Assembly: GCA_963971425.1 (NCBI GenBank)
Contig: OZ020524.1
Location: 10,977,845-11,041,844 of the forward strand
Direction: 5' to 3'
Length of the DNA stretch: 64,000 bases
From: Bryoerythrophyllum caledonicum
Lineage: Eukaryota; Streptophyta; Bryopsida; Pottiales; Pottiaceae
The notes under the pieces were generated by a model. The model was not told the origin of the DNA and ran no database searches. It saw only the letters and a list, made by a program, of their open reading frames with translations. Positions 1-64,000 of the stretch are shown here, one piece after another (the stretch's first letter is position 1; every line of letters begins with the position of its first letter). The position numbers and the translations under genes were made by a program.

Positions 1-1238
1 AGGGCAACGTTGGTTCCGGAGATGAAGGACTCACGAAGCCCTCCGTCCCCTGGGTAATATATAAAGTGGGGGTATGAAACCAGGGTAGCGTTTGTGTAGC
101 GACCGCGCCCCTCTCAGCTACAGCGTTGGCAACATCCACCATTCCAGCCCGATCTGTGATAAACACACACCTGGATAACGGACCCTCCTGAACTGGTTAT
201 CATCCTTATGCTCCATGGCTTGCAGCGTACGCAAAACCTGTTCCATGATTGAAAAATCAGGTTTTCCTTTCTCTTTGCGATTGACAAAGCAGTACACCAT
301 AACCACCGTTGCGTCCTTCTTTGTCCATTGCAGCATCTGGTCACTTCCCAACAGTAGAATCTTTGCCAGGTCTCCCGATTTCCTGTTCATCCAGGCGGAT
401 TTATATTTCGCAGAGAGCGACGATCCGGAAGATGTTGGAGCGCTCTCAGCTCGATTCTTCTTGATGGCCTTCTGGTGATCGAAGAGCATCTTCAAAATAG
501 TCGGAAAGTCATCCTCCTTGTTTGAGGGGGCTAAAGCGGATCCTCGCTTCAAGAAGAAGCGCTCTCCAGCAGGGTCCTTAATAACCTTCTCAAACCACGT
601 TTCGATGGTGGCTTCGGTGACCTTGTACTCCGCTGCTACCCTGACATAATCATCCTCAGAATACGAGGCTTCCTTCAGTGTCTTACACCTCAGGGGCTTC
701 TTACAGAAGTAGTGCATAAACTCATTCTTGATGAGTCTATGCTTCTTCTCAGTCTGACACGCCTTCTCAAGGCCCTGAAGAACGAGTACCTTCTTAGCCA
801 ACTTCGTCAACTTCACCGAGACTTTCTTCGCCATCACCAACTTCGCCATCTTCTCGATGTCACTATCCCACATGAAATAAAGTGGCATCAAGTCGTTCTG
901 CTTTAGAGCCCTCGCCTGGTATCGCTTCTGCTTCAAACGCTCTTTCCTGGACCTATCCTCGTTGTCCTCAACGTCATCTGCAGAGTCCTCGTCAACACCT
1001 GAGACAAAGCTCGAAGTAATCCTGAATGCGTGGGGAAGAAGTCCAAGTATCCAGCTCTCCTCGATCTATAACCAAATCTGGAAAATTGGCTCCGAAACAA
1101 ACAGAAGCGGATATTTCGGGATTCCTGTGTTGCTGTCTTCAACGATCTTTGAATCCGAGTTGGAAAACAGTGCCAGAAGTTTGTCAGACCAGGCCTACAA
1201 GGATATCGGGAGTGAGAAGTGAAACACAATAATTTGGA

Positions 1239-1306
1239 GATAGTAGGATCCTACGATCCTGACTACCATGTGGTTAATTGAGTTGGGATCGTAAGATCCT
1301 ACGATC
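1239..1306. repeat. Two GATC-type 20-bp palindromes in intron 3 of the ParB-like gene
   Basis: Copies at 1239-1258 (GATAGTAGGATCCTACGATC) and 1287-1306 (GATCGTAAGATCCTACGATC). They lie in the short intron 1195-1375 on the minus strand and belong to the same family as the arrays at 2.8-3.3 and 7.4-7.8 kb. Confidence 0.9.
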
Positions 1307-2797
1307 AGTTTATACCTTGTATATGAATCGGTAAGTCACACATTAACGTGATGGGTAATGTATAAAGTGACTCACCTTGAACTCATTGGAGTGCGCCAAT
1401 CCATTCTTGGATGGAGCTGGACTGCCGGCTGAAACCCAGCTCTTACGCGCTAGACCTAGAAGGGTAAGATAGTTGCCCTCTGATCTAACGCCAGCAAGAT
1501 CTTGGTTGAGGACCCTTGAATAGTATAGCATTAAGTTCCAGTCCTTGGGATCCTGCCAGACGATTGTTATGATGAAGCTCTTGGCATCTCTTTCATCTTC
1601 TTCCGAGAGACTACCCTCCTCAATGAGGACTCTGTGCGCAGCCACGCAATGCTGTCCGCCTATAACCACATAGTGTGTGTTTGGGCCGATGTCCTTGAAA
1701 AACTCGTATGCATCGTGTGGCACGTCCTTGAAATCTTCTTTCCGGACTGGATAATGTCCCTTCACTGGCATCACGTACAGATGCTGCAGTGATGCCTGAA
1801 ATGGCATCGTGCGCTTCTGGTCTATGAGCTGTAATACTCGCTTTTTATCCAGTGGTCGATAAACAACAGTACCGGCAGGAGCTCGGTGAAGACGGTCAAT
1901 GTCTACTACCAGATCAGCGGGGCTCTGCGGGGACACCTTCATTGGCTTCTTACCAAAAATATGGAGTTTGGAGAACTCTCTTTCGTACAGAGTCCTCACA
2001 AGCTGCAGCTCTTTTGCGGTTTTCCCTACGACGGTCTTGCTTGTCATCCCCACTGCCTTCGCTAGTGTCAGCTCGTCCACCTTCGGGTCCGACTTCTTCC
2101 TCTGTGACTTCTTCTTTGGCGGCCCCTCCACCGCAAGAAGTGAAGACAACTGCTTCTTCTTAGGAGGTGTAGGCGGAGCTGCTTTCTGTCGGTCTCTATT
2201 GTACGAATCTCGATTCGCCTGCAGCTCCTTCCAGCCTTGCACAATCCTTCTGACATCGGGATTAAAATTCGATATAGTGAATCCCCAGTCCTTGACCGAT
2301 TCGTTTAGTGCAGGAACCAAACCTACTTTGTCAATGACTAAGCCATACACCCTGGAACAGCCCGAACTCGCCACAAACTCGGAGATGACAATTACAAAAA
2401 TGGTGGCGGTCAGGTGCACTAACTCTAGTACTTCCATGTTCATCGTTGATAATTTGTATGAAGGACCTCCAGGAGCTGCGGCATTTGTAATAGCTAACAC
2501 TGGCGCAATCAGAATGTTTTTTTGCTTGCGATCAAGCGTCCAATGAAGACCCCATTCCACAACTTTGTCGGCCATAAAGAAAGCGGTGGGCTCAGGATCA
2601 CTAAGTAGATTACATTCTATGTTCCTCAGCCCACACGAAACAGCATCATAGAGGTTCACAGGACACCAGTCGGGGTTCACGTCTTCGAGTTCGATGATAT
2701 TTTCCCTGACCAAACCAATGCAGAAATTTAGTAGTCAGAAAAGAAACTCAGGTGTCAACGGTTTGCTTTCAAATCACGGGCAAGCATCTAACCGAGG

Positions 2798-3265
2798 ATC
2801 GTAAGATCCTACCATCCTAAAAGGAATGGATAGTTCATACAGAACTTAGGGGGATCGTAAGATCTTACTATCCCATTCAACAATGGATACAGAAGAAGTT
2901 GTGATAACTAGAGTACACTGTGAAATGGATCGTAGGATCTTACTATCTCCGAGGGGACCTTTGGTTCAAGCAGAGCTGAGGGATTGCAAAAGATCATATG
3001 ATCCCTCCAGGGGACCGTAAGATAATACGATCCTGAACGGGATTGTATAATCTAACGATCCTGACTGGGATCGTAAGATCTTACGATCCTGAAATGGATC
3101 GTATAATCTAACGATCCGCATGGGGATCGTAAGATCTTACGGTCCTCAAGGGTGTCGTAAGATCTTATGATCTCGAAAGGGATCGTATGATCTCACGATC
3201 CTTATGGGGATCGTAAGATCCTACCATCTTCATGACGATGGTAGGATCTTACGATCCCCATGAGG
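2798..3265. repeat. Array of about 13 GATCGTAAGATCTTACGATC palindromes in a long intron
   Basis: The consensus GATCGTAAGATCTTACGATC is its own reverse complement and holds three GATC sites. The first copies are 50-75 bp apart; from about 3,010 on they recur every 27-29 bp, separated by short G-rich spacers. Copies vary mainly at the centre (AAGATCTT, AGGATCCT, ATAATCTA). Variants often keep base pairing between arms. The array lies in the 1.36-kb intron (2706-4063) of the minus-strand ParB-like gene. The regularity suggests tandem amplification of a binding site. Confidence 0.93.
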
Positions 3266-3639
3266 ATCGAATGAACTTCAGGTGCACCTCAGCACCAATG
3301 TACAACTTATGATAAGTTTATGTGCATTTACATGTACAATAGATCTACATTGTATCGATTGTGAAAAGTTTGCATACCATATACATAACCCTAAATTGCA
3401 TATAAGACTACAAGGGATTAACATACGTATCAATAAAATTCGATGAGTGTTATGACATTCATGCCATACTACAAGGCTTGATAATCTGAGGATGAGTACC
3501 AAAGCTAGAATACCATTCACATCATTTAACAGAGCTTGTATACCAGAGCATGGAAAGCCTTAGTAGAAAGTCATTGAAAAGATTGTACATATCTAGCAAT
3601 CTTTACCTAAATCCTAAAGCTGAAACATTCAGCACACAC

Positions 3640-3995
3640 TACGCACTTTTTAAACCTAACATGAAAACCTGAATCTGACAATCATTCATAACATTCAACG
3701 CACCTTGTAAACCTAACACGAACACCTGAATCTAATTATCATTCATAACATACTACTCACTGAAAAAACCGAACATGCCAACCAGAATCTAACAATAATT
3801 CATAACATACCACACACCTTGTACAGTTTAAACCTAACATAATAATCTCACTCAGACAATCATTCATAACATACAACGCACCTTGTAAACCTAACACAAA
3901 CACCTGAATCTGACAATCATTCATCACATACTACGCAACTTGTAAAACTAACATGAAAACCAGAATCAGACAATCATTTGACATTATTCATATCA
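3640..3995. repeat. Minisatellite, about 58-60 bp unit, six degenerate copies
   Basis: Repeated phrases CAATCATTCATAACAT, CACCTTGTAAACCTAACA and ACCTGAATCTGA recur in order about every 58-65 bp. The array is inside the same intron of the minus-strand ParB-like gene as the GATC palindromes. No coding potential is seen. Confidence 0.75.
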
Positions 3996-4855
3996 TACTA
4001 CAAATCATCTAAACCAGAACGCGAAAAAGAAAAACTTAGTTCATTGAAAGGATTGAAACCTACGGGTCACTCCAGTCGCTTGCATTGCTTGATCGGCCTG
4101 TCATCCTCGTGAATTGGTTGCCCTACACGCTACACAAGACGTCGTGTTAGAAGCTCGTGAGTCACAGCAATACCACCTATTCAATGTCTAAAAAACATCG
4201 ACAGTTGAAGAACTCCAAACAACTACATTCTCCTTCCGAACATCCTCAGTTGGACAAAGACCTAAAAACACCGAATTTCTAATACATATCAACTGACCAG
4301 AGTTTCTTTGAAGAAATTCTTACCTCGAAGTATTGTTTCTTGCAATGCGCCGCACTCTTTCGTAACGTCGCGTCCGCCAATCGCACCGGTTTGAAGTTGA
4401 AACTACTTTCACACCGCTCACACCGCTCACACACGCGCATACAGTCACGGTAATAACACTCACAAAACAATACTCACAACAACTCACGAAAAACAAAACA
4501 AGAACCTGAAGGAAGAAACCGAAAGTGAGTCGAAAACAAGAACCTAAAGGAAGAGGGGAGGAGGGAGGGGGAGAGACATCGAGAAGTGTAATTGATGGTC
4601 GGACAACTCCTCCACGACGGCTGAGTTGCTGTCTACATCAAGCTCTAATGATGCTTCGACTCATCATTACTATACGGTGAAGACTAATACGTCTAATAAG
4701 GAATTCAATTTTAATTCAGAGTTTGGAGCTGAAAATTAAATTAAATGACAAGTTCTTTAGACTTCACTTCGTATGATATTCTTGCACTACACAAGCTCTA
4801 AATCTCTTACCATTGTCTTAAGCATGAGATTAGTTCCCTACACACCAATTTTTTT

Positions 4856-5588
4856 GATTCCACTTCTTTCTAATCAATCTTTCATTCTATTTCTTTATTC
4901 TATTTTTTGATTCCACTTCTTTCTATTCAATCTTTCATTAGACTTATTCTTTATTCTATTTTCTTATTCCACATCTTTCTATTCAATCTTTCATTCTATT
5001 TCTATATTCTATTTTCTTATTCCACTTCTTTCTATTCAATCTTTCATTCTATTTCTTTATTCTATTTTTTGATTCCACTTCTTTCTATTCAATCTTTCAT
5101 TAGACTTATTCTTTATTCTATTTTCTTATTCCACATCTTTCTATTCAATCTTTCATTCTATTTCTATATTCTATTTTCTTATTCCACTTCTTTCTATTCA
5201 ATCTTTCATTAGACTGATTCTTTATTCTATTTTCTTATTCCACTTCTTTCTATTCAATCTTTCATTCTATTTCATTATTCTATTTTTTCATTTCACTTCT
5301 TTCTGTTCAATCTTTCATTCTATTTCTTTATTCTATTTTCTTATTCCACTTCTTTCTATTCAATCTTTCATTCTATTTCTTTATTCCATTTTCTTATTCC
5401 ACTTCTTTCTATTCAATCTTTCATTAGACTTATTCTTTATTCTATTTTCTTATTCCACTTCTTTCTATTCAATCTTTCATTCTATTTCTATATTCTATTT
5501 TCTTATTCCACTTCTTTCTATTCAATCATTCATTCTATTTCTTTATTCTATTTTTTGATTCCACTTCTTTCTATTCAATCTTTCATTA
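4856..5588. repeat. T/C-rich minisatellite, about 53-bp unit, about 13 copies
   Basis: The unit contains TTCTATTCAATCTTTCATTC followed by TATTTCTTTATTCTATTTTC and TTATTCCACTTC. Copies are nearly identical, with alternate variants carrying ATTAGACTTATTC. The longer pattern repeats as pairs or triplets of units, which implies recent expansion. It sits between the two divergent genes of element A. Confidence 0.92.
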
Positions 5589-5599
5589 GCACTCAAGGA

Positions 5600-6054
5600 A
5601 TTGGCAATACAGACATTTACTTTGTGTTGAAATTTATTGTTATTGAAGGCTAAATTCAACATGATCATTGTTAAATCAAATTTCACATTCATGGTCTAGG
5701 AATTGATGTATACAATAGTTATAATTCTCTATAATTGTGTTGAGCTTGATCCACGGACACATGACAATTTTATTTTAGATCATTAGTGAACCTAGGTTTA
5801 GGGTTGAGAAATTGCAAAATGGTCATGTTATTTACATATATGGTGTCATATTTAAGCATGATAAGCTTTAGATATTGAAATGACCCCCAAATGAAAGATT
5901 TTAGTTGAATCTCCAATGCAAAGGTGTATGTCTTGCTATATTCTAGTACATTTATTGTATATTTAGTGTAAAATACGTGAATGTCTTATCCAAGCTCAAG
6001 GAATCATTTATACAAGGATTTCTAGGATTACCCTAAACCCTGAATTTTAGTCCA
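5600..6054. other. Unannotated AT-rich intergenic DNA
   Basis: I see no open frame, repeat or motif that I can support here. It lies between the T/C-rich minisatellite and the telomere-like stretch. Confidence 0.5.
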
Positions 6055-6375
6055 ATATCCTAAACGTGGAACCTCAAAAACTGAACCCTAAACTCTAAAC
6101 TTGAACCCTAAACCCTAAACCCTAGGACCCTTAATCCCAGGACCCTAAACCCTAGGACCCCCAACCCTAGGACCCTAAATCGTAGGACCCTAAAACCTAG
6201 GACCCTAAACCCTAGGACCCCAACCTAACCACCATGAACCCCAAACCCTCAGGCTAAAAACCCTAAACCTAAATCTCTAATCCTCGAAACCTGAACCCCG
6301 AACCTAAAACCCTAAACCTCGAACCCTAAACCTGGAAGCTTTAGTCTGTTATCTTGTACCCTAAACCCTGAACCT
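6055..6375. repeat. Degenerate CCCTAAA telomere-like (interstitial) repeat
   Basis: Many CCCTAAAC, CCCTAGGACC and AACCCTAAACC units occur over about 320 bp. The core matches the plant-type TTTAGGG telomere repeat read from the complementary strand, but it is mixed with GGACCC variants. It is an internal, diverged tract, not a functional chromosome end. It lies between the two divergent genes of element A. Confidence 0.75.
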
Positions 6376-6379
6376 AGAA

Positions 6380-7390
6380 CCCTGAACTATTTACCTAGTC
6401 TAATAGGTTAATGATTGCAACCATGACGAATTGTCGTATGTTCATGATTACTACTGAAACACGTGTGTTCTTCATGATCACTAGACGTTCCTACAATTCA
6501 AGAACAATTTCACTAAAATATTTTATCTTGTCTCCGTTGTTGTCATTTTCCGTCTTGGAAATAATTACATTCGAAGTGGCACTCGTACAGCTCTCCACGT
6601 CCTTGAAAATGATTGTGATTCTATCCCCGCCAAGGATTCAACCTGTTCTTGATGAACTTCCCGCTCTCTTTAGATCAAGAATAGGTTGCTCTGGTTTTAG
6701 TGTTCAAGCATTATGAGTTCATTTCCAGCAGAGTTAGAGTCTGAGAGAGTTGTATTTGCCCAAGAACTGAGAGCTTTGTGTTTGTTTTGAAGATACTTGG
6801 AGTTTGAGAGCGTCAGAAATGCGGTATCGTCTTTGTGTTTAGTCGAGCTTGGGCTTCACCTACTTCGACACCTCTTCGTCATGTTCTGTCAAGCTTAGGT
6901 AGCGAGCTTTAAGCTGTAAGCTCATTTTAACTTTCAAGTCAATGTGAGCGTCACAGTCACGTCGATCTGAGCTTCTCAAGTTGATCGAGCGCTTCATTGC
7001 TGCCCCGCTGCCAGTATTGATCCATCTCTCAACGGTTTCATCACAATCTACGGTACTATCTCCATCCTCCACTTTCTACACATTAGGGTTTTCAAATATC
7101 TTGGAAATGCAAGTGCCGCGGTGGTTTTTAGAGTTGATACTGTTGTAAGTGAGTCAGTATCATAGATTCTAAACTAATTCTAATCGTGAAAGTGCTGCGG
7201 TGGTTTGTAAAGTATTTGCTGTTTCAAATTAGTCTATATCATATTCAGTAAACTACTCATACTTGTGGTAGAGTCAACTTTTGCCATTGCTTAAATGAAC
7301 TAGTTCAGTAGCTATTATTGTGTTCGTAAACGTACTTTCCGTACAGTCATGATGATTGTACGATCTTGGGTGGTCCTATGATAATATCGG
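6380..7390 (+). other. Probable 5' region of the DDE-like gene, exon structure unresolved
   Basis: This interval precedes the motif-rich intron of the plus-strand gene. A phrase near TGCCGCGGTGGTTT recurs about 75 bp apart (7,117 and 7,192), suggesting a short tandem duplication. An upstream exon must exist, because the recognised exon starts right after an acceptor at 7,838-7,839, but I could not choose a convincing one. Confidence 0.3.
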
Positions 7391-7393
7391 ATG

Positions 7394-7790
7394 ATCGTAG
7401 GATAGTACTATCCTTGATGATTGGTCAGGGGTCATGTTAAGATCGTATGATCCTACGATCTATTTCGTGGTGGATGAAAACGGGCTTTGAGGGGAGCCGT
7501 GTAATCTGGAAGATCGTAGGATCTTACTATCACCGAGGATCGAACTCGGGTTCTGGAATGATCGTAGGATCTTACGATCTGTTTGGTTCGTTATCTAACG
7601 AGGAATGTGGATGTTGTAGATATTCTCGGATGATCGTAGGATCTTACTATCGCCTAGGATCGTTTAGGAGTTACCGAACAATCGTAGGATCTTACGATCG
7701 ATTTGTTGATACTCTGGGGTGATCGTAGAACCTGGAAATCAGGGGTGAGCTTGAAATCATGGTTCATCGTAGGATCTTACGATCTTGTGT
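7394..7790. repeat. Array of about eight GATC-type palindromes upstream of the DDE-like exon
   Basis: Copies near 7394, 7442, 7512, 7561, 7633, 7681 and 7764, with a partial copy near 7721. Perfect forms include GATCGTAGGATCTTACGATC arms. They lie just before a splice acceptor (TTCATCAG, ending 7839), so they are probably in an intron of the plus-strand gene. The motif family is the same as in the minus-strand gene. Confidence 0.9.
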
Positions 7791-8676
7791 CATCAGGCTT
7801 GATCTGAACATTTGTCTCTTTCGAATTTTTATTCATCAGGAGGTCGAAGACCAGGGCTGATCAAAGGTTTATTGGATCCTTTTCTTTCCGGTTGCCTTCA
7901 ATGTCTTCAAGTTGCGGACCGGACGATGAGTTTACTGATTCTGCGAGCGTTAACCCTGATGGTGAAGCCAATGATGAGTGTAACCGATATGAACCGGGCA
8001 TGACTGCTTTACTTTGCTACCCTGGACATGGCGTCGTTGGACATGCCATTGTCATTGAAGCCGTTCCTACTGGGTGTTGGCTTGGCGTCGACATTGATCT
8101 CATGTTCGCGGAATTGACTCTTCTTCGACCTGTTGAGATACATGCACGGGCGCGAAGTCTACTCATTCATCCAATGCAGGAAGGCATCTCTGTCTTGGCT
8201 GAATCGATTGGTAGAACAATTCTCTGGGAGACAGCAAGCTTTGTCCTGACTTCGGACTTAGGCAAAACGTCTGGGTCGACAAACACTCCTCCTTTTGTAC
8301 CTCAGGCAGAGTGGGTGGGGAAGGTTGTGAAGCGGTTTAACGGTGATGGGGATCTTATGGCCTCTGGTCGCATTAATTGCGTATGTCCGGATGAGCCGTT
8401 CGAAAACAGTACTCTGGGGGAGGGGAACATTGGCGTCACAGTATTCGACGTTTTTATAGGAGATCCTAGTGATATTATGAGTCATCGAAGGTGGCTCATT
8501 TCCGACTGCACATTCGAAGGAGGACATAGTCTTAGCGATACGCTCGACCATTTCAATCGTCTTCCTGACGCACCAGACGCGAATAACACGCAATTAAGCA
8601 ATTTTGCACTCACCAAATAAAAGTGCACTTAGGTACAACGGCGGCCATTGCGAGCAAAAGTGACAAAATTGAAGAA

Positions 8677-8745
8677 AAAAAATGTTTTTCAAAGAAAAAA
8701 AAATGTTTTTCAAAGAAAAAAAAATGTTTTTCAAAGAAAAAAAAT
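8677..8745. repeat. Short tandem repeat, about 22-bp A-rich unit, three copies
   Basis: Three copies of AAAATGTTTTTCAAAGAAAA lie near the left end of the 3.7-kb element. It codes for nothing plausible. Confidence 0.9.
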
Positions 8746-8749
8746 GAGC

Positions 8750-9700
8750 TTTTGCAACAAATATTATGTACAATCATGGTTGTTAATATTGGAAGCGAAT
8801 TTTGGGCATTTTCAACTAATTTTTGGCGGCCCTTCGTTAATACTAGATAAATGTGTATTTAATATAGTATCACAATATTTCAAAGATAGATTTGAAGGAT
8901 TGTAGTATTCAAACAAGTGTAATCACAAAAAAATATACTTTATGCAAAGGTTGGCAGTTGATTAAAAGATATTCTAACGTAGTACATAATGCATACAATG
9001 GTGGAAACTAAATGTAGATGCTCTTACAAATGGACTTAGCACCAATAGTAAAAACACCTTTACTCTATAGGATTAATGACATAACGTCTTACATCACTCT
9101 TAGAATATACTACTCTTACACATACACTATATAGCAATTACCATACACAACTAGTATACTCTCATAAAGGCACACTATCTACTCCATTGATTTTAGGGCT
9201 GCTTGCAAACGGTCGTCATCGATAGCTTTGGTTTGCATTGCAACATATTGTAGTATGTGAGCTTTTGCCGATTGAAGAATGTGAATCCTACTTTCAGCCT
9301 GCACTCCAAATACCATGCGCTTTCTCCACCCGCTGGCCCCGGACATGGTTTTATTGTTGAATTAGAAATAGACAACTCAACACACGAAAAGGCACCAAGT
9401 AATATGTTCAAATTGTCAAATTCAAAACAAGTTGAATGTTTACATATGATGGGAAACATCAACTACACTAAAATTGAGAATTAGTGTTAAGCACAGTAAA
9501 TGATCTAAAATCTTAATAAGTTTTTACTTGTGATGAATGTTTCTACCAACAATGTTTATAATGATTCCCCTCATTGAATAGTATGAATAGTTGTGCTCAT
9601 AGTAAAAACCTTCATCAACAGTAAAAACTTACAGCAGTTGCAAATTAATTAGTGTGGTTTCACTAATTCTCAATTTTAGTGTACTGAGTGACATCAAAAT
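8750..9700. other. AT-rich interior of the 3.7-kb insertion
   Basis: No supported gene. Short frames on both strands lack any family signal. Confidence 0.5.
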
Positions 9701-9904
9701 CACTACAACTGAAGCCGTATGTAGTACAGAGTATGACACTGAGTCTGTGGGTACAACTACACAAATCAGCCCAGAAACCCCAACCCTAGCCGCCACAGAT
9801 CAAAACCCTAGCCGCCGCCACTAGGAATCCAAACCCTAAACTAAAATATCCTAGCCGTGTTCCCATGAGATCCTAGACGATCCCATGGAGTTCCATAGAC
9901 TAGA

Positions 9905-9922
9905 GGTGTGCGCGCGCACACC
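9905..9922. repeat. 18-bp GTGTGCGCGCGCACAC palindrome, left copy
   Basis: GGTGTGCGCGCGCACACC is a perfect palindrome of alternating purine and pyrimidine at its core, the kind of sequence that can adopt Z-DNA or extrude as a cruciform. Its partner lies at 11,324-11,343. Confidence 0.9.
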
Positions 9923-10285
9923 CCCACATACTGGTGTTCCTCCATCCGGCACATCCGAGATTTGGGACGACAATTTGTGGAAGCGTTGTGAAAACGGATT
10001 CTGCAGCTGATAATCCTCGTAGATCCTCGTAGCTGTTTGGACTCGCGCGAGAGAGGAAAAGTGCGGGCTCTTAAGCGAAGAAGCACCGGAGCTGCGGAGA
10101 AGGAGTCTCCTGTCAAGACACTGTCGTGACACTGTCGAGGAGAGAAGGAATCCTGTCGAGACATTGTCGAGAGAGTGTAGTATAGACTATGACACTGAGT
10201 CTCTGCAGACAAGCAAGAGCTGCGGAGAACCAAGCGGTGCGAACCAAGCGGTTTATCATGTATGACTACAAGAAGAAGGAGCTGA

Positions 10286-10325
10286 ACCTGGAGGCGTATG
10301 AAGGAGCTGAACCTGGAGGCGTATG
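10286..10325. repeat. Tandem duplication of a 22-bp unit
   Basis: GAAGGAGCTGAACCTGGAGG is repeated directly, with CGTATG between copies, inside the GC-rich block. Confidence 0.85.
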
Positions 10326-10486
10326 GCACTCCACACCCGCTGGACATTGGAGCAAATTATGGTGCCATTGATATTCCAATGGACGTAGTGGGCGGACAAG
10401 GAGATCTCTACGAAGGAGGGAATCTGCGAAGAACAAGGAAATCTACGAAGAACGAGGAGTGGGGCACAGCTTTACAGCAGAGGAAG

Positions 10487-10588
10487 GAGACAGGAAGGTG
10501 GCGCGTGTGGTACACAGGAGAGGCGTGTGCCTGTCAAGACAGGAAGGTGGCGCGTGTGGTACACAGGAGAGGCGTGTGCCTGTCGAGA
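10487..10588. repeat. Tandem duplication of an about 51-bp unit
   Basis: Two near-identical copies each read GACAGGAAGGTGGCGCGTGT, then GGTACACAGGAGAGGCGTGT, then GCCTGTC. Related shorter fragments (GACAGGAAGGCGCC, GAGATAGGAAGGCGCC) follow. It is part of the GC-rich block in the 3.7-kb insertion. Confidence 0.88.
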
Positions 10589-11323
10589 CAGGAAGGCGCC
10601 ATGAAGCTGCGCTCCACTCCGTGATGTCACCGTGAAGTCGCCGTGAATGTGTGTCTGTGGACATGAGAGGCGTATGCAGATATGGAGATAGGAAGGCGCC
10701 GTGAATCTGCCTCGCGCCGCCAACCCACAACTGAAAGGACAACAAAGCTTGGATTTCGTCAGGCGCGAATCGGGACAGTGGGTCGCGTCGCCCCGAGGCC
10801 TGCCACCGCGACTCGAAGTTGACGTCGATGACACACACTACCAGACAAACCAACCGCAGGTGACACCATCAGCCCCCGTGGGGACTGAGCAGCTCGTGCG
10901 ATCGCAGCGTTCATGGGTCGTCAGCTTCTGTTCGCGGCGGAGGAGTCTTCCCGAGGAACCCTTCCCCCACAAAGTACTCTCTGCGTCATCATGCTCCTCA
11001 GATCGGTGCGAGCTACTCGTCGCCATCGAGCACAGCTACGTCGGATCGTGCCCTGCTCATCGCGCACAGCTGCTGGACGCCTCGGATCGGTGGACGCGTG
11101 CCGCCCCTCACATTCTTCTCTCACCCTCAGACGCCGCCCCAGCTCCCTCCCACCTTCACATTCTTTCACGCTCCGTCCATTCCTCTCCCTCAAAACTCCT
11201 CTCTCCCCACCCTCACAGCCCTTCTCTTCCCGCCTTCACAAGCCCATCTCTCCCACACCTCCATTGTCTCCCTCTACCAAACCCTAGGCTCTCACAATCA
11301 GCCTCCCTCACAACTACTGCAAA

Positions 11324-11343
11324 GGGTGTGCGCGCGCACACCC
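11324..11343. repeat. 20-bp GGGTGTGCGCGCGCACACCC palindrome, right copy
   Basis: Perfect 20-bp palindrome matching the copy at 9,905-9,922. Flanks of the two copies are not otherwise alike. Confidence 0.92.
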
Positions 11344-11529
11344 CTCGTAGGACTACCCAACGTTGCAAAGGATTGATATCCTCTATTGATACCCGCAAGC
11401 CAAAATCCTAATCCGAAACCCTAAAGTGATACCTTGGTTGATATCCGGGTAGTGGTGCCCAGGAAGTCATACCCTGCTGGTGATACACTTGTTATTGATA
11501 CCCAAAGTACGTTGGTCCAGAAATTATGT

Positions 11530-12140
11530 TGAAAATATCTCAACCAAAAATCGTTAAAAATGCTTATTTTTGTGCAATTAGCAAGGAAGAAAAAATGAAG
11601 TTTTTTGGTAGTTTTAACCGTAGGATCTCAATTATGACTTATTAAGTAATATACTCACAAAATTTCATACAGTTTGACCGCACGGATTGAAAGATTATAA
11701 TGATTGAGGTAGAAAAAAGGCTCATTTTCTTCCCTGCGTTTACTGGACCAGCAGAGTTTGACTTCAATTGGTGTCTAATTTTTGCACTATAAAAGGTCTC
11801 AATTAATTACCATAATGTTAAGCACGCTGTTAGTTCCTTATGCACCAATTTTCAAAGGTAGAAAAGGAGTGTAGCATATTCAAAAAAATTGTGCAATGAG
11901 TGGAGGTTCAAAAAATCTCAATTCACGTTATATTTTTTTGTGAACTCGATATTGTTTTAAATGAGAATCCAAATGGTCAATAAGAAGGTTTACATCACAT
12001 ATTGTCGTAGGAAAAATCAAAAGTGAATCATACAAAGATCTCAAAAGTTTTTGTGGAAAGGTAGAAGTGTTTTTGGTACCTTGGCCGAAAACGTGTGACA
12101 ATGTATGAAAATAATTGACTTGGATTAATATGCTATTTCA
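11530..12140. repeat. Fragment of the TTAA-type MITE family
   Basis: Phrases such as TTTTTGCACTATAAAAGGTC and TTAGTTCCTTATGCACCAAT match, on the other strand, the full copies at 19,679-20,678 and 21,519-22,415. The TTAA-flanked ends are not present here. It lies inside the 3.7-kb insertion. Confidence 0.7.
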
Positions 12141-13002
12141 CCAAAGAACTAACAACATATGTGTTTAAAACCACAAACTATTGCCAAATTTTTTATTTTT
12201 TTAAAGTTATGAGCAAATAACTTGTAGCTTTCTACCAACAACCAGTGCACTTGGCTAAGTGCATAATTGCTTAATTGCGTGTTGAATGCGCACCTTGGTG
12301 GCCGCCCAAAAGCACCATACCGGTTTGTTCGTCGCAAAAAGCGGACTGTCGAGAAGCTCAACGCGTTCGCAAAGAAGACAATGCCGGAAGAGATTTAAGC
12401 AGTGAGTTCGCAATCATGTTCTTCTGACGAATGTGTGCGCTTAATCAGGCCTCAGGATACCCTTTTCATTCACCAGAAGTTTTGGCTGAAGGACTTTGAC
12501 GAACGCCGAGATTATGCAAGGTCTGTGGGTGGACAACTACGCTATATGGGCAACAATCGGAAACAAAAGTATGTCACTTTACTAGGTCAGGATATCTGCG
12601 CTACAGCGTGGTACAAAATCCATGGCATACCGAAATCAACGTTTCACGAATATATGGACCAGTACAAGAAGGGTATCGTTTCCTCTACGCACGGGAACAA
12701 AGATGTCAAACGACCCCGCCTTGGAACCGTGCAAGCACTTGGTACGATTACGGCTATTATCAATGAGAGTGCTGATCACATGCCCAATCAGATGAGGTTG
12801 ACAGTACCAGGGCGGATGGACACTCTAAAGTTTCTGCCCTCTGGACATAGTTGGAAGAAGATCCAGGCTGACGCCACAGAGGTATTACTCCACATAGTAC
12901 ACCACATGAACCACTTATCTGCATTCACGTGTACTTTAAGAACCTCATGGTTATGATAATGTCAAAAAAGACCCTCTATCTTTGCTCTGTACATCTAGTT
13001 CA

Positions 13003-13022
13003 TGGTAGGATCCTACGATCGC
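13003..13022. repeat. GATC-type palindrome in an intron of the DDE-like gene
   Basis: ATGGTAGGATCCTACGATCG lies within the 257-bp intron 12882-13138. It shows that the motif is placed in introns of both element A genes. Confidence 0.85.
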
Positions 13023-15084
13023 CAAGGGTATGCTACAATCATACAGTCCTCCCATTCTGTGGTTACCCTCAATCTGATTTTAGTTCAATTCTCACTAGGC
13101 ACTCACCTGACGCACTTAATGTTTTGAGTCTTTTGCAGTTGAATCTACAATGCGGGTTGCCGGCGGTTTCGCAATCTGCTGTTAGTAGAATCAGGAGGGA
13201 GCACTTCAACAATGTTGCGGTTAAATCCGTTGGGAGTTCATTTGCAAAGTGCACCCTCTGTGACACTCTATTGCAGTACATCGACAGATCAGTCAAGGGT
13301 TCCGCCGAATACAATTCGTTCGTGAAGTAGAAACAAACCCACTGCAACCTCCAAGCTTCGTGTAGGCGTGTGTACCATACCTGGAGAGAGGAGTCGAAGC
13401 GGCAGAAGGGCGATATTCTTTGTATTATCCACGATAAAATGGATACAGCCAAGACAGATATTCCTCGTATGCGAGTTTCTACCAAACTCACATCACCCTT
13501 GGGTCAGTTCCCTATGAACGTCACCGGTATGGTCACGCACGGTCATGGAGATGGTGCCTATGCTCACTACTCCACTGACTTGTGGCCAGGAGACTCTAAT
13601 TACACTATCTCTTCCCTTGCGAGATTGCTTCGGCGTCTCGAGGAACCACCCATTCGTGAATCAGGTAGAATTTTTCCCCATGAGCCGGCCAATTCTTTCT
13701 TTGAAGCTATGCTCAGAGGAAAGTCCAGATGTATTCAGCTCTTACCTCCGGTAACGAATAACTCGATTGTACCCGTCCCCCTTCCAAAAAAGTTATATTT
13801 GCAGCTTGACAACTCTGCAAAGGACAATAAGAACCAATTTCTCATGGCGTTCTTATCGATGTTGACTTATCGAAGGGTATTCAAAGAAATCCAAGTTGGT
13901 TTCTTATTAGTCGGGCACACACATGAGGATATTGATGCTTACTTTAGCCACTTATCCAAGACCTTGAAGAGCCAGAATACTTATATTGTTGCGGATTTGA
14001 TGATGTCCTTCATGCAGTCGCAGGACTTGGGTTTTATGCCCGAGTTTGTTCAAGAGGTTGCTGATTTCAAATCTTTCGTCCATGGTTATATTCGTGATGG
14101 TGTTGACAGACTTGTTGGCTTAGGAGAGATGCACCTCTTTAAATTCTACGTAGATGAAGAAGGGTGGTCCGTCATGCGATTTAAGGAACTTGCAGTTCAT
14201 GCGCACTGGCTACCCAGAGACAAGCCTGCTATCCGTCTTTGGAAGGAGGATGCTGACGGAAAACCGATGCTACCTTCCGGGCTCCCAAATCCTGTACCTT
14301 TCAAGCGATTGTGGGGCGATGAAGTTCCTTCTTCCACAGGCAATCCAGAGAAGGCAAGAGAGAAGGTTTCCAAAGCCCTTGATAAGAGGTCGTTCATCAA
14401 GTGTGGAATTCGAGGTTATATAGAATTCTGGGAACGCGGGATGCTTGAAAGTATAGGCTTTCGTAAGGATTTTCCACCTTATATCGAATACTGGAATGGA
14501 ATACTTGCAGAACTAGAGAAACCTCTTCCTCCCACTCCTGCGGCCTTGGTAGAAGGCTTCTGGCCAATTCATGATTGGAGAGCCACAGATCCAGCTCCAT
14601 TGTGCCTCATTACCAGTGGAGATGTCACACCGGAAGATGACGAACCTGAACTTTATTGTGGCCCAAGGAAAGAGAGACCGAAGGACGCCTTGAATCCATG
14701 GCGAGATGTCGGAGCGGGATCATGGATCCTACTCCGTCCTTCTGACCCCGAAATATATCCCGTCTGGTTAGGGAGAGCATGTTCAGCAGTCAATTGTGAA
14801 AGAGGGCATGCGGAATATGGGAAGTTCATTATCCAATTCTGGGAGCCAAGAAATCAATTCAAAAACCACAAGAAGAAGTATGAGGATTGTTGGGCAGCAA
14901 CGTGGGTTCCGGAAAAACGACGTCCACTTCAAGTTCATGTTAATGCCGTCGTATTTGCCTCCGCGTCAGGTAGAACGAACCCTAAGACTCGGACGATTCC
15001 AAAGAGGGACCGAATTGCAGCATTGGCTAACCTTGAAGCTGCAAACGTGGCGGACCCTTGATGGTATTAGGGTCCTCCAGCAAT

Positions 15085-15857
15085 ATCGTAGGATCCTGCG
15101 ACCTTCACCTCCTCGAAATCCTATGTCTTTGCACAATACGACTTATGATGTCGTAGAAGTTTTCCAGCAAGATAGCACAGTTTTCTCATCGCTCGTCTTT
15201 TTCTTGAACTCTTCCAGCAAGATAGTAGGATCCTACGATCCTGCTGCTCCTTGCTGTCTATGATAAATGTTTTCATCTATTTTAATCATAATGCATTCAA
15301 TTCGACGTTGTCATTAATTGTCGACAATGTATGCGCTCTCTTCAGATACTTTTGATCCTACCGTTAACTGCTAGTCTGGTGCGTTTCTTTCCTGCCATTT
15401 GATGCAATTTAAGCAGTACTATTATCTGGTAATTTCCTTAAAACTCTTCCAGCGAGATAGCAGGATCTTACGGTCCTACTTCTTCTAGCTGCCTATGTAA
15501 GATGCTCACCTGTTTGATAACTTTTATACATAAACCTAGGCGATGTCATAATTTCTTTATAATGTATTACCCCTCAAATACTTCTGTTTCTGCTGGAACT
15601 GCTTACATGCTACGTTTGTTTCTCACTGTAGATGCAATAAATACATTATTCTTCTCACTTCTACCACTACTAATAAATGGTGATGGTAGGATCTTCCTAA
15701 CCTGTGATGCAAGGTCAGTTCTACTATGATTCTCCTATCCTTGCAAGGTCACTTGCTACATCACACATTCCTACAATTTATTAATTGTTTCTCTTGTTAG
15801 AACCCTAACTTTCAAAATTTATTGACCATCTTTGTTAGATCATAGGATCTTACGAAG
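15085..15857. repeat. Five dispersed GATC-type palindromes in the 3' flank of the DDE-like gene
   Basis: Copies or half-degenerate copies near 15085 (ATCGTAGGATCCTGCGACC), 15223 (GATAGTAGGATCCTACGATC), 15457 (GATAGCAGGATCTTACGGTC), 15685 and 15837. Spacing is irregular (about 140-240 bp). They mark the downstream limit of element A as far as I can see it. Confidence 0.8.
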
Positions 15858-15892
15858 CACCTTTATATCATATTTCGTTAGATTTTCCTTCA

Positions 15893-15942
15893 ATAAATCT
15901 GGACTTTGACCAATCTAGACTTTCAAAAGTCCAGATTTACTT
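15893..15942. repeat. Imperfect hairpin
   Basis: TAAATCTGGACTTTGA and TCAAAAGTCCAGATTTA form inverted arms around a short loop. It may be an end structure or a remnant of a small repeat; no function is assigned. Confidence 0.6.
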
Positions 15943-15949
15943 AAATGTG

Positions 15950-16690
15950 GCATTTATATGGTAGTTCACTTGAAGGGAATATACACCAACTTGTAGAGTT
16001 AGAAAATTGTATGGTTTTAAAATATTGAAGTTTAAACTTAAATTACCAAGCCATTTTCAAACCAAAAACACTTCAAAAGTGCTCGTCTCAGTGCAATGAG
16101 TAAGGAAGAAAATCAAAGGTTTTATTTCTAATTTAAATCGTAGGATCTCAATTAAGACTTATTGACTACCATGGTCACAATATTTCATAGACTTTGACCG
16201 CATGGATTGAAAGATTATAGTGTTTGAAGTATAGAAAAGGGTTCATTTTCTTCACTGCATTATAGAGGATCAGCAGACTTTGACTTCACTTGGTTTCCAA
16301 TTTTTGCAATACACAAGGTCTAAATTCATTACCACCACGTTAAGTATGATATGAGTTCCTTGTACACCAATATTTAGAGGTAAACAAATGGTGTAGCGTA
16401 ATCAAATAAATTATGCAAAGGTTGGAGTTTCAAAAATTGTCAACTTATGTTTTATTTATTTGTGAACTTAATATGTTTTAGAGTGATCATCCGAATGACT
16501 AATAAGAAGGTTTACACCACATAATGTTGTGGGGAAAATGAAAAGTAAAAAACATGGAGATCTCAAAGTTTTATGTAGAAAGGAAGAAGAATTTTTGGTA
16601 CCTTGCTCGACAATGTACGACAATGTGTCAAAATGTTTGACTTCAATTAATATGCTATTTTTTAAATATCTTTTAGATCAAAAAACTATA
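15950..16690. repeat. Partial copy of the TTAA-type MITE family
   Basis: The order of phrases (AAAAACACTTCAAAAGTGCT, TAGGATCTCAATTAAGACTT, CTTTGACTTCACTTGGTTTC, AGTTCCTTGTACACCAAT) matches the family whose intact copies lie at 19.7 and 21.5 kb, on the opposite strand. Ends are missing. Confidence 0.7.
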
Positions 16691-16699
16691 CAAGAAAGA

Positions 16700-17260
16700 A
16701 TAAATTTTACACAATATTGATAATTACTATTGTATGGTAATGACATTCAGGTTTTTAGAGTGTGGCATTATAGCACCTAATATTGACAAAGGTTAGGAGA
16801 GCCACGATTGGTGGATTGCAAAAGTGGAGCCGTTTAAGCCATTCTAGTGGGTAACAACTAATTCCTTTCAACTAACGAAGCGTTTATCAGGATTGAAAAG
16901 ACGATGCGGCAAAATTCAAGCAATTTTTGGCAAACCTAATGATATTGTATATGTCATCCATCATATGGACATGTCTGTGTAACAATTTCTAATACCAATT
17001 TCTCGTTGACATGAGTGTCGTATCAGAATTTGATACCAATATCTAGCCGACCTGATGATCTGGCATACATCTTACGGTACGTACTGCTAGGCACAATAAT
17101 GTTTTGGTCTGCCTGGCGTTATTCTCGGAGATGGTCCTATAGGCTAAGAGGATTATGAATGAGCATATTAGATGAGGCAATATGGGCAACAGATGCAACA
17201 TGAGAATGAATATCAAGTTCACAAAAAAATAATACCTGAATTGACAATTTTGAATATCCA
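16700..17260. other. Unannotated spacer
   Basis: Some shared phrases such as GATATTGTATATGTCATCC recur as GATCTGGCATACATCTTACG but no gene or bounded element can be supported. Confidence 0.4.
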
Positions 17261-17264
17261 CTCC

Positions 17265-18135
17265 TTACACATTTTATTTGAATATGCTACACCCTGTATC
17301 TACGTCTTAAAATTGGTGTACAAGGAACTAATATCATGCTTGACATGATGCTAATGGAGTGCAAACATCTAACACCAAGTGGAGTTAATGTTTGTTGATC
17401 CACTCAACAAAGGAAAGAAAATAAACACGTTTCTCTACTTCAAACATTATATTCTTTCAATCTGTACGAAAAAAAAATTATGAAATTTTGTGAGTGTATT
17501 ATTCAATAAGTCTTATTGAGATCCTATGGTTTAAATCGGATATAAAAGTTTTGGTTTCCTTCCTTACTCATTGCACTAAAATTAGAAGTTTTGAAGTGTT
17601 TTTGGTGTGAAATTGTCGAAGAAATTTCGGGGTTAAATTCAATTGTGGAAAGAACTACTCTATTATGCTATTGAATCAATAGATTATAATGTTTGAAGTA
17701 GAGGAAACGGTTCATTTTCTTCCTTGCGTTGAGTGGATCAACATAATTTGACTTCACTTGGTGTCAAATTTTTGCACTACACAAGGTCTAAATTCATTAG
17801 CATATGATGTCAAGCATGATATTAATTCCTTGTATACCAATTTTAAGAGGTAGGTATGGGATGTGACATATTCAAAAAAAAAGTGCAAAGAGTGGAGTTC
17901 CAAAATTGCCAAATCAGGTATAGTTTTTTTTGCGAACTTGATATGTTTTAGAATGAGAATCCAAACAATCAACAATAATTTTTACACCACATCTTGTAGT
18001 AGAAAGATTAAAAATTTAAAAATATGAAGATCCCTAAGTTTTATGTGGAAAAGAAGAAGTTTTTTTGGTACCTTGCCCAACAATGTGTGACAATGTGTGA
18101 AATGTTTGACTTGGGTTAAAATGCATTTTTTCACT
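17265..18135. repeat. Two back-to-back partial copies of the TTAA-type MITE family
   Basis: From 17,265 the family runs in the plus orientation (CACTCCTTACACATTTTATT, AATATGCTACACCCTGTATC, AAATTGGTGTACAAGGAACT). From about 17,680 the complementary orientation appears (GTTGAGTGGATCAACATAAT, CTACACAAGGTCTAAATTC). This inverted arrangement has no clear TTAA ends. Confidence 0.6.
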
Positions 18136-18299
18136 ATAGACAAGAAATGATTCTTAAAATAGGAAAGGAAATAGTATTACTTGCTAGTATTGAAAATCTC
18201 ACATTTGTTAAAGTGGCCTAACAAAAGTTTTTGAAGTTGCCTGACATGCCCGCACTCAACATTTTATTTTTGAGATGGCATAACTTTTTCTCTATAGTA

Positions 18300-18820
18300 A
18301 GGTAGAGGCACCCAATTTCGATCACTCAAGCCAGTTGGGGACTCAAATGACATTGTATGTCAAAAACATTTATAGAAAGATGCCAAATTAGGAATGAAAC
18401 TCACCAAATATTTTTTTTAATTTAATCACAAAGATTTGGAATTGATATAGAATTTAAAAGCCCAAAACCCATCAGAGCCCATAATCAAAGCACAGATTAG
18501 GTGAGATTTGGTGCCCTCCTTTGCCCAATGCCAATAAGTCAGAATGAGTAAAAAAAAGAAGACATGCCATGAATAATCAACTCATGGAGGTACCCAAAGC
18601 CGATTGGCCTTGTTCGACTTTCAAGGCAATGCCACCAATGAGAGCTCAATTGAGGTGGAGCAACCCAAAATTGCACACTTCATGACCCAATGCTGATAAC
18701 GACTGGAGTATTCAGATTTTGAGTTATCGGTTTTGGGTCACTTCATGCACCATTTCATGCATTTGCCATTTTCATGCACCATACTATACGTACTCTATTG
18801 ATTGGAATTGGATGCCTCTT
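18300..18820. mobile_element. TA-flanked MITE (AGGTAGAGGCACC family), copy 1, right end eroded
   Basis: It starts AGGTAGAGGCACCCAATTTC after TA and follows the internal order of the copies at 23.2 and 37.3 kb (CAGTTGGGGACTCAAATGAC, CACTTCATGCACCATTTCAT). The right terminus is diverged (GGAATTGGATGCCTCTTGC). Confidence 0.75.
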
Positions 18821-19040
18821 GCATCTATGTACAGAATTCCAAGAATTACAAGTACAAATCAACCATGGTAACGTACACAAGATTTGCAAAAGCCCGCCTC
18901 TGTACTATTGTCATTTAGGGGTTAAATCTATGTTGTGCTCATAAATTCTTGTTTGAAATCATCCATGCCTTTGGGGAGCCAAAGTACTTCTACTCTTCTA
19001 ACCAAAACCCAAGGTTGATGATTTATAGTCCTTGAGCTAA

Positions 19041-19430
19041 GAGCATCTCCACCCGGAGATAGAGAACCACCAATTCGGAGTTTTGTGAGGACAAAAAGTT
19101 GCATCCAACACTTGAAAACGGGGAAACTTTATAAAATTTTAGAAGTTTTAGTGCATGGCACAGAGAAATCCCCTTGGATGGGGGGAGTGCGTCATTTTTT
19201 GATGTTGGCGACACACTCATACCCTTGCAACACGTGGCATCATGTCAGTGGTGGCAACACGTGGCGCCGTGTCATTGGTGGTGGGAGGTGAAAGGTTTTA
19301 GCATCTTTTCGGGGAAAAAAATTGGAGCTTGCGGTGGAGCCAAGAAAATGCCAAACCCTAAACCACTCCTGGCATGGAGAAGATTTTCCGTCCTAGCGTG
19401 GAAAATTCCATGCTAGGAGTGGAGGTGCTC
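19041..19430. mobile_element. GAGCATCTCCACC MITE with TAA flanks, copy 1
   Basis: Inverted ends GAGCATCTCCACCC and GGAGTGGAGGTGCTC are flanked by TAA on both sides (19038-19040, 19431-19433). A 3-bp TAA target duplication suits a PIF/Harbinger (Tourist-like) MITE. A second copy lies at 32,686-33,078. No coding capacity. Confidence 0.75.
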
Positions 19431-19678
19431 TAAAAGAAGGAAAAAATACTACACTTACATGGATCCCTTGAAATCCGCAATCTTTTTGTACTTTATTCTG
19501 GTCAACAAGAATTGATAGTTGTTGCGTCTGCCAATTATTATGATCAAATGGTTGTCGTAACAAATGTTGTAAAGGGAGTGATTGTACCAGTCATAAGCAC
19601 ATCGGATGCTAGAAATTATTGTACATATATTCGAATGAAGATTTTCTGGAAGGTGAGAAATTAATTGACATTTCTTTA

Positions 19679-20678
19679 TTAACCCCTAAAGGCCCAAGGT
19701 CCCTTCAGGGGACTCTTGAAGGTTTGGGCAGGTTCCTATGGTGTCAATTTGTAACATTCTCTTTAAAATTTCTAGCGTAGATGAAAACTGCTCAAATCTT
19801 TGTGTGAGTCCAGTTTTTTTTTCTAAATCCGACATTCTATGCAAAAGTTATAGGGTTTTGAATTTCAAATGGGGAGATCGGGCACGTCAGACATCTCCAA
19901 AAACTTTTGATAGGACAATCTATTGAATGTGAGATTTTCAGTACTAGCAAATGATATTACTTCCTTTCATATTGTCAAAAAAAATCTCTCGTCTTAAGTG
20001 GAAAATAGCATAATAATCTAAGTCAAACATTTTCACACATTGTCACACTTTTTCGGGCAAGGACCAAAAAAACTTCTTCTTTTCCACATAAAACTATGAG
20101 ATCTTCATAATTCTTACATTTTATTTTCTCTACTACAAGATGTGGTCTAAACCTTCATATTAACCATTTGGATTATCATTCTAAAACATATTTAGTTCAC
20201 AAAAAAATATAACGTGAGCTGGCAATTTTTGAACCTCCACTCCTTGCACATTTGTTTGAATATGCTACACCCCTTCTCTACCTCTAAAAATTGGTATGCA
20301 AGGAAATAACACCGTGGTTAACATGATGGTAATGTTTTCAGACCTAATAAAGTGCAAAAATTTGACACCAAGTGAAGTCAAAGTCTGTTGATCCACTCAA
20401 TGCAGGGAAGAAACATAACGGTTTTCTCTACTTCAAACACTATAATCTTTCATTCCGTGCGGTCAAAGTTTATGAAATATGTCTTTATTTAGATCCTACG
20501 ATTGGATCTAAATAAAGTCCGTATTTATTTGTGAGGGCATCAATGAATAGGTCATTTTTTAGATCCTACAGTTAGATGTAGAAATAAAACGTTTTGATTA
20601 CCACATTACTCATTGCACTCAAACGAGGAGTTCCAAAGTGTTTTTGGTGTGAAAATGCCTTGGGCCTTTAGGATTTAA
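19679..20678. mobile_element. TTAA-type MITE, full-length copy 1
   Basis: Left end TTAACCCCTAAAGGCCCAAG, right end reading inward as TTAAATCCTAAAGGCCCAAG. The TTAA target and C-rich termini fit a piggyBac-like or Kolobok-like non-autonomous element of 1.0 kb. Non-coding. Confidence 0.8.
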
Positions 20679-20679
20679 G

Positions 20680-21130
20680 ACCTGTGCATATTTAAAAAAT
20701 ATTTGTCTTCCACATGCTTCTCCAGGGTTCATACTGCCAACTTTGTAGGATTAAGGTAGGACAAACCAAAACCGGCCAACGACCCAATATCGCTCCCTTC
20801 TATACCCTTCCAAGATTCCAATATAGAGATGTAGCCTATCTTTACATGGCTTATGCATTGACCAATGAATTTGTAAGTGATTACATGACAAGCTACATTT
20901 CTTCGTCAAAATCTAGAAAGGTGTAGATGGGGGTGGTATTGGATTGCCGGTCTGTTTCCGGTCGTCTTACCTTATGACGTAATCTCCAAGACCATCTTAT
21001 GATCACCTGAATATGACAAAGGTATCAGAGGATCACCGGAGCATCACCAGAGTATCATTGGGTATCACCTAGCTACCACTTGAAAATTGCACTCTTGTGA
21101 ATGTCCAGGAGCATACAAAAGCAATGACTA
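20680..21130. other. Unannotated spacer
   Basis: No supported gene. A short stretch near 21,020-21,080 has GGATCACCGGAGCATCACCA-like near-repeats of ATCACC. Confidence 0.4.
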
Positions 21131-21133
21131 TAA

Positions 21134-21468
21134 GGACCGCTTCACACCGGGCCAAGTCAAGGGGCCCACAGTCAAAATTATAGCCCAACAATAGCAAGAG
21201 GCCAAATTCATGGGTTAAAAAAATTCATTAAATAATACAAGTTGAAGGAAGTTGACAGCCTCTGGCTGAAAGCTCGGTCAGCTTAAAAAGACAACCCAAG
21301 TTTGCACTTCAGAGGCCATCACTTCGGTGCCAAAATTCTCTAAAAGTGTTGCCATGTAGGTACAATGGAGGGCAACGACCTTTGGTGGGAAGGCCAAGAG
21401 GCCATTCTTGCAATCTCATTGGTGGAAATCGATGGCCTCCTGACCTTGGTCTTAGTGTGAAGCAGCCC
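21134..21468. mobile_element. Tourist-like MITE (GGGCCGCTTCACAC family), short copy
   Basis: Left end GGACCGCTTCACACCGGGCC after TAA, right end CTTAGTGTGAAGCAGCCC. Internal phrases TTCGGTGCCAAAATTC and GCAATCTCATTGGTGG match the 540-bp copy at 31,939-32,476. About 335 bp. Confidence 0.78.
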
Positions 21469-21518
21469 TGAGTGAGTTATTTGCTTGGAGTTCATTGTCT
21501 TCAAATTTTATTTTATGC

Positions 21519-22415
21519 TTAACCCCTAAAGGACGAGAGTCTCCTTCGGGGAGATTTCTGATTTTGGGCAGGTTCCTAAAATTCGAAAAAAATCCTTTTT
21601 CTCTGAAAATTTTATTCTAGATTGCCTCTGATAAAAGCTTTGTGGATATATATATATAAAGCCAAAAAGTGGGGACACCTGGCACCTCCAAATTTTTTGA
21701 CAAAAGTTTCTATTGACATTGAGATTTTTCACACATATAAAGAATATTTCCTTTTTTGGAAATTTTCAAAAAAAAATCTTGTCTTTAGTGTAAAAAGCCA
21801 TTTTAATCCAAGTCAAACATTTTCACACATTGTCGGGCAATGGGGGAAAAAAACTTCATCTTTTCTACATAAAACCTGGAGATCTTCATATTATTTTTCA
21901 CTTTTTATTTTTTCAACAACAATATGTGGTGAAAACCTTCTTATTGACCGTTTGGATTATCATTTGAATACATACGTAGTTCACAGAAAAATAAAATGTG
22001 AAATGGCAATTTTTGAACCTCCACTCCTTGCACACTTGTTTTGAATATGCTACACCCCTTTTATACCTCTAAAAATTGATGTGTTGGGAAATAACATCAT
22101 GCTTAAGACAATGGTAAAAGATTTAGACCTTGTACAATGCAAAAATTTGATACAAAGTGAAGTCAAAGTCTGCTGATCTACTCAACGCAAAGAAGAAAAT
22201 GAACCATAGTTTTGACTTTAAACACTAAAATCTATCAATCAATGCGGTGGATTGCAACCAAAATTTTGCGGCATGTTTATATTGAAGTCTATTTTAAGAT
22301 GTTACGGTTGAAAATTCGAAATTCACTTTAAAATGTGATTTTCATGTCTCTTTTTGGCAGTGGCAGTTTTGGACTGGTTTTAGAGCGAAAGTGGTCGTGG
22401 TCCTTTAGGGGTTAA
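21519..22415. mobile_element. TTAA-type MITE, full-length copy 2
   Basis: Ends TTAACCCCTAAAGGACGAGA and TCCTTTAGGGGTTAA. About 0.9 kb. Interior matches the 19.7-kb copy (GCAATTTTTGAACCTCCACT, CTTGTTTTGAATATGCTACA). Confidence 0.82.
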
Positions 22416-23183
22416 CATGTACAAAATTTCGCTTCTTCCTCGTACTGTACTGGTATGCTGCTGGTTTTGTTGAGTCTGGAATATTGTTCATCAGGTTTAG
22501 GGTCTTCCAGGTCTGGTTTCGGACTTTCTCAGAAGGCAGCTGAATATTCCCCACATTGACGTAGTGTAGTTTCCTGGAGATTAAGTTGGAATAATTTGAG
22601 GTGATTCCGTGTACACAACTCATTCCAAGCTTTAAAATACTAGTTCCGGTCAAACCACACTGTTCATTTTGTTGCGGTTCTTCGGATTCGGGAACAGGTT
22701 TATGAGTTATTTACAGTGAAACGGAGGCTTAGGGATTTCCCCCTGGATATTGATACCAGAATCCTGCTTCGTTGGCGATATTGCTGGGCCATGGATACTG
22801 CTCTAAGGTACCCCCCATAATCGACAAGGTAAGCAATGTGCATATATGGAGAGAGCAAATAAAAATAAATCTATTTTTCAATGATAGTGAGTAGAATTAC
22901 AATTTCAACCCAAGTGATTTCATATTTTTCCAATGGAAATTGAATTAGTTATGAATTTTTAAAGTGTGCTGCCATGTTTATTGGGTGGCCACCAATAGGT
23001 ACCCCAAATATGCAACAACCAAAAGCAAGGGGTCCTGATTGATAAAAAACCTCCATTTGGAGCTGAAGAGAATTGGATATACCCCAAATTTATAGGTGTT
23101 GGATATGGGATTTGGTTGGTTATGGGGGATACCTTAAATCTCCGATTTGCAAAGAATATTGATGCTTTATCTTTGCAAGCAAC
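22416..23183. other. Unannotated spacer with a direct repeat
   Basis: The part from about 22,835 to 22,980 (AGCAATGTGCATATATGGAG, CACAATTTCAACCC-like) recurs directly at 23,765-23,915, on the other side of the TA-flanked MITE. No gene is seen. Confidence 0.5.
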
Positions 23184-23185
23184 TA

Positions 23186-23730
23186 AGGTAAAGGTACCCA
23201 ATTCCGATCATTTAAGCCAGTTGGGGACTCAAATGACATTGTATGTCAAAAACATTAATGTAAAAAGATGCAGAATTAGGAATGAAACTCAACAAATATT
23301 TTTTCAAATTTAATCACAAAGATTTGCAATTGATATAGAATTTAAAAGCCCAAAAACCATCAGAGCCCATAAGCAAACTAGAGTGTAGGTGAGATTTGGT
23401 GCCCTCTTTTGCCCAATGCCAACAAGTGAGAGTGAGTAAAAGAGAGAAGACATGCCATGGATAACCAACTCATGGAGGGTACCCAATGCCGATCGGCCTT
23501 GTTTGGCTTTCAAGGCAATGCCACCAATGAGAGCTCAATTGAGGTTGAGCAACCCAAAATTGCACACATCATGATCCAATGCCGATAATGGCTGGTGTTT
23601 TCAAATTTTGAGTTATCGGTTTTGGGTCACTTCATGCACCATTTCATGCATTTGCCATTTTCATGCACCATGCCATGCATACTTTACTGATTGGAATTTG
23701 GTGGCATATCGGAATTAGGTGCCTCTACCT
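23186..23730. mobile_element. TA-flanked MITE (AGGTAGAGGCACC family), copy 2
   Basis: Starts AGGTAAAGGTACCCAATTCC after TA (23184-23185) and ends AATTAGGTGCCTCTACCT before TA (23731-23732). About 545 bp, Stowaway-like by its TA target. Complete at both ends. Confidence 0.85.
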
Positions 23731-23764
23731 TAATGGACCCCCCAAATGGCCAAGAACTCAAGCA

Positions 23765-23915
23765 ATGTGCATATATGGAGAGAGGAAAGAATTACACATT
23801 TAATTTGTAGTGATAGCCAATAGAATCACAATTTCAACCCAAGAGGTTTCATATTTATTGGATGAAATATGAATTAATTATAATATCCAAAGTGTGTTGT
23901 CATGTATAGGCGGAG
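23765..23915. repeat. Direct repeat of 22,835-22,980
   Basis: Begins CAAGCAATGTGCATATATGG and follows the earlier copy for about 150 bp with scattered differences. The two copies flank a TA-type MITE. Confidence 0.65.
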
Positions 23916-23929
23916 GCCTCGTCCATCTC

Positions 23930-24720
23930 TATAGACAACCTTGAGCAAGAATTCTAAGGTATTTTTTAAAATTGAATTCACTAGTACAAATAGGGTTGTT
24001 TGTACATTCTAAATTTGACACATTTACACTATTCACACGTTTATAATACTTTATCCGACACTTTTACAGACACTTTAAAGAAAAAAATTGTAAGAAAATC
24101 CCTATATGTACTAGTAAATAAAATCAATTCTTTCGGAGAGTGAAGAAAGAATTTACCCAAGATATCATCAATGATTGCCTACAGTTTTGTTCTTTGAGAT
24201 AAAATTAAGATATTTAAAATTACTTAGAACTAATAATAATCATTGAAAATTTTGAAAAAAACGAAACATGGCTGATGTGGATTTTAGACACGAAGAATTA
24301 TTTAGAGATATATTTAAATTCAGTTGAAAATGGAAGAAAAAGAGGGATATCTTATTCAATCTTCAGATGACTCTAAAAAAGTCTTATTATTTTCAATATG
24401 TCATATAAATAGAACATGCTCGGCACATGTTTTGGAACCATAGAAACAGGACTTGGACTGCAAAATTAAAGTGAAGGTTCCATTGTACAAGCAGCGTTCA
24501 GCAACGAGCGTCGGGGACCGTTGGAATTTAGAAACTATGAAATACAGTTAAAAGGTGTGCACGTATGGTTTGCATCCTCAATATACTCAGTAAAGCAAAA
24601 CGAAAGATGCCAATTCCCATGGCTGATACTCGAATTAGATATGCTACATCATTTCCTGCCAGATTGCGTTTGACGTTGAGGTTGAAGTAGCTTATTCTGG
24701 ACGTTCAAATCTCCAAGTTA
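23930..24720. other. Upstream region of the peroxidase, no gene seen
   Basis: AT-rich sequence without a supported frame or repeat. It probably contains distal promoter DNA of the peroxidase. Confidence 0.5.
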
Positions 24721-24772
24721 TCTGCACAATTTTCCTGTACACGACTAGCTCATCATCAGGAGCTGCCCTCTC

Positions 24773-24782
24773 GTATATATGA
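24773..24782 (+). promoter_or_regulatory. Candidate TATA box of the peroxidase
   Basis: CGTATATATGA lies about 240 bp before the ATG. A likely 5'-untranslated intron runs from about 24,852 (CACCGTGAGTAAAT) to 25,000 (TTATTCAG), so transcription probably starts near 24,800-24,810. Confidence 0.5.
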
Positions 24783-25012
24783 CTCCACCCTCAGTTGTGA
24801 TTCTATAACTTTTCGCTATCAAGCACTGGTTCAGTGAGCAAGTTCACACCGTGAGTAAATGTCTTTCCTCTTCCGTACTAGGTTGATAGGACTCGTTTCT
24901 GATCTAACTGAGCATGAGAGTATGGGATACAAGGTCAAATACTGAGCTTGCGTTGTTTGGAGCATGCATGGTTTATGACACGTTGAGTTGTGTTATTCAG
25001 GATTCAGTCAAA

Positions 25013-26398
25013 ATGGCGACTAGTTCCAAGGTTGGAACTGTGGTGTCGGTGATGGTCCTGGCATGGGCGATGAGCTCTTTCAATACGGCAGAGGCGGCGA
25101 ATAGCACCCTGTCGGCGGACTTTTACAGCCTGACGTGCCCGCAGTACAAGACGATTATCGACGACTACATCAACACGCTATACAACTCCCCCCAGAACAA
25201 CACTGTCATTTCCATGATCCGATGGGCGTTCCACGACTTCTTCAATGTAAGACGACGATCGATGGACAACGACTGGACAGTTCGACTTTTATATTGATGA
25301 TGGTTGATTGATGATTGGATTATTCTGTGCAGGGCGCTGACGCATCGTTCCTGCTGCGGTCCGACAACTTCCCGGGCAACACGTCCGAGAAGGACTCTGA
25401 TAAGCAAGTGGGCATGCGGAATAGCAAGTACGTCAACGACATCAAGGAGGCGGTAGACGCCGTGTGCCCCGGAGTGATCTCGTGCGCTGATACGCTGGCT
25501 GTGGCCGGAGCTGCTGCTGTCGAAATTGTAAGCAACAAGATATACTTGCATGTGGAGTAGTACTGCGTGATCGTAATACTCTTTCTGACTTGTGTGATTT
25601 GTTACACGCAGATGGGAGGGCCAGCTATTCCTCTCAGGGTCGGCCGCAGGGACAGCCGCATCAGTTTGAAGGAGTCGGCGGACCAGCTTCCCTTCAACAA
25701 CATCACCGTCACCCAGTTGCAGGCATTCTTCGGGGGTCTTGGGCTCGATCTTGCTGAGGCTGTTGCTATGCTGGGTGAGTAGTGTACGCCTATTCAATCA
25801 GACTAGCTCCATGGTGTTAACAGCATTGTCAGTTCTAGTCAGGCTCCTCAGTTCCAAGGACTACTGGAAACGACTGGCTGCTTGTGCGATTATGGTGATT
25901 GGTTACTGAGACAGGTTGGATTTTTATGGTTTTTCAGGTGGACATTCCGTGGGAAGAGCGCACTGCGTGAGCTTCTGGGAGCGCCTGTACCCAACCACCG
26001 ACCCCCTTCTGACGCCCAAGTTCGCAGCGAAGCTGTACGACCGCTGCCCCAAGATCCAGCCCACCGCAGACAACCCGAACCCGCTGAACGTGACGAACCC
26101 GATCCACTACACGTACATACGTAACGACCCGCTGTCGCCCCTCACGATGGACGTGCACTACTACCAGGAGCTCCTGGCCCGCCGCGGCGTCATGACCGTG
26201 GACGATAACCTCATCTGGGACAACCGCACCCTGCCCATCGTGCAGCTGTACGCGGCCAACGAGACGGCGTGGAAGGAGACCTTCAAGGTCGCGTACCAGA
26301 AGCTGAGCGAGATCAAGGTGCTCACCGGCACAGACGGCGAGATCCGCGTAAGGTGCACCATTCTTAACAACGGGACAGCGGCGACAACGGGTCAGTAA
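25013..26398 (+). CDS. Class III (secretory) plant peroxidase lacking one conserved disulfide
   Basis: Four exons in phase: 25013-25246, 25333-25527, 25612-25774, 25938-26398, giving 350 aa. This is the ancestral three-intron layout of plant class III peroxidases, haem enzymes that use H2O2 to oxidise phenolics in the cell wall or vacuole. An N-terminal signal peptide (hydrophobic VVSVMVLAWAM, then AEAA) is followed by CPQ near the mature start. The distal site keeps Arg and His (IRWAFHDFF) and the proximal site reads LGGHSVGRAHC. Cys pairs 11-91, 97-301 and 177-209 (HRP numbering) have candidates. The C44-C49 pair is absent: HDCFVxGCDAS is HDFFN-GADAS, one residue shorter, in the distal calcium loop. 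At least seven N-glycosylation sites are visible. All exons are open, so it looks functional. I started at the ATG after a 5'UTR intron because it gives the signal peptide. Confidence 0.93.
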
Positions 26399-28026
26399 AC
26401 AAGTGAAGATCGAGATATTCCAGCTTACAATCCGAGTGCTCTGTTGCTGAAGGAGAACATGCTCAATCTGGACATGTTCAATTATCTAGTATCATTTAAT
26501 AGTCTAGCTATTATCACAGAACCTGAACTGGTAATAAGTGTCAAAGCATCATGGACCAAGTCTGATTGCAGCTTGACGATTAAGTTTTACAGGTGCAATG
26601 GATCGGCTGCAGCTAGTAGACCGGTCGTAATTTTATGATGTGTTACGGATTAGACAGAGACGCGCGGCTGATAGTAATTAAGTAGTGGTTGTGAGTACTC
26701 TGCGGTTCTGTTAAATTGCCTGTTGGATTAATGGGTCGAAGGCCTGAATTATAGTGCTGTAAAGACTCGTATTAACTGCCTCGTATTATTATATTGGTTC
26801 TTTCTTGCAGATTATTGGTTCGGAGCCTTTTAATTAATTAATTATATGAGACTGGCGCTTTTGTGCTAGACGCCAATTGTTCTAAGAGGAATAAGTGTGG
26901 CACAGACCGCCAACCGTATAGCGAATTTGCAAGCGTCTGTCTTGGACGTCATATAGTATTATTATTATCGCTGCTGGAATAACATTATGGATTCTTTTTT
27001 TTTTGTTGGCACAAAAACAAAACGAACCATTATGGATTCGTTCCAGCTCCTGCGCTCCTGGAATGAAGATTTCTTTAATGGATTTGTGTGCGTTCGTTAT
27101 GATGGGATTCGTTGAAAGTGCAAGCAACTGTTTCTGGCCGTTGACGGTCAATGTTGGTGCAGTGATCACCCAGCGCTGGGATCGCCGTATTTTCCTATCA
27201 CGAGCGTTTCTAGGATCTTGAGGGGCAGTCCAACAAGCTGCAAAGCAGCTCATCCGCCCAAGTCCCCACCGGCCCTCTGCAAGCAGGAAATGCTTTGGAA
27301 ACGCAGCACTGTTGAGTGTGAAGGACGCCGTGACTCCCAACCAGTAGGTCGAGTTCTGAAAGGCTCACATTACTGTCTTGTAAATGTTGTGTAATGATTT
27401 TTTATTTTTTTTTACACAAGTAAAGATTCCTTTACTGCAAAGGGAAGAGGGAGAACACACAAGGAGCCCGGGCAGACCCCGCCAGGATTGTGGAAAGATA
27501 TTCCATTGAAACGGATAATGCAATATTCATTTGAGCTTACTTACGCAATTGCAAGTGTGAATTTGTCAAGGTACAAGCATGCGTCTTTTATTGCGACTCA
27601 GCAATTGCCTGCTCGCCATGTCAGAAGACAACTCCATGAATCTTCGCACTGAATGGTAACCAAATTGAAGGAATGGATTCATCAATTTGTATAACACAAT
27701 AGTGTCAAAATATGATCTAATTTAAGAACCACTTTCGAGCGCTGCTAATCAGTCAAATTGTCTGCAAATTGTTGAAATCCTGCACTACAACCTTCCAGTT
27801 AACCAGCTCGAGGTGACCAAACGAGACAGTTGGATCGACATTTTTGAAGAAAATTATTCATACTTCTCGATAACATTTTCCGTCTCTAGATTCTCATATC
27901 GTGTTCCGACAAGCGGCTGGGAGACTGTTGTTTTGTACCTGGGACTTCGCACTTATCATGTCAATACAGATCCATATATTAAAAATAATATACATTTCAG
28001 AAGGTGAAACAGTGCTAAACTCTACA
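26399..28026. other. Peroxidase 3' flank, no gene seen
   Basis: The first few hundred bases are presumably 3' untranslated. A frame on the minus strand at 26.9-27.3 kb has normal-looking composition but no motif, and it is not called. Confidence 0.45.
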
Positions 28027-28078
28027 GAAGGGGCGCTTTACACTACGGACCATGGAGATTGACCAAGAGAAATCATTA

Positions 28079-28121
28079 TTTTCATGGTCACGGCTCTTGG
28101 TCAAGAGCTGTGACCATGAAA
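28079..28121. repeat. Subterminal hairpin of the Harbinger element
   Basis: TTTTCATGGTCACGGCTCTT and its near-complement AAGAGCTGTGACCATGAAAA are separated by only a few bases. The arms form an 18-20 bp stem. Confidence 0.85.
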
Positions 28122-28471
28122 AATGAAAAATCATTTTTTGAGTGTCTTGGTCGCTTCTCATAGTGTAAAGTGGATTTGGACTGGGCAAGTGTGGGCTGAT
28201 TTTTTAATGTATATCTAAAAAGGGCGGATTTGGAGTTTACCTCGTCATTCACTCTCTCACCCTCCCCTTCTTCTTCCTCCTTGTTTCCACCTTCCCTCTT
28301 TTCTTCTCTTCTCTTGAAATTTGAGCAACTAGGGTTGAAATGGAAGGGAGGAGGAGGGACCTTGTGTTGATGCTAGGGTTGTATATGTGCTTGCACATGC
28401 TTGTTTCACATGTTCTGAGCATGCAAGCACTGATTTTACAATGAGAGTGGGAGAAATTGGCATTTTTCAGC

Positions 28472-29415
28472 ATGTTTTTGGAGAATATGGGACGAGGAAT
28501 ACGGAGCATTTGGATTTTTGCAAGACAAGGTGGATTTACGGATCGATTATTGTTGGGATCATACACTGAAGGGCAATTCAAGGTTAGAACCCGAGTTAAA
28601 TTTGCTACTTTCGGATTTTTTTGTGAGAAGTTAGGGCCATGTTTGCAAAAACAAGATACACCTTTTAGGAATTCAATTTGTGTGGAAACTAGAATTGCAA
28701 TTTCGTTGACAAGGCTAGGATCTGGCAATGGACAATTGCTTATAGGGGATTTATATAGGGTTGCTGAATGTACGGTTTCAAAAATTGTGAGAGAATTTTG
28801 TAAAGCCGTTAGACAACATTTGCAATGAATATTTGTTCAAATGCTTAGTGAATCGCAATTTAGGATTTTAGCTAAAGAATTTGAAGCTCTACATGGCATT
28901 CCATACATTGTAGGTGCAATAGATGAGTCGCATATCGCAGTATTGGCGCCAATTGTTGGTGGAGAAGATTATTATTGCCGGAAGTTGTTCCATTCAACTA
29001 TTCTTTAAGGAATCGTTGATGTCAAATGCAGGTGTTGGGATTACGAGTTTGGCTGGCCGGTAGTTTTCATGATTGGGTTGTTTTTCAAGTTACAAAAATT
29101 GGAAGAGCTTGTATGGAGGGGAAACTGCATCCGTACAAGTTGATAGGGGATGCAACATATCCCTTTAGACCGTGGATGTACTGTCCATTCAAAGGAGGAA
29201 AAGCTGAACTATCACAAATCCATGGAAATTGGAATTTCATTCAATCTTCAACCCAAATGTGTGTAAAGAGGGCATTTGGAATTTTAAAAGGGAGATGGAG
29301 AATTATCATGAAGAGGTGTGATGTACCATTGATGATGGTACTGGATATTGTCGAAAGGTTTATTGTGATGCACAATTTGTACATCTCAATAAAGGATGGA
29401 TTTGACGTGGACTAG
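28472..29415 (+). pseudogene. PIF/Harbinger transposase (HARBI1-like DDE nuclease), broken
   Basis: Motifs in order: GNGQLLIGDLYRVAECTVSK (helix-turn-helix region), GAIDESHI (first catalytic Asp), GDATYPFRPW (second Asp) and VKRAFGILKGRWRI (region of the catalytic Glu is altered or lost). DDE proteins of this family cut and paste the element after binding its ends with a SANT-type partner. In-frame stops lie at 28826-28828 (TGA) and near 29008 (TAA), and the frame shifts near 29060. The start is uncertain; the ATG at 28472 is the first in frame. Confidence 0.8.
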
Positions 29416-29740
29416 ATTACAGAAGCCGAGGAACAACTACAAAAAAGAATAGATAGTGGCGATTTAAGAGAAGGTCCAAAATTGCGTTGTGAAAGGGCAT
29501 CAATTCAGGAACTGAAGGATAGAGTTCTGAATAGATCTGATGATTTTTATAGCAACAAATGAAGTGAACGATCAGGAGATTGAAGCGTTTCTATTGAAAG
29601 AAAATGAAAGGGCTGAAGACTTGCTTCGTGAAGCTACAACAATGCACAAAGTTCTGGCATAAAGTCTATGGCATTACAAAATTTGGAAGGAGTCAAATCT
29701 AGTGTTTTCTGATAGTAGTTCTAATTCCATGGAAGAATAG

Positions 29741-31163
29741 CTAAAACCTCTCTAGAAGTGCTGAAAAATTACGGTCCATATTTTTTAACAAATCTGTAGA
29801 CTGTTGGAAGGTGGAAATCAAAATGGCAGAATTGCCTACCACTTGCTGCAAAAGTCCTTCAATTTTGACTTGACTCTTCTTTTTCTTCTCTTGTGTATTT
29901 GGTGCTATGGAAGGGTTGAATTCTGCCGATTCTAGAGTCGTTGGTGGTGAAGAAGTCGTTCCAAACGTGTCGTCTCCTTCCATAGCACTTGCCAAAATTT
30001 GGTTGTGAACACTTGCACGTCTACTATTCTATATGTCCATCTCTTCAAACCAACAACATTCTTGTTTTTTCTCCGTCTCTGAAATTTCATTCGCCCTCTT
30101 GTCATTTCGGTATTCAGTCAAGATAGTTTTGTACCGCTTCTTACAAGATAGCCATGTTCGGTTGAATCCTCAGATTTCCGCAACCATTCATACTTGTAAC
30201 TTCACCCATGCATTCATACCTACTTTATTGTAACAATACATGACAAAAAATAGGAGAATTATGGCCAAAAACAAGCTCAAAAGGGGTGAAAAGGCAACTT
30301 GAATGAAAATTCCAGCAAAGAAATTAGGATAGTTTTTAGTACAATTAACAATCCGAAAACATCTTCGACATCAAAAAGCTTGTGGTGAAATTATGGTTGT
30401 AGGAGGAATATATTTACTCTCCATAGATCGGGGTTCAAATCCCCTCGCGCGCAAGATGGTAGGGCCATAAAACTAGACCTGCAAAGCCTCCGCGGCACCG
30501 CCTGATGCAATTTTGGGGGGGCATGCCGCTAAGGCCAAGGACTTCTACGGCCCACATGCGCCAGCATTCGCCACAAAAAATCCAACGTTTTGCAAAAAAA
30601 TTTAAAAATTTCATACCTTGTTTGTTTGTTGTTCTTGCAATTTCCTCGCCCATCTTGCCTCTCATTGCAATCAAAGTTTTGACTTCGTAATCCTTCCATT
30701 TCCTCGGAGTTGCGTCCTCTTCATCCGATTCTTCAAGTTGAATCATAGTTGCCTTCGCCTTTTTCTTCGGTTTTTCCTTCACGGCAGTGTTCTATTTTCT
30801 TAGACGACCTCTCTTCTTTGGAGGCGCTTCGGACACCTTTCTTACACCTTCCTCTTGTTTCACCTCCAAAACCCCCTATCCTCTTATGAACTCACTATGT
30901 GGGATTTGGGTGTCAATCTCTTTTAATTCTAGACTTTCACTATGAGGGAGTCTTCTCAAAAAAGGTGTAGAAGTAGGGAGAAATGCACTAGGATACAAAT
31001 CAAGAAAATTCGGCCCATGCTGAAATTGCACTTGAACAATTCTAGATGGTGCATTACTTAGAGGCAAAGAAAATGGTTTTGGAAATTTCATCCATTCGGA
31101 GTTTTGCGACCATGTGTGCCCTTCATAATCTCTACACTCTCCGTCTACACTATATTCCTCCAT
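29741..31163 (-). pseudogene. PIF/Harbinger second protein, Myb/SANT (trihelix)-like, broken
   Basis: An ATG at 31163 opens MEEYSVDGE. The middle carries RKWKDYEVKTLI, the tryptophan-based helix pattern of the Myb/SANT-like DNA-binding protein that partners Harbinger transposases. The C-terminal piece ends MDRNFSALLERF, typical of its tail. In-frame TAG codons at 30876-30878 and 30792-30794 interrupt the frame, and the link to the C-terminal piece (29995-29741) needs an intron or a frame change. Confidence 0.7.
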
Positions 31164-31938
31164 TGAAAGAAAAGATAGGGAAAAAAATCTTCGCAAAATC
31201 AACAAAAAACATGCAAAAAACAAAACAAAACAATGCATACATAAGAAATTAGAGAGGGAGGAAAATGGGACATACGGCCTTTATTCACTTCACTTATTCT
31301 CCAACGGTCTCAAAAAAACGGCGTCAAAAAATAGTGTCCCAACGTCCTACAGTAACATGTAAAAATTACGGGAAAAAAATAATTAAAAAATAAAATAAAA
31401 TTGATTTTCAGCTAATCACTAATTTTCAGCCCATCGGCCCCCTTATATTCCGTTGAGCCGACCTCTTTGCCTCGACTCGACAAAAAACCTGTTGGATCCA
31501 AAAAATAGCGTATTAAGGTAATCTCAAACTCTGTGGTCAATCTCCTTTTTTCAAGGTACTATAAAGCGAACTTGGACCGGGACGTCTTCCTTAGCCAATC
31601 ACAGATTTTAGAGGGCCGTGGTCAATCTCCATGGTCCGTAGTGTAAAGCGTCCCTAACCGACATTGACTGTGACTAAAGTTCATCTCAAAATACAAGAGA
31701 AATATGAGATTGCAGTGCCTAGGACATTATCAATATGTCAAAACAATCCAACTATCAATATTCTGCAACCAATTCAAATTTTCAACTTACTCAGCAAGAC
31801 AATGCTCACATTCAAAGCCGGACTTGGCGTGAGAGGGACATCGGTAACTCGCATCGACAGACATAAAAGTCTTCCTCATCCCGTACACCGTTCCTTGAAT
31901 GTAGTGTAGACTAGACTATTTGAAATTTCCTACACTAA

Positions 31939-32476
31939 GGGCCGCTTCACACTTGGTGGCCAAGTCGAGTGGCCATCGATTTCCACCAATGAGATTGCGA
32001 GAATGGCCAAAGTCCGGACTTTGGGCCTTCACACTTGTGCCCAAACTCCAAAGGCAGTCGTCCTACATGGCAACACATTTGGGTTGTTTTGGCGCCAAAG
32101 CGACGGCCTCTCGAGCAAAACTTGGGTCGCCCATTTAAGTCGACCCAAACTACAATCGAGAGTCCATCGAATGCTTTATTAAAATAATCAAAAACTGACA
32201 AGATCTAAACCGTTGGATGAAAGAGGCCGAATTTTTTGGCTGGTTTTTTTTGGATGATTTTTTTGGGCTGATTTTTTTGGGCTGATTTTTTTTTGTGTAA
32301 TGATATGGGGTTTGGACTTTTGTCTTGGCCTTTGAGGCTTCACACCACGACCGCCCAAACCTTCAATCTATATTATTAAATGTATTTTTTTGGCAAAAAG
32401 GTTTGGCCTCTCGCCATAGTTTGGCCACTCATCTTGACGGACGGTCACTTGACTTGGGCATAGTGTGAAGCGGCCC
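31939..32476. mobile_element. Tourist-like MITE (GGGCCGCTTCACAC family), full copy
   Basis: Ends GGGCCGCTTCACACTTGGTG and, read inward, GGGCCGCTTCACACTATGCC, with TAA target copies at 31936-31938 and 32477-32479. The termini resemble those of the 28-kb Harbinger element, so that family may have mobilised it. It also preserves an uninterrupted version of the site hit by another MITE at 36,531. Confidence 0.9.
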
Positions 32477-32685
32477 TAATTGAAAATTTACATGCAATTG
32501 TTGACTGACACACACTTGCTTGAAAACAAATACCCAATCAGAACTTGGCATGCACATGCGTTGATGGAAATTAGTGTGGATGATCCACATCAATAATGAA
32601 TCCACACTATATTTAGTATTTAGTATAGTACTCACTGCATGCGCTAATTTATTCCATATCATTCAGTAGTCACATGGCTCGCTTA

Positions 32686-33078
32686 GAGCACCCGCACCTC
32701 GCGTGCCAACGGAGACGCCAACGCCAATAGCTCCCCCACCGCCGAGAATTTTCTTCACGCTAAATATACTGCTACACCAAAATGAGACGATTTCACTCCA
32801 ACTTCTTGTGAGCTTTAGAGGACGCCATACAAATCGGTGAATGCCATGAAAGATGCTAACTGGACGTGATTGCCGAGCTGATTCTTCGAACTCATTCATC
32901 GAGCTAATTCTTGGAACCCATTTGTTGAGCTCATTAGTCCATCTACAAACATGCGTTCTCTGAAAGTTTAGCCGGGACACTTCAGGCGTGGTTGTGGTGG
33001 GATGTATAGTTGCAAAATCTTTGTCGTGGTCGCATTCTTGTGCCACACATTTTGGCGTGAGGAGGAGTGAGGATGCTC
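32686..33078. mobile_element. GAGCATC MITE, copy 2
   Basis: Ends GAGCACCCGCACCTCGCG and, read inward, GAGCATCCTCACTCCTCC. Flanks are TTA and TAA. About 390 bp, similar in size and ends to the copy at 19,041-19,430. Confidence 0.65.
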
Positions 33079-33119
33079 TAAAACTCTAACCTCATATGCC
33101 ATGCGCACATGAGTGCGTT

Positions 33120-34460
33120 CACTATAAGAAACCCGTGATTTTTGTGACGTTAGCTGTGATCTAGTGTGTTTTTCAAAACATGTTTTTGCGAACGGGCCGT
33201 GCCTTGGGCTTTCGGATTTTGGTGGATGTTGCACCAAACATGAAAAATTGGCGGAAAAACGCAGAGATGTTAGCATAAACGTATTTGTTTTGCGGGACGT
33301 CCTAGTGAACATAGTCATGTTTTAGACAACGTCCTCAGAAAGGTGACAATGCCACGTCGGCAGGGGGGTTTCAGATTCACTGTGAGTAACTTCGAGATTG
33401 TTACTGCAACCTCCCGTAAAACACTGCCCAATGGTTAAAACACAATGGAGATGGGCTGACCCTTACAAAAATAAAAACGTGGATGTCGTTACTGACGTCA
33501 CAAAAAACGTGTTTGAGCCACGTAGGCAAGGTAGAAATTGGATTCTTTTTAAAATGTTTGTGCCACGTAGGCAAGGTTGAAATCAGCTGCCACGTAGGCA
33601 AAGAGGATGTTGGAACAGACGTCTGGATGGACGTCTACTGTGACATTTTAATGTTTATGCTAACACGAGGCTAACACCATGACAAATCCAATAATCCCAT
33701 ATGGATTGTCACCACTTGTGCATCCTATTGTATATATATGTAAGGCCTTCTCTCCTATCTCATCACACTTGAATCAAGAGTGATTCACTTTCATCCATCT
33801 ATTTGGATGAATTTGAATTACCCTTGAAACTTAAAGTGATACGGTACTTTTTGATGACATGGCGCTTCTTTTTGGTGACATGGCACTTGCTTTTGCTGAC
33901 TTGGTGCTTGCTTTTGGTGACCTCCATCTCAACGAACGTCACAAAAAACGTCATAACGAACGTCACAGAAAACATGCCGTGTTAGAGATGACGTCCCAAT
34001 TTACATTGTCCACAATTAATTATTGCATTAAACTATGCTGATTGGACATGCCACGTCATATTTTAAAAAGTGACATGTCATATTTTAAAGGTGCCACGTC
34101 ATAAAATGGCGGGTCCACGTATGCAAGCCTAGTCACAATCGTATGCCACGTCATGCGCCACATCATGGGCCACATTACCAAGGGCCCGGATGAAAAAATT
34201 GGGGATGTGGCACTGCCCGTCCATGTGGCGATGACGTGGACGCGACGTGGCAGCCACATGGCAGATTTTTTACACCTTCAACCCCCAAGTTTTTGTGACG
34301 TTTTAAAAAACGTGGGCCTGATTTTTGAGATTTTGGCATGTTTTTCGCATGTCAATTATTACGGATTTTTTTGGACGTCAACGTTGACGTGCCGGATGCT
34401 GCACAAAACGTAATTGCACGTTAGTTGCCCTGTCACAAAAAACACGGGTTTCTTATAGTG
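33120..34460. mobile_element. CACTA (CMC/EnSpm-type) non-autonomous element, TSD GTT
   Basis: Ends CACTATAAGAAACCCGTG and its inverted match CACTATAAGAAACCCGTG on the right, flanked by GTT at 33117-33119 and 34461-34463. A 3-bp target duplication and CACTA termini are diagnostic of the superfamily. The interior is dense in CCACGTAGGCAAGG, GTCACAAAAAACGT and GACATGGC-type short repeats, the expected subterminal binding sites, and has no transposase. Confidence 0.92.
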
Positions 34461-34463
34461 GTT

Positions 34464-35010
34464 TGGGGCTCCGTTGGGCCCCAACCCGCCATGCCCCGAC
34501 GTGAACTGCCCAAAAACTCATGAGGTTTGCAACCTCTTCTATTCGCAAGGGGTAAAGCAGGTGATATAATTTACTTCTGTAACTTTTAGGTGACTTTTCG
34601 TAACTTTTCAAGTACATTTTGTAACTATTCAAGAACCTTTAAGTACCCTTGAGTTGCAAGTCTGCACGGGCATCTCGATGCTTGGAGCTCGGGCAGCTGC
34701 AGATGGGGCCCACCATATGAGATCAACGCCCAATTGGACTGCGGATGGAGGCTTGTGTGGAATCTCTTTAAACCATATTATCGGATGGTACGGGAAGGGG
34801 GGTGTGGACAAAACCCGGGCCCTATTTTTATGATGAAGGGGCGTCCTATTTAGATCAAGGTGAGTCTTCTGAGGGTTATTTGGGGCCACATGTCCTAAAT
34901 TTGGCAAAAATCAAACAAAGCTTCTAAACCCAAAATAAATTTGTAAAAAAGGCAGATAAAATAGAGACCCACCCTCCATGACATCCGTCTACATGAAATA
35001 AAGAGATCCG
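34464..35010. other. Unannotated spacer
   Basis: No supported gene or bounded repeat. Short ACTTTT and GTAACT repeats occur near 34,570-34,640. Confidence 0.4.
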
Positions 35011-35011
35011 C

Positions 35012-35233
35012 TCATGTGCTTTCCCTGGCAATTCTCTGCCGACTGGTTGGGAGACTCTGCCTTGCGTTTCTTGGTTGCCCAGGCGCACAGAGTTCATCGC
35101 GCGCGACTGGTCTTGAGACGTGAGCATAGACTTGGGCGGACGAGGTGCGGGGCTGCGGTTGGACGCCCCCCAAAATGCGAGAATCGCTCGTGAGAGCAAC
35201 TGGAAATACGGCGATACGCGTTGCAGGAGCCAT
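35012..35233 (-). CDS. Possible first exon of a plastid-targeted protein (low confidence)
   Basis: An ATG at 35233 on the minus strand opens MAPATRIAVFPVALTSDSRI, followed by a Ser/Arg/Pro-rich, acid-poor stretch. That composition is like a chloroplast transit peptide. The local GC content is higher than on either side. The frame stops after about 74 codons; no splice partner or domain is evident, so it could be a gene fragment carried by a transposon or chance. Confidence 0.25.
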   Translation of the reverse strand: MAPATRIAVFPVALTSDSRILGGVQPQPRTSSAQVYAHVSRPVARDELCAPGQPRNARQSLPTSRQRIAREST

Positions 35234-35399
35234 GGCGGATTGCCTGGGATTCAACCTCGGCGCTGCGTTTCCGATCTGCAAATCCGCTTCCGGAATTTAT
35301 GTGGCACGCTAATATGCTCCTTTTTTAAATTCTGGAATCATTGGTTGCTCCGTGGCTACGATTCTCTGGACTTGGTGTAGCATGCCCAACAGTTGCAAG

Positions 35400-36255
35400 G
35401 AATTCTGCCCCACCAACGCCAAAAAGACCTAAATTCATTTTGCAAAACCAACCTGACCTCTAAAGTATCAAGAGTACCTGCGGGGTCCTAAAAATCTAAT
35501 GTTTGGAAAATTTTAGTGAGTAGGTAAACGGGTTATCTTGCGGGGATACTTTCTTTCTTTTTTGAGACATATAGAGAAAAAGTTATGATGATTCAAACAT
35601 CAAAAGGTGAAGTTTGGGATATCTGGGCATGGTATTGTCGAAATGCATAGTGCTACTGTAGAGTTGACTATTGCGTATTTTTGAGGCGGTGAAGGAAAGG
35701 TTTTGGCAACATTCTTTGAATTTATTGTAAACCACATGGAAATCAAGGATTCTATTTTTCATCCAGTATATTTTTCTATTATGTCTTTCCATTTTTTGGT
35801 TTTTAGATCCAACAATTATTCCTATATTTAAAAAATAAAAATTGCTTTCCCTATGTAAATGGCTACTTTCTATACCCCTATAATTGCAAGTCCATTTTTC
35901 TTGTCCTAATCATCTCCATTACTTGTGATTTTTGGCATATTATGACCTAACACAAGGTAGAACATGTATCCATAAAAGTTATGCAATGTGTAGTTAGAAA
36001 ATATGACATTATTGTAAGTCAAAGTACGTTGATCCTGTTTGCGCAGGGAGGAAAACAAAACATATTGCACTCTTTAAATACATGTATCTTGCAATTCATG
36101 TAGTCAAATTTTAAGAATTTTTTTGATGTCTCCTTTTGTAGTAAACTTGAAGATCCTACATTTTAAAATAGTAAAAAAAAAAGAGACTTGCAACGTCTCA
36201 TCTTGGAGAGGCAGTTTTGGGGTGGATTTGGTGAAACATAGTCTCTATCCTTTAG
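35400..36255. repeat. Unannotated spacer ending in a TTAA-family MITE remnant
   Basis: From about 35,940 to 36,255 phrases such as GTCAAAGTACGTTGATCCTG and GGAGAGGCAGTTTTGGGGTG match the family; the right end reads TCCTTTAGGGGCTA. The earlier part shows nothing I can name. Confidence 0.45.
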
Positions 36256-36530
36256 GGGCTATGGGCCGCATCATTCCGGAACCAAGGTTGACAGGTTGTC
36301 GGATTCCACCAATGAGATTGCAAGAATGGCCAAAGTTTGGCCTCTCAATCTTTACACCAAAGGCCAAAGTCCAATGGTCGTCGCCCTCCATTGTACCTAC
36401 ATGACAACACTTTTAAAGAGTTTTGGTGCTAAGGCGACAGCCTCTCAAGAGCAAAATTGGGTCGACCCTAACATCCTACATGATGCCGTCAACTTCCTTC
36501 AAGAGACATTCCCTTCCATCAATTTGTATA

Positions 36531-38042
36531 TTAACCCCTAAATTTGTCAACTTCCTTCAATTTGTTAACTCCTAAATTATCAAGAGTCCTCTTGGGGGAC
36601 TCTTAAAGGTTCAGGCATGTTCCTACTGTGTCAATTTATTACATTAAATTTTGAAATTTTTACTGTAGCTGGACATTGCTAAAAGCTTTGTGTGAGTCCA
36701 AATTTTTTCCCTAAATCCAACACTTATTGAAATGTCATAGGGCTTAGAAGTTCAAATGGGAAGAGCGGGTTGGTCATACAACTCCAGAAACTTTTGCTAG
36801 AACACTCTATTGAATGTGAGATTATTGATACTAGCAATTAATATGATTTCCTTTCATTCTGTCAAAAAAATTTCTTGTCTTTAGTGAAAATAGCATATTA
36901 ACCCAAGTGAAACATTTTCACACATTGTCACACATTTGTCGGGCAAGATACCAAAAAATCTTCTTCCTATCCACATAAAACTTAGAGATCTTCATATTTC
37001 TTACTTTTTATTTTTCCTACGGCATTATATGGTGTAAACCTTCTTATTGACGGTTCAAGTTCTCATTCTACAACATATTAAGTTCACGAAAAATATAACG
37101 TGAATTGACAACTTTTGAACCTCCACTCCTTGCACAATTGTTTTAAAAATGCCACACCCTTTCATTACCTTTAAAATTGGTATTCAAGGAACTAATATCA
37201 TGCTCAACATGATGGTAATGAATTTAGACCTTGTGTAGTGCAAAAATTGGACACCAAGTGAAGTCAAAGTCTGTTGATCCAGTCAACATAGAGAAAAAAT
37301 GAACCATTTTATCTAGTTCCAACACTAAGGTAGAGGCACCCAATTCTGATCAGTAGAGTATGCATGGCATGGTGCATGTAAATGGCAAATGCTTGAAATG
37401 GTGCATGAAGTGACCCAAAACCGATAACTCAAAATCTGAAAACACTAGTCATTATTGGCATTGGGTCATGATGTGTGCAATTTTGGGTTACCCCACCGCA
37501 GTTGAGCTCTCATTGGTGGCATTGCCTCAAAAGCCGAACAAGGCTGATTGGCATTGGGTACCTCCATGAGTTGGTTATTCATGGCATGTCTTCTCTCTTT
37601 TTACTCACTCTCATTTATTGGCCTTAGACAAAGGAGGGCACCAAATCTCACCTACTCTAGAGTTCGATTATGGGCTCCGGTGGTTTTCGGGCTTTTAAAT
37701 TCAATATCAATTCCAAATCTTTGTGATTAAATTTGAAAAAAGATTTGTTGAGTTTCACCCCTAATTCCGCATCTTTCTACATAAATGTTTTTGGCATACA
37801 ATGTCATTTGAGTCCCGAACTGGCTTAAGTGATCGGAATTCGGTGCCTCTACCTTATAATCTTTCAATTCATTTGGTCAAAAGTTATGAAATTTTGTGAG
37901 CATGTTACTTAATAAGTCTATTTGAGATCATATGGTTAAAATTAAAAATTTAATTATTTTTTTCCTTCCTCACTCATTGCACTAAAACGAGCAGTTTGGA
38001 AGTGTTTTTGGTGTGGAATTATCAAAGTAATATAGGGGTTAA
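36531..38042. mobile_element. TTAA-type MITE inserted in the Tourist-like MITE, copy 3
   Basis: Flanked by TTAA (36531-36534 and 38039-38042). The uninterrupted host copy at about 32,370 reads TATTAAATGTATTT, so the TTAA is the target. A second near-copy of the left end lies at 36,565, suggesting a small terminal duplication. A TA-type MITE sits inside. Confidence 0.85.
37328..37854. mobile_element. TA-flanked MITE inserted in the TTAA-type MITE, copy 3
   Basis: AGGTAGAGGCACCCAATTCT to GAATTCGGTGCCTCTACCT, flanked by TA. The related copy at 20,440 keeps the empty site CAAACACTATAATCTTTC, where a single TA stands. This proves both the boundaries and the 2-bp target. Confidence 0.9.
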
Positions 38043-38152
38043 TGTATTTCTGTAGTCCAAGGGTTTGGCCTCTCACCATTGTTTGGGCTGAAATTTTGAC
38101 GGTTAGCCTCTCAACTTAGTCCCAGTGTGAAGCAACCCTAACGGCAAGTGCA

Positions 38153-39300
38153 TGTTAGAGATTATCAATTGCTTGTAATTGTTCCGACATTGTAAATAAT
38201 TGAGGTAGATTTAGAGGAGAAAGAAAATGGGAGAAAATGGAGAGAGTTGAAAGGAACTTGAAGTAATTCCATATGTATTTGCAAAAGTGAATATCAATTG
38301 GTACTATAACTAAAGGCCTTTGAAAAAAGACAATATCTCACTCCAAACATTGTTTGTAGTACCTTACATGTTTCATTTGCATGTGCAATTCTTTCTCTAT
38401 TCTTTTTAAACCTCAATAGGTTGTGGGTCCACTAATGTGACTTGCGTATCTAGAATTTTGGTGCAAATTGGTTAGAAGGAGATCGTTAGAGTCGTTGACT
38501 GTTGGAGGTGCACAAGATCCAAGTAGGAGCATTGAAGATGTACAAGAGTTGATTCAAGGTGTTGGATCATTGGAGGTGCACAAGAGTTGATTTATGGTTG
38601 TTAGAGCATTGGAGGTGTGCATAAGAGTTGATTCAACATGTTGGATCATTAGAAGTGCATAAGAGTTGATTCAAGGTTGTCAAATCATTGGAGATGTTTA
38701 AGAGTTGATTCAAAGTTGTTGGATCATTAGGGGTGTACAAAAGTTTATTTTAAGGTTGTTGAAAAACTTGAAGTGTGCACAAGAGTTGATTCAAGGTGTT
38801 GGATCATTAGATGTGCACAAGAGTTGATTAAATGTTGTTGGATCATTGGAGGTGCACAAGAGTTGATTCAAATGTTGTATCTGAATTGAAAATGCATAAA
38901 GTTTATTCAAGGTGTTGGAACATTTGAGCTGCAGAAGATTTGATTCAAGTTTGATGAATCATTGGAGGTGCACAAGAGGAGGTTGAAGGTTTTTTGGTGC
39001 ATTAGAGGTCATTAAAGGCGGCCAAAAAAGTTTTTAGTAGCTTGGAGGTGCACATTTAAGGTTGTGGACTTTATAAATGTTTACTTTTGTACTTTTGCAC
39101 TTTTGCACTTTGTCCATATATAGTACACAATCTGTATGGGTAGCCCTCAAATTTGATCTTCTATGTGCGTGTGCACTTCGCCCATATACATAATTATATA
39201 CCCGTATGGATAGCCCTAAGATTTAAATGTTCTAGGTGCATAAGTGCATATTGGAGCCTAAAAAGGGCTCATTTGAATGATTGAGGTGTACTATTGCACA
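38153..39300 (+). repeat. 5' LTR and leader of the Copia fossil
   Basis: Begins TGTTAGAG; its first 150 bp match the 3' copy at 56,464. The exact 3' border of the LTR cannot be set because the other copy is cut short. A tandem repeat (38.5-39.0 kb) lies in this interval. Confidence 0.65.
38500..38985. repeat. Minisatellite, about 39-bp unit, about 12 copies, in the Copia LTR/leader
   Basis: Units read TTGGAGGTGCACAAGAGTTG followed by ATTCAAGGTTGTTGGATCA with small variations. Confidence 0.88.
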
Positions 39301-41050
39301 TTGGAAATCAGGAATTAATGTTGGAGTGTAAATATGGCAACATATGATGGCGAGAGTGCTAGAGTCATTGACAAGTCCAAGGGTAAGAACTTCAATATTT
39401 GAAAGTTCAAGGTGGAGATGGTGTTGGCATCCATGGACCTCTAGGAGATTGTAGATGGCCTAGAGGAGCCTCCATCCTGCAACAATGATCAAAAGGTAAA
39501 GATAGCCTATGAACGACGTGTAAAGAAGGCGGTGTCCATCACTAGCCTCAACTTGGTGGACAATAAACTTGCCTACATCAAGAATTCCTAGGGACCTGCG
39601 AAAGCATGGAAGACTTTGTACAACATCCACAAGACGAGGAGCTTGTCCAACATCCTTTTCATTCATTGCAAGTTCTTTACAACCAAGATGCAAGAGGGAG
39701 ACAATTTATTGAATCATGTCAACGAAGTGAAGGCACTTACAGATCAACTTATTTGCCTAGATGCCTCCGTGAGAGATGAAGATGTGGTCATGACTTTGCT
39801 TGAGAGATTGCGGCCCTCATTTGAACACTTGATCGCCGCCTTGGAGACCTCAACAATGAAAGAGCTCACCATAGAGTTTGTGAGGGCACGATTGATGCAA
39901 GAAATGTCCAAACGCAAGGAGAAAGAGACCAATGGCAATGATGCCGTCTTGGTGCCAAGACAAAACAAATCGAATGGTTCATCATCACACAACGAGCCCA
40001 AGGTATGTTACAATTGTGGCATACGAGGCCACATTCCTCAAAATTGCTTTTAGCCAAAGAAGTTGGAATGGGACAAAGCAAACCAAGAAGCGAAGAAGGA
40101 GAAAACCAACTATGCCGAGGAGGAGGATGATTACACATTTACAACTCACAATGGACCACATTCAAAATCAATGTGTAAGTGGATCATGGATTCAGGAGCT
40201 TTAAAGCACATGACGCCTTATAGGGCGACATTCAATACATATGAGGTAATTGTTTCACATAATGTATATTTGGGTGACGATAGTGTTGTGGAAGCCAATG
40301 GAGTGGGTTCTATTGTTGTCAAAGCTTTTGTAAGGAGTCGTCTAAAGACGGTTAGAATCAAGGACATCCTTCATGTGCCAAAGTTGCAAGCAAACTTGCT
40401 CTCGGTGAGCAAGCTTGTGAGGAGTGGAATAAAGATGAACTTTAATGTAAATGAGTGCGTGTTGAGGGTACCATATGGAGATGTTCTTGCGGTAGCACCT
40501 TGTGAAGGCAATTTGTATCAAATGACCTTTACCAAAGAATATAAGGCGGCTGCGGCCAACGTGGTACAATCATCAAAGAGTTGTGTGAATGGATTGCTAA
40601 GGATAGTACTAGTATTAGTGATAATATTGAGATGAGTCCAAGTAGGAGTAGTAAGATCTCTAGCTTGTTTTTGGTAGACGAATCTTTCAACCCACCACCC
40701 TTAGATGATTATGATAGTGATACTAAGAAAGCAGACAAATTTGATTTTGAAGAACAAGGTGTAGCGTCTTCACCAAGCAATTATGACTTTGGAAGCTTAT
40801 AAGAGCTGCGATTTTCAAAAAAGGATTAGCGTCCGCCCAATGAATGGTGGAAGAGCCACGTTTTGCTTCAATATGAAATGGAGCGTTCCAATGTGACATC
40901 GTTGGAGGACCTTTTGAATATATGTGAGACTATCCAATTGGAAGATGCAAGCAAGTCGGAGTCGAGATTGGTGGCCAAGGGCTACTTTCAAGTTGCGGTA
41001 GTAGACGTCCTTCAGCGATTTGCTTTTGTTGCCACTTCCACCAACGACAA

Positions 41051-41100
41051 GACCGTGTGAGCGGTTGGAGAGCGTTCGCCGTGAGCGGTGAGCGGTGAGC
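41051..41100. repeat. Left terminal inverted repeat of element B
   Basis: Begins GACCGTGTGAGCGGTTGGAG and ends in a triple GTGAGCG repeat. Pairs with 56,281-56,330 on the opposite strand. Confidence 0.88.
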
Positions 41101-41101
41101 G

Positions 41102-41625
41102 AAGATTAGATACCTAAAATTAGGATTTTTCAGAAGTTGCACAATTTTTATTCTAAATTTGGATACTGAAATAAGTTTTATGATTTTTGGATGCCTAAAT
41201 TTGGAATATTATATGGACCTATTACCGTGGAGTATATTTAAGCCGCCCTACAATGATGGTTATAGGTGATTTCAACTCATCGTAATCTTAAAGATAAACA
41301 ATAAAATCTTGGAAGTTGAGGTCCTATTACCGTGGAACTAGTGCCAAATTTATGTTTCTAACAATTGTAAATAGTAGCCTTTTTAGATCCTAAATTACTC
41401 TCTTGGGTTAAAAAAACCAGGGATTGATCTAAAATTTGGAACAAATAAAGGAATGGAGCGATTTGCATTATCACATTTGTGGAGTGGAATGAACACTGAA
41501 TATGTAGCTTCATAATCCAAAAAATATACAAACAATAATAGGAATTAGAATTATTGAACAACAGAACAATATTGCCTAGGGTTATAATACGTATTTCTGT
41601 AGAAAGATAATGAGTAACTTAATAT
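41102..41625. other. Left subterminal region of element B
   Basis: Non-coding. CCTATTACCGTGGA occurs twice (about 41,219 and 41,323), and similar phrases CCACGGTAATGGGC and CCACGGTTATAGGA appear inverted in the right subterminal region (about 56,013 and 56,163). These may be transposase-binding sites. Confidence 0.55.
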
Positions 41626-44600
41626 CTACACTAAGTTTCTAACAAGCTTGTAGGAAAGAATCGCTCGTACTACGGGCATGAGTTCGTTGAAGCTAAGTGT
41701 TGGAGCATGGACAAATAAGTCCTCCATCTCGTTATGCTTGCACGCGACTGCATAAACAAAGTACAGATGCTTGCAATTCACCCAAGACCGACCAGATCGG
41801 TTGGCCTTTGCGTGCATTGTAACAAAGTCCAAGCATGTGCAAGCCGGAAATGAACTGAGCGTAAGAATATAGTGCTCCAGGGCATGGGTAGTTGAGGAGT
41901 CAACTTCCAAATCGACAATGCAGCCAAATCCTGGGAAGGGTACCATTGTGCGCTTCTGAATTTTTGCCTTGAGAGTGAGGGCAGACCCCCATCGCTGAAG
42001 CTGTGCAGCGACTGGACCGCCAGAACGACGCTTCACCGCTTTAGTAAAGCGAGACGTGGGATGTTTGTCAGCGTCCTCTGGGATTGGGTACGCAGCAAGG
42101 TCAATACCATCAATTATGGTTGCGTGAAAGTGACGGCGGGGAGACGCTTCTCGTTTCTATGGAAGTTGGAAACCTGCGCGCTCGAGGGCAATGATCTTCG
42201 ACCGCTTCAGGTTGGTGCCCCTTTTAACAGGCCAGATTTTGGGAACACTCTCCGGGCGAGTAAGAACCCACTTTTTTGAAGTGCCCAATACACAACGATG
42301 AATGTCGTCTTGGCAAAAATAAAACTCCTGTCTTTGGTTCTTACCTGTGTGGTAGTTCGTCCAAATTCCCGTATACGTGGGACAGGCAGTGGCCTTTTTC
42401 TTCTGTATGAACTTCCTTGTGCACTGCTTCCTCGAGATAGCTTGGAGAGCCCAACAAGCTACACCGGTGCGATGTTTTGGTACTCGAGTGATATGCCATT
42501 CGGTTACAACGCAATCAGATTCCTCCACCCCGGTAACATGTGTAGGTTGAGTCTCGCGGACATGAAGGTTGTCGATAAGAGAATCTTCGTTGCCTGTTCC
42601 AAGGTCAACGCCAAGGTCGACATCTTCATCTTCATCAACCTCTTCAAGGACTTTAGAAGTCTTTTGGGCCTTAGCTGACCTAGTCTCTACTCGAGGACGG
42701 GAGAAATTTATCTCTCTGGGCGGTGCGAGTCAAACTCCGATCCTGGGGGTAGATTGAGCTTGCGTTTAGTTGATCCAAAAATTTCCTCACCTGAAAAATG
42801 CGGAGGGCGTGTCAAGATGTCCGTTGAATTCTGGAATTTCTCCATTGCTGCCTTTATTTTCCTGGGATCTCTAGTGTCTTGGGCACTTCTCAATCGCAGT
42901 TCGTTCTTAGTAGGACCAGTACCTCCACGTTCACCCTTCAGGAACGAAATATAATGAGTAACCTGCATGAACGCCCTGACATAATCATCCAAAGTAGCCT
43001 CAAAGAGGTCGTTCCCTTTGTTTCCAGAAGCTTGAAGCCATTTGTTGTGCATTGTCTCGGCGAGGTTGCACCTTGGCATGCTTGCCCGCTCATCGTCCGT
43101 TAAATCCTGCAAACATGAATGAATTACACAAACATCCAATATAGAAAAGTCTTAACTGAAAGGGTACATCAAGCAACATCAGACAATTAGAATTAGTGAA
43201 TTGCTCACCAAGGTCATAGCTCCACCCCACTGAAGGTAGCGAAAATGCCAAAACGCTAGCCACTCGTCTAGCTTCATAATGTCTTTATCGCTAGTTATGG
43301 CCTTCGCTGAGATCCACCACTCCCTTATAGCACAATAACGAACCTCTGCATCGGCGAGGGTAGTGGAGTCCTTGTACTGCTTGCATAGTACTCGGTGTTG
43401 CTCACGGAGTTCGGACTTGATATGCCTGTCAGTGTGCTCGGACATTGATTTTGTCCAATGAAATAGACAAGTTCGTTCTTGGCCGACCATCTTGTCTTTC
43501 TCGCTTCCGGACCCGTATATGATGCGGACAGCGTTCCAATTTGCCTGAGCGCTGTCTGCCATAAAGCCTTTAAATACAGGCTTTGGATGTCCGGCCTCAA
43601 TGACGACGCCATTCAGACCGTGCCAAAGAAGAGACTGCGCTTCAGTGTCCTCAGACTGCATGTCACAGACTGCGATTGTCATGACCTTGGAGTATACCGG
43701 ATCGTAAACATGGCATGCCATGGTAGTCCAATTCTTCACACGCTTGACATGGTCAAACATCATCCAAGCGTCTTGTAAATCGCCACCAGATTGCATTCGA
43801 ATTACTAAATCAAGGCCAGAACCAGGACCAACCTCCGACATCTTGAATACAAAAACTTTTCCTTTGCCCTGGCCCGGAAACTTGTTCTCTCGGACGTACG
43901 CCCAATTACTTAGACCAGCCAGATTTGTGATTCCCTCGATTGGGCCCAGACGGGGGAGTGCTTTCAAACCCGACACAGTATGTCGTAGTTTGGGCGACGT
44001 AAGCGATTTAAATTTGTCCGCAACTTCAAATAACTCATCCACAGTAAGCGCCTGCGTTGTCTCTCCATCTTTCCTAAGAAGAAACTCACCTAGAAACTCT
44101 TTACTAGCCTCTAGAACAATCTTAGAATGGGTAGCACTTGGCATCCTAGACACCTGGTCACTACAAAGAGACTTTACCTTGAGGAGAGATTCACGACATT
44201 CACCGACCTTCACAGGATGGTTGTGCATTCCGACATGAATGCACGCACGAGTCATATCGCCAGGTCCACTAGCATAGTAAAGAAGAGCCTCGCACGTACT
44301 TATGCATATTGGAGGCATTCGACATATTCCACAGACCAAAGTTGACTTCTTTGGTGGGCTTCCACCCACTTTGAAGGGATTGTCAGTGCATCCATCCCAC
44401 TCTATCTCATTAACCTCGTACAATCGGTGCTCCCGGTGAAGATAATCACAATCCGGATTAGTGCAGCAAAGGTGCCCCGCGCATGTCGAGTAGCGGAAGG
44501 TGAGACCCATATCGTTCTGGATATTTGTAGTCTTCGTTCGGCACCATGTATGGCCATCGAACCGCTTGTCCATACCATCCAACATACCCGCTTGCTTTCT

Positions 44601-45287
44601 CTCGAGTCCCGCTGGCCCAAACTCAAAAATGACATCGCCATTGGAAAGGGGGGGTAGAAAATTTACCCGATGGACAGGAATTGAATTAAAATCAAGGCGT
44701 TTGAGAACATTTCGCCCACCTGGTCTTGTGATGAGTCTTCGCAGGGAGTCTACAATGCTCCCAGGACGTGATGGAGTTGGAAAGCGAGGTGGTTTTGAAG
44801 CGGAATTGGGGTGACCGGTGCCAGAAGCTCGTGCTTCGAGGTTGACTGTAGCTTTAGAAGGAGCGCGATGTGGCGACAAAGTGGTATGGTCCACTGAAGG
44901 AGGCTCCTCGTCGTCGCTCAACAATATGACAGTCTCTGTTTTAGGTTCAACCTTCACAGTAACAATTGGAATAACGGTGGATGTTGTCGACAATCCTGGC
45001 GTAACAAGTTCAGTGCTTGCTGCCATCTGTGCTACTGTAAGACCATTAACTTTGTAGCTACCAGGCAAGAGTCTCCAAAAGCGGTTGCCGCCTTCGACAA
45101 TATCAGGCATTAAGATGTACTGGACTATGACTCCTGCATCATCTAGGACCTCTTGCTCGATATGAATTGTCATAACATCTAGGTCATAACGAACACGAAG
45201 TATTGATGCTAAGATAGTGCATGACCCATCAACTGCTGGAGGGACAATTAGTGGAACACCAACACCATGGAATCGAAGAGATGCCAT
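41626..45287 (-). pseudogene. MULE-type transposase with GCM/FLYWCH-like and SWIM-like zinc fingers, decayed
   Basis: Exon 1 is 45287-43209 (693 codons, fully open), exon 2 starts at 43106 after TTTGCAG. Exon 1 carries a Cys/His cluster (CTNPDCDYLHREH ... HNHP) like a GCM/WRKY-type finger, then the MULE core: AVCDMQSED (Asp), GFMADSAQANW (Asp) and CLFHWTKSMSEH. The C-terminal end has CTCLDF and WVNCKHLYFVY, a SWIM-type CxC...CxH finger. These proteins bind element ends and catalyse cut-and-paste. The frame changes near 42.72 kb (frameshift, or a missed short intron) and has an in-frame TAG at 42157-42159, so the gene looks inactive. It diverges from the ParB/methyltransferase-like gene. ATG 45287 was chosen as the first Met (MASLRFHGVG). 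Confidence 0.85.
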
Positions 45288-47575
45288 TAGGAAGACTGAA
45301 ACGCAAAAGAGAAACAATTCCTACCAATGTTCTTGCAACATTCTCAAGTTCCATACATGCTCTCGTTTACAAGGACGGATAAACAATGGACTGGTTTAAA
45401 TATCCCATGGCGGCGTATACAACCAATAAAATTATGGTACAAAATAAAATTATTAGGTAGAAATAGAACTGAACGTCCTAATCGTGAGATATGAACGACA
45501 CCAACAATAAATTATACCGACATTATTGGCTAGTTATATTTTGAATTACATCATGGAGAGGTGCGCCGGTACCGGCGCCTTGCGGTCAGTTAAAAGTTCA
45601 AAGTAACTTACAATTACAGGAGATTGTCAAATCTGATTCTAAATGGAAGTGAATAAATAATAGAAAAGATCAAATTTAGCATCATAGATAATAGATGATT
45701 GGCCAGAATTATAGGCTGTAGAATTATTAATTAGTACAGGTATTATATTAACATCTCTACAAAGTGGTCATAATAGTTAGTCCTCATTTCAAGTTAAAAG
45801 AAACGATTCTTGGTATTTGAAAATTGCATTGATATTTATATTAAACCAAACAAAAACCTAATCAAACGGGAATTATATTAATAAATAACCATATAATAGT
45901 TTTACAGAAAATGCAAGCATGTACAGAAACGATCATGTGCATGATGGACATGATGTGCGTATATTTGGAGTTTGAGGTTAAGCATAGAGAAATTGAGAAT
46001 TCATAACTGCTATGTTTGAATTCCCTCCTCTTATTGGTCATTCAAATCGGCGGTGTATGACTATCCAATCTTAGCTTTCCAAATGCACAGCGTCTAATAT
46101 CCCATTATGATTGTTAAGGCATGTTTCGACATTTGAGCTTATATGGGCTTCGAGTTATTGTCTTCCATAAATTCAAGCAGTAGTTCGTGCAGATGTCCTG
46201 GATAGAAAGAGAACAGTACTGAATGGATGCCATCAATTGGAAATCCATTAGTCTTAGTGGAAGGGATACCTGTGCAGTCGTTGAACTATAACAATGATTT
46301 GCCATGTGATATTCTCACTGAGTCGATAAGATATATTGCAGATGCTCATAAAAGTTGTCCCCGCAACACCTGCTCATTTAGTTGAAGGAAAGAAGAAGAG
46401 GAGAAAACGCAGACTCCTCTTTTCAAGTAGCAAGCAGTTGAGGAAGGCAAGGATGAGAAAACGCAAGGCCCAGATTGTAGAGGATGACTTAGGAGATACT
46501 CCACGTGTCTTATCTTTTGAGAGCGGTCCTTCTTTGAGTTTGCCAAGTATGGGCGAGGGCAACATCCAACACAACATATGGATGTGAACATGACGGACAA
46601 GGAGAAGGACGAGGGCAATCATCACTCTGGACAATTGGTACGTGTTCTCATTGATACTTCAAAAATTAATAGGAAAAGTTTAGTTTCTTGGGAACTGTCA
46701 ATCGTTCTATTAAAAACATCTATTTTGTGTTTTCAAACTCATTGAATTTGGCATTGAACAATAATTTAGAACTTAAGTGAATGTTGATATGCATTCAAAC
46801 GAATCTTCTTTTCCGTTATAGAGACAATCACTGTAGTTTTCATTTTTATTTTTTGTTCACTTTCCCTCACTTTATTTATTGTTTTAATTTTTATTATACT
46901 CTCCCTCTCGGTCTCCCTCTCCTTCTTTATTTTTTAAAATTTTTATTTGGATTATCCTTGAATTCAATAAGCGTATACTATTAATTAATAGTAAGAGAAT
47001 CCCTTTGCTTGGATTAATTATTTGCTTTTAAGAGTTGTCCATTGCTCCATCCCCCTCTCCCCCCCTTTTATCATAGTTGAAAAAAATATTCTTAATTATC
47101 CTTCTCCCCCCTCTAAACCTTCTTTTTTAGTAGAGATTGTCGTTTACTCCATTGTAGATTTAAATCTATATTTTTTATTTCAGGATCGTCCCTCACTTCC
47201 ATCTTCTCCCTCTAATTGATGATTTTATATTTTGTTTTTGAATTGACCCTCTCTCCTTTCAATTTTATTGATATAGAAATAAAGATGAATATAAAAATTT
47301 GTTGATACCTCCTAAGACTTCTCGGGAGGTCACAGTCCTACTCCGAATGGAATCAGTATCACCCAGTTCTGCTCCGGCTTAAAGTCGCTTGACTTGGATG
47401 TCGTTCGACTTGGATGTCGTTCATCCATCAGAGTGTGAACTGAAGTTCATGTTATTCCACGCGTCCACGCTTCTACTTTCTGTGTGAACTTTAGAAACCC
47501 TCCCACGTTTATTGGATCTGGAGTTACAAACCCTTCCACAAACCCTTTCGCTACCTCTAACTTCTGTAGATTGTG
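45288..47575. other. Intergenic region between the two divergent genes of element B
   Basis: Presumed shared promoter space. One palindrome, GCGCCGGTACCGGCGC, lies near 45,570; it is a perfect version of the motif repeated in the first intron of the next gene. Tracts at 46.8-47.2 kb are T-rich. A small basic frame lies at 46.3-46.6 kb. Confidence 0.6.
46336..46587 (+). CDS. Small basic open frame, possible exon or captured fragment (low confidence)
   Basis: An 80-codon frame has a lysine/arginine cluster (KKKRRKRRLLFSSSKQLRKA) then an acidic, Ser-rich stretch. The first part could be a nuclear localisation signal. A GTACGT donor-like site follows at about 46,637. No domain is recognised, so it may be a lost exon of a third gene. 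Confidence 0.25.
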   Translation: MQMLIKVVPATPAHLVEGKKKRRKRRLLFSSSKQLRKARMRKRKAQIVEDDLGDTPRVLSFESGPSLSLPSMGEGNIQHNIWM

Positions 47576-50500
47576 ATGCAGGCCGATCAGCCTTCAATTG
47601 AGTCAAGTGAAGACGCTATCAACGACGGAGATTGGGACGCCATGAACTTGAGCGCGGTGAACGAGGACGAGGATGGCGGCCCAGTTGAGCTTGAAAACAG
47701 CCCGCAAGCTGCCGACTCGGCAGCAGGTAAGTATCACGATTACTTCACGTTTCTCAGGTTCTAGACTTTGTGTAGTTGAGCACAACCTCATAATCTCGCA
47801 TGGTCGGGAATTGAGTTTGACGTTGTCGAAATCCTTTTCTTTGATTTGCGGATTCTTCGAACTGGCTCGAAATGGGTTCGCCGGTGTCGGCGGGGGTCAC
47901 AGACCACTGCATAAACGGTTTCATGTGACGTCCACTTGATCGCCAAATTTTAGAGATGGACAGGTCGCCGGTGCCGACGTAGGTCGGTGTGAACCTTCCA
48001 TGTTTCCATATAACACTTGAACGAGGGAACTTCGGTGCGGGCTTGGGTATGTGGATGAGGTATGTAGCTCGTCGAATGTAGGAGAAATGGTGTCGCCGGT
48101 GCCGGCGAGGGTCGGTGTGAGCCCCCCACGTTTCCCAGGAACAGTTGACCATGGGAACTTCGGTGACGGATTGGGTTTAAAGTCAGGTATGCAGCTCGCC
48201 GAATCTTGGAGAGAAGGTGTCGCCAGTGCCGGCTAGGATCGTAGGGGGACTCAGGGCAAACCAAGGCAGGGCCTTTTCCAATGCGTCCTTGGCTACTCGT
48301 TTAGAATCCCACAAGTCTCCATCCCAAAAGTATAACGGTGCTTGAGAAATGCCCACCTCGATGTTTTCCCTGATTCTGACTATTGCATATCCCTGACAGT
48401 CATCCGAACTCAGAATTACTGCCTTCGGATCATCATCTTTGACGGCACACCAGTATTCACGGTACGTTGCATTTTGGTCGAGGTTGATGGTGTACTATCT
48501 CTCTGGTTTCAGATTTATGTGTAATCTGTATATACCCGTCCTCGCCGTAAATACCTCCTCCCACTTCCAAATTACATACGGGTCGCAGAGGAACTAGTCG
48601 GTCCAACAATCACAAGCACCCAAGGGTTTAGTTTCAGGGCTGAACCATGTTGAGTTTGAAGTTAGGGTCTCTTGTTGGTGCCGCCGATTCTTGAATTTTT
48701 GGTGTCGCCGGAATCGGCTGGGGTGTTGAAGGGCCATCCACGATTCCAGGAAGACGAGCATGGGAGGACTTCAGTGCCAGCATGACTTCGGTCTGAAGCA
48801 CGTTGAGGTGTTGATGTTAAAGTGACGCCGGTGCCAGCTAAGGTGTCGCTGGTGCCGGCTGTGGGGTCGCCGGTGCCGGCTGCGGTTCAGATCCTGGTTT
48901 TTTCAGTCGCCGATTATCAAGTGGAGGTGTCGCCGGTGCCGGCGGAGGTCATGAGAGAGGTTTTCGGTGCCAGCATGGATTCACAATATATTCTGAAGCA
49001 CGTCGAAATCTGATTTTGAGGTGTCGCCGGTGTCGGCTTGGGTGTTGAAGGGCCTTCCACGATTCCAGGAACACGAGCATGAGAGGACTTCAGTGCCAGC
49101 ATGACTTCGGTCTGAAGCACGTTGAGGTAGTGATGTTAAAGTGACGCCGGTGCCAGCTAGGGTGTCGCCGGTGCCGGTTGGGGGGTCGCCGGTGCCGGCT
49201 GCGATTCAGATCCAAGTTTTCTCAGTCGCTGTTTATCAAGTGGAGGTGTCGCCGGTGCCGGCGGAGGTCGTGAGAGAGGTTTTCGGTGCCAGCATGGATT
49301 AAGAATATATTCTGAAGCACGTCGAAGTCTGATTTTGAGGTGTCGCCGGTGTCGGCTTGGGTGTTGAAGGGCCTTCTACGCTTTAAGAAACACTTCTATT
49401 AGTGGTCAACGGTGCCGGCGTGGGTTAAGTATCAAGTCTGAAGCACGTCGTTGTTTGATGTAAAAGTGTCGCCGGTGCCGGCTGGGGTGTTTGAGGGCGT
49501 CCCACGCTTTCAGGAATACTCGTAAGAGATCACGGATTCAGCATGGGTTCAGAACATGGTCTCAGCATGGATTCAGAGTATGGTCTGAAGCAGGTCAGAA
49601 GCACGTGGGTTGAAGTTGAAGTGTCGACCATGTGTCGGCGTGGGTTGAGAGGAATTTTTTAGCTCTGAGCTTTCTGTACAATTCAAGACTTTATGCAGAA
49701 GTTTGCGGCATTATTGCAAGGACACTTCGGTGAGCGACACTCGCGGCTGGGGTGAGTTTCAGGGCTGGTCTCTTATAAATGCCGCCGAATCTAGAAATTA
49801 GGTGTCTCCGGTACGGGCTGGGTATTCAGGGCCATCCACGATTCCAGGAATACAAGCGAAAATGCACTTCGGTGTAAAGATGACTTCGATCTGAAGCACG
49901 TCGAAGTGTTAATGTTATAGTGACGCCGGTGCTAGTTGGGGTGTCGCCGGTGCCGGCTGGGGTTCAGATCTTGGTTTTGAGGATCTGTGTTTTAAAGTGG
50001 AGGTGTCGCCGGTGCCGGCGGGGGTGGCGAAGGTCCCCACATGCTTCTCAGATTCAGGAGATAGGAGGGGTCGTGTCCAGATGCCACGACAACCTAGCTG
50101 CCGAGCACTCGTACATGAGGTATGAGTTTTGAGAGCATCCACGGCTTGTTAAGCCTTGTTCCTAGAAGGACTTTTTCAGCAGCCCAAGTTCTTGCAGCAA
50201 TATGCGTGATAGCTTCTGTTCCTGTGTATACATCCTTGAATATATATGAACTTTTTTTCGTGTTGAAGAACTGTTTTTCGTGTTTTTTTCGTGTTGAATA
50301 TCATTTTTGATGTTGTGCAGAGTGGAACCGTCACATAAAAGCATGCTGGTGGAGGTATTAAAAAGCAAGGATGAGGTGGTGAGTATTTTTTATGCTTCTA
50401 ATGGCAAGCTGTTAAGCTCACGGATCGCTGTGAAAAGGGGCGCCGGTGCCGGCGTGGGTCGTGGACCAAAGATTTTACGATTCGACGTGACAGACATGTG

Positions 50501-53500
50501 CATGCACATGTTTATGTTGGGACCTTATTCACGCACGACCGGACATGACCCTCTGCATGCACGTCGGAATGTTGAAGCGAATATTGAGACAACGAAAAGA
50601 TTTTGTTCTCTATTGAACGACTAGACTATTGCTGTGGGGATGCGCCATTGAGATTGCCCAACGATGATGATCACAGAAAGTTGTAGGTCTGAGGTAGAAG
50701 CCTGTGCCGAATGTTACTGATCACCGAATGAATGATCACGAAGCAAGTTAATGGTCTGCTGGAGTGCTCCATCCAGATCGCCGAATGATAATGATCAGAG
50801 CAAGTTAAAGGTCTGAGGTAGAAGGTCTACGCTGTGCACAGAGATCCAGCATGTTCAAATCACTCGACGGGGTTGGCCGGTGTTGGCGGGGGTCTTTTTT
50901 GCGATTTTTTATTTTTGATATTTTTGCTCACCTTATGCTGCGGCTTTTAGAAGGCACCGCATCGTGCTTAAGGTACAAGCATGCATGCACGTCCGGATAT
51001 GACCCTCGAGGCCATGAGCCATGAGGTATTCAAAGTGGACCTGATATAATTTAGTTGGTTTCCATGCATGAGGCGAAAGGTTTGCATGCAGCAACGCATC
51101 TTGCTTTGTTGAGCCTTCATCGTGCTATGTTCGTAGCCTTCATCGTGCCTTGTAGAGCAGCGCATTTAATATTGTGTGGGCTTTCATTGGACAAGTTCTC
51201 AAAGTTGTTGTGGTTCTCACAGTTCCGAAGGTTGACTGCCCTAGTTTCGTGTGTGACGGCACTTATGCTCGTGCACATCATTCCAAACCTTTGTGTGAAG
51301 ACGCAAGAAATATCTTTGATGCTAAAGGCCGCTGAATTGGTCCGCAAAATGAGATTGATCGGAAACCGGAACTTAATTGGAAACCGGTCGGGACTCGGCA
51401 TGCTCAGATGCATACCCATGAGATCCGAAGAACACTAGATCGACACCTCATATTGAACACCACCCTCATAGAACTGGGCTTGACACTTTCACTCGAGGCG
51501 TGTGCCTCATGGATGCCAGCTCTATATGGATAAAATTTTGAACTAAGGAATGCTCTTGAAACGGATCTTGTGAACGTTCTAGTGCTAATACAATATCTAA
51601 CAATCCAGCAGGTGTTCAGTACTTCCCCTGCAGTATCCGACTAGTATCCAGGGGTCCACTACCATCCTGGGTTATGTATCATCCCCGGAGACCAAAGTTA
51701 GTTCTTTTATGGAGACGGGGAAAATTTCATGCCTGCTCCATGGAGTGTATTTTTTTTTGCTTGGAGGGGGCCGCCGGTGCCGGCGGGGGGTTCAATGGTG
51801 CCAGCTTAGATTCTGTATAGTTATATGATGCCAAGATATCATTAACCACCGTTGGATGCGCATGTTATTGGCCACAATTATTATTGACTATTTATGCATT
51901 GATGGATTGCAGATGATGACCCTATGGACAGTCATCCTCTTGACGAGGACAGTATCTCAATGGAGGACTTGAATAAGGAGATGAAGGCTTTGATCTCAAA
52001 GGAATCTGTGAATATTGCTTCATGTTTGGACAATTTGAGGTTTCAGCCAAGGACAAAGTCAAAGTTACAAATTCCACTTTGTCGTATGATATCATTACCG
52101 ATTGTCAGGCCCTATTTGAAAAACGACGTCATGAATCTGGCCTCCCATTTTCTGAGTAATGGATATATGGAAGGCAATGGGGTTTTCTATGTCGCCTTGG
52201 AGAATCATGAAGGTAAGGTTGTTCCTGTGACCACAGATGTCACTGATACTTGGAGCCCTCACTGGGAGGTGGCCAATGCACTTTTTGAAGAACACCTTCT
52301 TGAAGATGAGGATTTGAAGTGTTCCTCCAACAAAATGTTTCACGTGTGGGACGGGAACCATCGCCTTCAAGCCTGGATTCCAATTATTAATGAAGATCAC
52401 TCTGAGGACCCGGCCTGGCATTATGCCGTGGAATCAATTATTCTGGATATTAATGGAGCAGTTGGTCCTCTTCTGAGTGCACTCCATCAAGTGAATTGGT
52501 ACGTTTCTTTTTTTATTTATTTGTATTTCTTGGAGTCTTTATCTTTTGGAGTCTTTATCTTATATTCGGTGCAATTAATAGTTACATGTCAATTATAAAT
52601 TTCAGGAGGAATCAGAAATCGCATGTGACCACCAATCTGGTCCACAAACTCTACAGAATTAATAATATTGGAGCACAACCCCTTTCTTTCTTCCAAGGTC
52701 AAGTGAGTCAAAATGAAATTGGACTTGCTGAATCAAAGCAAAAATCAAAACAGCGAACTTGGTATACTCTTACTTTCGATGGACTTAATAAAGTCCTGAA
52801 CCAGGTATGAACTTCCCTCAATATCCCTTGGTATCATCAAGTTTATCAATCTTAATTGTGAATTTGTATATTGCAATTTTCCTTAACTTTGGGTTGAGTT
52901 ATTTAATTGTACAGCAAGAGTTGGGCGAGGCAGCAGCTAACGCACAGATCAGATTCCACGAAAAGTATCCAGACCCTTCTGATTGGACTTCAGAGAAGGC
53001 TGCTGACTTCATATCGACAGCTGTGAACAAAGTCAAGAAACAATGCTTCATTGAGTTGAAGAAACAAGTGCCAATTGCCGACCCTAAGCACGGACCTGAT
53101 TTTCTACATCAAATAAAGCTTCATTATGAGAATAATGAGGTGCCTGAAATGACTCAGGAGAAACTATGGATGTTTTCTACCTCGGTGATGGAGTCTCATA
53201 TCAAAACCAAATGGCTTGAAAGGTGGAACTCACCCCCTTCTCTTCGTATTCAATTGAAATTTCCAAAACCACGTTTTGGAGATGCTGAATTTCCAGAGTG
53301 GCTTCGAAGGGCTACTTGGTGGAGCCAGGTTAGTTCCAATTCTTTGTGTTCATTATGATTGACTGATCTAGTGTCCTTTTCCCATTTTTTGAAATGACTT
53401 CTAATTGTATTTGCTTATTTGTTTTCTTTCAGTTGGCAGTGGAATTCGAGAGACTTTTTGATACCACCGTTGCGGATTTAGGAGTCACAATTGACTATCA

Positions 53501-55681
53501 CCCAGATGGAGAGGACCCCATTCCATCCATCTCCGAATATGTCGAGCAAATGCGAATCCAACTATGGGATTCTGCATTCTTTCATGAGTTCAAAGTTGAG
53601 AAAGGAGTTCACAAGAACTTTTTGATTGATCAGCAGGTGGGATTTATGCCTGCTATGCAGCGTGTGCTATATCGGTATTTTAAATATATCCTTTATCCTA
53701 CCAGGGCAATTTCCAAGTCACCAGCTTTTTTTGCCACTTGGCTGGATGTGGACAGCGACGATACCATGATATCTGATAATATCCAGAAGTCCTGGAATTC
53801 CTCTCACTGGGAGAGATGCGGCTGGTACCTAGATTGTCCCATTTCAAAGCCTCCACGCTTTGACATCCCAATCAGAGATCGCATTGAACCATCATTGATT
53901 GGGATTCAAAAGGTCCCAGCCGTAGTAGTAGTTCCACCTATTATTTCGAAAACAAAGGGGACAAAAAGGAATTCGACTTGGTCTGCAAAAAATGCCAAAG
54001 ACACTACTGTTTTGGAGGCTCCTGTGCTTGTGGAGCAATTGGATGATATCAATGAGGTTATGCCTTCGTCTTCTAATGTCAGTTATCCTCAACCTTCTCA
54101 AGCAACTACTGTTGTTCAAAGCCAATTACCTCCTTCAAGATTGCCCTTGCAACATGTGAGGGCAAAGAAGACATCCCGAATTTCGAAACCTGCATCCTCC
54201 ACTTCTCTTCATCCATCGTCGATTGTTTTGTTGGAGCAGACTTCTATCTCAGAGATTCTAGAGACGGGGCCCTCTCATTCGGTGCTTTCAAAAATGCATG
54301 CATTAGTAATTGAGGTATATAACTGTCATTGCATTGATAATGTGTTGATTTGATTTAAAATTTAAGTTTGTTATAAGTCATTAGGGTAACTAATTGTTCT
54401 CTATTTTGTAGGGGAAGGGTGATGCCGCAGGCCCTGCACGATCAGGAGCTTGTCCGCACAGTGGTGTCGATTTTATAATCTTCGATGTTCCAGAAGGCCT
54501 TCCGATTCCAGGTCTTTCTGATTCATCTATAGACATTCCATCTTGGAATGTTTATAAAAAATCGGATGTTGAGGCGTTTTTTGAGTTTGCCGATGCATTT
54601 CTCCACAAAGATGGAGGTCTTTTGGTTTTTCTCCCAGAATCTCCATCGATTAGGTTGGATGTGAGAACTTATGCTGCATCATACGAGTTCAAGATTTTAA
54701 AGGATTGGTGGGGTGTTAATGAGCTTCGGCTAACTTCTCCAATTAGTTCTAATAACACTGTAAGTGAGGGATATTCTAATTCTTGTCATATATGTTTTGC
54801 ATCCATGTTTGTAAATTTGTTGATTAAATTTCGAATGTTTTATTTCAGACCCGCCGGTTTCGAATTTTTCTTTTCATCCGTGAGGATAAGGCAGCAAGTT
54901 CCTTCTCCATTCATGTTGATCCTGAACTAGCCAAGGTTGGTATTAATCTAAAGGAAGATGACATTCTATTCAACTATACATCCTCTGAGTCTCAAGCCAT
55001 GAATGGTCCAGTACCATGGAGAGGAGCTCGTGAAAAGGATGAAGGATTTTTGCAGATGTTTGTTGAAGCCTTCACAACTCCAGGCTCAGTAATTTTGGAT
55101 GCCACTGCTGCTACAGGTACAACACTCATAACTTGATGTGATTGTCATTTTTCTAAACTCATCAGTATTTCAATTTTTCTGAATCTTGCTAAATTTTTTA
55201 CTTGGTTTAGGCGCTTCTATTCGAGTAGGAAGCAGGCTACATCGGCATGTGATTGGCTTTGAATCTGATCCACTTATCTTTGAAGCCCTTCTTAGTCCTC
55301 TTCGACAAGTGTCACCAAGTTCACCAATTCCACATACACTAGTTGATGCTTTTGATGACGATGAGGTCCCGGTTCGCCGCATGGCCAAAAAGAACCGTTT
55401 AAGTAAGTAAGTTCATTGTTTCAGTGTTTTCTCCGTAACGATATTTCAATCCTTTTACAAAATATAATTACTTAACTATTTTTTTATTTGGCAGATTGAT
55501 GGACTCCGCGTATTCTCCGCCAAAGTCATTTACTCTTCCATCATATGCAGAGACTATTGCTCGTGCCTATGCTTCATTGCATTCTCCGCCGTTAGTTCAA
55601 AGACATCGTGGTTTCAACCCCGATGTTCATAAATTTCTAGATGTTGAGGCACTAGAGGGTAGTGAAAGTTCTTCTACATAG
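47576..55681 (+). CDS. ParB/Srx-like plus permuted DNA-methyltransferase-like protein, intact, nine exons
   Basis: Exons 47576-47726, 51913-52498, 52606-52804, 52915-53328, 53433-54314, 54412-54759, 54849-55116, 55211-55406 and 55495-55681 all have GT-AG borders and matching phases, giving 1,076 aa with no stop. Residues 1-80 are acidic. Residues about 110-250 resemble a ParB domain ([11 protein letters not shown] at 195-205, then LSALHQVN). A helical middle (250-620) and a low-complexity linker (640-740) follow. The C-terminal domain has the order of permuted beta-class DNA methyltransferases: [10 protein letters not shown] (764-773, in the place of DPPY/SPPY), LVFLPES, then [16 protein letters not shown] (935-950, the SAM-binding motif) and VIGFESDP. 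ParB-methyltransferase fusions are known in phages and bacteria. The altered motif IV may mean weak or no catalysis. Intron 1 (4.2 kb) holds the motif array. Confidence 0.8.
47880..51790. repeat. About 25 copies of a GTCGCCGGTGCCGGC motif in intron 1
   Basis: The core CGCCGGTGCCGGCG is a near-palindrome (perfect if the central TG is TA, as in the copy at 45,570). Copies lie near 47880, 47967, 48092, 48220, 48823, 48845, 48866, 48931, 49022, 49143-49185, 49248, 49342, 49468, 49922-49944, 50008, 50440, 50873 and 51772, most followed by G-rich or GGTC spacers. None is in the exons of the gene. Dense from 48.8 to 50.0 kb. The intron sequence between copies is otherwise non-coding. Confidence 0.93.
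48700..50030. repeat. Higher-order tandem repeat, about 320-bp unit, within the motif array
   Basis: Each unit runs GTGTTGAAGGGCC, CCACGATTCCAGGAA, CAGCATGACTTCGGTCTGAA, TGACGCCGGTGCCAGCTA, then two or three GTCGCCGGTGCCGGC motifs and TATATTCTGAAGCACGTCGA. Two near-identical units lie at about 48.71-49.02 and 49.03-49.34 kb, with shorter ones after. Confidence 0.85.
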
Positions 55682-56280
55682 ATTTTCTATTGTTGTTGTG
55701 ATCATTTATATGGCCTTAGTTTGCTACTACTGTTCTACTATCTTATTCATATATTTCATACTTTGTTCTTTGGTATCATACACGATATTGTGATTCCCTA
55801 GCCATTATTGCTCTAAAGGCAAATGATACAATTTACACGTTTAACTTTCATAATATCTTGTTTAGGGACATTTTTTAAAAATCTTGTTTTGTAAGTGATA
55901 CTACATACAAATGATGGATGTGTAAGAGGAAATTAAATGCAACATTTGGTTAAATTAAATACAGGCATTGCTAATAATGAACTTCTAAACCATCTCACAA
56001 TTTTGATTTTTCCACGGTAATGGGCATCTCTTATCAGTTTTCATTGTTGTACTTGACTACCTTCGGCTTTTCAATTGCATTTGAACGAGATTTATTCCAC
56101 GGAAATAGGATATATACTTCAACTAACAATATCTAATTTTCCTGTATAATGTAAATATCCTACCACGGTTATAGGATCACGAGACAAAAATTAATTATTG
56201 TACTTGAGAAAGACCCACGACTTTCGCCCCTTAAAGATAACAAAACCGAAAAAATACCAAAAAATAAAAGCAAGTTCTAT
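55682..56280. other. Right subterminal region of element B
   Basis: Presumed 3' untranslated and subterminal DNA of the ParB/methyltransferase-like gene. No frame or bounded repeat beyond the CCACGGTAAT-type phrases. Confidence 0.5.
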
Positions 56281-56330
56281 GCTCACCGCTCACCGCTCAC
56301 GCCGACTGCTCACCGACCGCTCACATGGTC
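56281..56330. repeat. Right terminal inverted repeat of element B
   Basis: GCTCACCGCTCACCGCTCAC opens the repeat on the plus strand; its complement matches 41,051-41,100 with about six differences. Confidence 0.88.
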
Positions 56331-56463
56331 AAGTTCTTGCCACTTCCACCACCATTCAAATTATTTTTGCACTTGGAGTAGCCTTGGACTTGGAGATCCA
56401 CCAAATGGATGTATTGACAAAGGCAAAGGGATAATGAGAAGGTAACTACTTGCAAAGTGGGAG

Positions 56464-56620
56464 TGTTAGAGTTTATGAGTTGCTTGTAGTTGTTATTGCA
56501 TTGTGAATAGTTGAGGTAGATTTAGAGGGAAAAGCAAATGGGAGAAATTGGAGAGATGTGAAAGGAACTTGAAGTAGTCCCGTATATATTGGCAAAAGTT
56601 GTTACCAATTGGTAGAGAGA
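56464..56620 (+). repeat. 3' LTR of the Copia fossil, truncated
   Basis: Starts TGTTAGAGTTTATGAGTTGC, aligned with 38,153 onward, and breaks off near 56,620 where the LINE begins. Recorded as part of the fossil. Confidence 0.8.
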
Positions 56621-57788
56621 AGAACGCCGGTCTCCAAAGGAAGCCGGCGTGAATAAAGTGTCTGTTCGTTCCACTACTAAGACCATGCCCACTGGACAAG
56701 GAATTAGTAAGCTGGAACTACTCCCTCTCTCGAGGGTAGACACTATGTAACAAGAAGCCAAGGAACCACAAAACAATCAACCGACCAACGAATCACAAAC
56801 CAAGCAACTAGCCAACGAACCAACCACAAACCAAGCAAGTAGTCAAAAACCTCAAAACCAGCAAGTCATGGTAAATCAAGGCGGGGGAAGAATTTAAGGG
56901 GGGTCCTGTGTATTGGGGAGGGCTTGATTGTTTTCGATTTTGAGTTTATGTAGAAGAATGGACATTGCATATTGAATAGCAATGGTGTTAATGTTTTTAA
57001 AGGAGGTTTTAATTGTTTCAATGGGTATCTTGAAGGTGTCTTCTAGAGTTTTCATAGATGGGATAAAGGTGGTGGCACGAGCGCCGGATGTGATTACAAT
57101 TAGGGGGTCAACATTCCATCCGCGGGCGATGATGTCGTCAATAAGGGGTTGGTATTTATCTATTTTATTTTGGATAGTTTCCGGGGAATCTGTCGTTGCA
57201 ATATGTGAATTCAATGAATTGAATGGTGTAGTCTTGGTTGATGTTAACGGGTGGTGGGTCATTATATGGTAAACCTTTAACACAAAGGATGTCCAGTTTG
57301 AGTCTAGTGTTGCAATGACATCTTTGGGTCATACATGAGCATGGGAGTAGCCTAAGGGGGACTGTATTTTCTTGCGGATTGTTATTAAAAGTGTTGGCAT
57401 TCATTAGTATAAAACATCTTGATTTATTGTAGGAGGTGATAAGTTTTTGGACTTCCCATACCGTTTTATTATATCTTTTAACAATTAGTGAGTGTATGTG
57501 GTGGTTTTGGCATTTGAGTAGAACATGTAGCCATGTGTCGGGGTCCGTTGAGGGGCATATGGGGCATGTTATGGATGGAAATCTTTCTATACCAAAGAAG
57601 AGTTGTTTGCGAGTGTTTCCCATATACTGACCAGTACGGAATTTGATGAGGCATGTTATTTGCGAGTCTGAGATGATGGGGTTTTTCCAAAAGTTTGTAG
57701 AGAGTTCATTGTCTATGTCGTTATTGTTAGTCCACTTTTCTATGTTAGGAAAGTTGTCTGTGATTGTGTCAAGATTGTTATATAGATC

Positions 57789-58874
57789 TTATTTTTTGAG
57801 GTATTTACTCAAGAATCTAACCGGGCCTTTATCGGGGGTGTCTTCTTTGGAGGGCCAATCTTCTTTTTGGAAATAGTAAGGGGTGGCGTGGGCGTGTTCA
57901 TGTGGGTCTTTGGCATTTTTATGTGATTTTTCTCTTCCTTCTTTTGCAAGTTTATCCGCTTGTTCATTGCCATCGATATTAGCATGGGCTCGGACTTTGT
58001 GGAGGGTTGTGATTTGTTCTCTTTTTAGTATCATTTGGACCATTGATTCTAGTATGATTCGGTCGAGGTGACTATTATGGAGGGTAGGATGTGTTATTTG
58101 GGTGTTTAATAAATATAGAGCGTTAATGCAATCTGTAAATATGTGCACCGGTTCATTGTTGTATTTTGTTGAGACGATTTCTAGTGTTTTATGGATGGCC
58201 ATTAGTTCTGCTCTAAGGATATTTTGCAGTCCATGTAGTCTTTTGGTTAGTTTGATTTCTTTCGTAGCGTTGTATATTCCATAACCGGCTTTTTCTCTGC
58301 GCCAAGATCCCGGGCTAATTTGTTCTGGCGGTTTGAAGGAGCCATCAATATAGTAGCTATATGTGGGGTTAAATTTAGGTGGAGTGTTAGTTTGATACTC
58401 CGGAAGGGGTGGGGGTGTTAGGGTGTAGTTTAGTGTATTGTTATTGTAGTGTAGTTTTGACCATTTTTTGCTTCTGTTGACGGGTGTTTGCATTGGCGTT
58501 GGTGGGGCTAATTTTGTGAGTATCCGGTGTATGTTTAGAGTCTTTGCTATGGAGGAGAGTTCTTCTAGTTGTTCTTGTGTGCCTAGAGTTTGATTTTGGT
58601 GGTGGATGCATATTATTTGTATAGTGGATGATTCAATTCTGGGCTTTTTTTGATCTAGTGGGATAGTGGGTTCTTCGTATGTTATTGAGTCCGCTTCGAA
58701 TAGTGCAATGATGTGTGTGTCAGGAAAGGGGCCCGAGTGTGGGTTGGGATTTTGATACCAGTTTTTGTCAGGGGTTATGATTAGGGTGGAGGTGTAGTTT
58801 GGGTTATGTTTGGCCGCGAGGCGGGCCCAATGTAGTGCTTGTTGTGTTTCTTCTTCATTGTAGGGGTGGGCCAT
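57789..58874 (-). pseudogene. LINE RNase H domain
   Basis: Part of the LINE. All four acidic or His positions of the RNase H active site have candidates (YYIDGS, RAELMAI, FTDC, HANIDGNEQADK). Open for 361 codons. RNase H on a LINE occurs only in some clades (R1, I, LOA, Tad-like, some plant L1), so it helps to place this element. Confidence 0.88.
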
Positions 58875-60992
58875 ACCATTACCTATCCATTTGTAGTCAA
58901 AAGCTTTACCTCGTGATCCAAATATTTTATCTCTTTCAAAGGGGGAGTAAAATTTGTTGAGTTTGGTGGAGCATGTGATGGGGGAGGAGAAGTATGAGTG
59001 CTGAATGTTGAATGTGGAGATTAATGAATTTATTATAGGTATGGGAAGTGTGTATTGTGTAAGTTTAAGGGGGTTATTTTTTGGTATTCTATATTTGTAT
59101 CTTTGGTATAGCCATATGATTTCGGTTTCAAATGGTTGGGTTGTTGGTTCAATGTTTGTAGGGGTTTGTAGTTTAGTATTGTATTGATTCCATAACCATG
59201 TGAGCCTAGTGATTGGGATGGTGAAGAGGTGTCGTCCATCTTCTTCATATAAGTGTGCTTGGTCTTTGTCAATTTTAATTGTGTTAGATGAGGTGAGAAT
59301 GTCGTTTTTGGGGTTACATTCCGTTGTGTAGATGTTTAGTAGGGGAATTATTGTGGGTAGGGTGACGGACCTTGTGTCCTGGGGTTGATTTTGTGGGTGG
59401 TGAGCTTGGATGATTTCGGTATAGAATTTATGTTGAGTTCTTTGATAATATTGTGTTAATTTATTGATATTATGTGTATTGGTGTTTTGATTATGTCTTG
59501 GGAAGAGGTCTCTTTGTCGGAGCCATTTGTTGTAGGTCTAATTATTGTGAGTCCATTGGCATAGGTATCTGGTGTAATTGTTTTTAATTTGGTTATTATC
59601 TATTTTTTCCTTGTATTTGTGGTGTATGATGTTGTTAATGGGATATGTGGTAGGGTTTTTAAGTATGTGGTTTGAGGGGCGGGGGTGGTGTATCGATGGT
59701 GGGGGGATGTATCTCGGGATGATGTTGTTGTTTAAAGTGATGAATGAGTCTTTAAGTGTATGTGAGTATATATATGTGTTGGTATGGGTAGTGTGTGAGG
59801 GGGGTGCATTGGATGGCAAAAGAGTTGATGTGCGATTTTGAGGGCACTTTTAAGTAGTTTTGATGGGGTGAAGTGGTAGGTTTTAAACTCCTCATTGTTC
59901 ATGATGTCTGTTCCATTACGTAGGGAGATTTGTTATAGGTCGTAGATATTTTTTGATAGGAGTTTTTGTAATAGATTTTGAGATAGTTGTGTGTTGAGTG
60001 TATTATGGTTTTGTGTTTCACGAGTCCAAATTTTTTCTAGCGTTGTTGGTTCTATAAGGAAGTTGGAGAGAGTGCTTTTTAAGTGGACTTTTGCTACATG
60101 TTTTAGTAAGAAGAAGATACGTGTAATAGGTGATCTTATGCAACTCGTCTTTTTTACTCTAGGTATGTTTTCGGCTCCTCCATATTGGGCAAGGATGTGG
60201 TGTGTTAGGCCCTTATATATTGTTCCAAGTCTACCACAATCATTTAGGGCATTCTGTAGTTGTTCTCCTATGCATCTGAGGTATGCGTTATTTAACGAGA
60301 AGGCTTCGAGTCCAAAGAGATTGTGCGGTAATTGGGTTATTATGTTAGACATACATTTTGGCATGCCGCATACGGTTTTGTGTGTGGCAGTGATTTTTTT
60401 GTCCAGTTTTTTTATGGCGGGCATTGAGTATGGTACCGCGTAGAAGCTGTATGCCACGCCCGGTCTTAAAACTGTATCGATCATTTTTATTTTTTGTTTC
60501 ATAGCTGCCGGACAAGCTACTAGTTCTTTGCATTGTTTAATTAATTTTTTGGTGGTGTCATGGATTTGGGTTTTCCACTTTAGGGAGGGGACAAGGCTTA
60601 TTCCTAAATATATGTATGGTTCGTTTTGGTGTAGTACGGGTATTGGTTGGTTTCGGTAATTAATGTTAGAGGTTTGTATTAGGGCTTTGAATGCGGTGGG
60701 ATTTGTTTGTGATTTATTTGGGCATCCAGTGACGGCACATTTTGGGACACCTACACCCTAAACCTGTCCATTTGCAGTACCTGTCTATTTTGTTAAGTTG
60801 TGTTTTTATGGCATTGATTTTGTTGGTTATGACCACTAGGTCGTCCGCGTATGTCGTGGAGTTCATGATGGTTTGTGATGTTCCAAATGTGTATCCATTG
60901 TTGCCTCTATCTAGCCATCGAAGTAGTGGTTCTAGGAATATAATGAATAAATATGTATCTTTTTGTATTGTTATCCTTTGGATGGCTATGGT

Positions 60993-61832
60993 TTAAGTTT
61001 TTCCAAAATGTTCTCCTATATAAGAGGTTGAGGATTCGGAGTATATATTTCCCACTAGTGCGGTGGCGTCTTTTGGGTATCCAAGGTCCGTCATTATGGC
61101 TAAAAGTCTAGCGTGGTCAATGGAGCCAAAGGCATTTTTAAAGTCAACATACATTATGAATATGTCTTGGTTTGTAAATCGTGCATCTTCTAATGCGGCT
61201 ATTATTGTTTGGATTTGTCTAGCGGTGCTTCTTTCTGCGCGAAACCCCTCTTGACTATCATGTAGTATTTTATATTTTTCGCCATATGATGATAGTATTG
61301 ATGTGAGTGTACTTGTAAATAGTTTATAGATGGTATTGGCTAATGCAATAGGTCTATGGTTTGGTAGTATGGATGGGTCCCCTTTTTTGTATAGTAGGAC
61401 GGTTGCACTTGTTTTCCATGAAGCAGGGACTTGTTTTTGTTTATAGCAGTGAGAGAAGAAGAGGTTTAGTAGTTTGTGGAATCTTGGGGGCATGTTTTTT
61501 AATATAGAGTTCGGTATCCGGTCCAGTCCGGGGGCCTTATTATTTCCAAGGTTACGTAGGCAAGTGTCATATGTAGCTGGATTAAAGTATGTATGTAGTG
61601 GGATTTCCGGGTCTTCTCTTTTTTCTAATGTGAATCCATCCAAGTCATGCCATGGGTATTGTCGTACTGCGCATGTGCATGTAGCGTGGTGGTCCTGTTG
61701 ATAATTGCATGTGTTAACGATGGGTGTGTTGTTTTTTGTTTCTTGGTTAAATATTTCGTTTGCAATGTCTTGTGGGCTAGTTAGTATATTGTTATATTGG
61801 TCGGTGATGCAGTCTAATGGTGGGGACTCCAT
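60993..61832 (-). pseudogene. LINE reverse transcriptase, N-terminal part
   Basis: Contains NKAPGLDRIPNSIL, HRPIALANTIYKLF, QEGFRAERSTARQ and YVDFKNAFGSIDH, the ordered fingers and palm motifs of LINE reverse transcriptase. The frame ends before the YADD box, which is legible in another frame near 60.84 kb. Confidence 0.9.
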
Positions 61833-62938
61833 AGTTTGAATATTCTTCTGTTTATTTTCTTGGGGCTAGTTTCATATAGTTGTCTGTATTTGGAGATGGC
61901 TTTTCGAATGTTTTCTTGGATGTGTTTGGTGGTGATTTTTTGGGCTTGTATGTTGACATTTTTTGCAATTAGTGCTATGTTATTTATCCATGTGTCGTGA
62001 GGTAGATGTATGGGGGGTGGATTGGGGATTTGTGTGCCTTGAAGGTTTTGGAGTTCGTTGAGGATAGGGTGGTTTCGCCATTGGGGGTTGTTATTTACGG
62101 TTCTTATGGTTTTTCGTATAGTGTGGTAGATGTTTAGATGTTGTTTCCATGTTTTAGATAATTTCCGGGGTAAATATCCACCTTGTTGTGATGTTCGATT
62201 TGTCATTTGTGGTATGGGTTGGGCTTTGCAGGTTTGTTCAATTGTATTGGATATGTTGTTGATGAGTGTATCTAGAGTGTGACAGGCTTCTTGCCATTGC
62301 GTTTGGGAAAGATGGTTATTAGATTCTAATTCGTTTATTAGGGAGTCAATGCGTAGTGAGTTTTCCTCGAAGAATTTTGTGTTGAATAATTCTATGTTGT
62401 TTTGTGGGATGGGGTTGAGGATACGTTTGTTGTCATTGTTTGTATTGCTTGGTGTGCGGTTTATGAATGTATTGTTTGGGATGTGGAGTTGTATCGGTGA
62501 GTGATCTGAGCTCAGATGAATGTTATTATTTGTTGTGGAAGTAAATGTAGTATGGTTAGTTGCACGGACGTAGAATCCATCAATTAGGCTCCAGTTTCTA
62601 TATTTGTGTCCTCCTTGTCTAAAGTATGTAGTATTTATGGGAATATAATTGAAGTTTAGGTTTTCTGTAAATTGTTTCCATTGTAAGTCTATTATTTGTG
62701 GTGGTGTGTGTTGGTTTCCGTTTTGTCTACCTATGAGGGCGATGTCCCTATTGAAGTCACCGCATAAGATGTGGTTGTGGTTGAGATTGTTGGTAATATG
62801 GGTGGTGATGTTAGTTTTGATGTCTTTGGTATGTCTGATGTCTTTGGGGTGGGATGACATGTATATGTGGTGAATTAGCCATGATTGTAGTGGGTGATTA
62901 GAGATTTCCATAATTTGGAGGTATGGGGATATGTTCAT
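61814..62938 (-). pseudogene. LINE apurinic-type endonuclease, C-terminal part
   Basis: CGDFNRDIALIGRQ, NWSLIDGFYV and SDHSPIQLHIP are the conserved Asp/Asn and SDH motifs of APE endonucleases. The N-terminal part lies in the preceding minus-strand frame (63,394-63,032). Confidence 0.88.
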
Positions 62939-63783
62939 CGGGGTGGAAATTTTTTTGACATTGCCTGGAAAGGCGTATTTTTTGTGTATGAGGGTGAGGA
63001 GGCCCCCTCCGCCCGGTGGATATGGTCTTCTTTATTGTATGCATCGTGTTAGGGCATGTGTGTTATTGAAAATAAGTTTGTAGTCGGGAAATAGTCTTTG
63101 TATGTATTTTGTGGATTTTGTGGCAGATATTTTTGTTTGTTGTATGACTATGAGTGCCGGTGGTGTGTTATTGTGTATAATTATGTTTTGTAGGTTTGGG
63201 AGCACGCTATTTAGGGATGGGGCGTTCCATGTTATTATGCTTGTGTTGTTATTGTTCGTATGTGGGTTATGGTTTTGTGGTGGAATGTGGTTTGGTGGTG
63301 GGTGTGGATGAGTGTATTCCGGGAGGGGGTTTAGGCATTTTAGTGTCTCGTTTATGATAGTGTTAGGGAGGTAGGGAAATCTTAATTTTAACATGTCATT
63401 TGTTGGGGGTGTATTTTGGTTGTGTATAAAGTCATATAGTTCTTTGTTTATCGATGTCTCGTGGGTTATGATGTTTAAATTAGTTTCAAGAAATGTTGTG
63501 TGAGGATGTGGGGTACTAATGTGTCTTTTGGGGGGTTTTGTAGATTATGTAGGGTGTGAAGGAGTGTATTGGTCCATTGGGTTATGGTTTGATTTTGTGT
63601 GTTTAGGAGTTGATTGCAGAGGTTTATGTTGGAGTGTATAGTGATGGCTAGGGCATATAAAATGTGGGATAGAGGGTATTCGTTGTGTTGGTTTATATAT
63701 ATGGCGATATGTGGGTATGTGTTATTATGTTGTTGGTGTGAGGAGAGTTGAAGTGTGTAGTTGATGGCTGAGTAGAGCTCCAC

Positions 63784-64000
63784 GTTTTCTGGTGATGGAG
63801 AGGCTGGGACTTAGTCGCAAGATCTGGTTTACTAGCAACAAGTGAAGGCTAGACCTTGTCGAGAGCCTTTGTATACCACAGATCTGAGGCATAGGAGAGG
63901 TTGGAAGTCAAAATGTGTTGGAAATGAGGCTCACAGCTTTAGATCTGGATTAGCAAAGCTCGAGGGGTGTGTAGAGATTAGATCTCTGGAGAGTTCTCAC
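63784..64000. other. Probable LINE 5' region or flank
   Basis: AGATCT-rich sequence (AGATCTGGTTTACT, CAGATCTGAGG, TTAGATCTGGATTAG) with a different composition from the LINE coding part. It is likely the 5' untranslated end but the border is not visible. Confidence 0.35.

Follow-up and report, generated by a model that had tools for sequence, protein, structure and literature searches.

Does a plant transposon carry, beside its transposase, a gene whose product reads a sequence array private to that same transposon? The question is raised by a stretch of 64,000 nucleotides from Bryoerythrophyllum caledonicum (contig OZ020524.1; the whole stretch is called the window), in which two elements each combine a transposase, an accessory gene and an iterated motif (Table 1). 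The initial annotation had described each element as a divergent pair of a ParB/methyltransferase-like gene and a nuclease gene, with unrelated transposases in the two. The strands of the open reading frames (ORFs) confirm the divergent arrangement in both elements, and the transposases are indeed of different kinds, with a DUF7869 domain by Pfam in element 1 and Mutator-like features, read by eye, in element 2. The "nuclease" is taken here to be the transposase; no other nuclease was seen in either element.

Table 1. Positions of the features of elements 1 and 2 in the window (TIR, terminal inverted repeat).
Feature	Position	Strand	Remarks
Element 1	window edge to ~15.9 kb		DUF7869 transposase; left end outside window
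Accessory gene, element 1	1-2734	-	cut by window edge; open exon about 1374-2706, open stretch about 121-1065
Palindromes, 2 copies	1239-1306	.	probable accessory-gene intron; splice sites by eye
Palindrome array A, 12 copies	2797-3256	.	28-bp tandem unit, directly 5' of accessory exon
Palindrome array B, 7 copies	7393-7784	.	directly 5' of + strand open frame 7808-8617
Transposase region, element 1	12399-15061	+	DUF7869 domain; exon boundaries not fixed
Palindrome, 1 copy	13001-13020	.	probable transposase intron
Palindromes, 5 copies	15084-15857	.	3' of transposase
Element 2	41051-56330		DNA transposon, 50-bp TIRs
15-bp direct repeat TTGCCACTTCCACCA	41029-41043	+	7 bp outside left TIR
TTGCCACTTCCACCA, partner copy	56337-56351		6 bp outside right TIR
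Left TIR	41051-41100	+	50 bp, 88% identity to reverse complement of 56281-56330
Right TIR	56281-56330	-	pairs with 41051-41100
Subterminal repeats CCTATTACCGTGGA	41218-41336 (starts 41218, 41323)	+	left end
Inverted CCTATTACCGTGGA partners	56011, 56096; 56162 with 2 mismatches	-	right end
Transposase region, element 2	41629-45320	-	ORFs 43182-45320, 42711-43151, 42160-42729, 41629-42156; exon boundaries not fixed
Lone GCCGGTACCGGC site	45565-45576	.	5' of transposase ORF; sole element 2 site (<=2 mismatches) beyond intron 1
Accessory exon 1 (model)	47576-47726	+	ATG start, donor CAG/GTAAGT, in-frame join to 51913
Intron 1 (model)	47727-51912	+	4.2 kb; GCCGGTGCCGGC array at 47880-51784
Accessory exons 2-4 (model)	51913-52490, 52915-53328, 53433-54314	+
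Accessory exons 5-7 (model)	54412-54759, 54849-55116, 55211-55407	+	TAA 55408-55410
ParB-box-like stretch	52341-52373	+	exon 2, element 2; DGNHRLQA
Methyltransferase-like region	54466-55407	+	C-terminus of element 2 accessory protein
Motif IV, DVPE	54484-54495	+	in place of DPPY
Motif I, DATAATGA	55098-55215, split by intron	+	in place of DPFxGSGT

The repeat TTGCCACTTCCACCA flanking element 2 occurs in two exact copies, and no more, in the window; the pair is a possible target-site duplication that does not abut the TIRs, and a search up to 6 bp from the TIR edges gave no duplication of 7-12 bp. A Pfam search with the transposase gave nothing above the cut-off (best, WH_RGF3, E 0.034), and the Mutator-like assignment is suggested by CxxH and SWIM-like CxC..CxH motifs recognised by eye. 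Neither of the two marks of a MULE, a transposase profile and a target-site duplication of about 9 bp, was found. The repeat CCTATTACCGTGGA, with at most one mismatch, has four matches in the window, all no more than ~320 bp from the ends of element 2 and inverted between the two ends, and a single match outside the element (at 29219, with two mismatches). We infer that these subterminal repeats are candidate transposase sites.

The array of element 2 lies elsewhere, almost entirely in the first intron of the accessory gene model. With up to two mismatches, GCCGGTGCCGGC has 34 matches over both strands against 0.91 expected, spanning 45565 to 51784; at the same threshold the element has 23 sites, 22 of which lie in intron 1. 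On the forward strand of this intron, 10, 19 and 21 matches were counted at 0, 1 and 2 mismatches, compared with 0, 0 and 0.13 in 200 Markov sequences. The motif is a directional unit of ~24 bp, GGTGTC-GCCGGTGCCGGC-NNGGGT, built on an imperfect 12-bp dyad core that has two bases at its centre and is extended asymmetrically, and 21 of the 22 intronic sites are nearer to the gene-sense form, the exception being 48707. Conservation falls beyond about -6 to +17. The 80-base flanks of the sites are less than 45% identical in 365 of 406 pairs (mean 0.31), and in these 365 pairs the mean motif identity is 0.80, a value to be read with the caveat that the sites were picked by motif similarity. Exact or near-exact copies stand in unrelated flanks at 47880, 50442, 50876, 51773 and 45565. 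A literal literature search for the 12-mer gave nothing related, as judged by listing.

The motif of element 1 is a different one. Its transposase carries a DUF7869 domain (PF25273, E 1.9e-43 on 13331-15061), and an upstream exon can be guessed at within 7808-8617. The sequence GATCGTAAGATC has 80 matches against 4.13 expected, 76 of them at or before 15857, and the four beyond are about the number expected by chance. The 20-bp dyad GATCGTARGATCYTACGATC, with at most four mismatches, occurs in 27 copies, all from 1239 to 15857 and none elsewhere in the window. On the transposase side, all eight asymmetric copies are gene-sense and five more are symmetric or unclear; on the accessory side, three are sense and two antisense among the five scorable copies, and 9 of 14 could not be scored. 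The most frequent k-mers of each array are absent from the opposite element, and the rest of the window has at most one copy of each. The claim of element-specific arrays in introns and spacers therefore holds, the intron assignments being those of gene models made without transcripts. That each is an iterated palindrome is true of element 1, whereas the motif of element 2 is directional with an imperfect dyad core. CpG retention in the arrays was tried as a sign of hypomethylation and dropped as uninformative: CpG is part of the motifs, and when these are masked the observed/expected values shift unevenly, in array A from 1.02 to 0.49, in array B from 1.35 to 1.10 and in intron 1 of element 2 from 0.93 to 0.84, for comparison with 0.56 in the region of accessory exons 2-7 and 0.82 in the transposase region.

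The accessory gene model of element 2 comprises 946 codons and is the sole open GT-AG combination within the searched grid; the end of exon 2 and the start of exon 3 were placed by eye, transcripts were not used, and a further 3' exon is possible near 55494-55679. The protein initially placed at 47.6 kb does begin there, at 47576, but its recognisable parts map to 52.3-55.4 kb. The C-terminal segment matches Pfam N6_N4_Mtase (PF01555) with E 1.3e-4 and 22.4 bits, under the 26.7-bit cut-off; the longer protein gives E 8.9e-4, also below the cut-off, and no other domain. Alignment by hhalign to methyltransferases scored 25.4, which none of 60 shuffles equalled. In tblastn searches, this part reached phage methyltransferases with E down to 6e-4 and 189 plasmid records within E 1, of which the best 40 fell at about E 0.01-0.02. 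A PDB search returned CcrM (0.061), DpnA (0.79) and RsrI (about 0.98); its best match, a PPR protein (E 3.8e-5), was judged spurious, with no stretch passing alone. The Pfam, hhalign and phage comparisons support a resemblance to the permuted N4/N6 DNA methyltransferases (permuted beta-class). The catalytic motif of N4/N6 DNA methyltransferases is (D/N/S)PP(Y/F/W). Since element 2 has DVPE at this position, its methyltransferase part is probably catalytically dead, and we class the protein as methyltransferase-related rather than as an enzyme. It retains 6 of the 29 columns that are invariant across nine phage enzymes.

The ParB part of the initial description fared less well. In element 2, hhalign places GNHRLQA on the GH-R box of phage ParB domains with a score of 17.0; one of 60 shuffles was equally good, and six of 60 also covered the GH-R columns. 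No match to Pfam ParB was obtained with either accessory protein, and the ParB-like exon of element 2 matched nothing in phages by tblastn at E up to 10. An HMM built from 14 phage ParB members listed neither accessory protein at E up to 10. A profile-level ParB match was found in neither. By eye, DGNHRLQA resembles the G-H/N-x-R box, a short motif to which no significance is attached. A ParB identity is thus marginal for element 2, at the level of a motif. It is unsupported for element 1, where 15 of 60 shuffles scored as well and 11 of 60 also covered the GH-R columns; GGQHCVAAHR, seen there by eye, is without the usual G-H/N-x-R spacing and is likewise given no significance. The argument from palindromes to ParB finds no support either, because element 2 has a directional motif that is longer than its dyad.

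The methyltransferase relationship, which stands for element 2, does not extend to element 1: the part of its accessory gene inside the window gave no family match and no methyltransferase domain by Pfam. The ORF 2-196 (- strand), which has the look of a methyltransferase strand by eye, was rejected, being listed neither by Pfam nor by a ParB-methyltransferase fusion HMM with filters off. Given the splice sites read by eye, a TAG at 1066-1068 lies between the two open parts of this gene, and this copy may therefore not work. No significant similarity was found between the two accessory proteins, and single-sequence AlphaFold2 models had a mean pLDDT of 36.7 and 31.2, under 40 for both, and give no fold support. 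In a viral contig collection, no relative was found with the accessory exon, the 20-bp palindrome or the DUF7869 exon of element 1, or with the protein of element 2 minus exon 1.

We propose, with a probability of roughly 0.4, that each element consists of a transposase and a divergent accessory gene whose product reads the element's own array and protects it from silencing in the manner of VANC. The motif bound by the accessory product would be one that the element itself has amplified in its promoters and introns; binding would mark the element's own family, and no other, and shield it from host silencing, in the way that VANC acts on VANDAL elements. For the 946-aa protein of element 2, the predicted target is GGTGTCGCCGGTGCCGGC / GGTGTCGCCGGTGCCGGCTGGGGT. 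This protein would be a eukaryotic relative of the ParB-methyltransferase fusions, and its methyltransferase part, having probably lost catalysis, may act as a scaffold or as a reader of DNA or SAM. Element 1 may work like element 2. A wider version, that plant transposons recruited a prokaryotic ParB-methyltransferase whose catalysis died to leave a sequence-specific self-recognition reader of arrays amplified in their own introns, with an anti-silencing function convergent with VANDAL/VANC and independently installed beside unrelated transposases, appears unlikely.

Other functions of the arrays have to be weighed against this proposal. In CACTA elements, subterminal and internal repeats serve as sites for the transposase or TNPA-like proteins, and the arrays might similarly be bound by the transposase or a TNPA-like cofactor, for transposition and autoregulation, with an accessory protein unrelated to them. 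The copies of element 1 on both sides (5' and 3') of the transposase and within its probable intron, together with the uniform sense orientation of the asymmetric ones, are consistent with this. However, element 2 has at each end an inverted subterminal repeat unlike the array motif, a plausible site for the transposase that would free the array for another protein; moreover, this array is one-sided and inside an accessory intron. For element 1, whose left end lies beyond the window, symmetry offers no guide. We consider such a role unlikely. A comparable degree of doubt attaches to minisatellite-like expansions, or promoter and intron cis elements of the transposon that are read by the host or unread, with the accessory gene as a coincidental neighbour. 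The array of element 2 sits inside tandem duplications of 126, 128 and 319 bp, which multiply any sequence, and tandem repeats are common in the window (44 rows, many overlapping). Against this, near-exact motifs of element 2 recur in unrelated flanks, and conservation drops at the motif borders.

If the accessory protein instead methylated its own array, at adenine or N4-cytosine, the domain order shared with phage ParB-methyltransferases and the three GATC sites in the consensus palindrome of element 1 would fit, and the same has been proposed in print for algal transposon ParB-methyltransferases. The DVPE motif and the few phage-invariant columns retained in element 2 make such active marking improbable. 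That the arrays form RNA or DNA hairpins or R-loops rather than protein sites is more improbable still, even with palindromes in probable introns and, on the sense strand of the intron that holds the element 2 array, a positive GC skew (+0.19, then +0.12, in bins of 2 kb over 48001-52000). The 27 sites of element 1 show no compensatory change between arms, with Watson-Crick pairs numbering 212 of 270, compared with 216.5 in shuffles, and 1922 of 2000 shuffles reaching as many, and a hairpin function was rejected for this element; the core of element 2 has its 2-base centre and asymmetric extension.

As far as our searches show, what is new here is the combination of a private array with a methyltransferase-related accessory gene, the degenerate catalytic motif and the plant-like host; the algal ParB-methyltransferase accessory proteins and the own-motif arrays of VANDAL/VANC are already known. 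If the proposed self-recognition is correct, transposons have solved the distinction of self from host, and the escape from silencing, more than once through a private tag and a private reader. For the algal accessory proteins, the noncoding array of their own element would become a target that can be tested, and sequence-specific control of plant epigenomes would gain a new protein scaffold.

Among known systems, TnpA of Spm/En is an element-encoded protein that binds iterated subterminal motifs and is linked to demethylation; its sites are subterminal, whereas the array here is intronic and the subterminal repeat is a different one. The ParB-box-like stretch of element 2 lies upstream of its methyltransferase part, as the ParB domain does in nine phage ParB-DNA methyltransferase fusions, which also share the permuted order of motif IV, middle region and motif I. 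In contrast, the phage fusions are 404-470 aa long with an intact DPPY, compared with 946 aa and DVPE in the element 2 model. In the Ectocarpus transposon Sola1, a gene for ParB plus methyltransferase lies on the strand opposite the transposase, and such accessory proteins, known from transposons of brown, green and red algae, were proposed to bind and modify their own element. According to the portions of this literature covered, the layout of element 2, a giant DNA transposon whose accessory and transposase genes lie on opposite strands, is alike, as is the methyltransferase part, the ParB-like part being marginal in element 2; the transposases (Mutator-like by eye and DUF7869), the plant-like host and the degenerate catalytic motif differ. 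The covered text of the Ectocarpus report mentions no paired motif array ("palindrom" and "subterminal" each occur 0 times).

The closest parallel in arrangement is VANDAL/VANC, the Arabidopsis anti-silencing system with own-motif arrays (PMC5735166; PMC10398659). Element 2 differs in its methyltransferase-related accessory protein and element 1 in its DUF7869 transposase, and the likeness is one of sequence layout; on the accessory side of element 1, the mixed orientation also departs from it. VANC21 motifs share one orientation and belong to tandem repeats within introns and upstream regions (PMC5735166). The parallel drawn in the initial annotation is close for element 2, whose short element-specific motif is likewise noncoding, in one orientation and tandemly repeated, including within the accessory gene's own intron.

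Element 2, a DNA transposon encoding a putative transposase and a divergently oriented accessory (non-transposase) gene, is bounded by 50-bp inverted repeats of 88% identity (41051-41100 and 56281-56330) and is therefore 15.3 kb long. A search of the 6 bp next to the repeat edges gave no duplication of 7-12 bp. A 15-bp direct repeat, present in exactly two copies in the window, lies 7 and 6 bp outside them (41029-41043 and 56337-56351), and is longer and further out than the typical Mutator duplication. In the whole 64 kb, the subterminal sequence CCTATTWCCGTGGA has four matches with at most one mismatch, two on one strand (41218 and 41323) and two on the opposite strand (56011 and 56096); two mismatches add 56162 and, beyond the element, 29219. 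A transposase would be expected to use such inverted subterminal repeats, and these are candidate sites. A Pfam search with the transposase ORFs gave no family above the cut-off, and the putative Mutator-like assignment comes only from a CxxH and a SWIM-like pattern recognized by eye.

Coordinates of the genes and motif copies of the two elements
Feature	Element	Position	Strand	Basis or remark
Transposase ORFs	2	45320 down to 41629	minus	ORF calls
Accessory exon 1	2	47576-47726	plus	donor CAG/GTAAGT, in-frame junction to 51913
Accessory intron 1	2	47727-51912	plus	gene model
DUF7869 transposase	1	12399-15061	plus	Pfam E 1.9e-43
Accessory gene	1	runs off the window's left edge	minus	open frames
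20-bp dyad, 2 copies	1	probable accessory intron		
20-bp dyad, 12 copies	1	2797-3256		
20-bp dyad, 7 copies	1	7393-7784		
20-bp dyad, 1 copy	1	13001		
20-bp dyad, 5 copies	1	15084-15857		

The motif of element 2 is concentrated in its own accessory gene, with 22 of 23 sites (at most two mismatches, either orientation) in intron 1 and the other 5′ of the transposase. Forward-strand counts in the intron were 10, 19 and 21 at 0, 1 and 2 mismatches, against means of 0, 0 and 0.13 in 200 Markov sequences. Across 29 forward copies (at most three mismatches), the conserved stretch runs from about -6 to +17 in the layout GGTGTC, 12-bp core, two weak positions and GGGT; this unit is directional, and the 12-bp palindrome is no more than its central part. 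Part of the array is accounted for by tandem duplication in units of 126, 128 and 319 bp. The motif is also kept in copies whose flanks are unrelated: in 365 of 406 copy pairs, the flanks are less than 45% identical (mean 0.31) and the motifs average 0.80 identity, motif similarity having been the criterion by which sites were chosen. The gene structure is a model from sequence. With exon 1, its junction to 51913 and the exon 2/3 junction (by eye) held fixed, one combination in a grid of GT-AG pairs over the remaining sites keeps the frame open, for 946 codons up to a TAA; an extra 3′ exon is possible.

The initial annotation assigned a ParB/methyltransferase-like protein to each element, and the methyltransferase relation stands for element 2. 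The C-terminus of its accessory protein gave a Pfam N6_N4_Mtase match that falls short of the curated cut-off (E 1.3e-4 for the segment), matches to PHROG methyltransferases with E 0.0049 at best and, by tblastn, matches to phage methyltransferases (87 records at E ≤1, best seen 6e-4). Against nine phage ParB-methyltransferase fusions, hhalign scored 25.4, which 0 of 60 shuffles equalled (best 22.2), at a low reported probability of 3.9% and E 0.011. An HMM of these fusions placed the motif I ORF second among window ORFs, at only E 0.59, and the spliced protein was absent from its match list. The protein retains 6 of the 29 columns invariant in the fusions, and DPPY and DPFxGSGT are altered to DVPE and DATAATGA, respectively, which makes catalysis unlikely.

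A ParB-box-like stretch lies in exon 2, upstream of the methyltransferase-like part. Its hhalign score against phage ParB was 17.0, a value reached by 1 of 60 shuffles. ParB was not matched by the Pfam search of the protein or by tblastn of the ParB-like exon against phages, and a 14-member phage ParB HMM, run with filters off on 481 ORFs and the spliced protein, did not list it. The ParB identity of the predicted protein is therefore weak. Since the unit is directional as well, and ParB likeness in element 1 does not exceed that of shuffles (15 of 60 as good), the idea that ParB proteins read these palindromes is not established. Structure prediction, suggested as a check, gave no fold support, with models of very low confidence (pLDDT 36.7 for element 2 and 31.2 for element 1).

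The divergent gene pair with a private motif in introns and spacers was borne out in both elements by ORF strands and gene models. All 27 copies of the 20-bp dyad of element 1, a DNA transposon at the window's left edge, fall within 1239-15857 (at most four mismatches). The dyad arms show no compensatory change (Watson-Crick in 212 of 270 pairs, the shuffles giving 216.5). This speaks against a hairpin and would suit a dimeric protein site. A TAG at 1066-1068 breaks the accessory frame, provided the by-eye splice-site reading holds, which may mean a dead copy or additional introns. No methyltransferase match was found in the part of this gene that lies inside the window. BLASTP between the two accessory proteins showed no significant likeness, and in hhalign the shuffles did as well in 40 of 40 cases for the first exon and in 32 of 40 for the remaining piece. 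The best hhalign alignment pairs the ParB-box-like stretches, which, given its score, is only a hint. The spacer that separates the element 1 genes holds a 53-bp pyrimidine-rich tandem repeat (4848-5587; no CpG in 4841-5600) and a degenerate AACCCTA telomere-like tract (6084-6332). Its right boundary is obscured by an adjoining copy of a ~500-bp repeat family, found in both orientations at 11.5-12.1, 16.0-18.3, 19.9-23.7 and 36.8-38.0 kb, with copies ~73-90% identical among the best matches listed.

Apparently spliced genes and repeats give the window a eukaryotic character. A peroxidase exon at 25910-26398 (top PDB match cationic peroxidase SPC4, of the plant class III family, E 1e-21) and a copia fragment matching Pol_BBD (Pfam E 5.6e-24) suggest that the host is a plant. 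In a minus-strand non-LTR retrotransposon (57165-63544), the RNase H ORF (57789-59537) contains PCIF1_WW (Pfam E 6.1e-12, residues 124-257) followed by RNase_H (E 7.1e-14). PCIF1 is the cap m6A methyltransferase; among the papers listed by a literature search, none apparently dealt with its pairing with retrotransposon or reverse transcriptase proteins. The overlying 58001-64000 region is strongly strand-biased, with GC skews of +0.52, +0.28 and +0.55 and AT skews of about -0.31 to -0.34 in three 2-kb bins.

Taken together, the pairing of a private motif array with a divergent accessory gene is real in element 2, where it merits further work, and is suggestive in element 1. In element 2, the private array sits inside an intron of its own accessory gene, a separate end repeat would suit the transposase, and the predicted protein is related to families that, in prokaryotes, bind DNA and methylate it. 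Most economically, it would be a self-recognition protein, for which reading or shielding seems likelier than marking because the catalytic motif is changed. ParB-methyltransferases in transposons are already a known accessory class; among the matches listed, judged by title and abstract start in a library short of most subscription journals, no other paper paired this class with a motif array or a plant host. VANC provides the functional precedent. Its motifs are described as lying in tandem repeats, in one orientation, in VANC21 and VANB21 introns and upstream (PMC5735166), and its binding at noncoding regions is reported to lead to loss of silent marks (PMC10398659).
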